DNA of 64,000 nucleotides from a virus. The notes under the pieces are model-generated. The model made no database searches. It saw only the letters and a program-made list of their open reading frames with translations, and had not been told where the DNA came from. Position 1 is the first letter of the stretch, and every line of letters starts with the position of its first letter. The position numbers were made by a program, and so were the translations under genes. Shown piece after piece: positions 1 through 64,000 of this stretch. The stretch is taken from the IMG/VR virus record IMGVR_UViG_3300035670_000059, positions 1-64,000 of that record; one strand, given 5' to 3'.

Positions 1-60
1 GAGTATAATGAAAAATACCCTCAGTACCTAACACCTAATCACCCAGGCATGGTTAAATAA
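1..60 (+). CDS. C-terminal end of an upstream gene (partial)
   Basis: Frame 1 is open from the first base of the window and ends in TAA at 58-60, giving 19 residues that finish with the peptide PNHPGMVK. The start lies outside the window. The next gene begins 15 nt downstream on the same strand, the tight packing usual in this genome. No function can be read from so short a tail, and chance openness over 20 codons cannot be excluded. Confidence 0.5.
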   Translation, partial: EYNEKYPQYLTPNHPGMVK

Positions 61-75
61 TATAAATAATAAGTT

Positions 76-291
76 ATGAACAGTTACATGAAATTTAAAA
101 TCGAGAAAGAAACAAGGTGGGATGTCAGTAAAATGGATATCGTAACCAAGTATTTTATTTGGGCAGGTAGCCAATGTTTAGCCTTAGTTAATACTGAGGA
201 GGAAGCAAAAGCAAAGTTTAACCAAATCAAATCCTGTTATATCCAGGGTGAGACTGTAGTGATACTAGAAGAGGATATTGAGATAAAATAA
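76..291 (+). CDS. Small hypothetical protein (71 aa)
   Basis: An ATG in an A-rich leader opens a 71-codon frame ending in TAA, nine bases before the first tRNA-like element. The product is soluble and mixed-charge, with no signal peptide or membrane helix. A central KAKFNQIKS stretch and the end VVILEEDIEIK suggest a small alpha/beta fold. I do not recognise the family. It is co-directional with the partial gene upstream and could share its transcript. Confidence 0.6.
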   Translation: MNSYMKFKIEKETRWDVSKMDIVTKYFIWAGSQCLALVNTEEEAKAKFNQIKSCYIQGETVVILEEDIEIK

Positions 292-299
292 TATAAAAT

Positions 300-377
300 A
301 GTCAGGTGGCGGAATTGGTTGCCAAGATAGCGGACTCTAAGGAGCGTCTATCACAGGTTCGAGTCCTGTCCTGACTA
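300..377 (+). tRNA. tRNA-like element 1 (Leu-like arms, aberrant anticodon domain)
   Basis: The 5' strand AGTCAGG (300-306) pairs perfectly with CCTGACT (370-376), followed by discriminator A377. The D-arm region resembles bacterial tRNA-Leu (TGGCGGAATTGG). The T arm ACAGG-TTCGAGT-CCTGT is canonical. No normal 5-bp anticodon stem with a 7-nt loop fits between them; instead GATAG/CTATC closes a 17-nt loop containing CTCTAAGGAG, leaving no variable loop. It is therefore a tRNA relic, a tRNA-like structure, or a precursor needing processing. Identity is unassigned. Confidence 0.45.
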
Positions 378-611
378 CACATTCATAAACGCATCCAAGC
401 GGGCAGTAGGGGATGATGAATTAAAATAAATTGTATAAGAAGCCACAAACGGTCAACTCGAGATAAGGCCGGAGTAAGGTATGAAAGAATATCCGAAAAG
501 AGAATAAGGCACACAAGTCAATTCTTAATGGAGAATAACGAAGCCCTGCGATACTATGTAGATGCCTCCACGTGGCAGTATTGGATAACCAACTAAATCT
601 ACAAACTAAAT
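378..611 (+). other. Structured spacer between tRNA-like elements, possible group I intron 3' pieces
   Basis: No convincing reading frame is present. Hairpins include CATCC...GGATG (392-415), ATTCT...AGAAT (about 521-536) and ATACT...AGTAT (about 551-583) with TGCC/GGCA inside. The segment ACACAAGTC followed by AATTCTTAATGGAGAAT resembles, from memory, the S strand plus P9 hairpin of tRNA-Leu group I introns. The match is by eye only. Its position upstream of the candidate 5' intron piece at 640-725 would make the order permuted or scrambled. Confidence 0.3.
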
Positions 612-748
612 AGTCAGGTGGCGGAATTGGGAGACGCATTGCCAAAGCAAGTGAGTAATTGACGAGTGGGAATGAACCTAAATCTCGTAATGGGATAACC
701 TGATGGGATTTCAGAGACTCGCCTTTCACAAATACAGGTTCGAATCCT
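612..748 (+). tRNA. tRNA-Leu-like element 2 interrupted by an intron-like insert
   Basis: The same acceptor pair, AGTCAGG (612-618) with CCTGACT (741-747), surrounds a classic tRNA-Leu 5' half (GGTGGCGGAATTGG then GAGACGC) and a TTCGAAT T arm. The total is 137 nt, far above the roughly 85 nt of tRNA-Leu. The insert contains GGGAATGAACCTAAATC and TTCAGAGACTCG, which resemble the P/P5 region and the R strand (P7) of tRNA-Leu group I introns. No S strand or 3' splice site follows before the T arm, so the intron is incomplete here. An anticodon cannot be assigned. Confidence 0.4.
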
Positions 749-778
749 GTCCTGACTACACATAACCATAATTTTTGA

Positions 779-796
779 AACAACATGCATGTTGTT
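779..796. repeat. Perfect 18-bp palindrome
   Basis: AACAACATGCATGTTGTT is identical to its own reverse complement. It lies 30 bp downstream of tRNA-like element 2 and just before the GC-rich island. It could be a protein-binding site or a cruciform/hairpin; no T-tract follows, so it is not a simple terminator. Confidence 0.6.
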
Positions 797-799
797 CTT

Positions 800-935
800 A
801 AAATGGGGTACCCCGTAGGGGATACCCCTGCCTGTGTCCGTACGTGCGCGTATACGCCTTGGCCGGTATGCCGTATATATTACGTAGTTACGCCCATACG
901 CGTAGGTATCCATATATGCGTGGGTGCCGGAAAAA
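800..935. other. GC-rich, palindrome-dense non-coding island
   Basis: This stretch is much richer in G and C than the surrounding genome. It is crowded with short palindromes: GGGGTACCCC, GTATAC, TACGTA (twice) and ACGCGT, with alternating purine-pyrimidine runs around 840-925. Frames crossing it on either strand have no plausible protein character and run into the tRNA-like element or the terminator. Binding site, replication-related sequence and foreign insertion are all possible. Confidence 0.4.
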
Positions 936-1010
936 AAAGTGTAGATATACACACAGAGCTCTTAACCCTTTCCACCCCGACCAAGTATATACAAATATCT
1001 TATAGGATAA

Positions 1011-1038
1011 AAAATGGCCCCCATAAAGGGGGCCTTTT
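1011..1038 (+). terminator. Intrinsic terminator
   Basis: GGCCCCC (1016-1022), loop ATAAA, GGGGGCC (1028-1034), then TTTT. An A-run precedes the stem, so it could also act on the minus strand. It closes the plus-strand tRNA-like region. Confidence 0.8.
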
Positions 1039-1114
1039 CCCATTTTACCCATTTTGGAAAAAAAACATAAAGCGGCAACCTTCTTTTTTAAAAAACCTTT
1101 TTGGGTATGGAAAA

Positions 1115-1142
1115 TATATATAAAAATAACCTATTGGTTATT
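1115..1142 (-). terminator. Intrinsic terminator of the minus-strand operon
   Basis: Read on the minus strand: AATAACC (1142-1136), a 4-nt loop, GGTTATT (1131-1125), then a T-rich tail. It lies 14 bp beyond the stop codon of the last minus-strand gene. Confidence 0.65.
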
Positions 1143-1156
1143 CCAAAAAATTAAAA

Positions 1157-1552
1157 TCAGTACTCGTTACCAGAGGCAATACGTGTTACATATTTTTTAA
1201 TTCTATTCATATCATCAACTAAGCTACCAATAGCTTTAGCTTGTGTTTTTCTATCAAAATCTTGATTTGATCTTAAGGTTTCTATTATCTCACTCAATGT
1301 ACGTAAAATAGAGGGGATATCCACGTCTTTTTCAAAACCATTGTTTTTAAGAATAGTTCTCATTTGTTCAACCTCCACATATAGATCCAAGTATTTTTGA
1401 TCCAGTTGTTTAAAAGCAATTTCTAATTCTTTTAGAGATCTTTCCAAAATATCTTTCCCACCAAAGCTTTTTTCTGTTAATTTATTAATACCCAGGGTAA
1501 CCCCTATTCCCAATAAAATTCCTAACGTAAATACTAATACCAATGTTGCCAT
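1157..1552 (-). CDS. Small membrane-anchored coiled-coil protein (131 aa)
   Basis: Residues 3-22 form one strongly hydrophobic, glycine-rich segment (LVLVFTLGILLGIGVTLGI). The rest is a charged, probably helical cytoplasmic or periplasmic domain with LEIAFKQLDQKYLDLYVEVEQM as a coiled-coil candidate. It is the last gene of the three-gene minus-strand operon, 6 bp after the thioredoxin-like gene, and is followed by a terminator. I recognise no family. A single-pass protein in an early operon might act on the host envelope or tether its neighbour, but this is inference. Confidence 0.7.
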   Translation of the reverse strand: MATLVLVFTLGILLGIGVTLGINKLTEKSFGGKDILERSLKELEIAFKQLDQKYLDLYVEVEQMRTILKNNGFEKDVDIPSILRTLSEIIETLRSNQDFDRKTQAKAIGSLVDDMNRIKKYVTRIASGNEY

Positions 1553-1558
1553 GTTTTT

Positions 1559-1861
1559 TTATTTAAATAATACCTTTTCAATTTCTTTTATATTGTTGGA
1601 TTGTATCCTTTTTTTCTCAACCCCATTCTCAAAATAAACCAAAGTAGGATAATATTCAATGTTGTAATAATCAGCTGTACCTTCAAATTTATTACCATCC
1701 AGAAACATAAATTCTACGTCTGTATGGACCTGTTCAAGTAATGGAACAACTACCTCAGTTACTGTTCTACATGCTGAGCATGTATAGGAACCAAATATAA
1801 CAACTGCCTTATCTACTTGTCGTGTGTAGTTTTGTAGTGGAAAACTTTTTACGTGTATCAT
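1559..1861 (-). CDS. Thioredoxin-like protein (100 aa)
   Basis: The redox motif CSAC (C28-C31) follows a beta strand VVIFGSYT, as in thioredoxins, and YYPT places the expected cis-proline at P72. Length 100 is close to classical thioredoxin (about 105-110). The CSAC active site is unlike the CGPC of cellular thioredoxin, so redox potential and partners may differ. Phage thioredoxins or glutaredoxins usually feed ribonucleotide reductase or modify host factors; no reductase is visible here. It lies between two membrane-protein genes in one operon. Confidence 0.8.
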   Translation of the reverse strand: MIHVKSFPLQNYTRQVDKAVVIFGSYTCSACRTVTEVVVPLLEQVHTDVEFMFLDGNKFEGTADYYNIEYYPTLVYFENGVEKKRIQSNNIKEIEKVLFK

Positions 1862-1882
1862 AAAATAAAATGTTTTTTATTC

Positions 1883-2029
1883 TTAAAAAACTAAAGCCCC
1901 AATTAATACCCCAATTGACATGGAACCTAGTACTAGCCTCATTCCATATCTTAAATCCTCGTCTTTAATTGTGTTTGGGATTGCCCACGTTGCCAACGTT
2001 GCCCAACCCATAATTAATAGTGTGTTCAT
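1883..2029 (-). CDS. Very small membrane protein (48 aa)
   Basis: The minus strand carries ATG at 2029 and TAA at 1885-1883. The product starts MNTLLIMGWATLATWAIP, has a short charged linker (KDEDLRYG) and ends in a second hydrophobic stretch (VLGSMSIGVLIGALVF), so two membrane segments are likely. It is first in the minus-strand operon, 21 bp before the thioredoxin-like gene and about 30 bp after a host-type promoter. An opposite-strand frame at 1920-2111 is its shadow. Function is unknown; a small phage membrane effector is plausible. Confidence 0.65.
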   Translation of the reverse strand: MNTLLIMGWATLATWAIPNTIKDEDLRYGMRLVLGSMSIGVLIGALVF

Positions 2030-2058
2030 AACTGTTTTTATCTTATATGTTTTTTATT

Positions 2059-2089
2059 TAAATATAATAATGTTTTTTGTGGGTGGCAA
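2059..2089 (-). promoter_or_regulatory. Host-type (Bacteroidetes-like) promoter, minus strand
   Basis: On the minus strand TTG (2089-2087) is followed after exactly 20 nt by TATATTTA (2066-2059). The same layout occurs at three other places in the window. It lies about 30 nt upstream of the first gene of the minus-strand operon. Confidence 0.65.
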
Positions 2090-2189
2090 GTTATTTTTGA
2101 AAAAAATATGATAAGGTGTATATACGGATAAGAGGGGGTGGTGTGGTAAAGCTGGTATTGCTATTAAAAAAAACTTTTAAAAGTACTCC

Positions 2190-2230
2190 ACAGGCAGCTT
2201 GGCTCCGCAGGAGGCCTGTCGTATATTTAC
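2190..2230 (+). promoter_or_regulatory. Host-type promoter with inverted repeat over the -33 region
   Basis: TTG (2199-2201), 20 nt, TATATTTAC (2222-2230), 42 nt before the DUF932-like gene. ACAGGC (2190-2195) and GCCTGT (2214-2219), with CTCC/GGAG inside, form an inverted repeat enclosing the -33 element, a plausible operator. Confidence 0.65.
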
Positions 2231-2272
2231 GGTGTTGTTAATGGTTACAACAATAAAAAACAAATAAAAGTT

Positions 2273-3079
2273 ATGCTAAATCTACAAAATTCCGAGTTCA
2301 AAACTATTGAACAAATCAGATCAATTGCTCCTTCAATTTTCACAAATCATGGAGCTAAAGGTACTTCCGAAAAGTACTCTCACATTCCTACCGACCGAGT
2401 AATCCGAGATATGGAGCTTCTAGGATGGGGGGTTGCAGATGCTAAAGAAGTTAAAGCACGTAAAAATGCAGGTTACCAAAAACACTTAGTTGTATTCAGA
2501 AATCCTGATGTTGTTATCAATGGTGCTGATAATGATACCGTTTTTCCTCAAATTCTATTAACTAACTCACATGATGGTAAAAATAGCTTTGTTTTTACTG
2601 CTGGTTTGTTTAGAATGATTTGTGAAAATGGTTTGGTTATTTCAACTGAACAGTTTGATGAAATTAAGGTTCGTCATATGGGTTATGATTTTGATAAATT
2701 GCAAGATACAATCAAAAAATTGGTTGAAAATCTTCCTCTAACAGTAGAGGCAATGAATCAAATGGTTAATACCGAATTGGAACAAGATCAAATTGTATCC
2801 TTAGCTAAAGATTTGTTGGATCTAAGAGTTGAAAATAGCAAAAATACATACGATATTAATGCTATTGAAGCTATTTTAACTCCTCAAAGAAACCAGGATA
2901 TGGGTACTGATTTGTGGAAAGTGTTTAATCGAATTCAAGAAAATATTCTTGAAGGAAATTTCGATTATCAAACACTTAAAGGTAAATCTAGAAGTGCTAG
3001 AAAAATCAAGAATTTCCAACAAGATTTGGAGTTGAACAAAAAGATGTTTTCTAAGGCTTTAGAATACGCGGTATGTTAA
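2273..3079 (+). CDS. DUF932-like phage protein (268 aa)
   Basis: The N-terminal HIPTDRVIRDMELLGW, the strand KHLVVFRNPDV, the central FPQILLTNSHDGKNSF and the segment RMICENGLV match the usual order of DUF932/phage-plasmid-like proteins (TIGR03299 type). Function is not established; the family is common in early regions of phages and plasmids. The C-terminal third is helical and lysine-rich (GKSRSARKIKNFQQDL). It has its own host-type promoter and overlaps the next gene by 7 bp (ATGTTAA). Confidence 0.75.
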   Translation: MLNLQNSEFKTIEQIRSIAPSIFTNHGAKGTSEKYSHIPTDRVIRDMELLGWGVADAKEVKARKNAGYQKHLVVFRNPDVVINGADNDTVFPQILLTNSHDGKNSFVFTAGLFRMICENGLVISTEQFDEIKVRHMGYDFDKLQDTIKKLVENLPLTVEAMNQMVNTELEQDQIVSLAKDLLDLRVENSKNTYDINAIEAILTPQRNQDMGTDLWKVFNRIQENILEGNFDYQTLKGKSRSARKIKNFQQDLELNKKMFSKALEYAVC

Positions 3080-3732
3080 GAAAACTTATTTTGGCATTTT
3101 CATTAAGTCCCCTTCTAGCTTGTAGCTGGATGGGGATTGATGATAATATTGATGAAATTTATCCATGTTTGGATGGAAATTGTCATTCTTACTTTAAAAT
3201 TGATCCTTGGGTTTCTCCTAATGCTTATCAAGATAAAAATGAATATTGGCATGTAAAATATTGGGGTCCTAAGTATTTTACAATTACGGGAAAGTTGGAT
3301 GAATTGCACCCTAAATATGTAGTTAATGAGGTTCCATTAGTTGAAACAGCATTTGATAGCAATTATTGGGTTGCATTTGATGATTTAACATTTACTATAC
3401 CACTTTATTCACCCTTTGGGTTACAAACCCAAACAGGAACTAAGATTCCAGTAATAAACAAAACTCTTAATATTGGAGAAATTGCTAAATTAATGGAACC
3501 CCTTAATATTGCTGGTTATCAAATCACAAAAAATACCTGTTTTACTTGTCCATATTCCAATAGATTGTTTGCAACTTATAGTAATTATTCATATAATCCA
3601 AAACAACAAATTTATTTAGATGAGAGGATGGTTGGGGATACTTTAGAAGTTTATGTTAAAGTTACTTTCAATATTGATGCAGGTGTTAAAGAAGAAAATT
3701 TCCATATCCTTAAAGTTATTATTGATAAATAA
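3073..3732 (+). CDS. Predicted outer-membrane lipoprotein (219 aa)
   Basis: The N-terminus MLRKLILAFSLSPLLAC is a type II signal peptide with an LLAC lipobox (Cys17). The mature part is beta-rich, with a second cysteine cluster (CFTCP) near residue 156. The start codon overlaps the stop of the DUF932-like gene, so the two are co-translated. I do not recognise the family. Phage lipoproteins of this kind can act in superinfection exclusion or lysis, but nothing specific supports either here. Confidence 0.65.
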   Translation: MLRKLILAFSLSPLLACSWMGIDDNIDEIYPCLDGNCHSYFKIDPWVSPNAYQDKNEYWHVKYWGPKYFTITGKLDELHPKYVVNEVPLVETAFDSNYWVAFDDLTFTIPLYSPFGLQTQTGTKIPVINKTLNIGEIAKLMEPLNIAGYQITKNTCFTCPYSNRLFATYSNYSYNPKQQIYLDERMVGDTLEVYVKVTFNIDAGVKEENFHILKVIIDK

Positions 3733-3738
3733 TATTCT

Positions 3739-4221
3739 ATGAAAAAAATTACTTTAGAACAAGCCGCAAAATACGTTCCTTTAGATGATGATATGGTAAA
3801 TAGGGAACTTCATAAGGCTTCTTATTATGCTTTAAGTCCTTATCCTGATCCTGAATTAGCTAGTAAAGGTTGGGAAAAGGTTACTTACTATTTACCCCGA
3901 AAAACTGATAGCTATATTGATAGAGGGGAAGGTAATCAATGGATTTATATCCTTTCTAATACTACTATCCCAAATGCTTTAAAAATAGGATACACTAATT
4001 TAACTCCAGAATTGAGAGCAAAACAAATATCATCTTCTACCGGAGTGGTAGTACCTTTTAAAGTAGAGTGGGCTTTTAGATGTTTTGATGGGAATTTAAT
4101 GGAGAGTGAAGTGCATGAAGCTTTAAAAGAATATAGAATCAGTAATCAAAGAGAATTCTTCCAAGTAGATTTGGAGGAAGCTAAAAATATTATTACATTA
4201 ATCGGGAAAAAATACACCTAA
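3739..4221 (+). CDS. T5orf172/GIY-YIG-superfamily protein (160 aa)
   Basis: The segment WIYILSNTTIPNALKIGYT is the shortened GIY-YIG signature of the T5orf172/MUG113 branch. It is followed by the typical GVVVPFKVEWAFRC strand, the helix E-x-x-VHEALKEYR and the REFFQVDLEEA close. The 70-residue N-terminus is unassigned. Proteins of this branch occur widely in phages as standalone putative nucleases. It follows the lipoprotein gene by 6 bp. Whether it cuts DNA, and as homing or restriction-like enzyme, cannot be told. Confidence 0.75.
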   Translation: MKKITLEQAAKYVPLDDDMVNRELHKASYYALSPYPDPELASKGWEKVTYYLPRKTDSYIDRGEGNQWIYILSNTTIPNALKIGYTNLTPELRAKQISSSTGVVVPFKVEWAFRCFDGNLMESEVHEALKEYRISNQREFFQVDLEEAKNIITLIGKKYT

Positions 4222-4223
4222 TA

Positions 4224-4234
4224 GTATTTATAAT
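4224..4234 (+). promoter_or_regulatory. Variant late-promoter motif
   Basis: GTATTTATAAT differs in one base from the recurring ATATTTATAAY motif and ends 22 nt before the next start codon. Confidence 0.35.
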
Positions 4235-4256
4235 TGCAGATATGACAATTTTATAA

Positions 4257-4667
4257 ATGATCCCTAAGGATAATATATTTAGTTTGTTTCAAAATGAGGA
4301 TACTATAGAAGTTTATGAAAACTTTATGGATAATCCTTATGTTAAAATAGGGATGTTTAATAAAATCATTAGAAATAATACAGTATTTAATATAAAATTT
4401 AAAAAGTTTTTAGATAGTGTTGATCCAAATTATGATAAAGACTATATAGATTCTTCTTCTAAATTTATAACATTTAATAGAGCATTTTTTTATATTAAAG
4501 ATATTGATGTGAAGAATCCACAACATGTTGATGCGTTAAAATGTCATGATTTTGAAGGTCTAATATTAAATTTAAATTCTTCTATATCTTTTTTTGAAGA
4601 AAAAGAAGAATACGAAAAGTGCAGCCACTTATTTAAAATCAAAAAACTTATTGAAGAGTCTTTATAG
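4257..4667 (+). CDS. Hypothetical protein (136 aa)
   Basis: A complete frame from ATG 4257 to TAG 4667. The product is soluble and rich in Asp, Asn, Lys and Phe, with a predicted helical C-terminus (FEEKEEYEKCSHLFKIKKLIEESL). No motif is recognised. It is preceded by a variant late-promoter motif and followed by 131 bp of non-coding DNA. Confidence 0.6.
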   Translation: MIPKDNIFSLFQNEDTIEVYENFMDNPYVKIGMFNKIIRNNTVFNIKFKKFLDSVDPNYDKDYIDSSSKFITFNRAFFYIKDIDVKNPQHVDALKCHDFEGLILNLNSSISFFEEKEEYEKCSHLFKIKKLIEESL

Positions 4668-4798
4668 ACAACTTGACTCCCCCATCTTTCTTAATTAACT
4701 TTATATCACGGGATTTAAAGAAATGAGAGAAAGGGAGGAGAATGAGAGGATAGGGAATGGAACCCGGGGGATAGGAAACATAAATAAATAAAATAAAA
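4668..4798 (+). other. Non-coding spacer with a purine-rich tract
   Basis: The 131-bp gap contains a G/A-only style tract around 4718-4775 (for example GAGAGAAAGGGAGGAGAATGAGAGG, too long to be a ribosome site) and then an A-rich leader before the next gene. No promoter motif or clear hairpin is seen. Confidence 0.4.
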
Positions 4799-4996
4799 AT
4801 GAGAAATCGAAGCTTAATGCAAAAGAAAGTAGAATATCTTGAATCTACTTTAATCAATCTACAACGTATTGTTAAAACACAAGAACCAATAGAAGTTTAC
4901 ATCCAAAATATTGAAAAAGGATTGGAAGTAATAGAAGATATTAAAAGTATGATAGAGGCAGAACCTTTATCACCGGGTGAGGTAAATAAATTTTAA
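4799..4996 (+). CDS. Small helical hypothetical protein (65 aa)
   Basis: A 65-residue product made almost entirely of helix-forming residues, with a leucine/isoleucine heptad pattern across residues 10-50 (YLESTLINLQRIV and IQNIEKGLEVIEDI). It is probably a short coiled coil. It precedes the HD-domain gene by 16 bp. Function is unknown. Confidence 0.6.
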   Translation: MRNRSLMQKKVEYLESTLINLQRIVKTQEPIEVYIQNIEKGLEVIEDIKSMIEAEPLSPGEVNKF

Positions 4997-5012
4997 ATTA
5001 ATATAAAGGGTT

Positions 5013-5798
5013 ATGAAACTAACAGCTGAACAGATCCAAGGTAATTGGAATGAATTTTTGAAGAATATTGATCTATATATTTCTTCTCCTAGAAAAGAAA
5101 AATTATTGGAATTCTATAAAAAATATGAGGATAGGTTAGTTTTAATGCCTGCTGCTCATAAAAAAGAATATCATAATGCATTTCCTGGGGGGTATGTAGA
5201 ACATGTTAATAGAGTAGTACAAGCTGCTATTAAGTTATATTCAGTATGGGAGGAATTTGATGCAGATATGTCAACTTTTACGGTAGAAGAATTGGTATTT
5301 TCCGCTATTAATCATGACCTCGGCAAAATGGGTGATGCGAATTATGAATCGTATATCCCCCAGACAGATCAATGGAGAAAAGATAAATTAGGAGAAGATT
5401 ACATGTTTAATAACCAACTCCCATTTTCTTCCGTTCCAGATAGGGGATTATTCCTACTCCAGTCTCATGGTATTCAGTATACTTTCAATGAGATGGTGGC
5501 TATTCAGACACATGACGGGTTGTATGATGAGGGAAATAAAAAGTACTTATTGAACTTCATGCCAGAACAAAAACCTAGAACTTGTCTACCATATATTTTA
5601 CACCAGGCAGACTTATTGGCTGCAAGAGTGGAATTTGAAAAAGAATGGTTGCCTAAATTTAAAGAGAAAAAACAAGATAGTTTGGAGGAGCCAAAAAAGA
5701 GTTTTACATTGAATAATAAAACTAAAACTAATGTAAAAACCAAAGCTCTAGGTAGTTTATCTAGCGTGGGTTTAAAAAATATGTTAGACGATTTGTAA
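5013..5798 (+). CDS. HD-domain phosphohydrolase (261 aa)
   Basis: The family signature is clear: GGYVEHVNRV (H64) is followed by INHDLGKMGD, with the HD pair at residues 101-102, and a distal LHQADLLAARVEF supplies the last metal ligand (HxxD near 197-200). HD enzymes of this shape hydrolyse nucleotides or related phosphoesters, and phage versions are often linked to host nucleotide turnover. The substrate cannot be inferred. The C-terminal 40 residues are a lysine-rich tail. It lies in a compact run ending with the sigma factor. Confidence 0.8.
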   Translation: MKLTAEQIQGNWNEFLKNIDLYISSPRKEKLLEFYKKYEDRLVLMPAAHKKEYHNAFPGGYVEHVNRVVQAAIKLYSVWEEFDADMSTFTVEELVFSAINHDLGKMGDANYESYIPQTDQWRKDKLGEDYMFNNQLPFSSVPDRGLFLLQSHGIQYTFNEMVAIQTHDGLYDEGNKKYLLNFMPEQKPRTCLPYILHQADLLAARVEFEKEWLPKFKEKKQDSLEEPKKSFTLNNKTKTNVKTKALGSLSSVGLKNMLDDL

Positions 5799-5799
5799 T

Positions 5800-6066
5800 A
5801 TGATAGAAACTATAATAATTTTAGGAATAATGGTCGTGATCTTAGGATACACGACCATCAACCTTCTAATCAAAAACGAAAAAGCCGAAGATATAATTGT
5901 CTCTCAACAAAACTATATCTCATCAATTTCAGAAATAATTAAAAATTCTGAAAAGAAAATAAAGGAAATAGACGAAAAAGAAATTTTTAAATCTGATGAC
6001 GAAATTGGTTGGTTTTTCAACGAACTTAAAAAAATTCAAAATATCCTCTCTCAGTACAAAAACTAA
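5800..6066 (+). CDS. Small membrane-anchored coiled-coil protein (88 aa)
   Basis: Residues 2-22 are a hydrophobic anchor (IETIIILGIMVVILGYTTIN). The remainder is a charged helix with heptads (ISEIIKNSEKKIKEIDEKEI). The start lies one base after the HD gene stop (TAATATG), so translation is probably coupled. The architecture is like the first gene of the minus operon but the sequences do not match. Function is unknown. Confidence 0.65.
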   Translation: MIETIIILGIMVVILGYTTINLLIKNEKAEDIIVSQQNYISSISEIIKNSEKKIKEIDEKEIFKSDDEIGWFFNELKKIQNILSQYKN

Positions 6067-6072
6067 ACTTTT

Positions 6073-6774
6073 ATGATAAAAAAACGAAATAAAAAAAGTA
6101 AGAATTATTTTACCCAAGAAACCGAAGATTATATTGTATTATATAATAATTCAAAGGATTTTGAGGAAAGAAGTAGGATATATGAGAGACATATCCACTA
6201 CGCCTTTTTTAAATTAACTCAAAACATAATTCATACTTTTAAATTTTATCATACCGAAGTAGAGGAATTAGAACACCTACAACATGAAATAATCACTTTT
6301 CTTTTATCTAAAATTCATTTATTTGATCCATCCAGAGGAGCTAAAGCATATTCTTATTTTGGAACTATAGTCAAAAGATGGCTTATATTATATAATACCA
6401 AAAATTATAATAAAAAAGTAAATAAAACGGAAATTGGCGAATTAGACAAAGAAGGTACTACACATTTTTATACTTTAGAAGATAATTCTAAAAACGAACT
6501 AGATAAGTATTTAGATTTATATGTTGAACATTGCACTAAAAATATATTTGAATTATTTCCTAAAAAGAATGATGCCCAAGTAGCAGATGCAATACTTGAA
6601 ATTTTTAGAAACAGAGAAAATTTAGAGATTTTTAATAAAAAAGCTCTTTACATTTACATCAGAGAAATAATAGATGTAAAAACTCCTAAAATAACTAAAA
6701 TATCTAATCAATTATACGATATTTTTAAAACCAATTATGTTTTTTATCTTGAAAACGGATACGCTAAATTTTAA
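6073..6774 (+). CDS. 55: Late sigma factor, T4 gp55-like
   Basis: The strongest match is the block FDPSRGAKAYSYFGTIVKRWL (residues 84-104), the region-2-like core of T4 gp55 relatives that binds RNA polymerase and melts the late -10 element. Upstream EELEHLQHEIITFLLSKI fits the same fold. At 233 residues it is slightly longer than T4 gp55 (185). Like gp55 it lacks a sigma region 4, in keeping with a late motif that has no -33 element. It probably directs transcription from the ATATTTATAAY sites found before 16 genes. Confidence 0.8.
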   Translation: MIKKRNKKSKNYFTQETEDYIVLYNNSKDFEERSRIYERHIHYAFFKLTQNIIHTFKFYHTEVEELEHLQHEIITFLLSKIHLFDPSRGAKAYSYFGTIVKRWLILYNTKNYNKKVNKTEIGELDKEGTTHFYTLEDNSKNELDKYLDLYVEHCTKNIFELFPKKNDAQVADAILEIFRNRENLEIFNKKALYIYIREIIDVKTPKITKISNQLYDIFKTNYVFYLENGYAKF

Positions 6775-6789
6775 GTTTTTTTTATATCT

Positions 6790-6800
6790 ATATTTATAAC
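6790..6800 (+). promoter_or_regulatory. Late-promoter motif ATATTTATAAC
   Basis: Ends 7 nt before the start of the 114-aa gene at 6808; it begins just after the gp55 gene and heads the baseplate cluster. Confidence 0.65.
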
Positions 6801-6807
6801 AAAAATT

Positions 6808-7152
6808 ATGGGATCTTTAGATAACGTAGTATTTGGTAAAAAGAAATTTTCGGATATTTTAAGTGAAATATACGATAACCAAAAACGCAAAGAAAAACAA
6901 ATATCAGGATTAATTGCTGAATTAAAACCTCTTATTAGTGATATAGGAGATGCTACCTTAATTGTCCCACTCATTAAAGAATATTTAGAAATTGGCGTTA
7001 AAAACGACGAACAATTAATTAAAATGGCCACTATCATACAGCGTGCGATGAATAATAGCAGTGGTGAAGAATCGCTGGGGATTACCGAAGAGGAAAAACA
7101 ACAATTAATGGAAGAATTAGAAAAAATTAATTCTGATAAGGATAAAAAATGA
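6808..7152 (+). CDS. Hypothetical tail/baseplate-cluster protein (114 aa)
   Basis: A soluble, mostly helical protein with a lysine-rich N-terminus (FGKKKFSDILSEIYDNQKRKEK) and an acidic C-terminus. It is first in the baseplate cluster and its stop overlaps the start of the gp5-like gene by 4 bp (ATGA), so the two are translationally coupled. The close coupling suggests a partner or chaperone of the hub protein. I do not recognise the family. Confidence 0.65.
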   Translation: MGSLDNVVFGKKKFSDILSEIYDNQKRKEKQISGLIAELKPLISDIGDATLIVPLIKEYLEIGVKNDEQLIKMATIIQRAMNNSSGEESLGITEEEKQQLMEELEKINSDKDKK

Positions 7153-8417
7153 TAGGTAGTAAATTTGGATTTGCAGGACAAAACCAACCTTATTCTCCAG
7201 ATTCTTCTTTAGCTAACATAAACCGAAGAATTGAGAATTTAGCTAACAAATTAATTCCTGCTAGAGTAATTGATGTTATTTTAGATGAAACTCATCCTGA
7301 TTTTGTAAATTTAGGAGAATGGAATAGTATTGGTGTTATAAAATATGAATTAATTAATTCTCTTGAAGGAGAACAAACTGTTAGAAAAATAGCTAAGCCC
7401 CTCTTAGCAAATATTAAAACTTTTCCTCTAAAAAATGAAATTGTATTTTTAATAAGACTTCCTGATACTGATTCTCTTAATAATTTAACTGATAATGAAA
7501 CTTACTATTATCTGACATTAATATCAATGTGGAATCATCCCCACCATAATGCATTCCCCAACCCATTAAATAATAGTACCATATCAGAATCCCAGAAAAA
7601 AGATTATAAATCTATAGAGGAAGGAAATATACGAAGAGTAACAGATAATTCTACAGAAATAAATTTAAACTCAACAAATAATAGCGGGGGAAAATTTGTT
7701 GAAAAAATTAATATACATCCTATTTTACCCTTTACAGGGGATAATATATTTGAAGGAAGATTTGGAAATAGTATCAGATTAGGCAGTACTGTTAAATCCA
7801 AAAGTCAATATCAAAATAATTGGTCCACTTCAGGAAATGAAGGTGATCCCATTATTGTAATAAGAAATGGCCAACCTTCTAATTCTTCAGATGAAGGATG
7901 GTTACCTATAGTAGAAAATATAAATAATGATTTATCTTCTATTTATATTACCTCTACTCAAAAACTTCCAATAAATGTACCAAGTACAAATTATACAGGA
8001 ATACGAAGCGAATATATACCAATATTTCCCCAATCTTATAATTTACCCCAAGTAATATTAAATTCTGGTAGATTATTATTAAATTCCACAACTGATAGTA
8101 TTTTACTATCTTCTAAAAAAGTTATAGCATTATCTGCTATTGAAGATATTGGGTTAAGTTCTAGAGGGAATATAAGTCTATCAACTAAAGGTGTAAGATT
8201 AGGTGGAGCTGAAGCTAATGAATCTTTAATAATGGGGGATAGTTTTATAACTCAATTTAATATATTATTAGATTCTTTATCTCTTTTATGTGAAGCTTTA
8301 ACTACTGAACCTGTTTTAAAAAGTACCCCATTAATAGCTGTAGGACTTAGTAATACAATTAAAGCTATTAAAAATGTATCTAATTCTTTTACTTCCAAAA
8401 TTTCTAAAACATTATAA
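7149..8417 (+). CDS. Baseplate hub/central spike protein, gp5-like without lysozyme (422 aa)
   Basis: The N-terminal half has the OB-fold pattern of gp5-type hub proteins: IPARVIDVILDETHPDF, then EWNSIGVIKYELI and a middle ending in TFPLKNEIVFLIRLP. The C-terminal part (GRLLLNSTTDSILLSSKKVIALSAIEDIGLS...) has short repeating strands like a spike beta-helix. No T4-type lysozyme catalytic block is visible between them. It is co-directional with gp25 and gp6, as expected of a baseplate operon. The assignment rests on pattern and context. Confidence 0.65.
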   Translation: MIGSKFGFAGQNQPYSPDSSLANINRRIENLANKLIPARVIDVILDETHPDFVNLGEWNSIGVIKYELINSLEGEQTVRKIAKPLLANIKTFPLKNEIVFLIRLPDTDSLNNLTDNETYYYLTLISMWNHPHHNAFPNPLNNSTISESQKKDYKSIEEGNIRRVTDNSTEINLNSTNNSGGKFVEKINIHPILPFTGDNIFEGRFGNSIRLGSTVKSKSQYQNNWSTSGNEGDPIIVIRNGQPSNSSDEGWLPIVENINNDLSSIYITSTQKLPINVPSTNYTGIRSEYIPIFPQSYNLPQVILNSGRLLLNSTTDSILLSSKKVIALSAIEDIGLSSRGNISLSTKGVRLGGAEANESLIMGDSFITQFNILLDSLSLLCEALTTEPVLKSTPLIAVGLSNTIKAIKNVSNSFTSKISKTL

Positions 8418-8419
8418 AA

Positions 8420-9880
8420 ATGGAAGAAAATACTTTACTTGCTCTATCTAAATCTTATCTTCTTACAGAAGAGGGCAAAAAACTTATTGATAAAGAATTA
8501 GATATATCATCTATCAAATCCCAACAACAGAATCAATTAAGATCTGTTGCGGATTCTAATAATTTTAAAGAAATTAGCTCTAAACCTAATTCAACAAGAG
8601 AAGAAAGACAAAAAGTAAGACAAGAAAAAAGGCAAGTACGAAAAGATCAAATTCAAGAAAAAAAAGATCAAATAGGCCAATATACTCCTGAATTAAAAAA
8701 CTTTAATATTAAGGGGAGAATTTATGATAAAAAAGAAAATATTCCTTTACAAGGTGTAAAAGTAGAAGTATTAATTGAAGATCCTGTTTACTTAAAATTA
8801 AGTGAACAAGGATATTCTACTTCAACTTTAGAAGATGGAACTTTTGAAATTAATGTAAAGTTTCCTATATTACCTATTGATCAAAAAATTCTTCTACAAC
8901 CTAAATTTTTATATACTAAAGATGGATTCCTCCCAGGAACTCAAGAAATTCTAACACTCGATAGGGAAGCAAAAACTGATTTAAATTTATATCCGTTATT
9001 AAATTTAGAAACAGCAGGTAAAGAAGAATTAGCAGCTTTAATAAATTCAGCTAATAGTAAAATAAAAGAAGTAAATACCCTAGCTTTAAATCTTCCTGAT
9101 AAAATAGTAGTAGCTAGAAGAAAAGCTATAATGAATGTGGTAAGTATAATCCAAACTCGATTATTCCCATTAGCTTTATCTTTGTTGCTAGCATTTGGGA
9201 TTACTAAATTAACCCAAAAAAACCAAAAAATATGTCCTGCTCGAAATTTATTGTTAAGTAATATAGCTAAAAGAAATAGAATAGTAAAACAATTAAATCA
9301 AATATTTATTTCTGTTAGTCTAAATACAGCTTTAGCTGCGGTATTAACTATAATAGCTAATCAGTTTAAAGCAGGAAGAATACAAATAGCTTCTTTACCT
9401 ATTCCTTTAGCTACACAACCCTATACTACTGTTTCGGGTTTACAACAAATTGAAGATGTACTTAAAGAATTAGAAGAACAAAATAAAAATTTAAATAGGC
9501 AAATATTAATTGCTTTAATATTTTTAGTGGCATCTTTAATTATAATATTAGCCTTATTAAAGGGTATAGATCAATTAACTCAAGAATGTGCTCAAGAAGA
9601 AAATATAAGTTTAGAACCTATATCTCAAGAATTGACAAGTTTAACAAATGAAACTAGTGAAGAAGGAGTAGTTAGTGTAAATAAAGTAAATGGATTTACC
9701 TTAGAAGTTCAAACAATTGACCAAAATGCAGTAGGTAGTTTAAAAAGAAGACAAGCAGTTGGTAAAAATTCACAAGGTATTGTGCTAGTTAAAGGAGATC
9801 CATCATTCAGCTCCAGTGATCAAATACTAATTAATGAACTGGCATTTTATATTCAATCAAATAATTTAAAAGCATTCTAA
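8420..9880 (+). CDS. Large baseplate-cluster protein with Ig-like domain and hydrophobic helices (486 aa)
   Basis: Residues 1-85 are a charged helix (TREERQKVRQEKRQVRKDQ). Residues 93-195 resemble a carboxypeptidase-regulatory-like beta sandwich (FNIKGRIYDKKENIPLQGVKVEV ... DGTFEINVKF). Residues about 240-390 contain three hydrophobic helices (LFPLALSLLLAFGIT, TALAAVLTIIANQF, ILIALIFLVASLIIILALL). The last 60 residues form a compact domain. Membrane-type helices inside a tail operon are unusual; a membrane-contacting or tape-measure-like role is possible. The family is not recognised. Confidence 0.65.
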   Translation: MEENTLLALSKSYLLTEEGKKLIDKELDISSIKSQQQNQLRSVADSNNFKEISSKPNSTREERQKVRQEKRQVRKDQIQEKKDQIGQYTPELKNFNIKGRIYDKKENIPLQGVKVEVLIEDPVYLKLSEQGYSTSTLEDGTFEINVKFPILPIDQKILLQPKFLYTKDGFLPGTQEILTLDREAKTDLNLYPLLNLETAGKEELAALINSANSKIKEVNTLALNLPDKIVVARRKAIMNVVSIIQTRLFPLALSLLLAFGITKLTQKNQKICPARNLLLSNIAKRNRIVKQLNQIFISVSLNTALAAVLTIIANQFKAGRIQIASLPIPLATQPYTTVSGLQQIEDVLKELEEQNKNLNRQILIALIFLVASLIIILALLKGIDQLTQECAQEENISLEPISQELTSLTNETSEEGVVSVNKVNGFTLEVQTIDQNAVGSLKRRQAVGKNSQGIVLVKGDPSFSSSDQILINELAFYIQSNNLKAF

Positions 9881-9884
9881 AACC

Positions 9885-9895
9885 ATATTTATAAC
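9885..9895 (+). promoter_or_regulatory. Late-promoter motif ATATTTATAAC
   Basis: Ends 13 nt before the start at 9909; would serve the 123-aa gene, gp25 and gp6. Confidence 0.65.
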
Positions 9896-9908
9896 ATATA
9901 CTAATATT

Positions 9909-10280
9909 ATGAAATTAGACATATTAAGAAAAATCATTAGAGAAGAAGTAAAGGGTGCAATACAAGAAGAGTTAAAAGATCTTTTACTTGAAGCTATTCG
10001 CACCCCTAAACCTGTTATAGAAACTCAAACTTATAATCCTGTATCTACAGCTGGTTATATTTCACCTTCTACTACTACTTCTACAGCTACAGTTTCAAAA
10101 GAACAACTTAGAGAAAATTACCGAAATATATTAGGTGAAACTGCAGCTTCGTTTAATACTTCTCAAGTGGGTAAATCTTTACAATTACATGGTTCTATGG
10201 ATACTGCTTCACCAAATGGTAGATTACCTGATGGCGAAGTACCAATGGATATGATCATGGGGCTAATGAATAAAAAATAA
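9909..10280 (+). CDS. Hypothetical protein with amphipathic N-terminus (123 aa)
   Basis: The first 30 residues form a strongly amphipathic helix (LDILRKIIREEVKGAIQEEL, then DLLLEAI) very like the N-termini of several accessory proteins further right. A Thr/Ser-rich linker (STTTSTATVS) follows, then a short C-terminal domain ending with VPMDMIMGLMNKK. The stop overlaps the gp25 start by one base. Context says virion protein; the N-terminal helix could be a targeting or docking peptide. Confidence 0.65.
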   Translation: MKLDILRKIIREEVKGAIQEELKDLLLEAIRTPKPVIETQTYNPVSTAGYISPSTTTSTATVSKEQLRENYRNILGETAASFNTSQVGKSLQLHGSMDTASPNGRLPDGEVPMDMIMGLMNKK

Positions 10281-10687
10281 TGGCATTTGGTGCAAAACAA
10301 ATATTTCCTAATGATTTAAAACCTAGAACTGCTATAGGTGTAGATCTTCCATTTAATGGGCCTGGAGTTTTTATTTTGAATTACACCACAAAAGATGCTA
10401 TTAAGAATAATTTAATCAATTATTTTTTAACTAACCCGGGTGAAAGACCTGCTAACCCAACATTTGGGGCAGGACTAAGAGCATATATATTTACTCAAAT
10501 AGAGAGTAACAATTTAGATTTTATAAAAGAAGATATACAACAAAAACTAGGAAGTAATTTTCCTAATATCGCGGTAGATTCCGTGGAAGTTTTGGGTCAA
10601 GAAGATTACAACACAATCAATATAATTATCAAATATAGCATTGTAAATACGGGAATAAACGATGAATTACAGTTAACTTTCACATAA
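10280..10687 (+). CDS. 25: Baseplate wedge protein gp25
   Basis: This matches the GPW/gp25 family over its whole length (135 aa; T4 gp25 is 132). Key features are the TKDAIKNNLINYFLTNPGERP helix-turn, FGAGLRAYIF, the amphipathic IKEDIQQKLGSNFP and a terminal beta hairpin. The family forms the sheath-initiating part of the baseplate wedge, with a lysozyme-like fold but no activity. It sits directly before gp6, the classic order, with one-base stop/start overlaps on both sides. Confidence 0.9.
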   Translation: MAFGAKQIFPNDLKPRTAIGVDLPFNGPGVFILNYTTKDAIKNNLINYFLTNPGERPANPTFGAGLRAYIFTQIESNNLDFIKEDIQQKLGSNFPNIAVDSVEVLGQEDYNTINIIIKYSIVNTGINDELQLTFT

Positions 10688-12528
10688 TGGCGGTAAATAG
10701 AGATATAAAATATGTAAATAAGGATTTTAACGAATTTAGATCACAACTTCTAAATTACGCCCAAACCTATTTTCCAAACACATACACCGATTTTACTCCA
10801 TCTTCCCCTGGAGTAATGTTTATGGAAATGGCCTCTTATGTAGGTGATGTATTATCTTTCTATCTTGATAACCAAATTCAGGAAAACTTTTTACAATACG
10901 CGCGTCAATCCAATAATTTATATGAATTAGCGTATATGTTTGGATATAAACCTAAAACAACAGGGTTAGCTACAGTAGATATTGATTTTTACCAACTAAT
11001 ACCTTCTAAAACTGTTGGGTTAGATATAGTACCAGATTATGATTATGCACTTTATGTAGATGCAAATACACAAATATCTTCCCGAACAACTACAACTAAA
11101 TTTATAATTGAAGATCCTATAGATTTTACTATATCTAGTTCTTTAGATCCTACTACTGTAAGTGTAGCTCAAATATCTGGTGGAAATCCTACTTATTATT
11201 TACTTAAAAAAACTCGTAGAGCAATATCCGGAACAATTAGTAGTACTAGTTTTTCATTTGGATCTCCCGTGGAATTCTCCACAGTAACTATCAGCGGGGC
11301 GGATATTGCTGGTGTAATAGATATCGTGGATTCCGACGGTAATATATGGTATGAAGTTGATCATTTAGCACAGGAATTGGTATTTGATGGTATAAAAAAT
11401 ACTAATATAAATGATCCTAATAATTATCAAAATAGTGATGATACTCCTTATATTTTACAAACTAAACAAGTACAACGTAGGTTTACAACTAGATTTTTAA
11501 ATCCTACTACTTTACAACTACAATTTGGATCAGGCAATCCTAGCGACAATGATGAAAACGTAATACCAAATCCTTCAAATGTAGGTTTGGGTTTACCCTT
11601 TGAAAAAAATAAATTAACAACCGCATATTCCCCTACTAACTTTATATTTACAAATACTTATGGAATTGCTCCTTCTAATACTACTTTAACTGTAAGATAT
11701 TTAACAGGTGGAGGGGTTGGATCTAATGTTAACGCTAACGATTTAACCTTACTTAATACTGGAGCTATTAGATTTCTAAAAAACAACTTAAACTCCACTA
11801 CAGCCCAGTATATATTTAATTCTGTTGCTTCTAACAATGAATCAGCAGCTAGTGGGGGTCAAGATGGAGATAGTATAGAAGAAATAAGACAAAATTCTAT
11901 ATCAAATTTTTCCACACAATTACGAAATGTAACTGCTGATGATTATTTAATTAGAGCTTTAAGCATGTCTCCTAGATACGGGGTAGTAGCTAAAGCTTAT
12001 GCAGAAAAACCAAAAGCAGATGATGCTAATACTACTTTGGATTTGTATATTTTATCGTATAATCCAAATGGCAACTTAACAACTGCTTCTACTACACTAA
12101 AAAATAACTTAAAAACTTATATTAACCAATATAGAATGATTGGGGATACCCTTTCAATTAAAGATGCATTTGTTATTAACATAGCGTGTGATTTTGAAAT
12201 AATAACTTTACCTAATTATAACAGCAATGAAGTAATATTTAGGTGCATTTCAGCATTACAAAATTATTTTGATATAAATAATTGGCAAATTAATCAACCT
12301 ATTATATTAAGAGATATAAGTGTTTTAATAGACAATATTGAAGGTGTTCAAACTGTAAATAAAATAAATATCACAAATAAAGCAGGAACAACCTCAGGTT
12401 ACTCACAATACGCATATGATATAGCAGGAGCTACACAAAAGAATATTATATATCCTTCACTTGACCCTTCTATATTTGAATTAAAATATCCAAATACTGA
12501 TATTAAAGGAAAAGTAGTAACTATATAA
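10687..12528 (+). CDS. 6: Baseplate wedge protein gp6 (baseplate J-like)
   Basis: The N-terminus carries the conserved gp6/baseplate-J pattern: DFNEFRSQLLNYAQTYFP, FTPSSPGVMFMEMASYVGDVLSFYLDN and LYELAYMFGYKPK. The core segment EEIRQNSISNFSTQLRNVTADDYLIRAL is the typical J-domain motif. At 613 residues it is close to T4 gp6 (660). The protein dimerises to form the inner ring of the wedge. It overlaps gp25 by one base and is followed 3 bp later by the next structural gene. Confidence 0.9.
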   Translation: MAVNRDIKYVNKDFNEFRSQLLNYAQTYFPNTYTDFTPSSPGVMFMEMASYVGDVLSFYLDNQIQENFLQYARQSNNLYELAYMFGYKPKTTGLATVDIDFYQLIPSKTVGLDIVPDYDYALYVDANTQISSRTTTTKFIIEDPIDFTISSSLDPTTVSVAQISGGNPTYYLLKKTRRAISGTISSTSFSFGSPVEFSTVTISGADIAGVIDIVDSDGNIWYEVDHLAQELVFDGIKNTNINDPNNYQNSDDTPYILQTKQVQRRFTTRFLNPTTLQLQFGSGNPSDNDENVIPNPSNVGLGLPFEKNKLTTAYSPTNFIFTNTYGIAPSNTTLTVRYLTGGGVGSNVNANDLTLLNTGAIRFLKNNLNSTTAQYIFNSVASNNESAASGGQDGDSIEEIRQNSISNFSTQLRNVTADDYLIRALSMSPRYGVVAKAYAEKPKADDANTTLDLYILSYNPNGNLTTASTTLKNNLKTYINQYRMIGDTLSIKDAFVINIACDFEIITLPNYNSNEVIFRCISALQNYFDINNWQINQPIILRDISVLIDNIEGVQTVNKINITNKAGTTSGYSQYAYDIAGATQKNIIYPSLDPSIFELKYPNTDIKGKVVTI

Positions 12529-12531
12529 AAA

Positions 12532-13683
12532 ATGGCAGTATATAAATTATTTCCTTCAAAGGACGCTAGCATATATTCTTTTTATCCTGTAATGAATACA
12601 GGTATTGATTCTATCATTGAGATAGGAAACTTAAATGTTAACTATGATCCTGTACCTCAAGTATTTAGATTTTTAGTCCAATTTGATCAATCTGAAATTG
12701 AGGATATTATAGATAATAAAGTTGGAGATACTAATTTTTCTAGTAGTTTAAAATGCTATATTGCAACTGCTCAAGGAGTTATAGCACAAACTGATGTTGA
12801 AGTATACGCAGTATCTGTTCCTTGGAACAATGGATCAGGTACTTACCTAGATTCTCCCTATACTACTAATGGTGTAAGCTGGAGATACAGAACATTTGAA
12901 AATGGAGCACTTTGGGATACTGGAAATTATCCTACATACGTAACTGGATCTTATTCTGGTAGTTTTCTAGGAGGAGGTACATGGTATACAGGATCTAGTG
13001 ATCCTAATCATACCAATCTTACTCCTACTCAAAGTTTTGATATTAGAACTACCAAAGATATAAACATCAATGTTTCAGATATTGTAAAAGTATGGTATTC
13101 TAGTTCAAATTCTATAGGTGGTTACACTAATATTCAAAATAATGGGTTTATAGTTAAATGGGAAAAAGCAGTTGAATTTAGTACTAGTGATGCTGTTCAA
13201 CCTATAATGCAATTTTATTCAGTAGATACAAATACAATTTATCCTCCTTGCTTAGAAATAAAATGGAATGATCAAATATATGATTCTGGAAGTTTATCCC
13301 CTATTACTACTAGTAACTTTTATGCTTCATTAGATAATAATCCAGGTGTATTTTACACAGATAGTGTAAATAGATTTGGTATAAATGTTAGAGAAGAATT
13401 CCCTACTAGAACTTTCCAAACCACTTCAGTATACACTAATAATAAAGTTTTAAATAGTGATTCTTTGTATGCTATAAAAGATTTAGATACTAATGAATTT
13501 GTAGTAGATTTTGATCCTAAATTTACAAAAATAAGTTGTGATCCTATTAAAGGAAATTATTTTGATATTTATATGAATGGTTTAGAACCTGAAAGATATT
13601 ATAAAATACTAATACAAACTACTATAAGTGGTAGTACGGTAATAAAAGATGATAATTATTATTTTAAAATAGTTAATGGATAA
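12532..13683 (+). CDS. Baseplate/tail structural protein with DNRLRE-like start (383 aa)
   Basis: The beginning, KLFPSKDASIYS ... NTGIDSIIEIGN ... FRFLVQFD, is the pattern of DNRLRE/disaggregatase-type beta-sandwich modules found in phage structural proteins. Gly/Ser-rich strands follow (TGSYSGSFLGGGTWYTGSSD), and the C-terminus has a fibronectin-like close (YYKILIQTTISGSTVIKDDNYYFKIV). It sits in the gp7/gp8 position of the wedge operon. A virion role is well supported by context; the exact subunit is not identified. Confidence 0.65.
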   Translation: MAVYKLFPSKDASIYSFYPVMNTGIDSIIEIGNLNVNYDPVPQVFRFLVQFDQSEIEDIIDNKVGDTNFSSSLKCYIATAQGVIAQTDVEVYAVSVPWNNGSGTYLDSPYTTNGVSWRYRTFENGALWDTGNYPTYVTGSYSGSFLGGGTWYTGSSDPNHTNLTPTQSFDIRTTKDININVSDIVKVWYSSSNSIGGYTNIQNNGFIVKWEKAVEFSTSDAVQPIMQFYSVDTNTIYPPCLEIKWNDQIYDSGSLSPITTSNFYASLDNNPGVFYTDSVNRFGINVREEFPTRTFQTTSVYTNNKVLNSDSLYAIKDLDTNEFVVDFDPKFTKISCDPIKGNYFDIYMNGLEPERYYKILIQTTISGSTVIKDDNYYFKIVNG

Positions 13684-14048
13684 TGGAACAAAAGGTAGAT
13701 ACCAAAAAAAGTGTATTTGATAAAAACCAATATTCAAAAACTATAGATACTAGTTTTAAAGAATTTGGAGTTACAACTATTTCTGATGACCTTCAATCCC
13801 AACCTACTGTAGAACAATTTTTTGCATTATATAATCAATTGTTTTATGATATACCACCCACAGGTGAAACTAACTCTCATGAATTTTTAGTTCAACAAAG
13901 TGGTGAATATATAAATTTTGAAGCTAATGCCGAAGAAATTAGAGCACTGCAAGATGAAATAGCTAATTTAAGAGAAGAACTTTTAAATGCACAAATACAA
14001 CTTGCTTCAACAACTAGTGGAATACAACTTACTGGTTCACTTACATAA
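13683..14048 (+). CDS. Small structural-cluster protein with coiled-coil end (121 aa)
   Basis: The N-terminal half is polar; residues 85-110 form a coiled coil (EEIRALQDEIANLREELLNAQI) followed by a Thr/Ser tail. The start overlaps the stop of the previous gene by one base, and the large tail gene begins 2 bp after its stop. Oligomerisation through the coiled coil is likely. I do not recognise the family. Confidence 0.65.
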   Translation: MEQKVDTKKSVFDKNQYSKTIDTSFKEFGVTTISDDLQSQPTVEQFFALYNQLFYDIPPTGETNSHEFLVQQSGEYINFEANAEEIRALQDEIANLREELLNAQIQLASTTSGIQLTGSLT

Positions 14049-14050
14049 AA

Positions 14051-17000
14051 ATGGAAGAACAAATATTAATAACACCTGTAGATCCAATTACATTTGAGCT
14101 GCAAGATTATTCGGTTCAAGATACTGACATTATAACTCAATTTGAGATAGATACTGTATTTTCTCAATCTATAGATTATATAGAATATTTTATTTTTGAT
14201 GAAAATCAAAATTTAATATTTCCTAGTACTACACAAGAATTATTAACATATACAGTAAAAAATGGAGATGTATTACTTTCTCCTGATCAAGATTTATCAA
14301 GATTGGGATTTGATGAAGGTGTATATTTTATATCCTATAATTTCTATAGAAAAAGATTAGCATCTTCAATCTCAGCTAATTACTTTATATCTAGCATAAG
14401 TTCAGATAGAACTGAAATCAGATTAGATTCTAATACAATTTTAAATGAAGATATAATATCTTCAACTAATGAATTTATTCAGTATAGAAATCAGTCTAAT
14501 TATTTTGTTGATTTTTACCTTAATTTTGGCTCCAATAATTTAGTTATAGCCAATAATATAAGCTTAGATAGTAGCATTATTAATGACCCTACTATATTAA
14601 TTAAGTTATATGAACCACTTCCATTCGAGTTTGATTTAAAATCTCAACTTTGGGTTGTAGAACAAATTTCTACCCCCCAATCTTATCAAGTCAATTTCCC
14701 ATTTACCCTATTTGCATTACAAGACTTTCAATATATTTCGGGTCCTAATTTTAATTTAAACCTTCAAGAACAAGTTGGTTCTACCAGTCAGGAATTTTCA
14801 CTAGATAATTTATTAACAAGTAATGTTACAAGTTCATATAATCAACTCCAATCGTTACTAAACGAAAAAGGATTAAAGATTAATGTTAATTATGAAGATT
14901 TTAATGAATTTATTCATTTTTCTTCTGCTAAAACTAGACTAGAAAATTTTTATTATAAAATAAGTTTAATTGAAAATTACAATAATTTAGTACAAGAATT
15001 AATAGCTGTTAACTCAAGTACCTCAGCTGTAACCGCTTCAATTCAAAGTATAATTAAAAATTTTGATAATTACGAATATTTTTTATATTATAATAGCGGC
15101 TCACAATATTCTTGGCCTAAATCTAATACCGAACCCCCATATACTTTATATTCTACAGGAAGCTCCCAAGTCCTTAATTGGATAGGAAGTGCAGATGTTG
15201 CAAATCCATATTATGGGGGTTTAGCATTATCTGCTTCAAATTATGATCAAGATAATCAAGATTGGTTATATTGGGCAGTACCTGAATATTTAAGAGATGA
15301 TTCTGATAATGATCAATATCTACTATTTGTTGATATGATTGGTCAACATTTTGATAATGTTTGGGTTTATACTAAAGATATAACTAATAAATTTTCAGCC
15401 GATAATAGATTAGATTATGGTATATCAAAAGATTTAGTAGCCGATGCTATCCGAGATTTTGGTGTAAAGCTATATGCAAATAATTTTAGTGTTAATGATT
15501 TATATACAGCATTTTTAGGTATAACACCTTCAGGTAGTTTATTCCCATATCCAAATCAAACCGGATCTCTACCTACTCCTAGTGGGTATGAATATATTGA
15601 TACTTTAATATCTGCTTCTAGTGATGTTATACCATTAGATGATGCTAATAAAAGATTATATAAGAGAATATATCATAATCTACCATACTTACTTAAAACT
15701 AAAGGTACGATTGCGGGTTTAAGAGCACTTGTTACCTCATATGGTATTCCTGATACAATATTAAGAATAAATGAATTTGGTGGAAATATTATAGGTTCTT
15801 TAGATGATAGAAATTTAAAGCAGCGTGAATTTAACTATGCTTTTAATACTGAAGGACAATATCATTTTTCATCTTCATTTGTTCCAAACTCAAATTTTGA
15901 CAGTGGTAAACCAAATACCATACAATTTAGATTTAATGCCGGAGGATTACCAACCCAATTATCCCAATCATTATGGTCTATAGATAATGGTAATTCTTCA
16001 TTAATATTAGAATATACAGGTTCAGGATTAATAAGTGGATCATATTCAGGTTCAATCCCAGATCCGTACAATCAATATGGTACTTTAAAGTTTATACCTG
16101 ATTCTACAGATCTAACTATAAGTGCTAGTGTATACTTGCCATTCTTTAATGAAGGATGGTGGTCAATAATGACTACCCAAAACGGTACTACTGCTAGTTT
16201 ATATGCTGCCAATTCTATAAATAATACATTAGGATTTGTATCTTCAAGTAGTGTTACAGGATATAGTGCTACTAATTATAATAATGGGACTGTTATAAGA
16301 TTCCCTAATTCAAGTAGTATAACATATGGTTCAAATACTTATTTACCATTCTCTGGTTCATTACAAGAAATTAGATATTATGTTCCTAACTTAAATACAT
16401 CTTCATTTTATGATTATGTTTTAAATCCATATTCAAGTGAAGGAAATGGGATTAATTCCTCCCCTAATGAATTAATGTTTAGAGCAGATTTAGGTACTTT
16501 ATCTGATATAAGTAATAGAAAATCTATCCACCCTAAAGTATCGGGTTCAACTATTTATATAACATCTTCATTTGCTTCTGATAGTTTATTTTATTTGAGC
16601 AGTGAAAACTTTATTACTAATAAAGAAATAATAAATGAAAACCAACTTATATCTGGTATTAAAGATAGAGTAACAGATAAAATACAAATTAGACCTAATA
16701 TATTAGCTACTAATGTATCGGGTTCTAATACCAATATTAATGTTTTATCTCCATTAAGATCTATACAACAAACTTCTGATATATCTGGTAGTTTTACTGA
16801 AAATGTTAACTATTTAGAAGTAGCATTTTCTCCACAAGATCAAATAAATGATGATATAATTGCTCAATTAGGTAACTTTAATTTGGGTGAATATATCGGT
16901 GATCCAAGACAAATATCATCTTCAGCTGTTAATTACCCAGATCTAGATAGATTAAGAGATGCATACTTTGAAAAATACACTCATAGCTATGATGTTGTTG

Positions 17001-18034
17001 ATTTTATTCGTTTAATTAAGTTCTTTGACAATTCACTATTTAGAATGATCAAAGATTTTACTCCTGCTCGCACAAGTTTATCTTCGGGTGTAGTAGTAAA
17101 ACAACATATACTAGAAAGAAATAGAGTAAGACCTGCACAAGTTACTTCAAGTAATGAAACACTTGAAGGTTTAATTAAACCATTCTCTAGAGGATATGAT
17201 ACAGGATCTGGAGATACAGGTCAGTACGAATATATAAGTGGTTCCTCTATCTATAGATTCAGTGGGGGTACAGGTGGTACTCTTGATCAATTTAACGGTA
17301 TTGAATTTTATCCAACTACAGTAGACAATATATATAATGTTACTCAAAGTTGGGATGAATCATTTGAAACCAAATTAGGCACAGTAACATACGATAGGGA
17401 TGACCAACGTGAATTTTATAATGGTGAATTTAGTGGATCTGATCCTTATGTTAAACTACAGAGGGGATTAGGTAATGAAGATGATCCATGTGCTTCTACT
17501 TTAAAAATTAACCCTAATAATTTTTATGTATATGATTTAGAATTTTATGGTGGACCCGATAATGATTATACCATCACCTCTACCCCTACTACCACTACTA
17601 CCACTACTACCACTACTACAACTACTACCACCACTACTACAACTACTGCTGCTCCTGTACATACTTTTACTGATACTCCATATCCGGGAGGAACCCTAGG
17701 TAATGTAATTATTGTATCAGGAACAACTTATAATGTATTCCTTTCAGGATCTCCTTTTACAATGAGTCCTAGTCCATTAGTCTCTCCTACTACTACTGCT
17801 ACACTTAATTTCTTTAACAGTACATCAACAAATACTACTATTTCATTTACATTATCAGGTACTACTACTGCTACAGCTTTTAGTAATCTTACAATAAAAG
17901 ATAATTTAGGTGCTACATATACTGGAGTAGTATCTGGAGGTAGTGGGGTTAATAAAACAGTTACATTTACTTTAGGTGCACCTTCTAATAAAACCTTTGC
18001 ATTCCAAGGAGGTCAAGTAGATCTTTCATTTTAA
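14051..18034 (+). CDS. Large baseplate/tail protein with LamG-like domain and Thr20 linker (1327 aa)
   Basis: A conserved phage block lies near residues 410-590 (DNVWVYTKDITNKFSADN, DLVADAIRDFGVKLYAN, and RIYHNLPYLLKTKGTIAGLRAL). A concanavalin/LamG-like region follows (about 600-830). Residues 1180-1199 are exactly 20 threonines encoded by ACT/ACC/ACA repeats, leading to a separate C-terminal beta domain (1200-1327). The size and place suggest the gp7-type wedge or a tail-fibre attachment protein. The linker plus domain looks like a decoration module. Confidence 0.7.
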   Translation: MEEQILITPVDPITFELQDYSVQDTDIITQFEIDTVFSQSIDYIEYFIFDENQNLIFPSTTQELLTYTVKNGDVLLSPDQDLSRLGFDEGVYFISYNFYRKRLASSISANYFISSISSDRTEIRLDSNTILNEDIISSTNEFIQYRNQSNYFVDFYLNFGSNNLVIANNISLDSSIINDPTILIKLYEPLPFEFDLKSQLWVVEQISTPQSYQVNFPFTLFALQDFQYISGPNFNLNLQEQVGSTSQEFSLDNLLTSNVTSSYNQLQSLLNEKGLKINVNYEDFNEFIHFSSAKTRLENFYYKISLIENYNNLVQELIAVNSSTSAVTASIQSIIKNFDNYEYFLYYNSGSQYSWPKSNTEPPYTLYSTGSSQVLNWIGSADVANPYYGGLALSASNYDQDNQDWLYWAVPEYLRDDSDNDQYLLFVDMIGQHFDNVWVYTKDITNKFSADNRLDYGISKDLVADAIRDFGVKLYANNFSVNDLYTAFLGITPSGSLFPYPNQTGSLPTPSGYEYIDTLISASSDVIPLDDANKRLYKRIYHNLPYLLKTKGTIAGLRALVTSYGIPDTILRINEFGGNIIGSLDDRNLKQREFNYAFNTEGQYHFSSSFVPNSNFDSGKPNTIQFRFNAGGLPTQLSQSLWSIDNGNSSLILEYTGSGLISGSYSGSIPDPYNQYGTLKFIPDSTDLTISASVYLPFFNEGWWSIMTTQNGTTASLYAANSINNTLGFVSSSSVTGYSATNYNNGTVIRFPNSSSITYGSNTYLPFSGSLQEIRYYVPNLNTSSFYDYVLNPYSSEGNGINSSPNELMFRADLGTLSDISNRKSIHPKVSGSTIYITSSFASDSLFYLSSENFITNKEIINENQLISGIKDRVTDKIQIRPNILATNVSGSNTNINVLSPLRSIQQTSDISGSFTENVNYLEVAFSPQDQINDDIIAQLGNFNLGEYIGDPRQISSSAVNYPDLDRLRDAYFEKYTHSYDVVDFIRLIKFFDNSLFRMIKDFTPARTSLSSGVVVKQHILERNRVRPAQVTSSNETLEGLIKPFSRGYDTGSGDTGQYEYISGSSIYRFSGGTGGTLDQFNGIEFYPTTVDNIYNVTQSWDESFETKLGTVTYDRDDQREFYNGEFSGSDPYVKLQRGLGNEDDPCASTLKINPNNFYVYDLEFYGGPDNDYTITSTPTTTTTTTTTTTTTTTTTTTTAAPVHTFTDTPYPGGTLGNVIIVSGTTYNVFLSGSPFTMSPSPLVSPTTTATLNFFNSTSTNTTISFTLSGTTTATAFSNLTIKDNLGATYTGVVSGGSGVNKTVTFTLGAPSNKTFAFQGGQVDLSF
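17588..17647 (+). repeat. ACN trinucleotide repeat encoding 20 threonines
   Basis: Twenty consecutive Thr codons, mainly ACT and ACC, inside the 1327-aa tail gene. Length change by slippage would remain in frame. Confidence 0.9.
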
Positions 18035-18042
18035 TAATATTA

Positions 18043-18053
18043 ATATTTATAAT
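18043..18053 (+). promoter_or_regulatory. Late-promoter motif ATATTTATAAT
   Basis: Ends 9 nt before the start at 18063. Confidence 0.65.
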
Positions 18054-18062
18054 AAAATATAA

Positions 18063-21000
18063 ATGAGTTTAGTTCAATATACTATATCTAATAACTCTTC
18101 GGTTGGTAAAACCTTTACGTACAATAGTTCTTCTGTAACTTATAATATTTTTGTACCTGGTTTTACCTCTTCTATTTTTTTAGGAGATAATACCCCTACA
18201 CCTTCTTTATTAATTACTGGAAGTATGGTGCCTGAAGATACTTTTGTATCTGATGCTTATATCCCACCAAGTGGTTCTGCATGGTTATGGAGTAATGGTA
18301 ATAAAGTACAGTACATTAAAATTTCTAATACTCCCTTAACAGGTTCTAATATTAGTTCTGTTATAAACCAAGCAGAATGGATTGAATTCTCAATGGTAGA
18401 AGCTAGAGATAAAGATGGAAATTATCTATATCCAACTGCTCCAAATTCTGCTATAGTAGAAAGATATGTAATAGCTAACGCTAATGATCAAGGAACATAT
18501 AATTCTATAATTATAAATGATTCTTCTACTGAAACTTCAATAGCAATTACTTCTAATACTTCAAGTGCGGAAACTGGATTTTCATATATTGATTCACAAT
18601 TTGAAATAGACCAAGATTGTAATCCATTATTAAATAATGCTACAGAACCTAGAACTAATGAATGGTTGCAAGATGTTGACTACTCCGTAAATGTAATAAT
18701 ACCTATTAATTTTGACCAATTAATAAATTTTACTGCTACTAAAGCAGCAGTTCCCCAATCTAATTACACACAACTAGGATTCGTTCATTCTAGATATGCT
18801 GGTAGTTCTACTACTCGAGAACAAATTAATGAATATAATACATCATCAATAGTAGATATTGAAAACAAGTTTGTGTATAATGATGAAGCCCCTTCATCCT
18901 TTATAAATAAAGGCAAAGGTTCTCCATTAGGTAAAATACCTAATGTTGAATTAAATAATGCTTATATAGCATATTTTGACAGAATTCTAGATCCATACCC
19001 AATATTAAATAATAAAGTAGCATATTATGTAAAATATTTAATAGATGAAGGAGGAAATATACTAGATCCTAGTATATCCGATATAAACTTTTCTATATCA
19101 AAAGATACATTCCAGTTAAAGGATTATGACAATAAACCTACTAGAATAAATACTGCAGTATCAAATATAGAACAAGGAAAAGAATTAGCAAAATTAACAG
19201 TTGGTTTAAGTTCGGTATATAAAGTTGGAGCTTATCCTTCTCCTATTCTTTACACACAAATTTCAAGTATTGGGCATGCTGATTCAATAATAATGTCCGG
19301 AAGTAGATTTCTTACAGCTTTAGGAGTAGGAGGAGTATTTACAGATTTTGGGGCTAATATATTTGCTACTCAATCATCATTTCCTCTAGCATCATCCCAA
19401 CTAGATGCTATAACTTTACCTGATACTAATTTAACATATGTTTCTGCTTCTATAACTTTTACTGATCCTGAGGTAGGGAGATTTACTACAAGTAGTATTA
19501 GTACTGCTCCTATATTATTTCCTCATGATCCAAATGGAACTCCACCAAATACTTCAGGTAGTGCTTTATCCGATAATTATACATTAAATGGATCTTTTAC
19601 ATTTACAACTTCTACTATTCCTGCTAGATATAGTGGGGATACCCAATCTGATTTTAGAAAACGAGATGTTTATTATGGATCACTTGGATCTTTAGCTACT
19701 AAACCTATTTTTGTTAATTTAAAACCATATCAAAAACCACCAACAACCCCAGATACTGATATCAATAATTATACTTTAAATACTACTGATTTTAAAGTTA
19801 ATGCTATTAAATTAACTATAACTGTTAGACCCGGAGAATCTAGTCAAGAAATTAAAAAAACTTTAAATTTAATCCAAAAGCCTGCAGGTTATAGTGACCA
19901 ATGGGTAATTAATTCTACAGGTCTTGTATTTACTCCTGATAGTTTGTACATAGAAGATTTAATTTTAAAAGAATTATACAATCAACCCAATGTAACAGAT
20001 AGTACTACACGTAATCTTGCTCGAGTTTTAATTGGTGGGGGATGGGGATATTTTGGAGGTTCTGTAAAAGGAACAGATGGGGTTGCAGTAAAATATGATT
20101 GGGGAATAGATTTTGAACAATCTAACTTTTCTCAAGGATCAGGATTTTATTTAAAAGTTGAGGGTGGATTTAATTATACCCAAGGAGCGGGTAGACATGG
20201 AGGATTTTCTGGAAATAAATTTGCAGATGATGTATTCTTATGGTATAATGCTGGAGGGGAAAGTAGTAGTGGTATCCAATGGAAAAGAACCTTTTCTCCT
20301 AATTATAATCTTAATCCTGCAGTAACTACTCCAGTATATTCTAAACCTATTCTTAAATATTTTATTACATCTCCTTTCTCTTCTGCTGGACAAGTTAAAA
20401 ACGCAGCACCTGGTCCATTTTGGAGAAGATACCCTGATTCAGTTGATGAATTATATATGTCATCTTCTATTTTAAATCAAACTTACTACAATGAAGAAAG
20501 TAAAAAAATTTTTGTTCAGGCCCATCTACCTTATGTAGGGGCAGTAAGTACTGATTTCCCATTAACTGTAGAACCTAGTTTTATTGAATTTGAGCCCGTT
20601 ACTGATATTTGGGAAATGAAAGAAGGAGATGAGATTAGATTTGAAAATAATGAAAATTTAACTTATAAAGTTACTTCTGTAGAGGGTAGAAGAGCTGTTT
20701 ATCCCCCTGAGGATGTTAATAGTGATTTACCTATAAATAAATTAAGAGTAGTAGTTACTCCTCCATTTGAATATACTGCATCTAATGGGCAAATTATTAA
20801 AAATGAACCCTCTAATTTTGATTTTTTTGTTGTCCGAAGATATAAAGAAAATAGAAATTTTATAATTTTGGATCAACAAATGCCATATGGTATAATTTCT
20901 ACAGGAAAAGGTGAAATCGCATTTTCTGGAGAAGATGCTTCAGTAGGAATAGAACCTGTAAATCCCTCTTCCTCTCCCGGTCTCTTACTCCCCCAATATC

Positions 21001-21071
21001 GAGTTAGTAGATTTAATACTAATCCTGATCTAGTACTTAAAGATCTTATTGAAAAAGGTATAGTAACATAA
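18063..21071 (+). CDS. Large tail/baseplate structural protein (1002 aa)
   Basis: A beta-rich, Ser/Thr/Asn-rich protein with repeated short strands and few charged residues, typical of baseplate or tail-fibre proteins. Recognisable segments include NNKVAYYVKYLIDEGGN, VLIGGGWGYFGGSVKG and the C-terminal LLPQYRVSRFNTNPDLVLKD. It follows its own late-promoter motif between other virion genes. I cannot match it to a T4 subunit; a gp8/gp10-like wedge role would fit the position. Confidence 0.65.
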   Translation: MSLVQYTISNNSSVGKTFTYNSSSVTYNIFVPGFTSSIFLGDNTPTPSLLITGSMVPEDTFVSDAYIPPSGSAWLWSNGNKVQYIKISNTPLTGSNISSVINQAEWIEFSMVEARDKDGNYLYPTAPNSAIVERYVIANANDQGTYNSIIINDSSTETSIAITSNTSSAETGFSYIDSQFEIDQDCNPLLNNATEPRTNEWLQDVDYSVNVIIPINFDQLINFTATKAAVPQSNYTQLGFVHSRYAGSSTTREQINEYNTSSIVDIENKFVYNDEAPSSFINKGKGSPLGKIPNVELNNAYIAYFDRILDPYPILNNKVAYYVKYLIDEGGNILDPSISDINFSISKDTFQLKDYDNKPTRINTAVSNIEQGKELAKLTVGLSSVYKVGAYPSPILYTQISSIGHADSIIMSGSRFLTALGVGGVFTDFGANIFATQSSFPLASSQLDAITLPDTNLTYVSASITFTDPEVGRFTTSSISTAPILFPHDPNGTPPNTSGSALSDNYTLNGSFTFTTSTIPARYSGDTQSDFRKRDVYYGSLGSLATKPIFVNLKPYQKPPTTPDTDINNYTLNTTDFKVNAIKLTITVRPGESSQEIKKTLNLIQKPAGYSDQWVINSTGLVFTPDSLYIEDLILKELYNQPNVTDSTTRNLARVLIGGGWGYFGGSVKGTDGVAVKYDWGIDFEQSNFSQGSGFYLKVEGGFNYTQGAGRHGGFSGNKFADDVFLWYNAGGESSSGIQWKRTFSPNYNLNPAVTTPVYSKPILKYFITSPFSSAGQVKNAAPGPFWRRYPDSVDELYMSSSILNQTYYNEESKKIFVQAHLPYVGAVSTDFPLTVEPSFIEFEPVTDIWEMKEGDEIRFENNENLTYKVTSVEGRRAVYPPEDVNSDLPINKLRVVVTPPFEYTASNGQIIKNEPSNFDFFVVRRYKENRNFIILDQQMPYGIISTGKGEIAFSGEDASVGIEPVNPSSSPGLLLPQYRVSRFNTNPDLVLKDLIEKGIVT

Positions 21072-21081
21072 TATTTATAAC
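21071..21081 (+). promoter_or_regulatory. Late-promoter motif ATATTTATAAC
   Basis: Ends 20 nt before the start at 21102; it overlaps the last base of the preceding stop codon. Confidence 0.65.
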
Positions 21082-21101
21082 AAAATATATATTTAAACAA
21101 A

Positions 21102-21761
21102 ATGGGATATTTAAATAATACCGTAATTACAGTTGATGCTATATTAACTAAAAAAGGGAGAGAAGCCCTAGCTCGAAATGATGGTTCTTTTCGTATTACA
21201 CAATTTGCTCTTTCTGATGATGAAATAGATTATACCCTATATAATCCTACTCATCCATCAGGATCTGCATTTTATGGGGAAGCAATTGAAGGAATGCCTT
21301 TACTTGAAGCATTCCCGGATGATCAGCAAATCATGAAATATAAGTTAGCTACTTTACCTAGAGGTACTGCTAAACTTCCTATCTTGAATCTAGGATATGA
21401 TGCTATTACATTAAAACAAGGTGCATCTCTTTCTATTACTCCACAAACTCTAAACTATTTAGATAACGTTTCTACATTTGAAACTAGTGGGTATGTAGCT
21501 ACAATTGCAGACGTTAGATTAATGTCTTCATTTGAAGGATTAGGTATTAATACACAAACTGCCATTGATCAAAATTCAACTTCTACTATTGGTACTAACG
21601 TATCTAAAACTGTTATTGGAACTCAAATTAGTTTAAGAGCAACAACAGTTAATACATTATTTGGAACTAATTCCCAACTAAGAACTACTTTAACTGTAGT
21701 AGGATTGGATAGTGGAGCCAGAATTACAATTCCTGTTACAATTAACAAAACTACAACCTAA
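21102..21761 (+). CDS. Phage structural protein (219 aa)
   Basis: The opening, MGYLNNTVITVDAILTKKGREALARNDG, followed by FRITQFALSDDEIDYTLYNP, is a pattern I associate with a widespread small structural protein of marine and freshwater T4-like phages. The C-terminal half is a Thr-rich beta domain (SKTVIGTQISLRATTVN ... ARITIPVTINKTTT). It lies among tail genes and is followed 8 bp later by another structural gene. Its precise location in the virion is not known. Confidence 0.65.
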   Translation: MGYLNNTVITVDAILTKKGREALARNDGSFRITQFALSDDEIDYTLYNPTHPSGSAFYGEAIEGMPLLEAFPDDQQIMKYKLATLPRGTAKLPILNLGYDAITLKQGASLSITPQTLNYLDNVSTFETSGYVATIADVRLMSSFEGLGINTQTAIDQNSTSTIGTNVSKTVIGTQISLRATTVNTLFGTNSQLRTTLTVVGLDSGARITIPVTINKTTT

Positions 21762-21769
21762 TATAAGAT

Positions 21770-22789
21770 ATGGGATTTAAACGATTTGACCCCGAAGATT
21801 TTTTAGTAAGTGCTGATGCTGTATCATCTACGGTATGGTCTGGAAATAGTCCTGAATTAACAGCATTTTATTATTCTACTGCTCAATTTCAAACTGCAGG
21901 TGATTATTACTTATCTATTTACCAAACTGCTTCTTCTAACCCAAGTGCAGAAGTACAATTTGACATAGCATATGGTAATAGATATGGAAGCGGATCTTTA
22001 TACTACAATACATCAGTTCCAGGAGTATCTCCTTCTTCTACTATTTTTGGGCAATATAGAAGCTTAATATTAGAAGATGAAAATTCTCAATTTTTATTTG
22101 GTAGTGTAACTGGTAGTTATTTTTATGCTATAAACGTATCTAGAGCAAGATACAAAGAAAAATTATTACCTGGTTCTTTAAACCTAAAGTTAACAAGTGG
22201 TTCTACTACTCTATCTTTAACGGATAATTCTCAAAATGGTAATCTCCCTCTTTATTATGGAACACAAAGAGCATATCAAGTAGTAAGTGGCTCTGATGGT
22301 TTACCTTATAATTTCTCTTCTGGTGGAACAGGATTTACTCCATCTTCTGGATCTTATGGTTTATTTTTTCCTGATACTTCTATAATTTTATTAAATGGTA
22401 TAGCATTAGATTCAACCGGATCTGCTGGTGGTCTTGGATTAAATACTAACCTAACTCCTAATACAGATGGACAAAATGTATTAAAATTATACACCGCTTT
22501 GGTTAGTGGTAGCTCATTTGAATTAAATTCCGAAGAAACAATCACTTCAGATTTTGTATTTGTTAGATCTAGAAATGCTGAATTTAATTATTCAACAAAT
22601 CCTAGCTTCATTTCAGGTTCTACAGGTGAAGTAATTTATCCATATTTTATTAATAGTCCTCAAGTTTATCCAACAACTGTAGGTTTATACAATGACGCTA
22701 ACGAATTACTTGCTGTAGCTAAATTATCAAGACCACTCCAAAAGAATTTCACCAAAGAAGCACTAGTTAGAGTAAAGTTAGATTTCTAA
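21770..22789 (+). CDS. Tail structural protein, donor of a duplicated C-terminal domain (339 aa)
   Basis: A beta-rich protein with many GS and SGS turns. Its last 75 residues (EFNYSTNPSFISGSTGEV ... TTVGLYNDANELLAVAKLSRPL) are closely repeated by the separate 109-aa gene at 25676. The N-terminus starts MGFKRFDPEDFLVSADAVSSTVWSG, a form seen in tail-fibre-adjacent phage proteins. It is followed 5 bp later by a Thr-linker protein. Probably part of the distal tail or fibre network. Confidence 0.65.
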   Translation: MGFKRFDPEDFLVSADAVSSTVWSGNSPELTAFYYSTAQFQTAGDYYLSIYQTASSNPSAEVQFDIAYGNRYGSGSLYYNTSVPGVSPSSTIFGQYRSLILEDENSQFLFGSVTGSYFYAINVSRARYKEKLLPGSLNLKLTSGSTTLSLTDNSQNGNLPLYYGTQRAYQVVSGSDGLPYNFSSGGTGFTPSSGSYGLFFPDTSIILLNGIALDSTGSAGGLGLNTNLTPNTDGQNVLKLYTALVSGSSFELNSEETITSDFVFVRSRNAEFNYSTNPSFISGSTGEVIYPYFINSPQVYPTTVGLYNDANELLAVAKLSRPLQKNFTKEALVRVKLDF

Positions 22790-22794
22790 GATGA

Positions 22795-24702
22795 ATGGCT
22801 GTTTTCAAAACATTAAATTCCCAAGATGTAATAATATCCCCTCTCAAAGTAAGTAAAAACTTTAGCTTTGAGGGGGCAAGTGCTTTAACTGCCTCCAATG
22901 TAGGTATAGATAGATTTTTAGGCACAAACGATAATTTTTTGACAAACCAATCCCTTACAGGCCAAGTATCTCAGGAATACCAAGTTACAGTATACAACTC
23001 TACTAAACAATTATATTACACTAACTACCTTTCAGGTAGTTTTGGTGAAATATCAAATGCTGTAGTTCCTAGTTTTAATCCGGATGGTACTATTACACCT
23101 CCATCTAGTGGTTCTCAAACATATAATACTTTGTATGATAACTTTGAGACTACTACTTTAAACCCACAGAAAATATTCCCAACCGAAAGTATAGGAGTTA
23201 TATCTATTCCTACTAAATTATTTGGTGATTACATAAAACCTGGATCATTCCGAATAGAAAGCTCAGTAAGCGGAACTTTGTACGATGATGGTGAAGGCCG
23301 AGTAAAATCAGGTTCTAATTATATAGGTAATATTATATACGAACATGGTATTGTAATAATTACAGATGGCAATATTATAACTCCTACTACCACTACAACA
23401 ACTACTACCTCTACTACAACAACTACAACTATAGCACCTACATCAGGTAATAAAGAGTTAATACTAAATATATGGAATAAGACTACTGAATCTATTGATT
23501 ATGCTAATGTAAACTTTAACTTTGAAGATTCACCAAACGTAAGATCATTAAATACTTCAAGTATATTTGCACCACCCGTTTATTATTATATTAGTGGTAG
23601 TCAATTACCAATAGGTAAATCAACCATTAAAACTAAAATGAATTTGACAAGTTCATTTACATCTTCCATTCTTACTTATAATGTAGAACCGGATATTAAT
23701 AGTTTTGCACAAATATATACTATTTCAAGTAGCTTCTTCACTGATGGAACACTAAGGAGCGGGGGTGGTGTATCATCACCTACATCAATAGTGACTAATC
23801 AAGTAAGTGCAGATCTTAATTTTAATCCTACTACTTGGACAACAATGAGTTTGAATATAACCGCAAGTTATACCTCATCAGTAAATAAAAATATTATTGT
23901 AGAAACACAAAATAATACTACTTGGTATGCCGGAACTGCATCTACTAATGATATATGGGTGAATAGATTTGACCCGTGGTTCTTTAAGCAGGATACATAC
24001 CCAAGTGGATTTTTAACAACTTCTGGGACAAGAGTAATAAGTGGTAGTGATAATATAGCAACAGCTATTGAATGGCCAATTGGTTATGGAAGATTGAGTG
24101 TTACACAATCATTTTTCTTAGATAATGTATTTTATTCATCAACCAGTGGTATATTTGATACAGCATTAACAACTGGTGTATCATACACGCCTGGTGCAAT
24201 AAATTATGATAATTTCCAAGTTATTAAATCAGTTACTACAATAAATGATGCACCAATAACAGGTAGTAGAGTATTAGAATATAGAGTTAAAAATAATACA
24301 ACTGAATCAATAGATACATTATGGTGGGCATTTGATTTTAGTGATTCACCAAACTATAGGGAACCTACAAATCCAAGTATATTATCTGGATACAAATATT
24401 ATATATCTGCATCAAATATACCAGTAGGTGATTCAGTATATAGAACAATTGTCAATTTTACAGCATCATTAGTTCAGCCACCACAAAATTACAATTTATA
24501 TATGGACCCTGATGATGCAAGTTCAGTTGAGAAATATAGTTTTACTGGTAGGATTAAACAAGATGGAGTCAGTATAGCTTTGGTAAATGATTTAACTGCA
24601 TCAAAACTTGATGTATTTCCACCTGCAAGTTATTTGAACCCTATGACATGGACAACTTGTAGTTTTGAGTTAACTGCTAGCTTAATAGGTGGAGGTATAT
24701 AA
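22795..24702 (+). CDS. Tail-fibre-like protein with Thr linker and internal duplication (635 aa)
   Basis: Residues 1-195 are a structural head domain. Residues 198-212 form a Thr8-Ser-Thr6 linker. Two divergent copies of a beta domain follow: about 219-370 (ILNIWNKTTESIDYANVNF, FEDSPNVR) and about 480-635 (EYRVKNNTTESIDTLWWAF, FSDSPNYR), each ending in a WTT-type strand (TTWTTMSLNITAS; MTWTTCSFELTAS). The start ATG at 22795 is preferred over an out-of-frame ATG at 22791. The glycosyltransferase-like gene follows directly. Confidence 0.7.
   Translation: MAVFKTLNSQDVIISPLKVSKNFSFEGASALTASNVGIDRFLGTNDNFLTNQSLTGQVSQEYQVTVYNSTKQLYYTNYLSGSFGEISNAVVPSFNPDGTITPPSSGSQTYNTLYDNFETTTLNPQKIFPTESIGVISIPTKLFGDYIKPGSFRIESSVSGTLYDDGEGRVKSGSNYIGNIIYEHGIVIITDGNIITPTTTTTTTTSTTTTTTIAPTSGNKELILNIWNKTTESIDYANVNFNFEDSPNVRSLNTSSIFAPPVYYYISGSQLPIGKSTIKTKMNLTSSFTSSILTYNVEPDINSFAQIYTISSSFFTDGTLRSGGGVSSPTSIVTNQVSADLNFNPTTWTTMSLNITASYTSSVNKNIIVETQNNTTWYAGTASTNDIWVNRFDPWFFKQDTYPSGFLTTSGTRVISGSDNIATAIEWPIGYGRLSVTQSFFLDNVFYSSTSGIFDTALTTGVSYTPGAINYDNFQVIKSVTTINDAPITGSRVLEYRVKNNTTESIDTLWWAFDFSDSPNYREPTNPSILSGYKYYISASNIPVGDSVYRTIVNFTASLVQPPQNYNLYMDPDDASSVEKYSFTGRIKQDGVSIALVNDLTASKLDVFPPASYLNPMTWTTCSFELTASLIGGGI
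23386..23430 (+). repeat. ACN repeat encoding Thr8-Ser-Thr6
   Basis: Fifteen codons, all Thr except one TCT serine, forming a linker like that at 17588-17647. Confidence 0.9.
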
Positions 24703-24726
24703 ATAAATTAAATAAAGTTATATTAA

Positions 24727-25659
24727 ATGAAAAAATTACGTTATGTTTGTGCACAACCTGCTAATAATTATTACACCTGGCAGATAGAAGTTATGATAAA
24801 TAATTTTATATCTATGGGAATTAACCCAAATGATATAGATATTCTTTTAGGTTACAACCCTAAAATTGATAATGTTTGGCTTAAATTGCAGCAATCCTAC
24901 CCACATATAAGATTTTTTTTCTATAAAGACGATAGAGAAAATAAAACATATATCCCCTCTATTTATTTTTATTTAATGAAATGTCATTTAAAAGAGCATG
25001 GATATTTAGAAAATGAAACTTTATTTATCCACGACTCCGATATAGTATTTACTCGCCCCCCTCAGTTTGAATCTATGGCTTATGATAGGGCATGGTATTT
25101 ATCTGATACTAATTCATATTTAAACTATGATTACATTCAACAAAAGGGAAATCATATATACGAAAAAATGTGTGAAATCATTGGTATAGATAAGCTAATC
25201 CCTAAATTAATGAACAGTAATTCAGGTGGAGCTCAGTATATTGTTAAAAATACTACTTATGAATTTTGGAATAAAGTGGAGCTTGATAGCGTAAGTTTAT
25301 ATAAATATTTTTGTGATGAAGAACCTAATTATGTTAAAAACCATAGTGGTGACTACCCAATTCAAAAATGGACAGCAGGAATGTGGTCTTTTTTATGGAA
25401 TGCTTGGTATTTTGGTCATGAAACTATTGTAGATAAAAGACTAGATTTTGGATGGGTTACAAATCCCTACTCTGATGTAGAAAAATATTCAATACTTCAT
25501 AATGCTGGTGTAGTTGATAATTCTAAAGGATTATTTTATAAAGGTGATTACATAGATAAATTACCATATGGGGTAGATTTAGAAATAGATAAAAGTAAAG
25601 CTTCATATTATTATTGGAATGAAATCCAAGAAACTAAATTAAAGAGTTGTTTAATTTAA
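24727..25659 (+). CDS. Glycosyltransferase-like protein (310 aa)
   Basis: A GT-A type pattern is visible: a Rossmann-like start (KKLRYVCAQPAN ... WQIEVMINNF), a DSD metal/nucleotide-sugar motif at 103-105 in LFIHDSDIVFTRP, then NSGGAQYIVK and PIQKWTAGMWSFLWNAWYFG, which recall peptidyl-Ser/Hyp O-glycosyltransferases. The subfamily call is tentative. It sits inside the tail operon immediately after a Thr-linker protein, suggesting it modifies virion proteins rather than DNA. Host surface glycan modification is the alternative. Confidence 0.65.
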   Translation: MKKLRYVCAQPANNYYTWQIEVMINNFISMGINPNDIDILLGYNPKIDNVWLKLQQSYPHIRFFFYKDDRENKTYIPSIYFYLMKCHLKEHGYLENETLFIHDSDIVFTRPPQFESMAYDRAWYLSDTNSYLNYDYIQQKGNHIYEKMCEIIGIDKLIPKLMNSNSGGAQYIVKNTTYEFWNKVELDSVSLYKYFCDEEPNYVKNHSGDYPIQKWTAGMWSFLWNAWYFGHETIVDKRLDFGWVTNPYSDVEKYSILHNAGVVDNSKGLFYKGDYIDKLPYGVDLEIDKSKASYYYWNEIQETKLKSCLI

Positions 25660-25661
25660 AT

Positions 25662-25672
25662 ATATTTATAAT
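25662..25672 (+). promoter_or_regulatory. Late-promoter motif ATATTTATAAT, only 3 nt from the start codon
   Basis: The motif ends at 25672 and the ATG is at 25676, so a transcript from it would be leaderless or nearly so. Confidence 0.6.
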
Positions 25673-25675
25673 AAA

Positions 25676-26005
25676 ATGCCTTCATTACACACTGATTTTA
25701 TATTAGCATTTGTAACCGGTTCAAATGTAACTTGCTCTTTTTCAAGTTCATATACTTTATATGAAACTCAATATAAATGTACTATTGGAGCAGATGAATA
25801 TAACTATTCTAACAACCCAAGTATAATTTCAGGCAGTGAAGGACAATTGTACAATTTTGCAACCGGTTCTTTTTTTGCACCTTATGTTACAACTGTTGGG
25901 TTATATGATGGATCTTATAATTTGTTAGCAGTAGCTAAACTAGCTAAACCACTTCCCACTTCCCGTACTACAGATACTACTATATTAATAAATTTCGATA
26001 AATAA
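25676..26005 (+). CDS. Short paralog of a tail-protein C-terminal domain (109 aa)
   Basis: The segment YNYSNNPSIISGSEGQL ... TTVGLYDGSYNLLAVAKLAKPLP aligns by eye with the end of the 339-aa protein at 21770 (FNYSTNPSFISGSTGEV; TTVGLYNDANELLAVAKLSRPL). The first 35 residues are different. It looks like a freestanding duplicate of that domain. A role as an alternative or competing subunit in the tail is possible. Confidence 0.7.
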   Translation: MPSLHTDFILAFVTGSNVTCSFSSSYTLYETQYKCTIGADEYNYSNNPSIISGSEGQLYNFATGSFFAPYVTTVGLYDGSYNLLAVAKLAKPLPTSRTTDTTILINFDK

Positions 26006-26011
26006 TTAAAT

Positions 26012-26461
26012 ATGAATTGGTTATATAAAGGGAATGCAATTGAGGATATCTCTCAATTTCCCGAAAACACGTACGGTTTTGTTTACATTGTAACACATAC
26101 CCCTACAAATAAATCCTATATTGGTAAAAAAGTACTTTACCACAATAAAAAAACCAAACTAGGAAAAAAGGAAATAGCTACACAAACAGGTCCAGGTAGA
26201 AAACCTACTACCAAAATAGTAACTAAAGAATCAGATTGGAAAACATATTACGGATCTGAAATAGAAATTAAAAAGTTACTAGCTGAAGGCAAACACAACG
26301 AATTTGAACGAGTTATTTTAAAATTAGTTGACAATAAAAAATTACTTACGTATTTTGAGGTTAAACACCAATTTATATACGAGGTTTTGGAACACCCCAA
26401 TGACTGGTTTAACAACAACATTTTAGGAAAATTTTTCTCCAAGGATTTTTTGTCTTCCTAA
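26012..26461 (+). CDS. GIY-YIG endonuclease (149 aa)
   Basis: YGFVYIVTHTPTNKSYIGKK (residues about 21-40) is the GIY-YIG core, and SDWKTYYGS plus the FEVKHQF glutamate region are typical of the freestanding phage subgroup. The single-domain length of about 150 is usual for it. It lies between the tail genes and the primase gene, a common place for homing-type endonucleases. Its target and whether it is mobile are unknown. Confidence 0.8.
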   Translation: MNWLYKGNAIEDISQFPENTYGFVYIVTHTPTNKSYIGKKVLYHNKKTKLGKKEIATQTGPGRKPTTKIVTKESDWKTYYGSEIEIKKLLAEGKHNEFERVILKLVDNKKLLTYFEVKHQFIYEVLEHPNDWFNNNILGKFFSKDFLSS

Positions 26462-26485
26462 ACCCCATATATTATATTAAGGGTT

Positions 26486-27418
26486 ATGGTGAATCAACTA
26501 CTATTAGCATTAGTAAACTCGGTTTTAGGAATGGGCAAATCCACAGCCCGAAACAACTATGCCTACCATTGTCCTTTTTGCCATCACGTTAAACCTAAAC
26601 TAGAGGTTAACTTAACAGAAAATAAAGAAGGTAAAAATCCATGGCATTGCTGGTCTTGCGATATGCGAGGAAACAGCATTTATTCTTTATTTAAGCAGTG
26701 TAAAACTACTCCCGAAAACATATCTAAAGTTAAGGCTTTAGTGTCCTCTTCTACCTATTCACTTAAAGATACTCAAACGGTAAATACCGTGTCTTTACCT
26801 GAGGAATATGTTAGCCTAGCGTGTCCTGATCCAAATGATATCATGGCTAAACACGCGCTAATCTACCTAAAAAAACGCAATATTAGTCAACATGATGTTA
26901 TAAAATATAACATTGGATATTGTTCTAAAGGATTATATGCTAATATGATTATATTGCCAACTTATGATAAAGATGGTAAATTAAATTACTTTACAGCTCG
27001 TTCCTTTGAAAAAAATCCCTACGTAAAATATAGAAATCCTTCCGTTAGTCGAGACATAATCCCAAATGAACATTTGATCAATTGGAATCTCCCGATAGTG
27101 CTATGTGAGGGACTATTTGATGCTATTGCAATTAAACGAAATGCTATTCCTTTATTAGGTAAAAGCATTGAACCTAATTTAATGAAACGTTTAGTAACAT
27201 CAGCAATTGATAAAATCTACATAGCTTTAGATAAAGACGCTATTAAACAAGCACTAAAATTTTGTGAAATGTTAATAAACGAAGGTAAAGAAGTATACCT
27301 AGTTGAACTAACCAGCAAAGACCCATCCGAACTCGGATTCAAAAACTTTACTAAATTAATCCAAAACACAATCCCTTTAACCTACTATGGTTTAATGGAG
27401 AAAAAACTAACATTATGA
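26486..27418 (+). CDS. DNA primase with zinc finger and TOPRIM domain (310 aa)
   Basis: The N-terminal zinc ribbon uses C29, C32, C55 and C58 (HCPFCHH ... WHCWSCDM). The TOPRIM domain has the glutamate motif LCEGLFDAIAIK (E208) and the DxD motif ALDKDA (D249, D251), followed by KDPSELG. This is DnaG-type primase chemistry in a minimal form without a helicase domain. It overlaps the PD-(D/E)XK nuclease gene by 4 bp (ATGA), linking the two in replication or repair. Confidence 0.85.
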   Translation: MVNQLLLALVNSVLGMGKSTARNNYAYHCPFCHHVKPKLEVNLTENKEGKNPWHCWSCDMRGNSIYSLFKQCKTTPENISKVKALVSSSTYSLKDTQTVNTVSLPEEYVSLACPDPNDIMAKHALIYLKKRNISQHDVIKYNIGYCSKGLYANMIILPTYDKDGKLNYFTARSFEKNPYVKYRNPSVSRDIIPNEHLINWNLPIVLCEGLFDAIAIKRNAIPLLGKSIEPNLMKRLVTSAIDKIYIALDKDAIKQALKFCEMLINEGKEVYLVELTSKDPSELGFKNFTKLIQNTIPLTYYGLMEKKLTL

Positions 27419-28185
27419 TCAAAAAATCATACAATCGTATCCTAGAGGTATCTAAAGATCACAAGCAAATTACTCTTCCAGATTCAAGATACTACAGACG
27501 TAATGGAGAATATTACCCTTCAGTAACATATGTTTTAAATTCATACCCTAAAGGTAAACATTTTGAAGAATGGTTGAAACGACATGGTTATACTGCTGAC
27601 TACATTGTAAAAAAATCAGCTGAAGCTGGTACATTAACTCACGAACTTATAGAATCATACCTAAATGGTGAAGAAATTAATTATTTAGATTCTAAAGGAT
27701 ATCCTACAATGGATATTGAAATCTGGAAAATGGTTTTACGCTTTGTAGATTTTTGGGAAACACATACTCCAACTTTAATTGAAACTGAAGTACATCTATT
27801 TTCAGATGAATTAAAAGTAGCAGGTACTTGTGATTTGGTATGTGAATTTGGGGGTGAAAGATGGATTATAGATTTAAAAACATCTAATCATTTGCAAACT
27901 ACCTACGATTTGCAAGGAGCAGTTTATGCTAAATGCTATGAGGAATGTTTTGAGAAAAAAATTGACCGAGTAGGTATACTTTGGCTCAAATCATCTTCAC
28001 GAGGTGAAGATAAAAGTGGCAATAGAATTAAAGGCAAAAATTGGGAAATTCACGAATCCGAAAGAACACAAGAGGAAAATTTAGACATATTCAAATCAGT
28101 ATATAAAATATTTAGTCTAGAAAACCCAAAACACAAACCAGCTAGCGAAAGTTTTGTAACAACTATAAAAAGAAATATAGGATAA
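27415..28185 (+). CDS. PD-(D/E)XK nuclease, RecB/Cas4-like (256 aa)
   Basis: Catalytic residues are readable in order: the GTLTHELIE helix, D140 in GTCDLVCEF, D153-L-K155 in WIIDLKTS, and the helix LQGAVYAKCYEE. This is the PDDEXK_1 (RecB-family exonuclease) arrangement. The protein could process ends during replication, recombination or host DNA degradation. Translational coupling to the primase (ATGA) favours a replication-linked role. Confidence 0.8.
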   Translation: MIKKSYNRILEVSKDHKQITLPDSRYYRRNGEYYPSVTYVLNSYPKGKHFEEWLKRHGYTADYIVKKSAEAGTLTHELIESYLNGEEINYLDSKGYPTMDIEIWKMVLRFVDFWETHTPTLIETEVHLFSDELKVAGTCDLVCEFGGERWIIDLKTSNHLQTTYDLQGAVYAKCYEECFEKKIDRVGILWLKSSSRGEDKSGNRIKGKNWEIHESERTQEENLDIFKSVYKIFSLENPKHKPASESFVTTIKRNIG

Positions 28186-28244
28186 AATTTGGAGAAGCAA
28201 AAGCTCTTTCGTAACTTTATACTATTAAAATTTAAATAAAGGTT

Positions 28245-28255
28245 ATATTTATAAT
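28245..28255 (+). promoter_or_regulatory. Late-promoter motif ATATTTATAAT
   Basis: Ends 12 nt before the kinase start at 28268; places the kinase and fusion-protein genes in the late class. Confidence 0.65.
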
Positions 28256-28267
28256 AAACTATTTTTT

Positions 28268-29068
28268 ATGATTAGTTTAATGCAATTGCTAAAAGAAGTA
28301 CAAGGCAACCCCAAAGCAATAATTTTAGCGGGTGCACCAGGTGCGGGTAAAGGATTTATCTTAAAGGGTCTAGATTTAGGCGGATTAAAAGTCTTTAATC
28401 TAGACAATACTTTTGTAGACTTACTAAAACAAGCCAATATTTCTTTAGATTTAAAATCTCTTGGCCCCGAAGATAGAAGTGCAGCAGCTCAAGCAATGGT
28501 TCAAGCAACAACCAAACTAAAAAAAGAAACTATCCCACAAGCCATAGCTAATCAAGAATCATTTATATTAGATGGTACAGCTTCATCAGTTAAACAAACA
28601 AGTGAACTAAAATCTGAATTGGAAAATGCAGGATATGAAGTATTTATGCTATATGTTTATACTGATTTAGAACGTTCACTACAACAAAACCAAGATAGAT
28701 TTGAAAAATCTGGAGGCACCGATAGAAGCCTAGCCCCAGCTATTGTATTACGTACTTGGGCTGAGGTAACTAAAAATTACGATACTTACAAGTCAATGTT
28801 TGGTAATAATTTTGTATCGGTAGCTAATACTTTAAAGGATGAAAAGTTAAAAGATTTAGAATCTATTGTAGACAAATATCTTAGACCATTTACACCTAAA
28901 GATACTAAAGAAAAAGATCCTAAAGCACAAGCTCGAGCTAAAAAAGCAAAAGAACAATTAAATCAAGAAGTATCTGCTTTATTGCAAGACGAAGGGGTAG
29001 CTAATATAATTAACAATTCTGTTTCTAAGGAAGAAGCACAATCTAAAATACAACAATTCTTATCTTAA
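28268..29068 (+). CDS. P-loop kinase, zeta-toxin/AAA_33-like (266 aa)
   Basis: Walker A is GAPGAGKG at residues 22-29, followed by LKVFNLDNTF and an ILDGTASS strand, as in AAA_33/zeta-type small-molecule kinases. The N-terminus MISLMQLLKEVQ resembles a T4 capsid-targeting peptide and precedes the enzymatic fold. The C-terminal 60 residues are a lysine-rich helix. Its stop overlaps the start of the nucleotidyltransferase fusion, suggesting a two-enzyme pathway. The substrate is unknown. Confidence 0.7.
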   Translation: MISLMQLLKEVQGNPKAIILAGAPGAGKGFILKGLDLGGLKVFNLDNTFVDLLKQANISLDLKSLGPEDRSAAAQAMVQATTKLKKETIPQAIANQESFILDGTASSVKQTSELKSELENAGYEVFMLYVYTDLERSLQQNQDRFEKSGGTDRSLAPAIVLRTWAEVTKNYDTYKSMFGNNFVSVANTLKDEKLKDLESIVDKYLRPFTPKDTKEKDPKAQARAKKAKEQLNQEVSALLQDEGVANIINNSVSKEEAQSKIQQFLS

Positions 29069-31101
29069 TGAATTCACTAGTAAAGGAAATAGTTAAAAAC
29101 TTACTACCCGAAGAGGAAAAAAAACAAACCACCGCACTATATGCAGGTGGTTTTAAACCTCCCACTGCGGGCCACTTTGATGTTGTTAAAGAAGCACTTA
29201 GACAAAACCCAGAAATAGATGAATTTATAATTTTTGTAGGTTCCAAAGAACGTGACGGTGTATCGCAAGATGAATCTTTATTGATTTGGGAGATATATAA
29301 CAAATATCTACCATTTAAGGTTAAAATAGAACCTAGTTCTTTACCACCAATTAAAGCAGTATATGATTTTGCAAAAGATCATCCCACAAGAGAAATATTG
29401 TGGATTTTAGGTGCTAGAGAAGATAATGAACAAGACTTTACTGATATTGGTTCACGCACCAAATCTATAACTAACTACCCAAACATTGAGGCTAGAACTA
29501 TTATAACAAAAGGTAGAGTATCAGGTACAGCTGCTAGAAATGCTTCTAAAGTATCATTTGAAAAATTTGAACCATTCCTACCTAGTGTTTTAACACCTGA
29601 AGAAAAACAGGAAGTATATCAAATAGTATCTGGTAAAATACAAGAAAATGATCCTAAAGTGGGCACCGGAAAAAAACCTAAAGGATCAGGTAGAAGATTA
29701 TACACAGATGAAGATCCTACAGATACTGTAAGTGTTAAATTTTCTACTAAACAAGACATTATAGATACTTTTAATAAAGCATCATTTAAATCCAAATCTC
29801 ATGCTCGCCAGTCTCAAATTATAAATTTGGTGCATCAAAGAGTAAGAGCAGCTTATGATAGAGCTAAAGATCCTGACGTAAAAAAACGCTTGAAAATAGC
29901 TTTAGACTATGCTGAACAAAGAAAAGAAGCATCCAAGGAAAAAACACAACGCTTGAAAGACCAAAAAGAAAATATAGATCCAAAATCTCAAGCTAAGCAT
30001 AAAGGTAAAGCTGCACCTTATGGTTCAGGATACAGTAAATTACAACTTGATGAAAATGCTTCATATTCTAACCATATTGATTATAAGCAAAAAATCAAGG
30101 CATTAACCAAACATATGATGGATAAAGGGATGAATATTGTTCCTTTACCTAAAGTAGTATTTAAACATGGAGATGAAGAAAATGCAAAACAATTTCTAGG
30201 TAAAACAGCTTACTATGACCCCGAAGCTATGGAAATTGTGTTGTATACAGAAGGTCGTCATCCCAAAGATATAGTACGATCATTTTCTCATGAAATGATT
30301 CACCACATCCAAAATTTAGAAGGTAGATTAGGTAATGTAGCTACAACTAATACATTAGAAGATGACCATCTAGATAAACTAGAACAAGAAGCTAATCTAA
30401 ACGGAACAATGACATTTAGAAATTGGACCGATAGTTTAAATGAAGCAATAGTTGGAAATAAAATTGTATGTGATAATTGTGGCTGGAGTTGGAATATAGA
30501 AGATGGGGGAAAAAATTTATTTGTATGTCATAAATGTGGACATGACAATGCCCATTTAAATGAAAAGAAATCTAAAGACCCATTCGGTCTAAACGCATAT
30601 GCTATGGAATTAGCCCGTTTAAGGGAAGAAGAAACAGAATACACAATATATTGCGATATGGATAGTGTATTAGTTGATTTTGATCGTGGATATCAAGAAT
30701 TAACAGGCATGACTAGCCAACAAGCGGATGCTAATGGAGTAGAAGCATTTTGGGATCCAATCTCTAAAGCAGGAGCTAAATTTTGGATCACATTACAATG
30801 GATGCCAGATGGAAAACAACTATGGAACTATATTAAAAAATATAATCCAATATTATTGTCTGCCCCATCACGCGAAGAATCTTCTAAATTGGGTAAAAGA
30901 GTTTGGGTAAAGCGAGAACTACCTGGTGTAAAACTTATTTTAAAATATGCTGCCCAAAAACAGGAATATGCTTCTCCAACTTCTATTCTAATAGATGATA
31001 GACAAAAAAATATAGACCAATGGGAAGCAGCAGGGGGAATTGGTATCTTACACACTAGCACCCCTAATACTATTAAACAGTTACAACAACTAGGACTATG
31101 A
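29068..31101 (+). CDS. Four-domain fusion: nucleotidyltransferase, HExxH peptidase-like, zinc ribbon, HAD phosphatase (677 aa)
   Basis: Residues 21-190 form a cytidylyltransferase-like fold (YAGGFKPPTAGH; SGTAARNA as the ISSTxxR equivalent). Residues 190-330 are a lysine-rich linker. Residues about 340-450 hold a zinc-peptidase motif, SHEMIHHIQ, with the first His at 408. A zinc ribbon follows (CDNC at 468-471 and CHKC). Residues 525-677 are a HAD/5'-nucleotidase-like domain with DMDSVLVDFD at 530. All domains appear intact. I know no standard phage protein with this whole set. Confidence 0.75.
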   Translation: MNSLVKEIVKNLLPEEEKKQTTALYAGGFKPPTAGHFDVVKEALRQNPEIDEFIIFVGSKERDGVSQDESLLIWEIYNKYLPFKVKIEPSSLPPIKAVYDFAKDHPTREILWILGAREDNEQDFTDIGSRTKSITNYPNIEARTIITKGRVSGTAARNASKVSFEKFEPFLPSVLTPEEKQEVYQIVSGKIQENDPKVGTGKKPKGSGRRLYTDEDPTDTVSVKFSTKQDIIDTFNKASFKSKSHARQSQIINLVHQRVRAAYDRAKDPDVKKRLKIALDYAEQRKEASKEKTQRLKDQKENIDPKSQAKHKGKAAPYGSGYSKLQLDENASYSNHIDYKQKIKALTKHMMDKGMNIVPLPKVVFKHGDEENAKQFLGKTAYYDPEAMEIVLYTEGRHPKDIVRSFSHEMIHHIQNLEGRLGNVATTNTLEDDHLDKLEQEANLNGTMTFRNWTDSLNEAIVGNKIVCDNCGWSWNIEDGGKNLFVCHKCGHDNAHLNEKKSKDPFGLNAYAMELARLREEETEYTIYCDMDSVLVDFDRGYQELTGMTSQQADANGVEAFWDPISKAGAKFWITLQWMPDGKQLWNYIKKYNPILLSAPSREESSKLGKRVWVKRELPGVKLILKYAAQKQEYASPTSILIDDRQKNIDQWEAAGGIGILHTSTPNTIKQLQQLGL

Positions 31102-31673
31102 GTAAAGAATCAATTTTAAAGAAAGACTTCCAGGAAAAAGACGTACAACGTCTCCGCAATCTTGTACAAGGCAAGTATGGAGAAAAAACCCGCTCAAGCG
31201 TTGGTTTTTCCCAAAAAGAAGAATTTCATAGCGAAGGAGATATATGGGAAGCAGAAGGTAGAACATGGACTATTAAAGATGGCATCAGACAAAACCTAAC
31301 CAAATTTGATAAAGCCAAAAAATACCACGTAATGCCTTTATTGTGCCCTAGTTGCAATAAAGTGATGAAAAATCGTAACGATAAACCATTTTATAACATA
31401 CATAAAATGTGTTTTAATTGTGTTATTGATATGGAAGCAAGGCTAAGAAAAGAAGGCAAGTGGGAAGAATACGAAAACAACATTCACAACAACGAAATAG
31501 AAAATAAAATTATAGAGTACAAATTGTGGATTGAAGAAAAATTAAGTGAAAGCAACAATTCTTTTGTTTCCGAAGACGGAGATGTTGAAAATTGGAGGGG
31601 TAAAATAAATGTAGAACTAGTAAATAACAGTGTAGAAGAAGTGGTTAAATATTTAGAATCGCTTAAAAGGTAG
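31098..31673 (+). CDS. Zinc-ribbon phage protein (191 aa)
   Basis: CPSCNKVM and CFNCVIDME (about residues 78-115) form a four-cysteine zinc site in a conserved context, followed by an acidic helical C-terminus. The N-terminal part (WEAEGRTWTIKDGIRQNLTKFDKAKK) is of a type common in T4-like phages, where it remains uncharacterised. The start overlaps the stop of the fusion gene (ATGA). A nucleic-acid or protein-binding role is likely but unproven. Confidence 0.7.
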   Translation: MSKESILKKDFQEKDVQRLRNLVQGKYGEKTRSSVGFSQKEEFHSEGDIWEAEGRTWTIKDGIRQNLTKFDKAKKYHVMPLLCPSCNKVMKNRNDKPFYNIHKMCFNCVIDMEARLRKEGKWEEYENNIHNNEIENKIIEYKLWIEEKLSESNNSFVSEDGDVENWRGKINVELVNNSVEEVVKYLESLKR

Positions 31674-31679
31674 TTCTGC

Positions 31680-31690
31680 ATATTTATAAC
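31680..31690 (+). promoter_or_regulatory. Late-promoter motif ATATTTATAAC
   Basis: Ends 14 nt before the start at 31705. Confidence 0.65.
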
Positions 31691-31704
31691 ATATACATAA
31701 TATT

Positions 31705-32004
31705 ATGAAAGATAATTTTGACATCCACAAATGGAATTTAGAACGTTACTTAAACGAAAGCCAAGAACGTGAACAGACAAACGAAAACCAAGAAAGTAAA
31801 CAGACAGCAGTAGATTGGTTGATTGGACAATTAAACAAGTCAGGATTTGCTCAAGTTGTAACAGATGAAGAAATTAAACAAGCCAAAGAGATGGAGAAGG
31901 AGCAGATAATGAATTCTTATGAACAAGGTATAAAGGATGATGATGGATACGGTGGTTATATTTCAAATTCAGAAAATTACTATAACCAAACTTACGGTAA
32001 ATAA
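31705..32004 (+). CDS. Small polar hypothetical protein (99 aa)
   Basis: The N-terminus has FDIHKWNLERYLNESQ, a short amphipathic helix ending in LNE, followed by a Glu/Gln-rich low-complexity stretch and a short C-terminal domain (GYGGYISNSENYYNQTYGK). It is flanked by two late-promoter motifs. The leading helix resembles those of neighbouring accessory proteins and could be a packaging peptide. No family is recognised. Confidence 0.6.
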   Translation: MKDNFDIHKWNLERYLNESQEREQTNENQESKQTAVDWLIGQLNKSGFAQVVTDEEIKQAKEMEKEQIMNSYEQGIKDDDGYGGYISNSENYYNQTYGK

Positions 32005-32038
32005 AATAAGACATGTCTCTGAACGAAAACTAATTTTA

Positions 32039-32049
32039 ATATTTATAAA
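32039..32049 (+). promoter_or_regulatory. Late-promoter motif ATATTTATAAA
   Basis: Ends 12 nt before the start at 32062. Confidence 0.6.
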
Positions 32050-32061
32050 TAAAATATAACC

Positions 32062-32676
32062 ATGAGCGATTTTAACTATATTGAGTATCTAAAAAATAAC
32101 CCATTACTTAAGGGTGAAAAAACTCAATCCACAAAATTAATTACTGAAGCACAAGAAGACACAATCGATAGCTTACAAAAAGCAGCTGATGACACTTCTA
32201 AAATGCCAGCAGATAGAGATGAAGCAAGGAATAAAATGTATGCTATGAAAAAAGCTAAGATGAAAGTATCTGAGCTTAAAGCTAAAATCCGTGAAGAAAT
32301 TCTCTCTACTTTAAGCGAAGAAGAGGATTACGAGAAAATGGGACGCGAAGTAGAATATGGTATTTTCCCTGGATCTGAAGAAGATGAATTATCACCTGAA
32401 GAAATGATGGGTGATATGGAAGATATGGAAGATATGCCAATTGATGAAGCTAAAGGAGACGAAGAAGAAGCACCAGCAGAAGAAGAAATGGATGCTGAAG
32501 TAAACGTTGACGTTGAAGCAGCTCCTGCTCAAGGCTTATCAGCTGAAGAACAAGAAATCCAAAATAGCTTAAAAATCGCTTACGACAATGCTGCTGCTAT
32601 TGGCGATCAAAAACTAGCTGATCAAATTGGTAACTCTATTACTTTCTTTACTAGAACACACATAGTAGAAAGATAA
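32062..32676 (+). CDS. Acidic hypothetical virion-cluster protein (204 aa)
   Basis: The N-terminal helix (FNYIEYLKNNPLLKG, then KLITEAQED) is followed by a basic helix SELKAKIREEILSTLSEEE and a very acidic, Met/Glu-rich middle (EEMMGDMEDMEDMPIDEAKG), similar in composition to the scaffold protein. The C-terminal 45 residues form a neutral helical domain (LKIAYDNAAAIGDQKLADQIGN). Late-promoter control and composition suggest an internal head or core protein. The next gene starts one base after its stop. Confidence 0.65.
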   Translation: MSDFNYIEYLKNNPLLKGEKTQSTKLITEAQEDTIDSLQKAADDTSKMPADRDEARNKMYAMKKAKMKVSELKAKIREEILSTLSEEEDYEKMGREVEYGIFPGSEEDELSPEEMMGDMEDMEDMPIDEAKGDEEEAPAEEEMDAEVNVDVEAAPAQGLSAEEQEIQNSLKIAYDNAAAIGDQKLADQIGNSITFFTRTHIVER

Positions 32677-32677
32677 T

Positions 32678-33907
32678 ATGCTTAACGAGCGTAAACTTAC
32701 CAAAAATGAACTAGGCCAAAGAGATATTGCTCTTAAGGGTCTAGTTAAAAACAAACGCTCATTGGTTAAAAAATATGGTAAGGACGCAGAAAAAGTTATG
32801 TACGGAATAGCAACAAAACAAGCAAAACAGAAACAAGAAGCCATGAATCTAGAAAATCTCAAAAGCATGATAGAAGCTGCTCTTAAGAACCCAGATAAAG
32901 CCGATCTTAACAAAGACGGTAAATTATCTGATTATGAAGAGAAAAGAGGAGCAGCCATAGAAAAAGCTATGGTTAAAGAAGAAGAACAACCCGATGCAAT
33001 CGATACTGTAACATTAGATGTTCCTTTATTTATCCGTATGCTAGAATATGCTAAAGAGGAAGCAGCCGATGACATGGACTTACATGAATTAGCTACCAAA
33101 ACTATTGCTTTAAGTAAACAAAGAGGTATCTTATCTATGGAAGATTACGATACTTTAATCCCACCTGCAGATCAAATAGATGAAAATGTAGATGATATGG
33201 CTAAGGTATATTGGATGCAACAACTTAAACAAGGTAAAATAGACAAACTTCCAGATGATCCTAAAGAAGCATTTCTACAACAGATGATGAAAGATCAAAT
33301 GGATCATGATAAAGAAACTTTACGTAGAGAACGTGGTTTGGAAGAAGATTTAGATGTAGGACATCAAGATGATGAGCCAAACATGTTAAAATCTGATTTA
33401 TACCGTATAGTAAAGTATGGTATGGAACTATACCAAATGATGGATAAGTATGATGATATGCCTGGTGAAGTTGATTTTCCACATTGGTGGCAGTCTAAAG
33501 TAACTAAAGCTAAAGATATGATTGCTTCTGCTCACCACTATTTACAAGGTGAAGAGCAAGTAGCTCAAATCGATGCTATGATGATGGAAGAAAAATCTGA
33601 TGAGCTAAAAAAAGGTGATAAAGTATCACACAACAATATAGAAAAAGTAATTAAAAAAATAGTAGGTTCACACGCACTAGTACAAAAAGCTGAAAAAGAA
33701 AAAGGTGAATTTACAGACCCCACAGTTGAAAAAGTAGCAACCCACAAGTTAAAGAAACTTGAAGAATTAATTAGAGAAAAACTTACCGCAAAAACACCAA
33801 TGAAAAAATACATTGAAGATTTTGCTAAAAGTGATGCCCCACAATTCAAAGGCAAATCTAAAGAAAAAAAACGTGAAATGGCAATAGCTGCTAAATTATC
33901 CAAATAA
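32678..33907 (+). CDS. Acidic helical protein with EF-hand-like loop (409 aa)
   Basis: DLNKDGKLSDYEE (about residues 76-88) has the spacing of an EF-hand calcium loop or dockerin. Other segments are AKVYWMQQLKQGKIDKLP, LYRIVKYGMELYQMMDKYDDM and PHWWQSKVTKAKDMIASAHHYL, which I associate with uncharacterised virion-region proteins of T4-like marine phages. The C-terminus is basic (KGKSKEKKREMAIAAKLSK). It overlaps the next gene by one base. A role inside the head is plausible, not shown. Confidence 0.65.
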   Translation: MLNERKLTKNELGQRDIALKGLVKNKRSLVKKYGKDAEKVMYGIATKQAKQKQEAMNLENLKSMIEAALKNPDKADLNKDGKLSDYEEKRGAAIEKAMVKEEEQPDAIDTVTLDVPLFIRMLEYAKEEAADDMDLHELATKTIALSKQRGILSMEDYDTLIPPADQIDENVDDMAKVYWMQQLKQGKIDKLPDDPKEAFLQQMMKDQMDHDKETLRRERGLEEDLDVGHQDDEPNMLKSDLYRIVKYGMELYQMMDKYDDMPGEVDFPHWWQSKVTKAKDMIASAHHYLQGEEQVAQIDAMMMEEKSDELKKGDKVSHNNIEKVIKKIVGSHALVQKAEKEKGEFTDPTVEKVATHKLKKLEELIREKLTAKTPMKKYIEDFAKSDAPQFKGKSKEKKREMAIAAKLSK

Positions 33908-34362
33908 TGACAGCATCAGAATTACGAGATAGAATAAAATTGCTTGTAAAACAAGTATACAAGGAAAAAACTAAATCTGATGATGCTGCCTTAGCATACG
34001 ATGAATTGGTTAAATTTCCTGAACTTAAAGCTGTTATCGTATCTTTGCTTACCCCTGATTTTGATAAATTCCTAGAATCTGTAGATTGGGTAGCACCTCG
34101 TCCTTCAACATTTAGAGTAAATCTTTTAAACGGTGAAAATTTTGTACTATTCTATGATCCAAGAAGTTGGATAGCTCAAGTGGAAGGTAAAAAATACTAC
34201 CTGTTAAATCTCGATGAAGAAGAAATGGCTGCCAAATCTGTATCCCGTATCTTAACTTACGGAGGTAAAACCGCAACAGGAGCAGGAGCAGATGTAGATG
34301 GAGCAGAAGAAATACCACCTGCAGAAGAAACAACACCTGAAGAAACCCCAGCTGGAGTATAA
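33907..34362 (+). CDS. Hypothetical protein with acidic tail (151 aa)
   Basis: A basic N-terminal helix (SELRDRIKLLVKQVYKEKT) is followed by an alpha/beta domain (FRVNLLNGENFVLFYDPRSWIAQVEGKKYYLLNL) and a Pro/Glu/Thr-rich tail (EEIPPAEETTPEETPAGV). It is coupled on both sides by one-base stop/start overlaps. No family is recognised. Its place in the accessory run of co-regulated genes is the only clue to function. Confidence 0.65.
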   Translation: MTASELRDRIKLLVKQVYKEKTKSDDAALAYDELVKFPELKAVIVSLLTPDFDKFLESVDWVAPRPSTFRVNLLNGENFVLFYDPRSWIAQVEGKKYYLLNLDEEEMAAKSVSRILTYGGKTATGAGADVDGAEEIPPAEETTPEETPAGV

Positions 34363-35516
34363 TGGATATATTTGATAAATTTTTTAAGAAATTTGCATAC
34401 AAATTCGATAAAGGATATCCTGACATGAACAATAGTCAGGATGTTTTGTTATTGGAATTGTTGTTTGAAAATTTAGGTGTTGAAATTTCATTAAACGAGG
34501 AAGTACCTAACAAACCCCAAACTATAAAGGCAGTACAAAAAATTGTGGATACTGTAGGAGACAAGTACAATTTGTTTGCTATGAAAAGTAAACCAAACCG
34601 AATTGGTTCTATTGGTAAACAACCTGAAAGTGTGTTTGTGCAGGCATTTAAAGATACATTTGGTGAAGATATAGACATAAAAGTATTCCCTCCAAGACAA
34701 GGAAAAAACCCAAGTGGTACTTTTAATATGTACCAATTTAAAGCCGGTGATTTAGGTGAAGTAAATATACTTGTAAGCCGAAGTGAACCGGGTGGAGCTG
34801 GTAAATCTAATGAAGCAATATTCATTGATACACTAAATAAACTTATTAAACAAGCAGAAGGATCCGCTACAATTGTAATTAAATCCCCTGAATATACTGA
34901 AACGTTTAACAATATTGATAAAGTTGAAGATTCATCTAAAATGGGAGCAAGTAAAGGTGCTAAATCTGATGCTCAATTTTTATCTAATGGTGAAGTTAAA
35001 GCTAATATTTCACTAAAACAAGATGGAGGATTTAGATGGGCTTCGGTTGCTAAAGATGAAAAAGAATTTATTGACCGATTCCAAGCTAAAGCACTAGATG
35101 GGCAAATACCAGGTCTAAGATTAATTGATAACCCTGATGTTCCCGGTAAATACTTAATGGCAAAATCAGAAACAGGTGAGAGAATATCTAAGATAGTAAT
35201 ACCAGATTTTATTGATGCTGATGAAGATAAATCTAATAAATTAATATTTGGAGAAGAAAATCCAAAAGTAATTGTAGTAAGTAGAACATGGAAAGAAAGT
35301 GATTTTTCCTTAAGCGGAGATACCATTACAGTTCAAGCTACTCATATCTATAAAACATTAGACGATGTTATAAAAGCAGGTCTAGCTCCAGTATTTACAA
35401 TTGCTCAACATCAAAATAAACCAATTGGTTTAGATTATAGAATATATCCCGCTAATATGGCTAAAATTGGTCCTAGAGCTAGTGGATTAGAATTATCAGT
35501 TAAAGACGTAATATAA
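34362..35516 (+). CDS. Hypothetical protein, weak restriction-fold resemblance (384 aa)
   Basis: The N-terminal region holds LLLELLFENLGVEISLNEE, a hydrophobic helix ending in an LNE sequence. The middle has GAKSDAQFLSNGEVKANISLKQ, where D203 and K213/K219 could be read as a degenerate PD-(D/E)XK site, but the acidic residue before K219 is missing, so I do not call it a nuclease. The C-terminus is an alpha/beta domain (VIVVSRTWKESDFSLSGDTI). It is coupled to its upstream neighbour by a one-base overlap. Confidence 0.6.
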   Translation: MDIFDKFFKKFAYKFDKGYPDMNNSQDVLLLELLFENLGVEISLNEEVPNKPQTIKAVQKIVDTVGDKYNLFAMKSKPNRIGSIGKQPESVFVQAFKDTFGEDIDIKVFPPRQGKNPSGTFNMYQFKAGDLGEVNILVSRSEPGGAGKSNEAIFIDTLNKLIKQAEGSATIVIKSPEYTETFNNIDKVEDSSKMGASKGAKSDAQFLSNGEVKANISLKQDGGFRWASVAKDEKEFIDRFQAKALDGQIPGLRLIDNPDVPGKYLMAKSETGERISKIVIPDFIDADEDKSNKLIFGEENPKVIVVSRTWKESDFSLSGDTITVQATHIYKTLDDVIKAGLAPVFTIAQHQNKPIGLDYRIYPANMAKIGPRASGLELSVKDVI

Positions 35517-35520
35517 AAAT

Positions 35521-36297
35521 ATGTGTAGCTGCGGATGTAATACTTGCGAAACTAAAATAACAGGGCCTTTACTTACAGAAGGTAAAGTAAAATCTTTACT
35601 ATCCGAAGGCCTACAATACCATATAGATAAACAAATACCTTTATTTGAAACAGTATATCGTATAGGTTCAGAAAAACATTTATCGTTAATCAAAGAAGCC
35701 CGCAAGATGTATTCTCGCGGCATTATTGATTTGTGTGAAGATGATGAACATTTAATCAAAACTCATTTAGGAGAATTTGGTTTATTCTATGAAATCGAAA
35801 TAGGAGATAAAGTAAAAGCAAGTAAAGAATATGGTGGTCTATCAGGTGAGGTAGTGAACATTAAAGGTTCATTTGTGGTAGTTAAAACTAAAGAAGGCAA
35901 CCAATCCTACCACGAATCTGACTTAATTGCTTTGAATAAAGAGGGAGAAAGCGTACCTTTAGATCTACCGATGCTAGAAGAAGATGAAGTAACTGAAGCT
36001 GAGTTTAGGGGTAAAGATGTTCCACTAAACAAACCAAAGCGTGGTGGAAGTAAAAAATTCTATGTTTACGTAAAAAATCCTAAAACTAAACGCGTAAAAA
36101 AAGTATCTTTTGGTGCTGCGGGTGGTGGGCAAAGTTTAAAAGTTAAAATACGAGACTCTAAAGCACGTAAAGCATTTGCTGCTCGTCATAGATGTTCAAG
36201 TAAAAAAGATAGAACAAGTTCTGGATATTGGAGCTGTAATCTACCAAGATATGCTCAAGCTTTAGGATTAGGTGCAAACATGAATACTTTCTGGTAA
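35521..36297 (+). CDS. Conserved phage protein with Cys-rich ends (258 aa)
   Basis: The N-terminus is cysteine-rich (CSCGCNTC). Residues 98-135 look like a KOW/SH3-type barrel (IGDKVKASKEYGGLSGEVVNI). The C-terminal block (KKFYVYVKNPKTKRVKKVSF ... ARKAFAARHRCSSKKDRTSSGYWSC) is a domain I recognise as recurrent in T4-like and other large phages without assigned function. The two C-terminal cysteines and basic patch suggest nucleic-acid or zinc binding. It is followed one base later by a gene with a related motif class. Confidence 0.7.
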   Translation: MCSCGCNTCETKITGPLLTEGKVKSLLSEGLQYHIDKQIPLFETVYRIGSEKHLSLIKEARKMYSRGIIDLCEDDEHLIKTHLGEFGLFYEIEIGDKVKASKEYGGLSGEVVNIKGSFVVVKTKEGNQSYHESDLIALNKEGESVPLDLPMLEEDEVTEAEFRGKDVPLNKPKRGGSKKFYVYVKNPKTKRVKKVSFGAAGGGQSLKVKIRDSKARKAFAARHRCSSKKDRTSSGYWSCNLPRYAQALGLGANMNTFW

Positions 36298-36298
36298 G

Positions 36299-37015
36299 AT
36301 GTCATACAATAGAACATATCAAATAAGCGGAGAAGCAGGTTTAGACACTACAATCACTCCTCAAGCAGATCTCATCTCAGATATTCGCTCAATTGAGGGA
36401 ATAACGATTGTAACATTCACCCCTAAAAACGAGGCAGATAGTGCAGCGAGCAATCCAAACCACGTTGGTATATTAAGTATAAAATTTGATACTTTTCCAT
36501 TCACCGAATTTGATAAAGATACTCAAATAAAAATTTTAGTTGATACAATTCGTAAAATGCCAGGTGTAAATTTCTTTAGAGCAAGCCAAGTAAATATACT
36601 AGAAACTCGATTAAAGTCGTTAGTTAAAGAAATGCTTTTGGAAAAAAAAACCAAAAGAGATAGATGCTTGCGTATAGCAGACCGCAAATTTGATAAACCT
36701 TCTGCTTACAAATCTGGAGCCGTAGTACGATGCCGTCAAGGTAAAATATGGAAAGGCGTTAAAGAAGAAATTGAATTTTTAAGCGAAGCAGAAAAAGAAA
36801 CACTACGTACATGGTTCAAACGCCAAGGTGCTCCAGGTAAAACAGGTGGTTGGGTAGATTGCAATTCTCCTATTCGCAAAGATGGAGAAATAGTAGGGTA
36901 CAAACCTTGTGGACGCCAAAAAGGTGAAGAACGAGCAAAGTATCCATCTTGTAGACCAACAGCTTCTAGATGTAAAGATAAAGGTAAAGGTAAAACATGG
37001 GGAAAAACAAAATAA
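36299..37015 (+). CDS. Conserved phage protein with two basic Cys motifs (238 aa)
   Basis: After a small alpha/beta domain there is a helix LKSLVKEMLLEKK, then KRDRCLRIADRKFDKPSAYKS with GAVVRCRQGKIW, and finally GGWVDCNSP ... YKPCGRQKGEERAKYPSCRP ... GKGKTWGK. Both cysteine blocks recur in large phage genomes; a DUF5872-type assignment is possible but from memory. The basic C-terminus fits DNA binding. The stop overlaps the next start by one base. Confidence 0.7.
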   Translation: MSYNRTYQISGEAGLDTTITPQADLISDIRSIEGITIVTFTPKNEADSAASNPNHVGILSIKFDTFPFTEFDKDTQIKILVDTIRKMPGVNFFRASQVNILETRLKSLVKEMLLEKKTKRDRCLRIADRKFDKPSAYKSGAVVRCRQGKIWKGVKEEIEFLSEAEKETLRTWFKRQGAPGKTGGWVDCNSPIRKDGEIVGYKPCGRQKGEERAKYPSCRPTASRCKDKGKGKTWGKTK

Positions 37016-37428
37016 TGAAACTACTTGACATATTAAACGAGGTAGAGCTAAACGAATGTCCTGCTCCAACCCAAAACATAGCACTTAACCTTGAGAATAG
37101 ACAGAAAGCTATTAACGAATATGGATACGGACCTCTAAATCCAAACGAACCAAACGAAAAGTTTTGGCAAGCCAAAGTGGATATGTGGAAGTTGGATTCG
37201 GCCGAAGAAGCTAAAAAATCACTATGCGGCAACTGTGCTGCTTTCGACATTACAACTAAAACACTAGATTGCATTGCTAAAGGAATAGGTAGTGATGGTG
37301 GAACAGAAGATCCATTTGATGTAATCGATGCCGGAAAATTAGGGTATTGTCGATTTTTGAAATTCAAATGCGCTGCGGCCCGAACATGCGATGCTTGGGT
37401 TGTTGGTGGTCCTTTAACAGATGACTAA
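37015..37428 (+). CDS. Cys-rich phage protein, possible metal-binding (137 aa)
   Basis: ATG 37015 overlaps the upstream stop and gives MKLLDILNEVEL, a short helix like the LLKE/LNE leaders of neighbours; an upstream in-frame ATG at 36997 would overlap the previous gene by 19 bp. The core is CGNCAAFDI ... C ... GYCRFLKFKCAAARTCDAWVVGGP, six cysteines in a pattern seen in T4-like cyanophage proteins and resembling a small iron-sulfur or zinc fold. It overlaps the cupin gene by 8 bp. Confidence 0.7.
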   Translation: MKLLDILNEVELNECPAPTQNIALNLENRQKAINEYGYGPLNPNEPNEKFWQAKVDMWKLDSAEEAKKSLCGNCAAFDITTKTLDCIAKGIGSDGGTEDPFDVIDAGKLGYCRFLKFKCAAARTCDAWVVGGPLTDD

Positions 37429-37699
37429 CCCATATACAAACACACCAATTACCCAAACTTCAGTTATACGAGAATTTAGTTCTGAAGTAGATCCAATGGA
37501 GCTAGTTTGGCACCAAGATGAAGAAGATCGTACTATTGAAATATTAGAGGGAGAAGGTTGGCAATTACAAAGAGATAATGAGTTGCCCTTGGTGCTTCAA
37601 AAAGGAGATATTATATTTATACCGGAATATCAAATACACAGAGTAATTAAAGGCAATACAAATTTAAAAATACAAATAACAAAACAATGGCGCAATTGA
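37421..37699 (+). CDS. Cupin-fold protein (92 aa)
   Basis: A single cupin barrel is visible: EVDPMELVWHQDEEDRTIEILEGEGW for the first motif and GDIIFIPEYQIHRVIKG for the second, with H34, E37/E38 and H79 as candidate metal ligands. Small standalone cupins of this form occur in T4-like phages of aquatic bacteria; the substrate is unknown. It overlaps the genes on both sides (8 bp and 13 bp), so translation is coupled. Confidence 0.75.
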   Translation: MTNPYTNTPITQTSVIREFSSEVDPMELVWHQDEEDRTIEILEGEGWQLQRDNELPLVLQKGDIIFIPEYQIHRVIKGNTNLKIQITKQWRN

Positions 37700-37914
37700 A
37701 TAAACAGCTTAACAGAATGCAAGAACTTGCAGGAATTAATGTTAGTAACCCCGTAACTAAATTAATTGAAATTTTACAACAAGCTATAAAATTAGCGGAT
37801 GAAAATATTGATAAAGCTGATAATTTTGACTTAGTAGATTTTTCTCAAACTCTTGAAAAATATGTTAGTGAATTGAACGAAATAGGAAGTTTTGAAACTT
37901 CCATGCAAGAATAG
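37687..37914 (+). CDS. Small helical protein with MQELAGI motif (75 aa)
   Basis: The N-terminus reads NKQLNRMQELAGINVSN, matching the (R)(M/W)Q(K/E)LAGI motif found at the start of the 37981 protein and at the C-terminus of the scaffold protein. The rest is a single helical domain (LIEILQQAIKLADENIDKAD). It overlaps the cupin gene by 13 bp and is followed by the first copy of the 45-nt hairpin repeat. A scaffold- or capsid-interacting peptide is a reasonable hypothesis. Confidence 0.65.
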   Translation: MAQLNKQLNRMQELAGINVSNPVTKLIEILQQAIKLADENIDKADNFDLVDFSQTLEKYVSELNEIGSFETSMQE

Positions 37915-37925
37915 TAATACCTAAT

Positions 37926-37970
37926 AACATACAGACCGATTCATAGCCGGTCGCTCGAAAGAGACAAAAA
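37926..37970 (+). repeat. 45-nt two-hairpin direct repeat, copy 1
   Basis: Identical to 38565-38609. It can fold as GACCG/CGGTC (9-nt loop) followed by CTC-GAAA-GAG, a GNRA-type tetraloop, then an A-run. It lies 10 nt before the 37981 gene. Confidence 0.85.
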
Positions 37971-37980
37971 TAACAAAACA

Positions 37981-38556
37981 ATGGCAAAACAAACTTTAAG
38001 CGAAGAATTTCGCAGAATGCAAAAACTAGCAGGTATCATTACCGAAGAGCAATATTTAAATGAAAATATTGAACAATTTGAAGATTATATATCTGGTATG
38101 TGGGATGCTAGTGTAAGCGATGAAATGGAAGAAGGAGAATATTTTGAAGGTGTATGGGAGAAAGAAGAATATGGAGATGAAGAAGCATACCCTAATGCTG
38201 ATGAATTTAATGCTCTATCAAAATATCTAGCTTCTGTAGGTGGTAAAGATACTTTAGAAGGTAATCCTGACATTAACGTAGAATTACTCCCTAATGGAGA
38301 TATTAAGTTTGGAGCTACTGTAACTTTTGATGAATCATCAGATGAAGGATATAAATTTGACCCCGCATCTTTCTTTTCAGCTATGGGTAGTAATGACCCA
38401 ACGGCTAAAGCTTTTATTCAAAATGTAAGAAATGCAGCTAAAGCTGATGTAGTAGATAGATATTTTATTGTAGATAAGCTAAAAAAGTACGCTCAAACCA
38501 ACCCAGAAGCTAAAGATAAACTTGAAGCTGCTATTGAATTTATATATAAAGGATAA
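37981..38556 (+). CDS. Acidic protein with MQKLAGI leader (191 aa)
   Basis: The leader EEFRRMQKLAGIITEEQYLNE carries the MQKLAGI motif and ends in LNE, a possible gp21-type cleavage point. An acidic region (EEGEYFEGVWEKEEYGDEE) follows, then an alpha/beta domain (INVELLPNGDIKFGATVTFDE) and a C-terminal helix. The gene is bracketed by the two 45-nt repeats, as a cassette would be. No family is recognised; an internal head protein is my best guess. Confidence 0.65.
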   Translation: MAKQTLSEEFRRMQKLAGIITEEQYLNENIEQFEDYISGMWDASVSDEMEEGEYFEGVWEKEEYGDEEAYPNADEFNALSKYLASVGGKDTLEGNPDINVELLPNGDIKFGATVTFDESSDEGYKFDPASFFSAMGSNDPTAKAFIQNVRNAAKADVVDRYFIVDKLKKYAQTNPEAKDKLEAAIEFIYKG

Positions 38557-38564
38557 CTAAAATA

Positions 38565-38609
38565 AACATACAGACCGATTCATAGCCGGTCGCTCGAAAG
38601 AGACAAAAA
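38565..38609 (+). repeat. 45-nt two-hairpin direct repeat, copy 2
   Basis: Perfect copy of 37926-37970, located 8 nt after the stop of the gene it helps to bracket. Confidence 0.85.
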
Positions 38610-38619
38610 CTATGCAGCT

Positions 38620-38655
38620 GTGGCGCAATTCAACTTGGATTGCGTCACTTCTTTT
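38620..38655 (+). terminator. Intrinsic terminator overlapping a promoter -33 box
   Basis: GTGGCGCAAT (38620-38629) pairs with ATTGCGTCAC (38639-38648; one G-U pair) around a 9-nt loop and is followed by TTCTTTT. The loop contains the TTG of the downstream promoter. Confidence 0.7.
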
Positions 38656-38666
38656 CGTATATTTAC
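38635..38666 (+). promoter_or_regulatory. Host-type promoter TTG-N20-TATATTTAC
   Basis: TTG at 38635-38637 and TATATTTAC from 38658, exactly 20 nt apart. The truncated flavoprotein start at 38686 lies where the original gene would have begun; the promoter now also serves the LRR gene. Confidence 0.7.
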
Positions 38667-38685
38667 AAATAATTTATAATGCAAC

Positions 38686-38760
38686 ATGAAACAAGATAAA
38701 ATCGTAATTGTAGGAGCTGGAGTAGCAGGAATTAATGCCGCAACTAAATATTTATTATAA
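38686..38760 (+). pseudogene. Truncated 5' end of the flavoprotein gene (24 codons)
   Basis: ATG to TAA encodes MKQDKIVIVGAGVAGINAAT plus four residues, a near copy of the start of the flavoprotein at 39199 (KILVIGAGVAGINAATKLV). A 31-nt stretch (38719-38749) is identical to 39232-39262. The FAD-binding GAGVAG loop is present but the fold is cut off. It is the stump left where the LRR cassette entered, and it keeps the original promoter spacing. Confidence 0.8.
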
Positions 38761-38769
38761 ACTACCGCC

Positions 38770-39165
38770 ATGATAAAATTAACAAATTTACTAAAAGAGA
38801 CTCAATTAGAACAGTATAGGAAAGGTACGGGATATAAATTAACTAAAGCTCCCGATCCTGATGAAATACTAAAAGATATAAAGGATATTAATGGATACCT
38901 AGATCTATCTAGAAGTAACATAACTACTCTCCCAGATCAATTAGAAGTTGATGGTTATTTGAGTTTGTCTAATACTAAAATTCAATCTCTTCCAAAAGGA
39001 TTAGTAGTAAGAGGAGATTTAGATTTGCTCAATTGTAAAAATATTAAATCATTCCCATCTGATTTAATTGTTAACGGAAATCTTGTTTTAAACTCCAAAA
39101 ATTTTAATAAAGAAGAATTAAAAAAACAACTTCCTAATGTTAATAATGTTATAATAATGTCTTAA
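38770..39165 (+). CDS. Leucine-rich-repeat protein (131 aa)
   Basis: After the leader MIKLTNLLKETQLEQY, three to four repeats of about 21 residues follow: GYLDLSRSNITTLPDQLEVD, GYLSLSNTKIQSLPKGLVVR, GDLDLLNCKNIKSFPSDLIV, and a degenerate last one. This is the LPxxLxVxGxLxL bacterial/phage LRR type. The N-terminal LLKE peptide matches other putative head-targeted proteins. It is inserted between a truncated flavoprotein start and the intact gene, with no promoter of its own. Confidence 0.75.
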   Translation: MIKLTNLLKETQLEQYRKGTGYKLTKAPDPDEILKDIKDINGYLDLSRSNITTLPDQLEVDGYLSLSNTKIQSLPKGLVVRGDLDLLNCKNIKSFPSDLIVNGNLVLNSKNFNKEELKKQLPNVNNVIIMS

Positions 39166-39198
39166 CAGCATTTGGGTATAAATGGAAATATAAATAAT

Positions 39199-40497
39199 AT
39201 GAAAGAACAGAAAATTTTAGTAATTGGAGCAGGAGTAGCAGGAATTAATGCCGCAACTAAATTAGTAGACAACGGATATCCTGGAGAATTAATTAATATA
39301 ATCGATAAAGGTAGTGACCCATATAATCGCCAACCTGAAGAAGTAATGTGTGGTTTTGCAGGTGCGGGCGCGTGGAGTGACGGCAAACTAACCTATCATA
39401 CCGCTATTGGAGGACAATTATCCAAATATTGTGGAGAGGATAAAGCAATGGAATTGATGGATCAAGTAATCGCTAACTTTAGACGTTTCCACCCTAAACC
39501 CGAAGAAATTTTTTGTTCGGATCCACAAGAGGAACCCGAGTTTATTAAACCATATTTTGGCTTAAGAATGTTCCCTGTATGGCACATTGGCTCTAATTTC
39601 CTACATGAAATCGCTAAAGCGTGGTATCAATATTTAGTTGGTAAAGGCGTTAGATTTGAATGGGAAACTCAAGTTGAAGATATTGACTTTAACAATAACA
39701 GAGTTTATACCCACAATGCTGATCTAAAGTATGATACACTTATATTTGCGGTAGGTAAATCTGGTATTGATTTTGCTCAAGAATTAGCCCAACAATATAA
39801 TCTACCAGATGAGCCTAAACCAGTACAAATTGGTGTTCGATTTGAAGCACCACAGAAACACTTTCAAAAGCTAATTGATGTATCTTACGATTTTAAATTG
39901 TATCGTAAGTTTGAGGACACAGGTATTTCGCTTCGCTCATTCTGCACAAATAATAACGCTGCTTACGTAGCAGTAGAGGAAACATACGGAAATGTGAGCT
40001 ACAATGGCCACGCTAAGAAGGGCGAGGAATTCCGCAACGACATGACCAATTTTGGTATCTTGATGGAAATTCCAGGTATTGAAGATCCATTTGAATGGTC
40101 TAGAAATTTAGTATCTAATGTAAACACTAGTGGAACTGGTTTATACTATTCTCCTTCTAGACGTCCATCTTTAACCTCTGAAGGCGAAACAGTATCTGCA
40201 GTTGCCTTTAGTTCTAGAGAATTAGAAAATATTATTAAACCAGCATTTAAAGGATATTTTAAATATATTGAAGATTTTATTGAAGATATGAAGAAAGTGT
40301 TCCCAACACTTGAAAACGACTATGGAATATATGTACCGGAAGTCAAATATCTTAGTCCAGAAGTAAAAGTAGACTATTCAAATTTATCTCTTATAAATTA
40401 CCCTAACGTCCATTTTGCTGGAGATGCTCTATCTGCAAGAGGTATAACTGTAGCGGGAAGTCAAGGTATTTATATAGCTGAAAGTCTTTTAAAATAA
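39199..40497 (+). CDS. FAD-dependent oxidoreductase, COG2509-like (432 aa)
   Basis: The Rossmann motif VIGAGVAGINAA (residues 8-19) binds FAD. GAGAWSDGKLTYHT matches the SDGKL signature of COG2509-type flavoproteins, and the C-terminal FAGDALSARGITVAGSQGIYIAESL supplies the second FAD-contact motif. I chose ATG 39199, which aligns with the truncated copy upstream, over a TTG at 39172. The reaction of this family is not settled. It is an unusual, probably accessory metabolic gene in a T4-like phage. Confidence 0.8.
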   Translation: MKEQKILVIGAGVAGINAATKLVDNGYPGELINIIDKGSDPYNRQPEEVMCGFAGAGAWSDGKLTYHTAIGGQLSKYCGEDKAMELMDQVIANFRRFHPKPEEIFCSDPQEEPEFIKPYFGLRMFPVWHIGSNFLHEIAKAWYQYLVGKGVRFEWETQVEDIDFNNNRVYTHNADLKYDTLIFAVGKSGIDFAQELAQQYNLPDEPKPVQIGVRFEAPQKHFQKLIDVSYDFKLYRKFEDTGISLRSFCTNNNAAYVAVEETYGNVSYNGHAKKGEEFRNDMTNFGILMEIPGIEDPFEWSRNLVSNVNTSGTGLYYSPSRRPSLTSEGETVSAVAFSSRELENIIKPAFKGYFKYIEDFIEDMKKVFPTLENDYGIYVPEVKYLSPEVKVDYSNLSLINYPNVHFAGDALSARGITVAGSQGIYIAESLLK

Positions 40498-40514
40498 ATC
40501 GACTTTAATGTCTG

Positions 40515-40550
40515 GGACGCATATTTATAATAAAATAATAATATGCGTCC
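40515..40550 (+). promoter_or_regulatory. 10-bp inverted repeat enclosing a late promoter and covering a start codon
   Basis: GGACGCATAT (40515-40524) and ATATGCGTCC (40541-40550) are perfect reverse complements with a 16-nt spacer. The 3' arm contains the ATG of the GIY-YIG gene (40543), and the late-promoter motif (40521-40531) overlaps the 5' arm and spacer. Confidence 0.75.
40521..40531 (+). promoter_or_regulatory. Late-promoter motif ATATTTATAAT
   Basis: Ends 11 nt before the GIY-YIG start; it lies within the inverted repeat described at 40515-40550. Confidence 0.65.
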
Positions 40551-41190
40551 TTACATTTATTTGGTTAAAAATCAACAAAATAAAATAGTTTATATTGGTC
40601 AACAAATTGGAACTAAATCCTTAAATGAATACAAAGGTTCTGGTTTACTGTTAAATAGAGCCTACAACAAATATGGTGAAAATTATTTCAAACGAGAAAT
40701 CATTGAATATTGTAATGTGGATGAATTAAATGATAAAGAAAAATTATACATAAAACAATATAATACAAAATTTCCACATGGATATAATTTAACCGAGGGT
40801 GGTGATGGAATGAAGGGATACACATATAACAATAATCAAAAACAAAATATATCTAATGCTAAAAATGGGCAAAAATATCCTAAAGAACATGGCGAAAAAA
40901 TAAGACAAGCTAAATTAGGTAAAAAACGAGATCTCGAAACTATAAATAAAATAATTCAAACTAAAGCATCCAAACATAATATTAAAATAGATTTAACTTT
41001 AAAAAACCAATCTAGAAGCAATTCTCAAAAAACAATACTGCAATATGATCTCCAAAATAATCTATTAAACGAATACCAATCCGCTCAAGAAGCAGGTAGA
41101 TGCTTAGGAAAATCAGGAAATAGTATAGCAGATTGTGCCTCCGGAAGACAATCCACAGCTTATGGTTTTGTTTGGAAATACAGAGAATAG
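40543..41190 (+). CDS. GIY-YIG homing endonuclease with NUMOD-type DNA-binding tail (215 aa)
   Basis: The catalytic start YIYLVKNQQNKIVYIG (residues 4-19), YKGSGLLLNRAYNKYGE and GYNLTEGGDG are hallmarks of the I-TevI/Seg type. The C-terminal part has NUMOD3-like KHGEKIRQAKLGKK-type helices and a NUMOD1-like block (ILQYDLQNNLLNEYQSAQEAGR ... ADCASGRQSTAYGFVWKY). Its start codon sits in a hairpin arm with a late promoter inside, as in T4 I-TevI control. It lies between the flavoprotein and another host-promoter gene. Confidence 0.85.
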   Translation: MRPYIYLVKNQQNKIVYIGQQIGTKSLNEYKGSGLLLNRAYNKYGENYFKREIIEYCNVDELNDKEKLYIKQYNTKFPHGYNLTEGGDGMKGYTYNNNQKQNISNAKNGQKYPKEHGEKIRQAKLGKKRDLETINKIIQTKASKHNIKIDLTLKNQSRSNSQKTILQYDLQNNLLNEYQSAQEAGRCLGKSGNSIADCASGRQSTAYGFVWKYRE

Positions 41191-41203
41191 ATCGTATATT
41201 TAA
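41172..41203 (+). promoter_or_regulatory. Host-type promoter TTG-N20-TATATTTA
   Basis: TTG (41172-41174), exactly 20 nt, TATATTTA from 41195, 22 nt before the start at 41225. The -33 element lies inside the end of the endonuclease gene. Confidence 0.65.
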
Positions 41204-41224
41204 CATTGATAAAAATATTGAATT

Positions 41225-41488
41225 ATGAGCAATACTAAAAAACCAATCGTAGTTAAAAGACTAAAGAAAGCTGATGGTACCATCGCTCACATTAAAGATG
41301 GTAAATTGCATAACTGGGACGGCCCTGCTTTAATCCCACAAGGTGATAAAAAATTAGCCGAATACTACATTCATGGAATCCAGTACACCAAAGACCAATT
41401 TGAACAAGCTCATAGAGATCAAGAAGGTTTGCCGTGGTACAAAAACCCATCAATGAAATCTCAATTGGAAGACGGTTACCGTAACTAA
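41225..41488 (+). CDS. Conserved small phage protein (87 aa)
   Basis: The pattern KKADGTIAHIKDGKLHNWDGPALIPQGDKKLAEYYIHGIQYT resembles a short, widely distributed phage protein family of unknown function (also like MORN-related W-DGPA units). The C-terminus is polar (LPWYKNPSMKSQLEDGYRN). It is first in a unit with the nucleotidyltransferase and kinase under a host-type promoter, 4 bp ahead of the former. Confidence 0.7.
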   Translation: MSNTKKPIVVKRLKKADGTIAHIKDGKLHNWDGPALIPQGDKKLAEYYIHGIQYTKDQFEQAHRDQEGLPWYKNPSMKSQLEDGYRN

Positions 41489-41492
41489 ACGT

Positions 41493-41912
41493 ATGAAAAA
41501 AATGGTTATAGTGAGCGGGTATTTTAACCCACTCCATAAAGGTCATCTTGAACTGTTCCATAGAGCAAAAGATTATGGTCACAAGTTATTTGTAATAGTT
41601 AACTCTGATCATCAACGTTTACTTAAGGGATCAAAGGAGTTTCAATCTGAGTTGGAGCGTCTAATAATTATACGTAACTTAAGAGTTGTAGATAATAGTA
41701 TGATTTCTATTGATAGAGACAAAACACAATGTGCTACTCTTAAATATCTTTCAGATGTTTTGGGGGGAGAATATAAACTTGCATTTGCAAACGGTGGTGA
41801 TCAAAGTAATGATACTATTCCAGAAACACAGGTTTGCGTTGATAATGAAATAGAATTGATTGATGGATTGGGAGCTAAAGTTCAATCATCAAGTTGGCTA
41901 TTAAACAAATAA
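41493..41912 (+). CDS. Cytidylyltransferase-like nucleotidyltransferase (139 aa)
   Basis: GYFNPLHKGHLELF (residues 9-22) contains the HxGH-type nucleotide-binding motif, followed by VIVNSDHQRLLKG and a distal FANGGDQ and SSSWLL, equivalent to the conserved GGD and SSxx motifs of RfaE2/TagD-like enzymes. The length matches single-domain members. It transfers a nucleotidyl group from NTP to a small phosphorylated acceptor that I cannot identify. The kinase gene follows 4 bp later, suggesting consecutive steps. Confidence 0.8.
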   Translation: MKKMVIVSGYFNPLHKGHLELFHRAKDYGHKLFVIVNSDHQRLLKGSKEFQSELERLIIIRNLRVVDNSMISIDRDKTQCATLKYLSDVLGGEYKLAFANGGDQSNDTIPETQVCVDNEIELIDGLGAKVQSSSWLLNK

Positions 41913-41916
41913 GAAT

Positions 41917-42447
41917 ATGAAGATAGGATTGACAGGAACAATGAGTGTAGGAAAAACTACATTAGTTAAGGCATTAAAAAAATTACCACAATTTAAGAAT
42001 TATAAATTTGCTACTGAACGTTCAAAATATTTAAGAGATTTAGGTATCCCATTAAATACTGATTCTACATTAAAAGGTCAAACCGTGTTTTTGGCTGAAC
42101 GTTGTGCTGAACTAATGCATGATAATCTAATTACAGATCGAACTATTATTGATGTTATAGCATTTACTAAAAGTGCTAAATCAATTAATGTGTTAGATAA
42201 AGATGAATTTGAACAATATGCTTCTCTGTTTGTGGGAGAATATGATTATATATTCTATATTTCACCTGAAGGATTACCTATAGAAGATAATTCAGTTAGA
42301 GAAACTAATGCTGAATATAGGGATTTAATTGACTTTAACATACAACATTTATTGCAATCACATTCTCATAGATTTAAATCTATGTATGCTATCAGTGGTT
42401 CAACCCCGGAACGAATACAGCAGATTCTGAATGTTATCAATCTCTGA
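41917..42447 (+). CDS. P-loop kinase, NadR-like/AAA_28 (176 aa)
   Basis: Walker A GTMSVGKTT (residues 7-15) opens a small kinase fold. TERSKYLRDLGIP and DRTIIDVIAFTK resemble the NadR ribosylnicotinamide-kinase domain and its AAA_28 relatives. Paired with the nucleotidyltransferase just upstream, it recalls the two activities fused in NadR, but the nucleotidyltransferase is not clearly of the NMN type. Nucleotide-cofactor salvage is possible; another small-molecule activation pathway is equally open. Confidence 0.7.
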   Translation: MKIGLTGTMSVGKTTLVKALKKLPQFKNYKFATERSKYLRDLGIPLNTDSTLKGQTVFLAERCAELMHDNLITDRTIIDVIAFTKSAKSINVLDKDEFEQYASLFVGEYDYIFYISPEGLPIEDNSVRETNAEYRDLIDFNIQHLLQSHSHRFKSMYAISGSTPERIQQILNVINL

Positions 42448-42448
42448 T

Positions 42449-42459
42449 ATATTTATAAC
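42449..42459 (+). promoter_or_regulatory. Late-promoter motif ATATTTATAAC
   Basis: Ends 23 nt before the start at 42483; the motif begins two bases after the kinase stop codon. Confidence 0.65.
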
Positions 42460-42482
42460 AAAATATAAATATTTATCCGACC

Positions 42483-42959
42483 ATGAAAAAATCAGAATTA
42501 AAGAAATACATTAAAGAACAAATTGTTAATGCTCTATCTGAGGTAACTGTAGTAGATAAACTTACATCCACAGATGAAATTCCTCAAATCGCTAAAGACG
42601 AGAAAAAAGAAGTATCTACAGTAAAAAAAGCAGTTGATGCTGCTAAGACATCTGGTAAATCTGTAACTATAGCTGAAAAAGATGAGGATGATGTAGAAGT
42701 AGAAGACAACTGGTATAAATCTAAGGATGAAGATGGGGATAAAGATAAAGAACCATCTAAAGCAGATTTGAAAAAAGATGCTAAAGCCACTAAAGGTATA
42801 GCTAAGGCAAAAGATGAATTAGCTGTCTTAGCTAGAGAAATGAAATCTTTAGCTAAAAAATACAAAGAAGCTGAAGGTGCTGCTAAAGAAAAAATCGTAG
42901 CTGATTTGAAAGAAAAAACTAAACTTAAAAAAGAACTAGAGGCAATTCTAGACAAATAA
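42483..42959 (+). CDS. Lys/Glu-rich helical protein with amphipathic N-terminus (158 aa)
   Basis: The leader SELKKYIKEQIVNALSEV is an amphipathic helix like those of other accessory proteins, ending in LSE. A charged, low-complexity middle (EDNWYKSKDEDGDKDKEPSK) and a long Ala/Lys/Glu helix (AKDELAVLAREMKSLAKKYKE) follow. The composition resembles phage internal head or core proteins. It has its own late-promoter motif and precedes the spanin-like pair by one base. Confidence 0.65.
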   Translation: MKKSELKKYIKEQIVNALSEVTVVDKLTSTDEIPQIAKDEKKEVSTVKKAVDAAKTSGKSVTIAEKDEDDVEVEDNWYKSKDEDGDKDKEPSKADLKKDAKATKGIAKAKDELAVLAREMKSLAKKYKEAEGAAKEKIVADLKEKTKLKKELEAILDK

Positions 42960-42960
42960 A

Positions 42961-43329
42961 GTGAAATATTTCAATATATTAGTTGTAATAGGGGTTTGCA
43001 TTTTTATTTTATTTTTCTTTAACAAAAAAGAAGATTACGTTGAAGAATATAATCTAAAAATTGAAAAACTAGATGAAAAGGTCGATTCGCTACAAGATGT
43101 GAACGATGATTTGTCTTTAAAAATTGATACCTTAAACATACAAATATCTAAATTGGATCAAGAACTTGATTTAAAAGATAACAGTATAAATACCTTAAGA
43201 AATGAAGTTAATGAAAAAGTTAGTAGTGTTGATAGCTATACTGATGATGAGCTCAAAGAGTTTTTCACAAACCGCTATCGATTCTACTTTGATTCGCTTA
43301 GAAAAACCAATAGCTCGTCTAGTAATTAA
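42961..43329 (+). CDS. Membrane-anchored coiled-coil protein, candidate inner spanin (122 aa)
   Basis: The GTG start gives MKYFNILVVIGVCIFILFFF, an N-terminal membrane anchor, followed by a long coiled coil (IEKLDEKVDSLQDVNDDLSL ... LNIQISKLDQELDLKD) and a polar tail. This is the Rz (i-spanin) layout. The last 128 bp overlap, in another frame, a gene for an exported protein, as in Rz/Rz1 pairs. No lysin or holin is recognised nearby, so the lysis role is inferred from architecture only. Confidence 0.55.
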   Translation: MKYFNILVVIGVCIFILFFFNKKEDYVEEYNLKIEKLDEKVDSLQDVNDDLSLKIDTLNIQISKLDQELDLKDNSINTLRNEVNEKVSSVDSYTDDELKEFFTNRYRFYFDSLRKTNSSSSN

Positions 43330-43615
43330 AGATCTTATAGTAGGGGATGGTACAAAACAAGAACTATCCCTTACACAAGATAAAGTTAAATTGCTAGAAC
43401 AGAAAATTGTATTTAAGGATAGTATCATTACAAACCTAAACACTCAGATATTTAACTATAAATCTATTATAGACACCCGATCTGAACAGTTAGCTTTATC
43501 TCAAGAGCTATCACGTAAATTGCAAAACGATTTAAAAAAATCACAAATTAAAAATAAAATGGTTGCAGGTACTGGAATCTTAGGTATATTGGCGGTACTA
43601 TTTATTTTAAAATAA
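43202..43615 (+). CDS. Exported coiled-coil protein, candidate spanin partner (137 aa)
   Basis: A signal peptide (KKLVVLIAILMMSSKSFSQ) is followed by a coiled coil (VKLLEQKIVFKDSIITNLNTQI) and a C-terminal membrane segment (AGTGILGILAVLFILK). ATG 43202 or 43211 are both possible starts. The gene is embedded in the end of the 42961 gene in a shifted frame. It lacks the lipobox cysteine of typical o-spanins, so it could be a unimolecular-spanin-like or an unrelated envelope protein. Confidence 0.55.
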   Translation: MKLMKKLVVLIAILMMSSKSFSQTAIDSTLIRLEKPIARLVIKDLIVGDGTKQELSLTQDKVKLLEQKIVFKDSIITNLNTQIFNYKSIIDTRSEQLALSQELSRKLQNDLKKSQIKNKMVAGTGILGILAVLFILK

Positions 43616-43621
43616 AATAAT

Positions 43622-45196
43622 ATGTCCAATCCCAATATAAAGGAGATAATAAAACAAGAATATATAAAGTGTTCCCAAGATCCGGTTCACTTTATGCGCA
43701 AATATTGTTATATCCAACATCCACAAAGGGGTAGAATACAATTTAACCTATACCCATTCCAGGAAAAGGTACTTACCCTATTTAAAAAACACGACTACAC
43801 TATTCTACTAAAATCCCGTCAGCTAGGTATTTCTACTTTAGCTGCAGGATATGCTACGTGGTTAATGCTTTTTCATAAAGATAAAAACGTACTAGCTCTA
43901 GCAACTACTCAAGCAACTGCTCGTAACATAGTATCTAAGGTAAAATTCATGTGGGAAAATTTACCCTCGTGGTTAAAAGTAGATGCAGTAGAAAACAATA
44001 AACTGTCACTACAACTAGTCAACGGATCTAAAATACAAGCTAAATCTTCAAATTCCGATTCCGCACGATCAGAAGCAGTATCTTTGCTAATAATAGATGA
44101 GGCAGCCTTCATCGAAAATATTGGTGAAACATGGGCTTCCGCTCAACAAACCCTAGCAACTGGTGGTGGTGCTATTGTATTATCTACCCCTTATGGTACT
44201 GGAAACTGGTTCCACCAAACATGGGTTAAAGCAGAATCTGCAGAAAACGATTTTGTTCCTATCAAATTACCATGGATGGTCCACCCAGAACGAGATCAAA
44301 CATGGAGAGATAGACAGGATGAACTATTAGGTGATCCTAGATTAGCAGCACAAGAATGTGACTGTGATTTTTCTACCTCTGGAGATATTGTGTTCTACAA
44401 TGAATATTTAGAGTATTACGAAAAAACATTTATTAAAGACCCACTAGAGAGACGAGGTGTAGACCAAAACCTATGGGTATGGGAATCACCATATTACACT
44501 CGAAGCTATATAGTAGTAGCTGACGTAGCCCGTGGTGATGGTAAAGATTATTCTACATTCCACGTTATAGATGTAGAATCAAATGTGCAAGTAGCAGAAT
44601 ATAAAGGTCAAATTGGCACTAAAGAATTTGGACATTTATTAGTAGGCATAGCTACAGAATATAACGAAGCATTACTAGTAATAGAAAATGCTAATATTGG
44701 ATGGGCAACTATACAAGTAGCAATAGATAGAAATTATTCCAATCTCTATTATTCTCCCCGTGCCGAGGCAAATGCTGATTCGTATTTTGACAAATATATG
44801 GATACCTCAAAAGCAGTAGCAGGATTTACAATGTCGGCTCGTACCCGCCCTATGGTGGTAGGTAAGTTCCAAGAATATATCTCCGAAAAATCTGTAACTA
44901 TCCAATCAAAAAGATTGATAGAAGAAATGAAAGTATTTATCTGGAAAAATGGTAGAGCAGAAGCACAACAAGGTTATAACGATGACTTGGTAATGGCTTT
45001 TGGAATAGCAATGTATATTCGAGATACAGCTTTGAAATACAGACAAAGGGGATTAGATTTAACACGCAGTGCACTAAACAATATATCAGTTAATAGAACT
45101 TCATATCAAGGAGCGTATTACGCTAGTAAAGATGACAATCCTTACCAAATTGAAAATCCATATGGTGGGAAAGAAGATATAAGCTGGCTACTTTAA
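43622..45196 (+). CDS. 17: Terminase large subunit gp17
   Basis: The ATPase domain has the Walker A-like SRQLGIST (residues 65-72) and Walker B LLIIDEAAF with D159/E160. The coupling region is STPYGTGNWF. The nuclease domain shows VVADVARGDGKDYS (D301) and a distal YNDDLVMAFG. Length 524 is shorter than T4 gp17 (610) but complete. It packages DNA through the portal and cuts concatemers. No gp16-like small terminase is recognisable just upstream, where T4 has it; the portal gene follows after a late-promoter motif. Confidence 0.9.
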   Translation: MSNPNIKEIIKQEYIKCSQDPVHFMRKYCYIQHPQRGRIQFNLYPFQEKVLTLFKKHDYTILLKSRQLGISTLAAGYATWLMLFHKDKNVLALATTQATARNIVSKVKFMWENLPSWLKVDAVENNKLSLQLVNGSKIQAKSSNSDSARSEAVSLLIIDEAAFIENIGETWASAQQTLATGGGAIVLSTPYGTGNWFHQTWVKAESAENDFVPIKLPWMVHPERDQTWRDRQDELLGDPRLAAQECDCDFSTSGDIVFYNEYLEYYEKTFIKDPLERRGVDQNLWVWESPYYTRSYIVVADVARGDGKDYSTFHVIDVESNVQVAEYKGQIGTKEFGHLLVGIATEYNEALLVIENANIGWATIQVAIDRNYSNLYYSPRAEANADSYFDKYMDTSKAVAGFTMSARTRPMVVGKFQEYISEKSVTIQSKRLIEEMKVFIWKNGRAEAQQGYNDDLVMAFGIAMYIRDTALKYRQRGLDLTRSALNNISVNRTSYQGAYYASKDDNPYQIENPYGGKEDISWLL

Positions 45197-45198
45197 CA

Positions 45199-45209
45199 AT
45201 ATTTATAAC
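45199..45209 (+). promoter_or_regulatory. Late-promoter motif ATATTTATAAC
   Basis: Ends 13 nt before the portal gene start at 45223. Confidence 0.7.
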
Positions 45210-45222
45210 AATAATTAACAAT

Positions 45223-47124
45223 ATGGCAAACACAGGCTTATTTAGTAGACTACAACGATTATTTTCAACAGATGTAATCATCCGAAATGTTGGGGGTAAT
45301 CAAATTAGTGTAATGGATACTAATCAAATCCAAACCAACGGGGAAATTCAAACTAACTCCCTTATGGACAGGTACAATAGAATCTATTCTACTAATCCAA
45401 GCTCACTGTACGGTTCTCAATTCAACTTCAACTACAAGTACTTAAGACCCCAATTATATTCAGAATATGATGTAATGGATCAAGACGCTATTATAGCTTC
45501 TGCTTTGGACATTATAGCTGATGAATGTACTTTGAAAAACGATATGGGCGAAGTATTATCTATTCGCTCTTCTAACGAAAATATTCAAAAAATTCTATAC
45601 AACTTATTCTATGATGTTTTAAACATCGAATTTAACTTATGGGCATGGGTTAGACAAATGTCTAAATATGGTGACTTTTTCCTTAAGCTAGAAATAGCAG
45701 AAAAATATGGTGTGTATAATGTAATTCCCTACACTGCATTCCACATTGAAAGATTAGAAGGATTTAATCGCAACAATCCATCTGAAATTAAATTTAGATA
45801 TTCACCTGATGGGCTAGTAAATGCCAATTCTGGACTATATGCTGTTACAGGACAAGGTACAGACCAAACCGGTGGTGTAACATTTGATAACTACGAGATG
45901 GCCCACTTTAGACTAATTGGAGATACCAATTACCTTCCATATGGTCGTTCATATATTGAACCAGCTCGTAAACTATTCAAGCAATATACTTTGATGGAAG
46001 ATGCGATGTTGATCCATAGAATCGCTCGTGCCCCAGAAAAACGTATATTCTATGTAAACGTAGGTTCTATTCCACCAAATGAAGTAGATGCATTCATGCA
46101 GAAAACTATTTCAAACATGAAACGTACTCCATATGTTGATAAGCAAACTGGAGACTACAATTTGAAATACAATATGCAAAACATGATGGAGGATTTTTAT
46201 ATCCCAATTCGTGGAAATGATACAACAACTAAAATTGAAACCACCAAAGGTTTAGATTACGATGGTATCCAAGATGTTGAATATCTAAGAAATAAACTAT
46301 TTGCTGCCCTTAAAGTACCTAAAGCATTTTTAGGGTATGACGAAAATATAGAAGGCAAAGCAACATTAGCAGCCGAAGATATTAGATTTGCTCGTACAAT
46401 TGATCGTATTCAACGTATTCTAGTATCAGAACTTAACAAAATTGCTCTAGTACACTTATATTCTCAGGGGTATAGAGATGAGGCGTTGACAAACTTTGAA
46501 TTGTCTATGCAAACTCCTTCTATTATATTTGAACAAGAGAAAATTGAGTTGATGAAATCTAAAGCTGAACTAGCTCAATCATTACTAGAACAAAAACTAT
46601 TACCTACAGATTGGATTTACGACAATATATTCCACTTATCTGAAGACCAGTACGATGAATATAGAGATCTAATTAGAGAAGATGCTAAACGAGCATTCCG
46701 AGTTACCCAAATTGAAAACGAAGGTAATGACCCAGTTGAAAGTGGCAAATCTTATGGTACCCCACACGATTTAGCTTCTTTATATGGTAAAGGTAGAATG
46801 GATTCTGATCCTAAGAATGTTCCAAGTGGATATGATGAAGATGAAACATTAGGTAGACCAAAAGATTCCATTTCCAAAATTGGAAAACAAGATAGTAATT
46901 TTGGTAAAGATCGTTTGGGTGTTAAGAGAATGAAAGATACTGATAAAAACGATTCACTAGATAGCCGTACAGATACTAACAAAAGTGGTATGGCCCTTGA
47001 AAATGCTCAAGTTGCTTACTTGAAAAATAAAGACATTTTTTCTAAAATGGACAAGAAAAAACTAATATTTGAGCAAGACAAAGACGATACTTCGTTACTA
47101 GATGAAAACCAGTTGAGGGGATAA
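45223..47124 (+). CDS. 20: Portal protein gp20
   Basis: The conserved T4-type portal blocks are present: YKYLRPQLYSEYDVMDQDAIIASALDIIADECT, WAWVRQMSKYGDFFLKL, YGRSYIEPARKLFKQYTLMEDAMLIHRI and FLGYDENIEGKATLAAEDIRFARTI. These form the clip, stem and crown of the dodecameric portal. At 633 residues it is longer than T4 gp20 (524), mainly through a polar C-terminal tail (YDEDETLGRPKDSISK...). The gene lies between terminase and the head-core genes, the standard order. Confidence 0.9.
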   Translation: MANTGLFSRLQRLFSTDVIIRNVGGNQISVMDTNQIQTNGEIQTNSLMDRYNRIYSTNPSSLYGSQFNFNYKYLRPQLYSEYDVMDQDAIIASALDIIADECTLKNDMGEVLSIRSSNENIQKILYNLFYDVLNIEFNLWAWVRQMSKYGDFFLKLEIAEKYGVYNVIPYTAFHIERLEGFNRNNPSEIKFRYSPDGLVNANSGLYAVTGQGTDQTGGVTFDNYEMAHFRLIGDTNYLPYGRSYIEPARKLFKQYTLMEDAMLIHRIARAPEKRIFYVNVGSIPPNEVDAFMQKTISNMKRTPYVDKQTGDYNLKYNMQNMMEDFYIPIRGNDTTTKIETTKGLDYDGIQDVEYLRNKLFAALKVPKAFLGYDENIEGKATLAAEDIRFARTIDRIQRILVSELNKIALVHLYSQGYRDEALTNFELSMQTPSIIFEQEKIELMKSKAELAQSLLEQKLLPTDWIYDNIFHLSEDQYDEYRDLIREDAKRAFRVTQIENEGNDPVESGKSYGTPHDLASLYGKGRMDSDPKNVPSGYDEDETLGRPKDSISKIGKQDSNFGKDRLGVKRMKDTDKNDSLDSRTDTNKSGMALENAQVAYLKNKDIFSKMDKKKLIFEQDKDDTSLLDENQLRG

Positions 47125-47134
47125 GATTTCTTTA

Positions 47135-47145
47135 ATATTTATAAA
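47135..47145 (+). promoter_or_regulatory. Late-promoter motif ATATTTATAAA
   Basis: Ends 16 nt before the start at 47162. Confidence 0.6.
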
Positions 47146-47161
47146 CAAATATATTTCTTTG

Positions 47162-48028
47162 ATGAAAATCAAACATAGCAAATACAAAAACACGGGTATA
47201 TTATTTGAGTTACTTGTTAGACAGGTAACTATAGATACCTTAAAAGGAGTAGATTCACCCGCTATTGACATTATGAAAAAATATTTTGTCAAAAGTGAAC
47301 TAGGGCGAGAGTATAAATTATACGAGTCTATTCTAAAATCTAAAGTATTAAACGAAAGCAGAGCAAATACTGTCGTTAGCACTATTTTAGAATCTTCTGT
47401 TAACTTAAACAAAAGTACTTTAAAGAGACAGAAATATAATCTAATCAAAGAAATTAAATCACACTACGATTTAGATACATTTTTTAACATCAAAATCAAA
47501 AACTATAAAGAACTAGCTTCTTTGTATATGTTGATTGAAGGTGCAAATGGTACTTCTTACGTTGCTCCTTCCCAAATGGTTGATTGCAAAATCACACTAT
47601 TAGAATTTTTAACTAAGCAAGAAATTAAATCACAGGATTCAAGAGAAAACGTAATAGAAGAATTCCAAGCATACGATAAAGATTTAAGAATTCTCACATA
47701 CAAAATTCTTTTAGAGAAATTCAACGAGAAATACGATTCTATTTCTATTGAACAAAAACAAATCCTAAAAGAATTCATCAACTCTGTAGACTCTGCCCCA
47801 CATTTAAGAGAATTCTACAACACTAAAATTACTGAACTAAAAGAACACTTAAGTAAAAGCACTAAAACAATCCAAGATCCAGCTACTAAAGTTAAGGTTG
47901 AAGAAATAGCTAAACACTTAGTTGAGCTTGACAAAACTGCTAAAGTTAATGATGATCATTTAGTGGATTTAATGCAATATTATGAACTAGTTCAAGAAAT
48001 TAGAAAAGCAAATGGGGTACAAATATAA
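47162..48028 (+). CDS. Head-cluster helical protein (288 aa)
   Basis: ATG 47162 is preferred to a TTG one codon earlier. The product begins KIKHSKYKNTGILFELLVRQVTIDTL, a start I associate with an uncharacterised protein between portal and protease in aquatic T4-like phages, and is helical throughout. The C-terminal segment (KTIQDPATKVKVEEIAKHLVEL) is a coiled-coil candidate. By position it may be a prohead-core or assembly factor. It overlaps the next gene by 17 bp. Confidence 0.65.
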   Translation: MKIKHSKYKNTGILFELLVRQVTIDTLKGVDSPAIDIMKKYFVKSELGREYKLYESILKSKVLNESRANTVVSTILESSVNLNKSTLKRQKYNLIKEIKSHYDLDTFFNIKIKNYKELASLYMLIEGANGTSYVAPSQMVDCKITLLEFLTKQEIKSQDSRENVIEEFQAYDKDLRILTYKILLEKFNEKYDSISIEQKQILKEFINSVDSAPHLREFYNTKITELKEHLSKSTKTIQDPATKVKVEEIAKHLVELDKTAKVNDDHLVDLMQYYELVQEIRKANGVQI

Positions 48029-48317
48029 ATTATCCGATAAGTTAAAAGAAATGTCCACCTCTGGTGGAGCAGGTGGTTATTTAACTAAATACGCGTTTGC
48101 TAAAAAAGTTAGAGCACCTAAAGAACTAGAAAAACTAGGATATACTCCCGTTGAAGAAAATATAGGTGCAACTTTAGGACCAGGTCCAAAAGCAGGACCC
48201 GAAGGTGTTAAAGATAACTACTACGTTAAGAAATTCCAATACAAGCTGGTTCCTAAAGATAAAAACGGAAACTACGTGCAGAAAGGCTCTAGTCTAGAAG
48301 TTAAAAATTTATTTTAA
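48012..48317 (+). CDS. Small head-cluster protein (101 aa)
   Basis: The start overlaps the previous gene by 17 bp in a different frame. The sequence contains MSTSGGAGGYLTKYAFAKKVR, a Gly-rich loop, and GATLGPGPKAGPEGVKDNYYVKKF before a basic C-terminus. Similar short Gly/Lys-rich proteins lie beside the portal in other aquatic T4-like phages, in the place of T4 gp67. Identity with gp67 is not demonstrated by sequence. Confidence 0.65.
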   Translation: MGYKYKLSDKLKEMSTSGGAGGYLTKYAFAKKVRAPKELEKLGYTPVEENIGATLGPGPKAGPEGVKDNYYVKKFQYKLVPKDKNGNYVQKGSSLEVKNLF

Positions 48318-48318
48318 T

Positions 48319-48564
48319 ATGTATAAGTATAGAATTAAAGAACAAGGGGATGAAACTCTAAACCAATTCCATGATCAACGCATCATGGCATTTGATTCTA
48401 TAGAAGCTAGACTTGAAGACATAAAAAAACTACTGCGTCAAGGTAAAATTGAAACTATAGCATACTATAGAGAAAACCCAACCAGTTATACAGTAGTAAA
48501 AGGAACAGATTTGATTAACGATTACATAAACGATATAGAAATTTTACTAAAAGGAGAAGAATAA
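48319..48564 (+). CDS. Small helical head-cluster protein (81 aa)
   Basis: Starts one base after the previous stop and overlaps the next start by one base. The central helix (FDSIEARLEDIKKLLRQGKIETI) and C-terminal NDYINDIEILLKGEE indicate an all-helical protein. The position corresponds to T4 gp68, a prohead-core component, but there is no sequence motif to prove it. Confidence 0.65.
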   Translation: MYKYRIKEQGDETLNQFHDQRIMAFDSIEARLEDIKKLLRQGKIETIAYYRENPTSYTVVKGTDLINDYINDIEILLKGEE

Positions 48565-50237
48565 TGACTCTACAAGAACAATACAATTTGATTAAAGCAG
48601 GAAAAGGTCACAAAGGTATATTCCTTACTGAGGCTAAAAAGCAATTCCCTGACATGTTGACAAATCCGATGGGATTTGAAGAAGCATCTAAAATGTTGAA
48701 AACACGTGGTGTGATTTCCGAAAATTATGTTGATTTAAAACCAATCAATACAATTGAGGCTTCTCCAAAAGCTGCTTGGGAAAATAAATTTGCTCAATTC
48801 TTAGCTGAAGAAGCTAAAGCAGAAGAAAAAAAACCAACTAAAGAAGTAGAAGATATTCAAGCCCACAACTACGACTACAAAGACAAAACTAACCTTGACA
48901 ACCAAATTGGACAAGAAGTATTGAATGGTCTATATTTTGAAGGCAGAGAAAACCCAGACAAAACATTAGACGAGCTTCGTAAAATTGTAGAAAAAAACTT
49001 AGCTAAAGACGGACAGTACTACATGAAAAATGCTGCATTTGGTGTTAAAGGATTAGGATACAAAGAAACAGAAGTAGAAGAAGTAGCTGGAAAGCATGCT
49101 TCATCTGGCTATTCTGATAAATTAAAGAAAATGGTTAAAGAATCTTTGGTTAAAGAATCTTCTGATAATCTTGATCCCTTAAGAAAAATGGGATATTCTG
49201 ATTCGGATATTGAAGATTTTATGGATGAATTTAAGCAAGGAGGTAGTAAATTACCTAAAAAGGTAAGTGATTATCTAGATGGTTTGTATCAAACTAAATT
49301 AGGTGCTCTAAAAACAAAATCTTGGTGGTTAAAAGAAGAAGATAAAGATTACACTAAGCTTCCATTCGTGGGTGTTGAAACTTTAAAGAAAGTACTTCAA
49401 CAAGTTGATAAAATTAACATTCAGGTAGGCCCAATGTCTTCAACTGAAGTAAAAACTGAAGCTGATCTAGTAAGAGTACTTATGGGCGAACTTATGTTTA
49501 AGCAAGTAAGACCAGGTGTATATAAGCTAGTAGGACCAAATGATAGTAAAGTTACTATGGGTAAAGGAAGTTTAGATGAAGCTTCTGACTTTGAAGAGAA
49601 AATGGCTCAACTTAGAATGCTTCAAATGCAGAAAAAAGCAGGTGTTGCTCCTGATCAAAAAGTGATTAATAAAAAGCAAACATTAACACAGAAGTTAAAC
49701 ATGCTTAAAAAAGCATATTTTGATTTAATTTCTGCTATGGAGAAAGAATCAGACCTAGAATTTGCTGTATCTGGTGATTGGTACCAAGAACAATTAGATG
49801 ATCTAGAAAACTCAATTGGTGATTTAGAAAACAAAATTCAATCTATTAACGAAAATGCAATTGGTGAAGAAGTAGAAATAACAGCTGAAGTTGAAAATGT
49901 TGAAGAAGCTGAACCAAAAGCTGAAAAGAAAGTAGTTAAAAAAGAATCTTTAGATAGTGAACTAGCCGAAATCGATACTCAAGCTGGAATCGTTGCTATG
50001 GAAGCTAAATTGGACAAAATCAGCGAAATGATTTCTACTAAAATGGAACGTTTAAGCATGATTGAAGAAGATGCTAATCTAGCGGATCTAGTAGATAAAG
50101 TTAAAGTAAAAGAAATGCAAAAAGAAATCAAAATCTTAGAAAAAGCTAAAGCTAAGATGGAGAAAATGTACGAAAAAATGAATGGTAAAGCATATACCAA
50201 AGAAATGGTAGACGAATCCTCATTTGACAATGAATAA
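48564..50237 (+). CDS. Large charged prohead-core-like protein (557 aa)
   Basis: The protein begins MTLQEQYNLIKAGKGHKGIFLTEAKKQFP and has Lys/Glu-rich low-complexity stretches (EEAKAEEKKPTKEVED; NVEEAEPKAEKKVVKKESL) and a coiled-coil end (KMERLSMIEEDANLADLVDKV). It lies directly before gp21 with an 8-bp overlap. Size, charge and location fit an internal core or scaffold accessory that gp21 would digest. No T4 counterpart of this length exists in that place. Confidence 0.65.
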   Translation: MTLQEQYNLIKAGKGHKGIFLTEAKKQFPDMLTNPMGFEEASKMLKTRGVISENYVDLKPINTIEASPKAAWENKFAQFLAEEAKAEEKKPTKEVEDIQAHNYDYKDKTNLDNQIGQEVLNGLYFEGRENPDKTLDELRKIVEKNLAKDGQYYMKNAAFGVKGLGYKETEVEEVAGKHASSGYSDKLKKMVKESLVKESSDNLDPLRKMGYSDSDIEDFMDEFKQGGSKLPKKVSDYLDGLYQTKLGALKTKSWWLKEEDKDYTKLPFVGVETLKKVLQQVDKINIQVGPMSSTEVKTEADLVRVLMGELMFKQVRPGVYKLVGPNDSKVTMGKGSLDEASDFEEKMAQLRMLQMQKKAGVAPDQKVINKKQTLTQKLNMLKKAYFDLISAMEKESDLEFAVSGDWYQEQLDDLENSIGDLENKIQSINENAIGEEVEITAEVENVEEAEPKAEKKVVKKESLDSELAEIDTQAGIVAMEAKLDKISEMISTKMERLSMIEEDANLADLVDKVKVKEMQKEIKILEKAKAKMEKMYEKMNGKAYTKEMVDESSFDNE

Positions 50238-50835
50238 GCAATTACTTATAGAAACCCACCCTATTAAAATTTCTGCATCCCCACTAACTGAAAATGTTGG
50301 TGGGGTAAAGAAACCTCTAATAGTAGAAGGTATACTAGCTACAGCCGAAGTTAAAAACGGTAACGGTAGATATTATGCCCGTGATTTGTGGGATCGTGAA
50401 ATGAAAAAGTACTCTGAGCTAATCAAGCAAAGACGTGCTATGGGTGAATTAGATCACCCTGAATCCCAAGTTATTAACTTAAAAAATGTATCTCATATCA
50501 TCTCCGATTACTGGTGGGATGGAGATAATGTAATGGGTAAAATTGAAGTACTTAATACTCCATCTGGTCAAATTTTAGAAGCACTAATCCGTAACAACGT
50601 TACCGTAGGTGTATCTTCCCGAGGAATGGGCTCATTAGAACAAAATGGTAACGTAATGGAAGTACAAGATGATTTCGAATTATTATGTTGGGATTTTGTT
50701 TCCACTCCATCCAATCCAGGCTCATATATGTCTGTATTGCGAGAAGGTAAAGAATATCCTACCACAAACTATAGTAAAGTAAATAGTATTATACACGAAA
50801 TACTCTGCTCTAAAGGCAGTTGCCCAATATTTTAA
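50230..50835 (+). CDS. 21: Prohead core protease gp21
   Basis: The serine-protease pair is visible: GELDHPE (His76) and GVSSRGMG (Ser129/130), in the order and spacing of T4 gp21. Upstream, KNGNGRYYARDLWDREM is also characteristic. ATG 50230 is chosen over an in-frame TTG at 50224; it overlaps the preceding stop (ATGAATAA). T4 gp21 cleaves after (L/I)xE-type sites in scaffold, core and capsid proteins; several such sites appear in this genome's head and accessory proteins. Confidence 0.85.
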   Translation: MNKQLLIETHPIKISASPLTENVGGVKKPLIVEGILATAEVKNGNGRYYARDLWDREMKKYSELIKQRRAMGELDHPESQVINLKNVSHIISDYWWDGDNVMGKIEVLNTPSGQILEALIRNNVTVGVSSRGMGSLEQNGNVMEVQDDFELLCWDFVSTPSNPGSYMSVLREGKEYPTTNYSKVNSIIHEILCSKGSCPIF

Positions 50836-51047
50836 TACTCCCCAACGGACGCTACCGAAGGATGTGCCCCTCCTAGAATAGTCTTCTAGGACCGAAGCCC
50901 TCTCTGGAGGGCTTTTCGCGTTTTGAAAAATCCCAATATACGTATAATCGTAAATGTGCTATCCCCGCTATATAGCACCATATTTTTAATTTATATTATT
51001 ACGTTACTATCTAATAAACGTATTTCACTAAAAAAATTTTAGGACAA
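50836..51047 (+). other. Structured gp21-gp22 intergenic leader
   Basis: 212 bp without a gene. It contains hairpin CCTAGAA/TTCTAGG (50872-50890), a terminator (50896-50924), hairpin GTGCTAT/ATAGCAC (50956-50978) followed by T-rich sequence, and a one-mismatch late motif ATATTTTTAAT (50980-50990), 57 nt before the scaffold gene. Confidence 0.6.
50896..50924 (+). terminator. Intrinsic terminator after gp21
   Basis: AGCCCTC (50896-50902), loop TCTG, GAGGGCT (50907-50913), then TTT-CGCG-TTTT. It separates the portal-gp21 unit from scaffold and capsid genes. Confidence 0.7.
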
Positions 51048-52454
51048 ATGACAAACAGAGACTTGCTTAAAGAAGCAATCGCTGATGCAAAAGCTGTTAA
51101 AGAAACTGCTATTGCAAATGCAAAAGCTGCTTTAGAAGAGGCATTTACTCCACATTTGAAGTCTATGTTGGCCGCTAAATTAGAAGAAATGGATAAAGAC
51201 GATGACGTTGAAGAAGCCATGAAAGCTAAGAAAGAGAAAGACATGATGGAAGAATTTGAAGTAAATGAAGTAAAGGATGAAATCGAAGAAGAATTTGATT
51301 TAAACGAAATCCTTGCGGAACTTGAAGAAGGTGAAGACAAAGACGAAATGTACGAAGCTGAAGAAGAAGAAATGGAAGCCGGAGAAGAAGGCGAAATGGA
51401 AGCTGGCGAAATGGAAGATGTAGAAATCGACCTAGAAGACATGACCGAAGATGATCTCAAATCCTTTATCGAGGATGTAATTGCCGACATGGTAGCTGCA
51501 GGTGAATTGGAAGCTGGAGAAGAAATGGAAGCCGAGATGGGCGACATGGAAGCTGAAGAGGAAATGGGCGACATGGAGGAATTAGACGAAATGGATGAAG
51601 TAAGTTGGAACGAGAAAAACAATCCTGCAAGAGGTGCTACTTTAGATAAGTTAGCCCCAACAAAAGTAGGACAATCTACTTCCGCTTATGCTGTTAACGA
51701 AGTTGAAGAATCTTTAGCAGATCCACAATTATTAGATGTTGCAGCAGGTGTTGCAGGATTAATTGGTGGTGGTGCTGGATTAGCTTATGTAATTGATGCT
51801 TTAAAATCAGGTAAAGCTGGTAAAGCTGGAGCAGCATTAGCTAATGCGCTTGAAAAAGCAGCAGGTTCCGCCGGAGTTAACAAACCTACAGGTACAAAAA
51901 TGATGGAAGAGAAAGAAGAAGTGGAAGAAGTAACAGGAGCAAGTGGTGGATATGATCCATCTAGTGCTGCAGGTGCTGGTTTAGAAAACCTTATTGATGG
52001 TGTTAAAGCCCTTATTAAAAAAGGTGGACCAGCTGCTAAAAAGGCTTACGCTGTGTTACAACAGTTAGGTGCTGGAGCTGCTGCTGGTATGAAAGAAGGT
52101 GAAGACGAAATGAGCGAAATGGAAGAACTTAAGAAAGAACTTCAAGAAGTTAATTTGTTGAACGCTAAACTTTTATACACCAACAAAATCTTCAATTCCA
52201 AAACCCTTAACGAAAGCCAAAAACTTAGAGTATTGAAGGCATTTGATAAGGCTACATCCGTAAAAGAAGCAAAAGTTATCTATGAAACATTAAACGAAGG
52301 AATGACATCTAAAAATGTTAAAACTTCTATGGCAAATGAAATCAAAGGTAGTGCTTCAAAAGCTACAGGGTTTATTAGCGAAAGCAAACACCCAATTGTA
52401 GAGGTTGATCCAATGGTAGCCAGATGGCAAAAACTAGCTGGTATCAATAAATAA
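51048..52454 (+). CDS. 22: Prohead scaffold/core protein, gp22-like (468 aa)
   Basis: Located between gp21 and gp23, with a basic-acidic helical start (LLKEAIADAKAVKETAIANAK), a very acidic Glu/Met repeat region (residues about 100-185, with EMEAGEEGEMEAGEMED) and an Ala/Gly-rich hydrophobic middle (LDVAAGVAGLIGGGAGLAYVI). T4 gp22 is 269 aa, so this is an expanded version. The C-terminus ends VDPMVARWQKLAGINK, carrying the LAGI motif shared with two accessory proteins. Identification is by order and composition. Confidence 0.75.
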   Translation: MTNRDLLKEAIADAKAVKETAIANAKAALEEAFTPHLKSMLAAKLEEMDKDDDVEEAMKAKKEKDMMEEFEVNEVKDEIEEEFDLNEILAELEEGEDKDEMYEAEEEEMEAGEEGEMEAGEMEDVEIDLEDMTEDDLKSFIEDVIADMVAAGELEAGEEMEAEMGDMEAEEEMGDMEELDEMDEVSWNEKNNPARGATLDKLAPTKVGQSTSAYAVNEVEESLADPQLLDVAAGVAGLIGGGAGLAYVIDALKSGKAGKAGAALANALEKAAGSAGVNKPTGTKMMEEKEEVEEVTGASGGYDPSSAAGAGLENLIDGVKALIKKGGPAAKKAYAVLQQLGAGAAAGMKEGEDEMSEMEELKKELQEVNLLNAKLLYTNKIFNSKTLNESQKLRVLKAFDKATSVKEAKVIYETLNEGMTSKNVKTSMANEIKGSASKATGFISESKHPIVEVDPMVARWQKLAGINK

Positions 52455-52490
52455 TTTAAATAATAACTTAAAACAAACAATCGAAAAACA

Positions 52491-54110
52491 ATGAGCTTAC
52501 AATCTCTTTTAGAAAGCGCAAACCCATACCACTCTGTACAGAGTGATGCTGCTAGATTATCTAGCAAGTGGGAAAAAACAGGATTGCTAGAAGGTTTGGC
52601 TGGTACACATAAGAATAACATGAGTATCATCCTTGAAAACCAAGCTAAGCAATTAGTAACTGAAACATCTCAAACTGGTGGTGGTACTGCTTCAACAGGT
52701 ACATTCACTGCAGGTGTAGGTGAGCAGTGGGCAGGAGTTGCTCTTCCATTGGTAAGAAAAGTATTTGGTCAAATTGCAGCGAAAGAATTCGTTTCTGTTC
52801 AACCAATGAACTTACCTTCTGGTTTAGTATTCTACCTTGATTTCCAGTACGGAACTACAAAAGCTCCATTTGCTGCTGGTGATTCTTTATATGGTGCAAC
52901 TGGTGGAAACGATCCATTTGGTAACACTAACTCTGGTGGTTTCTACGGTGCTGGTAGATTCGGATATTCTATCAACAACACTGCTTCTGCAGTAACTGCT
53001 ACTACTGCTTCTGCAGTATGGTCTGATATGGACTTTGATTCTGATTATTCTGCTTCTGCAGTTGCTGGTGAATATAAGACAGTTAGTGTAGCTGTATCTG
53101 GATTACCTAATTACGATGCTGAAGGTATTAGAGCATTTGCTTTAGCTTCTGGATCTCTTTCTAATATCAATTTACCACAATTTACTAAAATTGTTGGATC
53201 TAACTTGGTATTCATCGTTTCTGGTTCTCAAGCTCCAGTTCAGTCTTCTACTGTAACTGTAACTTACCAATTACAACCACTTGATAAATTCAGAGGTGAT
53301 TTTGAAGATGGAAACAATGCCTTGAACGGTAACAACACTCCAATTTCAATCCCTGAAATCAACGTACAGATGAAATCTTCTGCTATCGTTGCTAAAACTC
53401 GTAAATTGAAGGCTGTATGGACTCCTGAATTTGCTCAGGATCTTAACGCTTACCATGCTCTTGATGCTGAAGCTGAATTGACTTCTATCCTTTCTGAGTA
53501 CATTTCTTTGGAAATTGACCTTGAAATCTTGGATATGTTGATGGATTCTGCTGCTGCTGGAACTGAAGTATGGTCTGCAGTTAACAACCAAGCTATCGTT
53601 GACAACGGAGCTAACGGAACTATCTCTAACTTAGGCTTCTATAACAGCCAAGGTCAGTGGTTCCAAACTCTTGGAACTAAAATCCAGAAGTTAAGCAACA
53701 TTATTCACCAGAAAACTCTTCGTGGTGGTGCAAACTTCATGGTATTGTCTCCAGCTGTTTCTACAATCATCGAATCTATCCCTGGATTTGCAGGTGATGT
53801 TGATGGTGATGTTGAAAAGTCAACTTACGCATTCGGAGTACAGAAAATTGGTGCTTTAGGCGGTGGTAAGATTAAGGTTTACAAAAACCCTTACATGCTT
53901 GAAAACCAAATCTTGTTAGGATTTAGAGGAACTCAATTCCTTGAGTCTGGTGCCGTATTTGCTCCTTATATTCCATTGATCATGACTCCACTTGTGTACG
54001 ATCCAGATACCTTTACTCCAAGAAAAGGTCTATTGACTCGTTACGCTAAGAAGATGGTACGTCCTGAATTCTATGCGACTATTAAGGTTAATGGTTTGAA
54101 TACTCTTTAA
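52491..54110 (+). CDS. 23: Major capsid protein gp23
   Basis: The HK97-fold T4 signature is clear: GEQWAGVALPLVRKVFGQIAAKEFVSVQPMNLPSGLVFYLDF, the central VQMKSSAIVAKTRKLKAVWTPE, and TLRGGANFMVLSPAVSTIIE. The first 60 or so residues (MSLQSLLESANPYHSV ... QLVTETSQTG) are the expected propeptide removed by gp21, probably near VTE. Length 539 is close to T4 gp23 (521). Preceded by an A-rich leader without the exact late motif; likely co-transcribed with the scaffold gene. Confidence 0.95.
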   Translation: MSLQSLLESANPYHSVQSDAARLSSKWEKTGLLEGLAGTHKNNMSIILENQAKQLVTETSQTGGGTASTGTFTAGVGEQWAGVALPLVRKVFGQIAAKEFVSVQPMNLPSGLVFYLDFQYGTTKAPFAAGDSLYGATGGNDPFGNTNSGGFYGAGRFGYSINNTASAVTATTASAVWSDMDFDSDYSASAVAGEYKTVSVAVSGLPNYDAEGIRAFALASGSLSNINLPQFTKIVGSNLVFIVSGSQAPVQSSTVTVTYQLQPLDKFRGDFEDGNNALNGNNTPISIPEINVQMKSSAIVAKTRKLKAVWTPEFAQDLNAYHALDAEAELTSILSEYISLEIDLEILDMLMDSAAAGTEVWSAVNNQAIVDNGANGTISNLGFYNSQGQWFQTLGTKIQKLSNIIHQKTLRGGANFMVLSPAVSTIIESIPGFAGDVDGDVEKSTYAFGVQKIGALGGGKIKVYKNPYMLENQILLGFRGTQFLESGAVFAPYIPLIMTPLVYDPDTFTPRKGLLTRYAKKMVRPEFYATIKVNGLNTL

Positions 54111-54133
54111 TCCTAGATTAAATATTCTTTAAA

Positions 54134-54160
54134 GGAGGCGCATTTTGCGCCTCTTTTTTT
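54134..54160 (+). terminator. Strong terminator after the capsid gene
   Basis: GAGGCGC (54135-54141), loop ATTTT, GCGCCTC (54147-54153), then seven T. It ends the capsid transcript 50 bp after the stop codon. Confidence 0.9.
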
Positions 54161-54162
54161 AT

Positions 54163-54780
54163 ATGTATAACCGACACGAATTATTCTGGGCTATGAAAAT
54201 ATGTAAAAGATGTAATATTGAAAAACCATTAAACGAATTTTTTTCTCGAAAAGGTGAAAAAGACGGCAAACATAGATATTGTAAACTATGTTTAAAACAT
54301 GAAAATGACAATTGGTACCAAAACACTAAACATCAAAGAATAAACTACTATAAAACCTACCGTGAACAAAATAAAGAGTATTTTAACCAATATTCAAATA
54401 TACATTATCACACCAAAAAGGAATTATACAGAGAGTGGGAAAAAAACAAATATGCCACCGATTTTGAATTTCGCATAAAACATTTAACAGCAGGACGTAT
54501 CCATGCCGCTTTATCCACTTATCAATCCCTAAAAAAAGACAGAACAATAGAATACCTAGGGTGTACTATATCCGAATACTGTGATTATCTAGAATCTAAA
54601 TTTGATTCTAATATGACATGGGAAAATCAGGGAGTATATTGGCATATTGACCACATCAGACCTATTGCTTCATTTGATTTAACAGATGAAGAGCAATTAT
54701 ACCAATGTTTCCACTACACTAATACCCAGCCAATGGAAAAAACGGAAAATAGATTAAAAAGCGACAAATATTTAAAGTAA
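54163..54780 (+). CDS. HNH homing-type endonuclease (205 aa)
   Basis: A zinc-binding pair CKRC ... YCKLC (residues 14-43) precedes a helical spacer and the HNH core WHIDHIRPIASFDL ... CFHYTNTQPMEKTENRLK. ATG 54163 directly follows the terminator T-run; ATG 54193 is another option. The gene sits alone between the gp23 and PhoH terminators, typical of a freestanding homing endonuclease beside a conserved capsid gene. It would be expressed only by read-through or from an unseen promoter. Confidence 0.8.
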   Translation: MYNRHELFWAMKICKRCNIEKPLNEFFSRKGEKDGKHRYCKLCLKHENDNWYQNTKHQRINYYKTYREQNKEYFNQYSNIHYHTKKELYREWEKNKYATDFEFRIKHLTAGRIHAALSTYQSLKKDRTIEYLGCTISEYCDYLESKFDSNMTWENQGVYWHIDHIRPIASFDLTDEEQLYQCFHYTNTQPMEKTENRLKSDKYLK

Positions 54781-54782
54781 AT

Positions 54783-54812
54783 TAAGCCCAATCCTTTGGA
54801 TTGGGCTTTTTT
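54783..54812 (+). terminator. Strong terminator after the HNH gene
   Basis: AGCCCAATCC (54785-54794), loop TTT, GGATTGGGCT (54798-54807), then a T-run to 54812. Confidence 0.9.
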
Positions 54813-54818
54813 ATTGTT

Positions 54819-54829
54819 ATATTTATAAC
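54819..54829 (+). promoter_or_regulatory. Late-promoter motif ATATTTATAAC
   Basis: Ends 20 nt before the PhoH-like gene and directly follows the terminator. Confidence 0.65.
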
Positions 54830-54849
54830 TGAATTTTAAAGTTATCTAT

Positions 54850-55536
54850 ATGACATCAAATCATCATTCGGACGACGTGTTCGTCCAAAAGCGTAAACCA
54901 AAGAATCCAATTAAGTTTAATGTAGTTTTAAATGCCGAACAAAAACAAGCCAAATCACTTATTTTAGAAAATCCCATTACTGTAATAAAAGGTATGGCTG
55001 GCTCTGGTAAAACGCTAGTTGCTGTCCAATGTGCTCTTGACATGTTTTTCAATAAACAGGTGGAAAAAATAGTCATATCACGGCCCACTGTATCCAAAGA
55101 AGATATCGGGTTTTTACCGGGCGATATACGTGAAAAAATGGATCCTTGGTTGGCCCCAATATACCACAATCTATATATGTTATACTCTAAAGAAAAAGTA
55201 GATAAACATTTAGAAAATGGAGATATTGAAATTGTACCATTTGCTTTTATGCGAGGTAGAACATTTGTAAACTCGTTCGTAATTGTAGATGAGGCCCAAA
55301 ACGTAACACATCCTCAAATGGAAACTGTTATAGGACGTTTAGGAAAAAATTCTAAAATGGTAATATGTGGCGATATAGCCCAAATAGATTTAAAGAATAA
55401 AAAAGAATCTGGATTTACCTTCCTATATAGATTGGAAGAAAATGTTAAAGGATTTAAAACAATTTCTCTAGAAACAAACCACAGACACGAAATAGTTGCC
55501 CCTATATTAGAGGTATACAAGCTTTTTAGGGACTAA
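54850..55536 (+). CDS. phoH: PhoH-like ATPase
   Basis: Walker A GMAGSGKT (residues 48-55), ISRPTVSKEDIGFLPGDIREKMDPW, Walker B VIVDEAQN (D147/E148) and the arginine-finger region LETNHRH are all diagnostic of PhoH proteins. The 228-residue length equals the ATPase core, without the KH domain of some cellular versions. Phage phoH is very common in aquatic T4-like phages; its function is unresolved (RNA-related ATPase or phosphate-linked role). Here it is under late-type control next to capsid and neck genes. Confidence 0.9.
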   Translation: MTSNHHSDDVFVQKRKPKNPIKFNVVLNAEQKQAKSLILENPITVIKGMAGSGKTLVAVQCALDMFFNKQVEKIVISRPTVSKEDIGFLPGDIREKMDPWLAPIYHNLYMLYSKEKVDKHLENGDIEIVPFAFMRGRTFVNSFVIVDEAQNVTHPQMETVIGRLGKNSKMVICGDIAQIDLKNKKESGFTFLYRLEENVKGFKTISLETNHRHEIVAPILEVYKLFRD

Positions 55537-55546
55537 CATTTCTTCA

Positions 55547-55557
55547 ATATTTATAAT
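55547..55557 (+). promoter_or_regulatory. Late-promoter motif ATATTTATAAT
   Basis: Ends 6 nt before the start at 55564. Confidence 0.65.
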
Positions 55558-55563
55558 AAAAAG

Positions 55564-55992
55564 ATGGCAACCTTAAAACTTTTTATAAACGAACAAATTA
55601 GCTTAGACGGAGATGATAGAAGCACTCTTCAATCTATTGACATATCAGATATAAACTATCTAGATCATAGAACTATGCTTCTTCCTGCTGGTGTTAAAAC
55701 CACTATATTTAACTTTGATACCGAAGTAACATCCGGTACTTTTAAGGAAGATAAGCTAAAATATGCTCGTGTAACAAACCATTCTACTAGCATTCCAGTT
55801 AATATAGAGGTATCTTCCTCTACACAAGCATTTAACTTTAGGATGGAACCACAACAATCTTTCTATCTTCCAAGTTCACAGGTAACAGGAAGCTTAGTAG
55901 GTTTTTCATACGATTATATTTCTTCTATAAACTTAAGACCATCTGGAAGTGGTAATACTGCTAAAGTAGAATTTTTTGTAGCAACATCTTAA
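55564..55992 (+). CDS. Hypothetical beta-rich virion protein (142 aa)
   Basis: A soluble beta-sandwich-like protein: TLKLFINEQISLDGDDRST, LPAGVKTTIFNFDTEVTSG, YARVTNHSTSIPVNIEVSS and LPSSQVTGSLVGFSYDYISS. The composition resembles small head-decoration or neck-associated proteins. It lies between PhoH and gp13 and is the first gene of the neck unit, under a late motif. No family is recognised. Confidence 0.65.
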   Translation: MATLKLFINEQISLDGDDRSTLQSIDISDINYLDHRTMLLPAGVKTTIFNFDTEVTSGTFKEDKLKYARVTNHSTSIPVNIEVSSSTQAFNFRMEPQQSFYLPSSQVTGSLVGFSYDYISSINLRPSGSGNTAKVEFFVATS

Positions 55993-56002
55993 TTAAAATA
56001 AT

Positions 56003-57148
56003 ATGAATATTCCTATATGGTCAGGTACTAGTACTTTCTCTCCAGGTGAAACCCCATTCGGGTTTTATGACTATGATGCGGATTTCCAAAGAGATGCAGA
56101 TAAAGTAGCAAATTTTTGTGCTAGACGATTAGGCTATCCTTTAGTAGATGTTGAATTACAAGATATTAGCTTTTATGCCGCATTCGAAGAAGCAATTACT
56201 ACATACGGAAATGAACTATATTCTTATCAGATTAGAGACAATCAATTAGATCTAATTGGTATAAATACTTCTACTCCATTAAACAATTCTATAGTTACCC
56301 CTAACTTTAGTTCCATAATTCGTTTATCACAACAGTACGGATCTGAAGCAGGTACAGGTGGTAACATTACCTATTATAAAGGATCTATTCCTTTAACTGC
56401 TTCTATACAGGATTACGATCTAAAACAGTGGGCAGAAGACCAAGGTATAACTGGTGGTATTGAAATTAAACGAGTATTTTATGAGGCTCCACCTGCGGTA
56501 GTAAGATATTTTGACCCATACGCTGGTACAGGATATGGATATCAAGCATTATTTGATAGTTTTGGATTTGGATCGTTTTCTCCTGCCATCAACTTTTTGA
56601 TGATGCCCCTAAACTATGATCTGCAAACATTACAAGCCATTGAGTTAAATGATATGGTTCGTAGATCTAATTATAGTTTTGAGATGAAAAACAATGTGTT
56701 AAGAATATTTCCTATCCCCAATAACTCGGATGCTAAAATGTTCTTTGAATACATTAAAGATAGTGAGCGAATAAGCGATTCGGTTGCTGCCCCTAATACT
56801 GAAGCAGCTAATAATGTATCTAATATACCTTATGCTAACCCCACCTATGCCTTAATTAATAGTGTAGGCCGCCAGTGGATATTTGAGTATACTTTAGCTC
56901 TTGCTAAAGAAATATTAGGTTTAGTTAGAGGAAAATACACTAATATACCTATCCCTGGCTCTGAGGTAACATTAAATCAACAAGATTTATTAACACAAGC
57001 CGCAACCGATAAACTAAGATTAATTGAAAAATTAAGAGAATATTTTGATCAAACTTCTCGTCAAGCTTCTTTGGAACGCAGAGCAGCCGAAGCAGGATTT
57101 AGAAAAAATGAATTAGCCGAAGTGCCATTTACCATTTATATAGGATAA
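56003..57148 (+). CDS. 13: Neck protein gp13-like (381 aa)
   Basis: The N-terminal block DADKVANFCARRLGYPLVDVELQDISFYAAFEEAITTYGNELY is the conserved start of T4-type gp13 neck proteins. The C-terminal helix region (FEYTLALAKEILGLVRGKYTNIPIPGSEVTLN) also fits. T4 gp13 is 309 aa. Together with gp14 and gp15 following, it completes the head and provides the docking site for the tail. The next gene begins one base after its stop. Confidence 0.8.
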   Translation: MNIPIWSGTSTFSPGETPFGFYDYDADFQRDADKVANFCARRLGYPLVDVELQDISFYAAFEEAITTYGNELYSYQIRDNQLDLIGINTSTPLNNSIVTPNFSSIIRLSQQYGSEAGTGGNITYYKGSIPLTASIQDYDLKQWAEDQGITGGIEIKRVFYEAPPAVVRYFDPYAGTGYGYQALFDSFGFGSFSPAINFLMMPLNYDLQTLQAIELNDMVRRSNYSFEMKNNVLRIFPIPNNSDAKMFFEYIKDSERISDSVAAPNTEAANNVSNIPYANPTYALINSVGRQWIFEYTLALAKEILGLVRGKYTNIPIPGSEVTLNQQDLLTQAATDKLRLIEKLREYFDQTSRQASLERRAAEAGFRKNELAEVPFTIYIG

Positions 57149-57149
57149 T

Positions 57150-57668
57150 ATGTGTGCAATGTTTGGAGGCTTACGAGATGTAAGCTTAATTAGAAAGATG
57201 AATCGTGAGCTGTTAGGTAATATAATTACCCAACAAGCTGCTTTCTACAAATACAAATTGCAGGAAACTAAAGTAAATTTATATGGTGAGGCAGCAGGTG
57301 TAAAATATTACGATGGTCCATTTCTATTTAACTGTTTAATAACTAGAGTAGACCAGCAATACCCAGTAAGTGATATGGGTGTAGAATACCAACAAGGTAT
57401 GTCATTTGCTTTTTTTAGAGATGATTTAGTAGATGCTAATGTAGTACCTGAAGTAGGAGATATTATATTATATCAAGATAGCTACCATGGAGTACAATCT
57501 ACAATAATTAACCAATACTTTGTAGGCAAAAACCCAGATTATCCAAATAATCAAAACCCATTAAACCCCGGATTAGAAGAATTTGGCTCAAGTATATCTA
57601 TAATATGCGATACTTTCTATATTCCAGCAGATAAGGTTGCAATTTCTCCATATAAAGAACGCATGTAA
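57150..57668 (+). CDS. 14: Neck protein gp14-like (172 aa)
   Basis: The segments PFLFNCLITRVDQQYPVSDMGVEYQQG, VPEVGDIILYQDSYHGV, NQYFVGKNPDYPNNQNPLNPG and SIICDTFYIPADKVAI fit the gp14 neck-protein pattern, although the protein is shorter than T4 gp14 (256 aa). The position between gp13 and gp15 is standard. It would form the neck ring with gp13. The stop overlaps the start of gp15 by one base. Confidence 0.7.
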   Translation: MCAMFGGLRDVSLIRKMNRELLGNIITQQAAFYKYKLQETKVNLYGEAAGVKYYDGPFLFNCLITRVDQQYPVSDMGVEYQQGMSFAFFRDDLVDANVVPEVGDIILYQDSYHGVQSTIINQYFVGKNPDYPNNQNPLNPGLEEFGSSISIICDTFYIPADKVAISPYKERM

Positions 57669-58681
57669 TGGCTCGACCAAGAAAACCTGTACCCAAATCG
57701 CAACGAGAGATTAGTGAAAATCTCCAAAAAGCAACCGATCCGGTTAGAGGTAATCCTAATGCTAAAGTCAATCCAAACGAAAATGAAACCGGTATAGAGT
57801 TTAATCGTTCTACAAAACTAAGTTTTAAAGACGATACTACAAAGCCATTTTCTATTGGTATACAAGATTTAGATGAAGCGGTATTTTACTATTTTAAAAA
57901 TGTAATAAAACCATTTGTATATCAAAATGGTGAAAGAATTGAAGTACCAGTTATATATGGTTCTCCCGAAAGTTGGAAATCATTCCAAAAGGATGGATAC
58001 TATAGAGATAAAAATGGGGCAATAATGCTCCCATTAATAGCAGTAAAACGAGATTCTATATCTAAAGATAGGACTGTAGCAAACAAATTAGATTCAAACC
58101 AACCTAATCTATACGCTACATTCCAGAAGTCATTCAACCCTAAAAACTTCTATAGCAATTTTGCTGCTTTAAACAATAGAATTCCGGTTAAAACATTTCA
58201 TGCCGTAACTGTTCCCGATTACGTTACCTTAGAATACAGCTGCATTGTGCAAACATATTACATGGAACAATTAAATAAAGTAATTGAAGCCATTGAATAT
58301 GCTTCGGATGCATATTGGGGTGATCCTGAACGCTTTAAATTTAGAGCATTTATAGACCAATTTACTACAGCTACTGAGCTATCAGCAGGTCAAGATAGAC
58401 TAGTAAAAGGAACATTTACTATTCGTTTACGTGGCTATATTATACCTGACACATTGCAAAAGGATTTGAATTCTATCAAGAAGGTAAACTCCAAATCCAA
58501 AATTATTATACAAGTAGAAACAGTAACTAACTCCGATATATTTGATCCAAACATCAGAAAACTAAGTGATGGTAGAACTAGAAAAGATAGAGATACCGAT
58601 GGTAGAATCAACAGTGTTGGAGACGTAACACCAGGAAGAGAAACACAATCACCCGATCCCGGATCAGAATTAAGATCATAA
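57668..58681 (+). CDS. 15: Tail terminator/sheath stabiliser gp15-like (337 aa)
   Basis: The core DLDEAVFYYFKNVIKPFVYQNGERIEVPVIYGSPESWKS followed by GYYRDKNGAIMLPLIAVKRDS is the signature of the T4 gp15 family that caps the tail and stabilises the sheath. Length 337 exceeds T4 gp15 (272) through a polar C-terminal tail (DGRTRKDRDTDGRINSVGDV). In T4 sheath and tube genes follow later in the same region; here tail-fibre-like genes come directly after. Confidence 0.8.
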   Translation: MARPRKPVPKSQREISENLQKATDPVRGNPNAKVNPNENETGIEFNRSTKLSFKDDTTKPFSIGIQDLDEAVFYYFKNVIKPFVYQNGERIEVPVIYGSPESWKSFQKDGYYRDKNGAIMLPLIAVKRDSISKDRTVANKLDSNQPNLYATFQKSFNPKNFYSNFAALNNRIPVKTFHAVTVPDYVTLEYSCIVQTYYMEQLNKVIEAIEYASDAYWGDPERFKFRAFIDQFTTATELSAGQDRLVKGTFTIRLRGYIIPDTLQKDLNSIKKVNSKSKIIIQVETVTNSDIFDPNIRKLSDGRTRKDRDTDGRINSVGDVTPGRETQSPDPGSELRS

Positions 58682-58682
58682 G

Positions 58683-59066
58683 ATGTCAGATATTAGATTT
58701 ATAGATTCGTTAAATGTAGGAGCATATACCATTGAACCTGTCAGTGGTAGTATTAATATATTAGAAAATGTTAACAATTATGTAATTACGGCTACAGGTT
58801 ATCCTGACATTATACAAGGTGAACCTAATTTACAGTTCGATGGCTTAAATTTAACTATAGGCGGTAATTCCAGTGGTACATCTCGTTTAGAGGTATACCA
58901 CACGGGAAGTGTTGATAATTTAATGTTAATACGAAATGCGAGCACAAATACCGGTATTAAAGTAGATGGTGATGGTAGATTTCAATTACTAGAATTTGCT
59001 TCTTTACCCTCACCTATTGAAGGGGGGATTGTGTACGCGAGCAATGAATTTTATATAGGAATATAA
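58683..59066 (+). CDS. Small fibre-like structural protein (127 aa)
   Basis: A beta-rich protein with QFDGLNLTIGGNSSGTSRLEVYHTG and NASTNTGIKVDGDGRFQLLEF, the short repeat style of tail-fibre shafts. It begins one base after the gp15 stop and precedes the longer fibre proteins. Its small size suggests a fibre connector or decoration. No precise family can be named. Confidence 0.65.
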   Translation: MSDIRFIDSLNVGAYTIEPVSGSINILENVNNYVITATGYPDIIQGEPNLQFDGLNLTIGGNSSGTSRLEVYHTGSVDNLMLIRNASTNTGIKVDGDGRFQLLEFASLPSPIEGGIVYASNEFYIGI

Positions 59067-59074
59067 AAATAATA

Positions 59075-59085
59075 ATATTTATAAC
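59075..59085 (+). promoter_or_regulatory. Late-promoter motif ATATTTATAAC
   Basis: Ends 22 nt before the fibre gene start at 59108. Confidence 0.65.
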
Positions 59086-59107
59086 AAATATACTTTTATA
59101 ATATAAC

Positions 59108-60133
59108 ATGGCAACCTGGAAGAAAATAATTGTTAGCGGCTCGAATGCTCATCTAGCTCAAATCACCTCCTCTGTTTTAACAGATGGTAATCTAATAATG
59201 GCGGGCACAGGTGGTGCTTTAAAAAATAGTAACATATCTTTATCTGGCGGAAATTTTAATATTGGGTCTAACTCCATTATTTCCACGGGTGCTAACTCAG
59301 TATTAACCGGTTCATTTAGTGGTTCCTTTGTTGGTACTACCAACTTACCAGATTTAACCCAAGGCGCGGGTATTGTTCCGTTTACTTATGATGGTGGAGG
59401 AACTGCTACTGTTGCTGTTTCTGGTGCTGCTGCTTTAAATAGTGATGCAGTAACAAAATGGAATGGTGCCGCATTCGTTAACTCTTCCTTAACAGATAAT
59501 GGCACAGTAGTATCAGGTGCTTCTTCTATTCAATTATCAGGTGCTAACTCTTCTTTAACAGGTTCATTTACCGGTTCTTTTACAGGTGATGGTTCAGGTT
59601 TAACAGGATTAGCTACTACTTTAGATGTATCTGGTTCAAATGGCTCTGGCATTTCAATTAATATCTTAACCCAAGATCTTACAATTGGTGGTACTGTAAA
59701 CGAAATTGAAACTTCTGCAGCTGGTACTACAATTACAATTGGTTTACCAAATGATGTAACAATTGGTCAAGATTTAGTAGTTAATAGAAACTTAACAGTA
59801 TTTGGTACTGCTTCTTTCCAACACACTGAAGATCTTGATGTAGCCGATAGATTTATCCGTTTAGCTTCTGGCTCAAACGCAGCTGGAGACGGTGGTATTG
59901 CAATACAACAAAGTAATGCATTAGATGCTGAAGTATTTGGATTTGATTCTGGTGCTACACGTTGGGGAGTAAGCAGCTCATTTGATGCTTCCCAAAATGC
60001 ATTTGTTCCTGATGCTTACATGGCTTTAACTTTAGAAGGAGCAGGTACAGATCCAACAGTAGTAGCAGCTAGATATCAAGTAAAAGGTAATATTTTTATA
60101 GGTTCAGATGAAGGTATTTGGATCTACTCTTAA
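59108..60133 (+). CDS. Tail-fibre-like protein A (341 aa)
   Basis: The start MATWKKIIVSGSNAHLAQI is paralogous to that of the 60493 protein. The shaft contains repeated units such as GSFSGSFVG, GSFTGSFTGDGSGLTGL and LTIGG-type turns common in marine and freshwater phage fibres, and a C-terminal domain (EDLDVADRFIRLASGSNAAGDGGIAIQ) that recalls phage structural knob domains. It overlaps the earliest in-frame start of the next gene, for which a later ATG is preferred. Confidence 0.7.
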   Translation: MATWKKIIVSGSNAHLAQITSSVLTDGNLIMAGTGGALKNSNISLSGGNFNIGSNSIISTGANSVLTGSFSGSFVGTTNLPDLTQGAGIVPFTYDGGGTATVAVSGAAALNSDAVTKWNGAAFVNSSLTDNGTVVSGASSIQLSGANSSLTGSFTGSFTGDGSGLTGLATTLDVSGSNGSGISINILTQDLTIGGTVNEIETSAAGTTITIGLPNDVTIGQDLVVNRNLTVFGTASFQHTEDLDVADRFIRLASGSNAAGDGGIAIQQSNALDAEVFGFDSGATRWGVSSSFDASQNAFVPDAYMALTLEGAGTDPTVVAARYQVKGNIFIGSDEGIWIYS

Positions 60134-60152
60134 TACATTAAAAAATTGGTTT

Positions 60153-60392
60153 ATGTCATTTACAGCAGCAAACATTATAGTAGGGGGTTCCAAAATTGAA
60201 GTGGAAACCCCCACTACTTCCTCCACCAACAATTCTACTACTCTTGAGCTAACAGACAAAGAACTTGAGCTGTTACTATTAACCATTAAAAATGGTTTGT
60301 TTAGAGGAGAATACGTTGAAACCGTATACAATCTAACTCTTAAGCTACAAAAACAGCTAGTAGATTTGAAATACAAAAACAACAAGCTATAA
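60153..60392 (+). CDS. Small protein with helical C-terminus (79 aa)
   Basis: ATG 60153 is preferred over 60108, which would overlap the upstream fibre gene. The first half is Thr/Ser-rich (EVETPTTSSTNNSTTLE) and the second is a helix (LTDKELELLLLTIKNGLFRGEY ... LKLQKQLVDLKYKNNKL). It may be a fibre chaperone or adaptor, as small genes between fibre genes often are, but no motif confirms this. Confidence 0.6.
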   Translation: MSFTAANIIVGGSKIEVETPTTSSTNNSTTLELTDKELELLLLTIKNGLFRGEYVETVYNLTLKLQKQLVDLKYKNNKL

Positions 60393-60410
60393 CTAGAAGC
60401 AGAGTATCCA

Positions 60411-60421
60411 ATATTTATAAC
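60411..60421 (+). promoter_or_regulatory. Late-promoter motif ATATTTATAAC with long leader
   Basis: Lies 71 nt before the GTG start at 60493, the longest spacing of the set; the leader contains hairpin ACAGC/GCTGT. Confidence 0.6.
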
Positions 60422-60492
60422 TATATTATAGGCCCGTAAGGGAAGTGGACAGCACACATTTGCTGTAGCCAACCGTAATAAACAGATATAAA

Positions 60493-62055
60493 GTGCCAAA
60501 TTGGAAAAAAGTTATAGTATCGGGCTCCGATGCTAGTTTAAACTCGCTAGAAGTAACCTCTGCTTTTACAGCATCTGGTTTAATATACCCCACAACAGAC
60601 GGATTAGTCAATCAATCTATAGTAACAGATGGAGCAGGGAATTTATCATTTGGTAATCCCTATTCTGATAATACAATTGTTTACGGAAAAAATATTTCCG
60701 GAACTACTATACTAAAAGGCACCCCTTTATATTTTACAGGTAGTGGAACAGCGGGCAACGTAGTAGGTGTATTTCCTGCAGATGCCGGTAATCCTGCTAG
60801 AATGCCTGCAGGAGGCATTGCGGGAGAGCAATTATTGGATGAGGCTGAAGGTGTTATTTTATTAGATGGCTTTATTAACGGGGTAAATACATCAGCTTTT
60901 AACTCTGGAGACCCAGTATATGTAGCAGTAGGAGGTGGGTATACAAACATTAAACCTACCGGCTCAACTATTTTAATCCAAGCATTAGGATATGTAGAAA
61001 AATCCGCAATAAACGGTTCGGGAGTAATACAAGGTTCTGGTAGGGCAAATGACGTGCCCAACATTCAACAAGGATATACTTGGGTAGGAAATGCAGATGG
61101 TGTAGCAACACCTACTGCCACTTCTTCTTTTAGTGTAGCAAATGCAGTATCTGCCTCGTTTGCTACTAACGCATCAAGCTCTTTAATCGCTATTACAGCC
61201 TCTTACGCTCTATTTGCCGCAAACGGTGGTGGTGGAGGTGGAGGTGGCTCTACAGTAGTACATACCCAGTTAACAGCCTCAACTACGTGGAGTTTTTCCC
61301 ACAATCTAAACACACAAACTCCACTACTACAAGTATACAATATAGGATACGAGCAAATTATACCAAACGAAATCGTTAGTATAAACGCGTTTACCTCCGA
61401 AATACGATTTGACTATACACAAGCAGGTTACGCTGTTGCCTCTACAGGTGGTAGTTTAGCAGTTACGGGTTCAACACCTCGTTTAGTACAAACAGTAGCA
61501 GCTACAACGTGGTCTTTTGCTCACAATCTAGGAACCAAATACCCAGGATTTGAAGTATTCGATTCGAACGATGATGTTGTAATACCAGCAGGCATTCACG
61601 TAGTGGACGAAAATAATGCAGAAATATATTTTGCACTTCCTTCTACAGGTGTAGCAATAGCAAACTTTAGTGGTATAGAGGGTGTATTCCCATCTTCATC
61701 TTTTGCGTTTACCGCTTCATACTCAGACCAATTTAACATAGGTCAAACCCAAACTCAATACGCTACTGTTACCTCTTCTATAAACGGATCAAACACTGTC
61801 TTTACACAAGCAACAGGTTCGTACACCTCTGCTTTCTTCAAATACACAGTAACAAGTGGGTCTAATGCTCGTTCCGGAGAAATAATGTCGGTATGGAATG
61901 GAACAACTACAGCTTTTACAGACAACTCCACAACAGATATAGGCACAACAACAGATGTAACATCTTCTGTTGCTATATCAGGTACAAACGTACAGTTAAA
62001 CATGCAAACCAATACCGAGGGTTGGAGAATAAAATCAATAGCAACATTTATGTAA
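60493..62055 (+). CDS. Tail-fibre-like protein B (520 aa)
   Basis: The GTG start gives PNWKKVIVSGSDASLNSLEV, matching the beginning of protein A. Residues about 55-200 resemble a phage capsid/fibre knob domain (KNISGTTILKGTPLYFTGSG ... AEGVILLDGFINGVNTSAFNSGDPVYV). A Gly9 run (GGGGGGGGG) precedes two copies of a beta module with TTWSFSHNLNTQTPLLQVY and TTWSFAHNLGTKYPGFEVF. The C-terminal domain is Thr/Ser-rich. This is a multi-domain receptor-binding or fibre component. Confidence 0.7.
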   Translation: MPNWKKVIVSGSDASLNSLEVTSAFTASGLIYPTTDGLVNQSIVTDGAGNLSFGNPYSDNTIVYGKNISGTTILKGTPLYFTGSGTAGNVVGVFPADAGNPARMPAGGIAGEQLLDEAEGVILLDGFINGVNTSAFNSGDPVYVAVGGGYTNIKPTGSTILIQALGYVEKSAINGSGVIQGSGRANDVPNIQQGYTWVGNADGVATPTATSSFSVANAVSASFATNASSSLIAITASYALFAANGGGGGGGGSTVVHTQLTASTTWSFSHNLNTQTPLLQVYNIGYEQIIPNEIVSINAFTSEIRFDYTQAGYAVASTGGSLAVTGSTPRLVQTVAATTWSFAHNLGTKYPGFEVFDSNDDVVIPAGIHVVDENNAEIYFALPSTGVAIANFSGIEGVFPSSSFAFTASYSDQFNIGQTQTQYATVTSSINGSNTVFTQATGSYTSAFFKYTVTSGSNARSGEIMSVWNGTTTAFTDNSTTDIGTTTDVTSSVAISGTNVQLNMQTNTEGWRIKSIATFM

Positions 62056-62064
62056 ATATAAAAT

Positions 62065-64000
62065 ATGTTAATAAATTCACCAAATATATCAGGTTCGTTA
62101 ACGGTAACAGGCAATACTGTTATAACGGGATCTTTAACTGTACTAGGCGGTATAAACGCAACCATTACAGGATCTGCTACAAGTGCCTCATACGTTGAGT
62201 ATAGCAATGTAGCTAATAAACCTGCGTTAGTATCAAGTTCGGCTCAAATTGTAGGATACAATATATTTGCTACTACTGGTTCAAACCAATTTAATGGGAG
62301 CCAAGCCATAACTGGTTCTTTGACTGTAACAGGACAAGTAGTTGCTCAAACCTTGAATGTACAACAGGTAACTTCTAGTATAGTATATTCTAGTGGAAGT
62401 AATATATTTGGAAATAGTTTAAGCAATACACAACAGTTTACTGGAAGTGTGTCTGTAACTGGGAGTTTAACAGTGAATGGAACGTCTGCTGTAACAGGAA
62501 CTGGAACAACTAACTACTTGCCAAAGTTTACAGGTGCAAGTACGATTGGAAATAGTACAATAACCGATAATGGAACGACTGTTAGTGTTTTAAATAGTGC
62601 TTATACTGACGTTTTAAGAGTTGGCTCTACATCAAACTCGATTTATTTCTATCCAGATGGAGGCTCAGTTAACATAATGACTGGTACAGGATTTTCAGGT
62701 ACTGGAATAACGTTTGCTAGTGGTTCTAATTACTTAGACTTTAATACTAACTCGCTAACAAGAATGCGCATCACCTCAGGTGGTAATATTGGTATAGGTA
62801 CAACTAGCCCAATAGGGCCTTTAGATATAGCTGTTCCCGCAACTGGTTCCGCAATTGCTGCAACAACTTCTCAACAAGCATATAATTTTTCAAGATTTAG
62901 AATAAAACATTATACAGATTCAAATCTTGGATTATCTATAGGATATGCAGGTGCTAACTTTACATACATCCAAGCTTGCTATAATGAAGGTAGTGTAGCA
63001 CCCCTATTAATAAATCCTTTTGGAGGTAATGTAAGCATAGGCACGGCTAGTCCTTCAGCAACTCTTCATGTAGTTAGAGCAAATGATGGAGGCTCAGGAA
63101 CACCTGGAGTGATTTTATCTACAGCTAATGGAGCAAATGATATTGTAAGATTCCAAGATGGAACTACTACTGTTGCTGTAGTAAAAAATAGTGGTAATAT
63201 TGGTGTAGGAGTTGCTAGTCCAACTGGGAGCTTACAAGTAAGCAATGGAACACTTGGTCTTAATTTACAAGCTCATGTTGTAAATATTACTGGTAATAAT
63301 TATTCAAGTGCAACTATTGGTATATATGATGCAGCCTCATTAGCTGCAAATACTGGTGGTGGAATTAATTTTGGTGCATTTTATACTTCTACACAATTCA
63401 CAGAATTTGCATATATAAGAACAAATAAAGATACTGCTACATCTGGGGAATATGGGGGTTCATTAATATTTGCAACAAGACCAAATGGTGGGAGTGTAAC
63501 TGAACGCATGCGCATCACCTCAGTCGGCAACGTGCTGATTGGGACAACAACAGATAATGGGGTAGGTAAATTACAAGTAAGTGGTAGAACATTTTTAGAT
63601 AATGGTACTGGCAACGCTTTATCTATTGATACAACTGTAGCAGATACTACTACAAGAGATGCTATTTATTTAGTTGAAAATGACGGTCAAGCAACAGGAC
63701 GTCAAGCTATTTCTTGGTATAATGAAAACCAAACCTACTATAAAGCAAGACTGTGGACTCAAGTAGGATCTAGTTATAACGCTACAGTATTTGGGATTGA
63801 TGCAGCTGATGATACTAGGAGTGTAGATACTAGATTGGCAATTAGAAACGGTTATGTTTTTATGCCATCTTTAACTACAGGGACAGGTATTGATGATTTA
63901 GGATGGTGGTCGAGTTCAGGTACTACTTGGGGTTTTAATGGAATGTTGATGCGCATATCTTCATCAGCACGATACAAAAAGAATATTAGAGATTTAGAAC
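62065..64000 (+). CDS. Tail-fibre protein C, entering an S74-type chaperone domain (partial, cut by window end)
   Basis: ATG 62065 opens a frame that runs without a stop to the window end (645 codons). It starts LINSPNISGSLTVTGNTVITG and contains repeated SLTVTG units and later MRITSGGNIGIGTTSP-type repeats (also GGNVSIGTASPSATLHV, SGNIGVGVASPTGSLQV, MRITSVGNVLIGTTTDN). The last residues, SSSARYKKNIRDLE, are the beginning of an endosialidase-type intramolecular chaperone (peptidase S74), which would trimerise the fibre and cleave itself off. Confidence 0.85.
   Translation, partial: MLINSPNISGSLTVTGNTVITGSLTVLGGINATITGSATSASYVEYSNVANKPALVSSSAQIVGYNIFATTGSNQFNGSQAITGSLTVTGQVVAQTLNVQQVTSSIVYSSGSNIFGNSLSNTQQFTGSVSVTGSLTVNGTSAVTGTGTTNYLPKFTGASTIGNSTITDNGTTVSVLNSAYTDVLRVGSTSNSIYFYPDGGSVNIMTGTGFSGTGITFASGSNYLDFNTNSLTRMRITSGGNIGIGTTSPIGPLDIAVPATGSAIAATTSQQAYNFSRFRIKHYTDSNLGLSIGYAGANFTYIQACYNEGSVAPLLINPFGGNVSIGTASPSATLHVVRANDGGSGTPGVILSTANGANDIVRFQDGTTTVAVVKNSGNIGVGVASPTGSLQVSNGTLGLNLQAHVVNITGNNYSSATIGIYDAASLAANTGGGINFGAFYTSTQFTEFAYIRTNKDTATSGEYGGSLIFATRPNGGSVTERMRITSVGNVLIGTTTDNGVGKLQVSGRTFLDNGTGNALSIDTTVADTTTRDAIYLVENDGQATGRQAISWYNENQTYYKARLWTQVGSSYNATVFGIDAADDTRSVDTRLAIRNGYVFMPSLTTGTGIDDLGWWSSSGTTWGFNGMLMRISSSARYKKNIRDLE

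Follow-up and report, generated by a model that had tools for sequence, protein, structure and literature searches.

T4 late promoters are served by gp55, gp33 and the sliding clamp gp45. They lie upstream of virion genes and consist of a single -10-like box, TATAAATA, with no conserved -35 element. Late promoters of the cyanophages S-PM2 and Syn9 have the sequence NATAAATA and go with gp55 (PMC2984593). The Microcystis phage Ma-LMM01, a cyanobacterial myovirus, also has a late class, with SigA-like two-box promoters, and is without gp55 (PMC5780444). In Bacteroidetes, the host sigma-A consensus is TAnnTTTG (PMC9723704), accompanied by an upstream TTG box, and this is the likely promoter type of the host of the phage described here.

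The signal analysed here, ten letters long and placed before many virion genes of a T4-related phage, is in all likelihood a promoter for a little-studied phage sigma factor. It resembles the T4 late promoter in having a single -10-like box and no -35 element, in lying upstream of virion genes and in its association with a predicted sigma-2 factor. Six of the eight core bases are identical and in the same orientation. It differs from T4 in that the central AA is replaced by TT, and in that the factor belongs to another family and carries an extra C-terminal domain. The cyanophage promoters are alike in layout and role but retain the central AA and go with a T4-type gp55, which we found in S-RIM8. 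We consider it probable that ATATTTATAA(C/T)AAAA is a single-box, -10-like late-promoter element used by the host core polymerase together with a sigma factor encoded at 6073-6774. A literature search covering mainly papers outside subscription journals found no published account of this box.

Motif copies and their placement

The window, the 64,000-nt stretch of viral DNA analysed here, contains 16 exact copies of ATATTTATAA, all on the plus strand, compared to a chance expectation of 2.24 (maximum 7 in 100 shuffles). The first-pass annotation had listed these copies, and its 16 coordinates, their strand and the base at position 11 (9 C, 5 T, 2 A) were all correct. Our recount also agreed with its spacing between 11-mer and start codon, 3-23 nt and, once, before a GTG start, 71 nt. 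The sites are as follows.

6073..6774, plus strand: candidate late sigma factor, 233 aa (AlphaFold model, VIA matches, sub-threshold Pfam)
6790..6800, plus strand: motif, immediately after the sigma gene, upstream of ORF 6808-7152
9885..9895, plus strand: motif upstream of ORF 9909-10280
18043..18053, plus strand: motif upstream of ORF 18063-21071
21071..21081, plus strand: motif upstream of ORF 21102-21761
25662..25672, plus strand: motif upstream of ORF 25676-26005; +1 in the T4 register would be the A of the ATG
28245..28255, plus strand: motif upstream of ORF 28268-29068
31680..31690, plus strand: motif upstream of ORF 31705-32004
32039..32049, plus strand: motif upstream of ORF 32062-32676
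40521..40531, plus strand: motif upstream of homing endonuclease gene 40543-41190
42449..42459, plus strand: motif upstream of ORF 42483-42959
45199..45209, plus strand: motif upstream of portal gene 45223-47124
47135..47145, plus strand: motif upstream of the ORF from 47159 (TTG) or 47162 (ATG) to 48028
54784..54808, plus strand: intrinsic-terminator-like hairpin and T run, 11 nt 5' of the next motif
54819..54829, plus strand: motif upstream of PhoH-like gene 54850-55536
55547..55557, plus strand: motif upstream of ORF 55564-55992
59075..59085, plus strand: motif upstream of ORF 59108-60133
60411..60421, plus strand: motif 71 nt upstream of GTG-start ORF 60493-62055

Beyond the window, the 113,732-base record holds ten more plus-strand copies and one on the minus strand, giving 26 and 1 overall; base 11 at the 26 sites is C in 15, T in 8 and A in 3. 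Alignment of these sites revealed A-rich bases directly 3' of the motif, a feature absent from the earlier annotation. Its statement that there is no -35/-33 box was borne out, every upstream column scoring below 0.4 bit, a trait that the ATATTTATAA sites share with T4 late promoters. A de novo EM search of 39 late-region gaps recovered the motif (LLR 142.3 against at most 47.1 in shuffles), and the record's 20 other gaps yielded no motif (51.6 against 50.2). For these searches, here and in other phages, the controls were eight dinucleotide shuffles for each of six sets, run with the same number of seeds as the data.

Equal density inside genes would have counted against the original proposal and was not observed: by our own gene calls, 25 of the 26 plus-strand copies are intergenic in a record in which 8.0% of bases are intergenic. 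Intergenic pieces of at least 10 nt hold 24 forward and no reverse copies of ATATTTATAA, compared to a mean of 0.88 and a maximum of 4 in 300 dinucleotide shuffles. As in T4, the box sits before virion genes, namely those for the portal, tail sheath, tail tube and one tail fibre. The exact motif is not directly upstream of the capsid gene at 52491, nor is it found upstream of the ssb, recombinase, helicase and nrd genes (~91-98 kb), and two copies, at 90158 and 109428, lie outside the structural block. The concentration of sites in that block and the lack of an upstream box agree with the proposed phage-specific promoter class.

The called ATG lies 4-32 nt 3' of the motif at 24 of the 26 sites, with A-rich bases following the motif, and Kozak-like sequences are reported in Flavobacterium johnsoniae (PMC6847099). 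These points would suit an element of the mRNA leader that acts in translation initiation or in processing of the transcript, but we regard such a role as very improbable. The exact motif is present in 23 of the 58 gaps of at least 18 nt in the record and missing from 35. Among orthologues the gap to the ATG varies by up to 14 nt and ten motif bases are fixed. The copies at 54819 and 76991 directly follow terminator-like hairpins (11 and 8 nt after them, respectively), which is promoter behaviour rather than that of a ribosome signal. In phage Mel-JY01, which has a sigma of the same family, 9 of the 16 copies within 90 nt of a gene sit 33-44 nt before the ATG, with a Shine-Dalgarno (SD)-like site between or near in 13 of the 16.

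The first-pass annotation had also offered the T4 late box read on the opposite strand, which would imply antisense or two-way transcription. The core does match the reverse complement of TATAAATA letter for letter, and T4 late transcripts of either polarity are reported (PMC2988020). However, TATWWATA is self-reverse-complementary, so that reverse-complementing TATAAATA and replacing its central AA by TT yield one and the same string, and the core by itself does not indicate a strand. Its flanks are asymmetric (A on the 5' side, A(C/T) and A-rich bases on the 3' side) and face the gene, which also agrees with the intergenic strand ratio of 24:0. In phage RM378, a variant box, TATTTAAA, precedes genes on both strands (EM LLR 72.3 against 53.9): 8 of 11 copies have a gene starting on their own strand no more than 60 nt downstream (5 minus, 3 plus), and 3 lie in such upstream regions on the opposite strand. 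We therefore prefer the AA-to-TT reading, in which motif orientation follows the genes, and consider antisense use highly implausible. The T4 box itself is not the signal here, where the box is TATTTATA; TATAAATA has 25 plus-strand copies in the record, 18 genic and 7 intergenic. The 15:1 strand bias of TATAAATAA in the record was rejected as a signal, as it is mostly coding sequence.

The candidate sigma factor

In the AlphaFold model of the 6073-6774 protein, residues ~12-117 form a predicted sigma-2 domain, which places the protein by predicted fold with the sigma-70 family, and residues ~138-230 form a C-terminal helical domain. VIA matched the fold to sigma factors, with five chains at Z 8.5-9.4 and 2.5-2.8 A over 92-94 residues (among the best 1or7_B, Z 9.4, 2.5 A over 92 residues), although Z below 13 may reflect a common arrangement in helical models. 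The titles of all 50 matches listed were sigma factor, RNA polymerase or initiation complex. Foldseek alone gave no PDB match to the model at E<=0.001, and PDB searches with the single sequence and with a profile gave no confident match. Pfam Sigma70_r2 matched below threshold (E 0.038), the sole match to this family in the record, and Sigma70_r4 had none. Modelled alone, the C-terminal domain reached pLDDT 89.8, but a structural search indicated no clear fold (best Z 4.4), with sigma-factor chains at only Z 2-3.6.

The earlier description of this protein as gp55-like holds for the predicted sigma-2 domain and a remote relation, but by profiles it is not a T4-type gp55. The T4-type gp55 profile phrog_234 had no match in the record at E<=0.1, compared to 2.5e-70 in T4, 4.7e-75 in S-RIM8 and a marginal 0.008 for the factor of Flavobacterium phage immuto. 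Conversely, a profile of the 6073 factor family did not match T4 or S-RIM8. Direct comparison of the family profile with T4 gp55 aligned the sigma-2 part only (prob 47.8, E 1.9e-4). In this alignment, T4 gp55 Y97, which stacks on A-12 (PMC7892883), corresponds to Y95 of the factor, a tyrosine shared by all 41 of the 41 relatives. At the positions matching H95 and T99 the family has other residues (F/Y and S/G); N13 is outside the aligned block, and its pairing with Q15 was made by eye. Cyanophage gp55 also has F at H95, yet goes with NATAAATA in published work, and we therefore name no residue as the cause of the AA-to-TT change. The pocket residues compared do not explain it.

A search for a T4-type clamp (PF09116, cyanophage clamp query) was negative in all four phages with the factor and positive in both controls; PF02916 found the T4 clamp and missed that of S-RIM8. 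A diverged clamp may be present, and the record may be a fragment.

The motif and the factor in related phages

Extending the motif search to relatives, as the first-pass annotation had proposed, showed that the copies persist and are nearly invariant at two virion genes. Among the best 80 relatives per scan, 67 of the 68 distinct regions preceding related portal genes carried the motif, its gap to the ATG drifting over 13-19 nt, as did 76 of 76 preceding related tail-tube genes (12-26 nt). Within 150 nt 3' of the sigma stop codon, ATATTTAT was found in 76 of 77 loci of the phage's own clade, and TATTTAT in 123 of 160 loci (18 of 27 clades), compared to a mean of 13.0 and a maximum of 22 of 160 in shuffles. 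The tally from upstream regions stands at 13 of the 16 clades with at least 12 regions, the remaining 11 of 27 having too few. In clade 1, ATATTTAT occurs 3:8, the reverse matches being largely one orthologous TATAAATAT site. A sigma switch within the family was considered for this clade (TATAAATA 10:0) and dropped, as these copies too come mostly from a single orthologous site that recurs from locus to locus, and in most loci TATTTAT lies between it and the ATG.

Across six phages compared, the factor family tracks the box type. The four phages with the family include one with a variant box, and T4 and S-RIM8, both with a T4-type gp55, show TATAAATA. Together with the record's lack of any further Sigma70_r2 or Sigma70_r4 match, this suggests that the 6073-6774 protein is likely the reader of the box. 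Recognition is nevertheless inferred from co-occurrence, and the promoters could be late while another phage or host factor reads the box, which we consider unlikely but the most serious of the alternatives. LR756508 has a relative of the sigma, but its 40 kb are not enriched in the motif (ATATTTAT is 1:1 across 31 upstream regions), and the box of RM378 may be read by an ordinary sigma that this phage encodes in addition, at 128.6 kb (Sigma70_r2 E 1.0e-15).

The motif had alternatively been taken for an extended Bacteroidetes -7 element, which would make these ordinary promoters of the host primary sigma. The box is A/T-rich and near gene starts, the closest cultured relative infects Flavobacterium, and the factor is found in some flavobacterial bins. 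However, the late class has another -7 sequence than the host TAnnTTTG (PMC9723704) and is without the TTG box. In immuto, a near match to the host consensus forms a separate, mostly early class, TTG-N20-TA(T/C)(A/C)TTTAG (EM LLR 222.2 against at most 57.5 in shuffles), of which 25 of 26 plus-strand intergenic copies precede the sigma gene and which seems to serve early genes. The immuto late class is aTATTTATAAtaAA (EM LLR 90.8 against at most 51.8), and 8 of 26 intergenic copies of [AC]TATTTATA precede the sigma gene. The record itself showed no convincing class of early two-box promoters. Mel-JY01, with SD-like sequences at 29 of 81 genes compared to 7 of 104 here, likewise shows enrichment of the core before genes: its intergenic pieces hold 12 forward and 1 reverse ATATTTAT (mean 2.27, maximum 7 in 300 shuffles), although its de novo motif did not stand out from shuffled sequence (LLR 49.6, shuffles reaching 48.2). 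Host primary promoters are therefore, in our view, about as improbable as a leader element. The second sigma of RM378 and the Mel-JY01 control are the reasons why we hold back slightly in our confidence in late promoters read by the 6073-6774 sigma.

A model of late transcription

In the arrangement that we favour, the core RNA polymerase of the host, with the phage sigma bound, would melt the DNA at TATTTATA (-13 to -6 in the T4 register). The box would be the T4 TATAAATA with its central AA changed to TT, strand and direction unchanged, keeping the adenines at -12 and -8 that enter deep gp55 pockets in T4. Transcription would start about six bases downstream of the box and produce mRNAs with very short leaders; the implied length in the T4 register is 0-28 nt at 24 of the 26 sites. 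Such leaders would suit a host that does not rely on SD sequences, although leaderless mRNAs make up only 5.5% of the total in one flavobacterium (PMC9723704), which counts against this picture. The sigma gene is the last gene upstream of the first motif. Genes 5' of it would be expressed early by the host sigma; those for the virion would follow once the phage sigma has accumulated. In immuto, early 5' ends would follow TATATTTAG and late ones would lie ~5-8 nt after TATTTATA.

Many environmental phages have both the signal and the factor, which differ from the textbook T4 system. With at least 580 relatives of the factor among the matches listed in one scan, the sigma family points to a large-scale exception. 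Tentatively, and with less conviction than for the promoter itself, we envisage a large branch of T4-related phages whose late transcription may do without gp55, gp33 and the clamp. A two-domain sigma, its C-terminal domain replacing the gp33 flap contact, would read the TT-swapped box, late genes would be tied to sigma synthesis rather than to replication, and the sigma-box code would cross host phyla. The box would allow late promoters to be read from sequence in many environmental phages that lack annotation, with Flavobacterium phage immuto as a cultured test case, and the natural variation of the family could help to find the sigma residues that recognise -10 and -9.

Placement and conservation of the motif

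The window covers the initial 64 kb of an IMG/VR virus record of 113,732 b. Within it, the ten-base signal ATATTTATAA occurred 16 times, always on the plus strand, where 2.24 copies were expected, in agreement with the first-pass annotation. Across the record there were 26 plus-strand copies and one minus-strand copy. In our own gene calling, which used ATG starts, a minimum of 40 aa, longest-first selection and less than 15% overlap, 25 of the 26 plus-strand copies were intergenic, compared to an 8.0% intergenic share of the bases, and the sole minus-strand copy lay within a gene. The motif is thus not equally dense inside genes. In the intergenic pieces of the record, 24 copies were forward and none reverse; dinucleotide shuffling (300 rounds) gave a mean of 0.88 and a maximum of 4. 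Counting gaps of 18 nt or longer, 23 of 58 contained the exact motif. De novo EM on the late-region gaps (n = 39) returned ATATTTATAAcAAA in 64%, with an LLR of 142.3 compared to at most 47.1 in eight dinucleotide shuffles. Alignment of the 26 record sites revealed no second upstream box in any column, as had been proposed. The 10-mer lay 4-32 nt from the called ATG at 24 of the 26 sites. The exceptions, the first of which had correctly been given a 71-nt spacing, were:

60411, plus strand: motif; GTG start absent from the ATG calls, 71 nt beyond the 11-mer
73820, plus strand: motif; 78 nt to the ATG

The GTG-started gene, at 60493, is the second of a neighbouring pair with that at 59108; their N-termini are similar (VPNWKK and MATWKK, respectively), and the two are perhaps paralogues.

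Conservation was examined in two sets of upstream regions. Ranking by portal protein, we took the 80 best relatives; at least 60 nt of upstream sequence was available for 78, giving 68 distinct regions, and ATATTTATAA was found in 67 of these, 13-19 nt before the ATG. Among the best 80 relatives by tail tube protein, it was found in all 76 distinct regions, 12-26 nt before the ATG. As controls, the reverse complement of the 10-mer was found in 0/68 portal and 2/76 tail-tube regions, the T4 box TATAAATA in 2/68 and 3/76, and the reverse complement of the 7-mer TATTTAT in 2/68 and 36/76, the tail-tube leaders being A-rich. The ten bases are fixed and the spacing to the ATG is variable, the pattern that a promoter with an unconstrained leader would give. 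In 840 kb from the 80 first relatives, which are overlapping kin, the 10-mer occurred 157 times forward and 4 times reverse. In the window's clade, ATATTTAT followed the sigma gene in 76 of 77 loci.

Downstream genes and the reading as a promoter

The motif precedes the portal gene, a PhoH-like gene, a homing endonuclease gene and the following:

71662: tail-fibre gene, motif upstream
74676: tail sheath gene, motif upstream
76445: tail tube gene, motif upstream

The homing endonuclease gene (window 40521-41190) has its own motif copy. No exact motif was found directly upstream of the capsid gene (gp23 family), or upstream of the ssb, recombinase, DnaB and ribonucleotide reductase genes at ~91-98 kb. 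The label "structural block" rests on protein-family matches (at most 46 record ORFs searched) and on synteny with the Flavobacterium phage immuto.

The motif could also be read as a leader signal. The copy at 54819 begins 11 nt past a hairpin with a T run (54784-54808), and that at 76991 begins 8 nt past a hairpin at record 76958-76983 (12958-12983 of the examined stretch L001). SD-like sequence was found upstream of 7/104 plus-strand genes longer than 100 aa in the record and of 5/152 genes in immuto, compared to 29/81 in stretches of phage Mel-JY01 and 19/33 in the T4 stretch. Of the 16 ATATTTAT copies in Mel-JY01 that have a gene within 90 nt, nine lay 33-44 nt before the ATG, the others nearer or farther, and 13 of the 16 genes had an SD-like site; the core tends to leave space for the SD. 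Intergenic ATATTTAT copies in this phage numbered 12 forward and 1 reverse (300 shuffles: mean 2.27, maximum 7); inside genes there were 12 and 20. Its host label, Microcystis elabens, is as stated in its record, and the SD argument is independent of it; our literature search found no paper on Mel-JY01. On the basis of the terminator-like hairpins and the SD comparison, the motif behaves as a promoter rather than a leader signal.

The adjacent candidate sigma factor

The 233-aa protein encoded at 6073 had been described as gp55-like. It matched no PHROG family and gave a sub-threshold match to Sigma70_r2, the only one in the record; Sigma70_r4 had no match anywhere in the record. Among 41 relatives, three matched Sigma70_r2, one phrog_234 (late sigma), one phrog_1740 (sigma factor) and nine the unnamed phrog_11747, with single matches to six unrelated or unnamed families. 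The structural model (mean pLDDT 80) aligned with sigma factors, leaving out alignments with an rmsd near 20 Å, which span two loosely joined domains; the best named match among viral models was a Bacillus phage sigma factor (E 0.019). The C-terminal domain (window 6484-6771) was modelled confidently (pLDDT 90) and had no clear match to any solved fold. When the family was compared by profile with nine T4-type gp55 proteins, the alignment was confined to the sigma-2 part (prob 47.8, E 1.9e-4). The family profile detected members in the record, immuto, Mel-JY01 and RM378 (E 5.7e-13) and none in T4 and S-RIM8; across these six, phrog_234 was strong only in T4 and S-RIM8. The description stands as a remote sigma-2 relation and, by the profiles used, falls as membership of the T4-type gp55 family. 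Sequence searches for the gp45 clamp found it in 0/4 phages with the factor family and in 2/2 controls. The immuto annotation lists two family A DNA polymerases.

Metagenome-assembled genomes also yielded the factor, on nine contigs. The closest bin has no name beyond "bacterium", the three that follow are classified as Flavobacteriales or at a lower rank within it, and the distant ones include one further flavobacterial bin, two called archaeal and one called gammaproteobacterial. Bins can be contaminated, and these matches argue weakly for a flavobacterial host.

Comparison with host and T4-type promoters

Two promoter classes were found in immuto, whose host is Flavobacterium sp. LMO8. EM returned TTCnTATATTTAGg from 62 early-region gaps (LLR 222; shuffles at most 57.5) and aTATTTATAAtaAA from 34 late-region gaps (LLR 91; at most 51.8). 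In all 26 plus-strand intergenic copies of TA(T/C)(A/C)TTTAG, a TTG stood at a fixed distance of 20 bases ahead of the TA; all but one copy (25 of 26) preceded the sigma gene. The early-class sites (26 in stretches L084-L086, e.g. 70266 and 73343) are very uniform, with conserved bases downstream, and front many small genes at ~60-76 kb. Exact ATATTTATAA occurred 8 times forward and 0 reverse, six copies after the sigma gene; intergenic [AC]TATTTATA occurred 8 times before it and 18 after. Bacteroidetes promoters carry an upstream TTTG/TTG box near -33. The early box nearly matches the -7 pattern of the host, TAnnTTTG, given in a passage of PMC9723704. The suggestion that the motif is an extended Bacteroidetes -7 element was not supported, since immuto carries this separate early class, TTG-N20-TA(T/C)(A/C)TTTAG, with host-like boxes.

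The T4 box TATAAATA spans -13 to -6, with A-12, A-9 and A-8 held in gp55 pockets (passages in PMC7892883; for T at -13, also in PMC2988020). TATTTATA differs from it only at -10 and -9, AA to TT. It also equals the reverse complement of the T4 box because TATWWATA is self-complementary, which misled the first-pass annotation; flanks and placement set the direction. Passages in PMC2984593 report TATAAATA alongside T4-type gp55 in T4 and KVP40; the box they give for cyanophages is NATAAATA. A 49-kb stretch of T4 held 14 plus- and 4 minus-strand copies of TATAAATA; a 40-kb stretch of S-RIM8 held three intergenic plus-strand copies of the T4-type box and no ATATTTAT.

A 37-kb stretch of RM378, with genes on both strands, held 11 copies of TATTTAAA, eight within 60 nt upstream of a same-strand gene (five minus, three plus) and three in such regions on the opposite strand. 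EM on 45 upstream regions returned TTATTTAAAnAAAa (LLR 72; shuffles at most 53.9). RM378 (L175) also encodes an ordinary second sigma factor at 128.6 kb of its record, so the box is not assignable to one factor.

The survey covered 27 tree clades comprising 165 family proteins; 16 of the clades had at least 12 upstream regions. ATATTTAT was sense-biased in 13 of the 16 (97:10, 15:1, 14:0, 12:1, 6:0, 6:0, 4:0, 3:0, 12:0, 8:0, 5:0, 4:0 and 4:0), counts that are not independent, as orthologous sites within a clade were collapsed only at identical 30-nt ends. The exceptions were clade 1 (3:8), LR756508 (1:1) and RM378 (0:0, variant box). Clade 1 (L126 and relatives, e.g. L155:1055) has a conserved TATAAATATATATCCC ~34 nt upstream of TATTTATT, downstream of the sigma gene. 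Around the factor relative of LR756508, a 484-kb uncultured phage (L090), ATATTTAT was not enriched in the surrounding 40 kb. Within 150 nt after the sigma stop, coding or not, TATTTAT was found at 123/160 loci in 18/27 clades, and its reverse complement at 23/160 (TATTTAT in shuffles: mean 13.0, maximum 22).

Collectively, the motif is genuine and strongly conserved, and very probably marks a class of phage promoters. The best inference is that the adjacent factor would read it and that these promoters would be used late. It would act in the manner of a T4 late promoter but, as far as tested, does not belong to the T4 gp55 system.

Follow-up and report, generated by a model that had tools for sequence, protein, structure and literature searches.

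The record is a virus genome of 113,732 bases (113.7 kb), of which bases 1–64000 form the window, the whole stretch analysed here. By gene content the virus is a T4-like phage, with a T4-type terminase, portal (PHROG 213), major head protein (PHROG 138) and tail sheath (PHROG 23). Among isolates the closest is Flavobacterium phage immuto (Immutovirus), whose terminase is 63% identical, and a Flavobacterium-like host is therefore likely. No near-identical phage DNA was found in the GenBank phage collection, where a lower-identity blastn search returned only a 142-nt endonuclease match. The genes and elements discussed below are as follows.

6073–6774, plus strand: candidate late sigma factor, 233 aa, gp55-like by sequence inspection, with a Sigma70_r2 match.
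39199–40497, plus strand: upstream FAD/pyridine-nucleotide oxidoreductase-like gene; its last ~260 nt are carrier-like.
40507–40511, plus strand: 5′ strand of an outer helix (partner 40553–40557), from the RNA fold and covariation.
40514–40525, plus strand: 5′ arm of the main stem (GGGACGCATATT), from the fold (z = −6.4), covariation and the loss of sequestration on upstream shuffling.
40522–40530, plus strand: late-type promoter core TATTTATAA (extended ATATTTATAATAAAATA, 40521–40537), from motif counts and position before structural genes.
40540–40551, plus strand: 3′ arm of the main stem, comprising the last leader bases, the ATG and codons 2–3 of the endonuclease gene, from the RNA fold.
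40543–41190, plus strand: free-standing homing endonuclease (HEG), 215 aa, with an I-TevI-like GIY-YIG domain and a C-terminal NUMOD1, from PHROG, Pfam-type domain and PDB matches.
40553–40557, plus strand: 3′ strand of the outer helix (partner 40507–40511), from the RNA fold and covariation.
41191–41488, plus strand: right flank and downstream gene (87 aa, 41225–41488), the right edge of the inserted cassette, 91–94% identical to HEG-less relatives.

The gene at 40543 had been described from the bare sequence as a GIY-YIG homing endonuclease, and database searches agree. Its product matches PHROG 314 (‘homing endonuclease’, E = 1.8e-34) as well as PHROG 7168 and 5123, carries the motif YIY...YIG and has a C-terminal NUMOD1 (E = 1.7e-6). 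Among solved structures, only the I-TevI catalytic domain (1ln0; E = 4e-4, residues 2–86) is a sensible relative. By homology the gene is a GIY-YIG homing endonuclease, with predicted site-specific cleavage. An intron-encoded enzyme was ruled out, as the window has no Rfam match and both neighbouring genes are complete.

In the HEG-less relatives L085–L094, the stop TAA is followed after a few bases by CGTATATTTAACATTG, within the interval between these two neighbours. In the window, 45 nt of new leader and the HEG stand at this point, ahead of the shared right flank, and the 5′ arm is missing from the HEG-less sites. These relatives, with neither leader nor gene, show that the 5′ arm, promoter and HEG arrived jointly. 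The upstream gene is mostly 86–97% identical to HEG-less relatives, but over its last ~260 nt (40240–40497) identity drops to 75–81% and then 64–67%, and the last block resembles HEG carriers (71–81%). With its departure from HEG-less relatives and, in the last block, its likeness to carriers, this tract bears the classical footprint of co-conversion. The same insertion site holds other GIY-YIG endonucleases in L015, L018, L084 and L123.

The preliminary description proposed that GGACGCATAT (40515–40524) and ATATGCGTCC (40541–40550) pair and so bury the ATG of any read-through transcript. The two segments are exact inverse complements over 10 bp, and in RNA the predicted stem grows to 12 bp (40514–40525/40540–40551) with one G-U among its pairs. 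The outer helix listed above and a second one (40497–40502/40561–40566), both weaker than the main stem, extend the structure to 40497–40566. In the long RNA the ATG (40543–40545) lies inside the predicted stem, as proposed, and the MFE is −22.8 kcal/mol where shuffles give −7.9 ± 2.3 (z = −6.4); in an RNA starting at 40540 it is predicted to be free of structure. Opening the start region would cost 17.5 kcal/mol, rank 1 among the 124 gene starts of the genome (median 3.8). An Rfam search of the window found no known RNA family, and an intrinsic terminator was ruled out by the missing U-run 3′ of the stem.

An AT-rich genome with an AT-rich promoter could yield start hairpins by chance, of which this would be the best of many. 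A/T pairing within the promoter does set a baseline of a few kcal/mol, and about half of the HEGs surveyed below give no signal. The arms here contain G/C, however, and when the 40 nt upstream of the promoter were shuffled 100 times none of the shuffles matched the observed opening value (0/100; z = 8.8). Only a handful of perfect 10-bp inverted repeats with a 3–20 nt spacer exist in the 113.7 kb, and among those listed this is the only one to contain the start codon of a called gene. Together with the compensatory changes and the gene-class enrichment described below, the arm composition and shuffling result make chance highly improbable.

The same early reading had placed a late motif over the 5′ arm and spacer, and this placement stands: TATTTATAA at 40522–40530 extends over the spacer and the final 3 nt of the 10-bp 5′ arm. 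Over the whole genome ATATTTATAA occurs 26 times on the plus strand and once on the minus strand, where ~1.1 per strand are expected. All 26 plus-strand copies lie outside called genes and 23 of them sit 13–41 nt before a start, the 45 nt preceding starts making up 4.7% of the genome. Genes downstream include portal, tail sheath and tail tube, and in immuto TATTTATA lies ahead of tail sheath, gp20, terminase, tape measure and others. Owing to this intergenic, pre-start placement before structural genes here and in immuto, we read the motif as a late-type promoter by association, as had been suggested.

Aligning TATTTATA with T4 TATAAATA, and presuming that the T4 geometry applies, gives a predicted start near 40535; with a TATAATAA alignment it would fall near 40539. 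The predicted loss of the 5′ arm is independent of the exact start, because any start assumed 9–17 nt past the core gives a short transcript that lacks the arm, as the preliminary description anticipated, and makes opening 18.0–18.3 kcal/mol easier.

A candidate reader of this promoter is encoded at 6073–6774. Sigma70_r2 is matched by 8 of 9 homologues (best E = 4.8e-4), and the assignment is based on this one match; the low-confidence structural model (pLDDT 68), for which the best Foldseek matches are mostly sigma factors with none significant, was set aside. No sequence match was found in PDB or PHROG. A homologue at 78130–78828 of immuto is annotated there only as hypothetical. It is possible that the 6073–6774 product reads the TATTTATAA promoter. 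Directly behind the sigma-like gene lies a short gene annotated without function (6808–7152), whose start tends to pair with its leader around the late promoter, likewise in L036, L030, L033, L046 and L052; it is a non-HEG candidate for the same hairpin control.

There is no Shine-Dalgarno sequence before the endonuclease ATG, as had been noted earlier. Genome-wide, SD-like 4-mers precede 8 of 124 gene starts, a lower rate than at random positions (11.4%), and the leaders are rich in A; by this sequence measure the phage avoids Shine-Dalgarno sites. Since such sites are absent or rare at starts, the predicted stem hides the AUG and first codons instead of an SD site. Late leaders are very short throughout the genome, with a core-to-ATG distance down to 13 nt (window 25663–25676), a spacing so short that some late messages may be leaderless.

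We propose, with good confidence, that the hairpin is a cis-acting RNA time-lock on HEG translation, in which we infer the start site, the read-through and the ribosome block. In early or middle read-through RNA from upstream, the leader would fold onto the first HEG codons, leaving the AUG in a 12-bp stem and untranslated. Late in infection, the promoter core inside the hairpin would start transcripts at ~40535–40539. These would lack the 5′ arm, leaving the AUG unpaired with a very short A/U-rich leader ahead of it, and translation would start there with no Shine-Dalgarno site. The computed support for the time-lock consists of the structure and its conservation, the promoter motif, the joint transfer of the cassette and the enrichment across HEGs as a class; the silent read-through RNA and the translated late RNA are what we infer from it.

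The hairpin could also be real and merely tune one constitutive transcript, as a 5′ stabiliser or mild attenuator, with the early/late switch absent. Read-through is a prediction and presumes an early or middle promoter upstream, which would leave room for such tuning. Yet the core lies inside the stem-loop, so the promoter's own transcripts cannot carry the 5′ arm; the upstream gene is co-directional with the HEG and 45 nt away in a one-directional region; and the hairpin has neither an Rfam match nor a terminator U-run after the stem. We consider pure tuning unlikely.

Conservation of the stem, on which the time-lock reading also draws, was assessed in L009–L014, whose endonucleases are 74–85% identical. 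The stem is kept in five relatives with distinct leaders. Of the cells formed by 21 pairs in 6 distinct sequences, 96% are paired; sliding the partner lowers this to 33–53%. Two pairs are doubly compensated: 40517/40548 is A-U or G-C, its 3′ side falling on the third position of an Arg codon, where the change is synonymous, and 40519/40546 changes from G-C to A-U in L013, which turns codon 2 from Arg to Tyr. Within the few independent changes that six distinct sequences offer, the stem is supported as kept by compensatory change. HNH relatives (L284–L287, L290–L295) were left out of the covariation as too distant or as having no late core in the leader shown (in L284 the core is very near the ATG). 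The distant homologue in L015 (42% amino acid identity) has a different yet strong stem. In L013 the endonuclease start recurs as a second, partial copy at the contig end (3735–3849); it has the promoter but not the G-rich 5′ arm, and might represent a further insertion or an error of assembly.

The inverted repeat might alternatively be a DNA site, bound over the late promoter by the endonuclease or another dimeric protein that represses transcription, like the I-TevI operator in T4. T4 intron endonucleases have been proposed to autorepress through promoter-overlapping operators, as shown for I-TevI (PMC2988022), and a perfect 10-bp repeat does bracket the promoter core here. The I-TevI operator is, however, described as homing-site-like, not palindromic (PMC2988022). 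T-G at 40520/40545 and G-T at 40514/40551, each in 6 of 7 sequences, break DNA symmetry; G-U being tolerated in RNA, these wobbles fit an RNA stem and not a DNA palindrome. Arms are unrelated between HEGs, yet the architecture is the same. The plus strand is also more stable than the minus strand in 15 of 16 HEG hairpins, by a median of 6.3 kcal/mol (for the remaining late genes it is the less stable one, by 1.8), a supporting but not decisive result, as the 16 leaders were picked for plus-strand pairing, which favours it. A DNA site is, in our judgement, distinctly unlikely, and we retain the RNA time-lock.

Leader/start pairing was then compared across HEGs. A search for TATTTATA[A/T] 15–35 nt before an ATG in the loci examined gave 310 contexts, including 23 HEGs; the HEG label denotes homology clusters with GIY-YIG or HNH endonucleases, several confirmed by Pfam and PHROG and the rest assigned from HNH-like sequence or cluster membership. 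The long-minus-short opening energy in the first set (n = 154) had a median of 7.6 for HEGs and 1.55 for the others (p = 6e-7). The median excess over shuffles of the 40 nt upstream of the promoter was +2.2 kcal/mol for HEGs and −0.4 for the others (p = 1e-6); non-HEG genes were given fewer shuffles. Some of the sampled loci (L009–L015) were chosen for their homology to the window HEG; a test with one value per subfamily (11 HEG, 119 other), which guards against the resulting bias, gave p = 5e-4. Of the 310 late-promoter starts the window HEG ranks first, with the greatest excess of pairing, and for 11 of the 23 HEGs at most 5 of 100 shuffles were as strong. Since about half of the clade's HEGs are without significant pairing (for example L016, L023, L043, L077 and L123), the predicted hairpin lock is common but not obligatory among them. 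The held-out set (L164–L243) contains one clear HEG (L212) and is thus mainly a null set; L212 ranks 4 of 156 in long-minus-short opening energy, with 3 of 100 shuffles as high. Non-HEG late genes can score well too (PhoH at window 54850, window 42483 and L033). At the PhoH-like gene (window 54784–54850) there is a perfect 10-bp inverted repeat upstream, with pairing around the late core that 0 of 15 shuffles equalled.

HEGs with pairing belong to both GIY-YIG and HNH families and occupy many insertion sites, sharing the architecture with unrelated arm sequences. HNH genes of the same genome at record 90180 (5/100 shuffles as strong) and 109459 (0/100) have leader/start pairing too. The promoter element recurs, 96% identical over 26 nt, before the HNH gene at record 90157–90182. 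This gene (record 90157–90857, L007:6157–6857) lies behind a DNA polymerase gene and has the 26-nt promoter-plus-start block as in the GIY-YIG gene. That HNH and GIY-YIG genes have the same 26 nt suggests that mobile genes have the block itself in common. The late core is missing from a GIY-YIG gene behind the ribonucleotide reductase gene (record 98522); in place of the promoter, record 98455–98522 (L003:1159–1226) has a terminator-like hairpin, CCCCACC ttcg GGTGGGG, followed by a T-run. We give an even chance to the broader proposal that, in this Flavobacterium-type clade of T4-like phages, HEGs of several families and insertion sites repeatedly built start-codon hairpins around TATTTATAA, independently of T4 and without SD, and that the hairpin-plus-promoter is a portable timing module moving with the endonuclease.

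If true, selfish endonucleases would tend toward late-only expression by one RNA trick even far from T4, and the trick would work with another promoter sequence and another mode of translation start. The locus would offer a clean test of how ribosomes choose a start codon without Shine-Dalgarno, with one stem, known compensatory variants and a predicted switch in AUG accessibility. The HEG-wide statistic would extend a few T4 cases to a broader testable rule.

The preliminary description compared the locus to T4 I-TevI with a different promoter sequence, and the comparison is apt (PMC2988022, PMC3014915). The same logic is known for T4 I-TevI, II and III, segB, Aeh1 mobE and genes e, soc and 49 (PMC2988022, PMC3014915), and its presumed benefit in T4 is that the endonuclease is held back before late times (PMC2988022). 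The published definition of the class allows the ‘Shine-Dalgarno and/or AUG’ in the stem (PMC3014915). Our prediction likewise has a stem over the translation start and a late promoter that removes the 5′ arm; SD sequestration is absent and TATTTATAA stands in place of the T4 late promoter TATAAATA.

Among known systems, the T4 intron endonucleases are alike in being homing endonucleases with an RNA stem (predicted here) that blocks early/middle read-through translation and an internal promoter that removes the 5′ arm, and I-TevI is also the closest solved relative of the catalytic domain. Theirs, however, are intron-borne, with a sequestered SD and T4 promoters (PMC2988022), whereas the window HEG is free-standing, without an SD, and has its AUG and codons 2–3 in the predicted stem. 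Aeromonas phage Aeh1 mobE and T4 segB are, like it, free-standing HEGs between phage genes with a hairpin and late promoter (PMC2988022), but they differ in gammaproteobacterial hosts, SD sequestration, endonuclease and insertion site. The T4 late genes e, soc and 49 likewise form, in early transcripts, a stem that takes in the SD and/or AUG, gene e with its late promoter in the 5′ strand of the stem (PMC3014915), although these are not mobile elements. Immuto shares TATTTATA before structural genes and the homologue of the candidate sigma factor; unlike in the window, no TATTTATA core lies directly ahead of the HNH (61351) and T5orf172 (75429) genes annotated in it, and no hairpin lock was found at either. 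A search of open-access papers found no report of such a lock outside SD-using T4 relatives, which is not proof of absence. The hairpin/late-promoter logic is thus known; what appears to be new, from sequence analysis, is its occurrence with a different promoter and no SD, with the AUG itself buried, at a free-standing HEG in a Flavobacterium-type clade.
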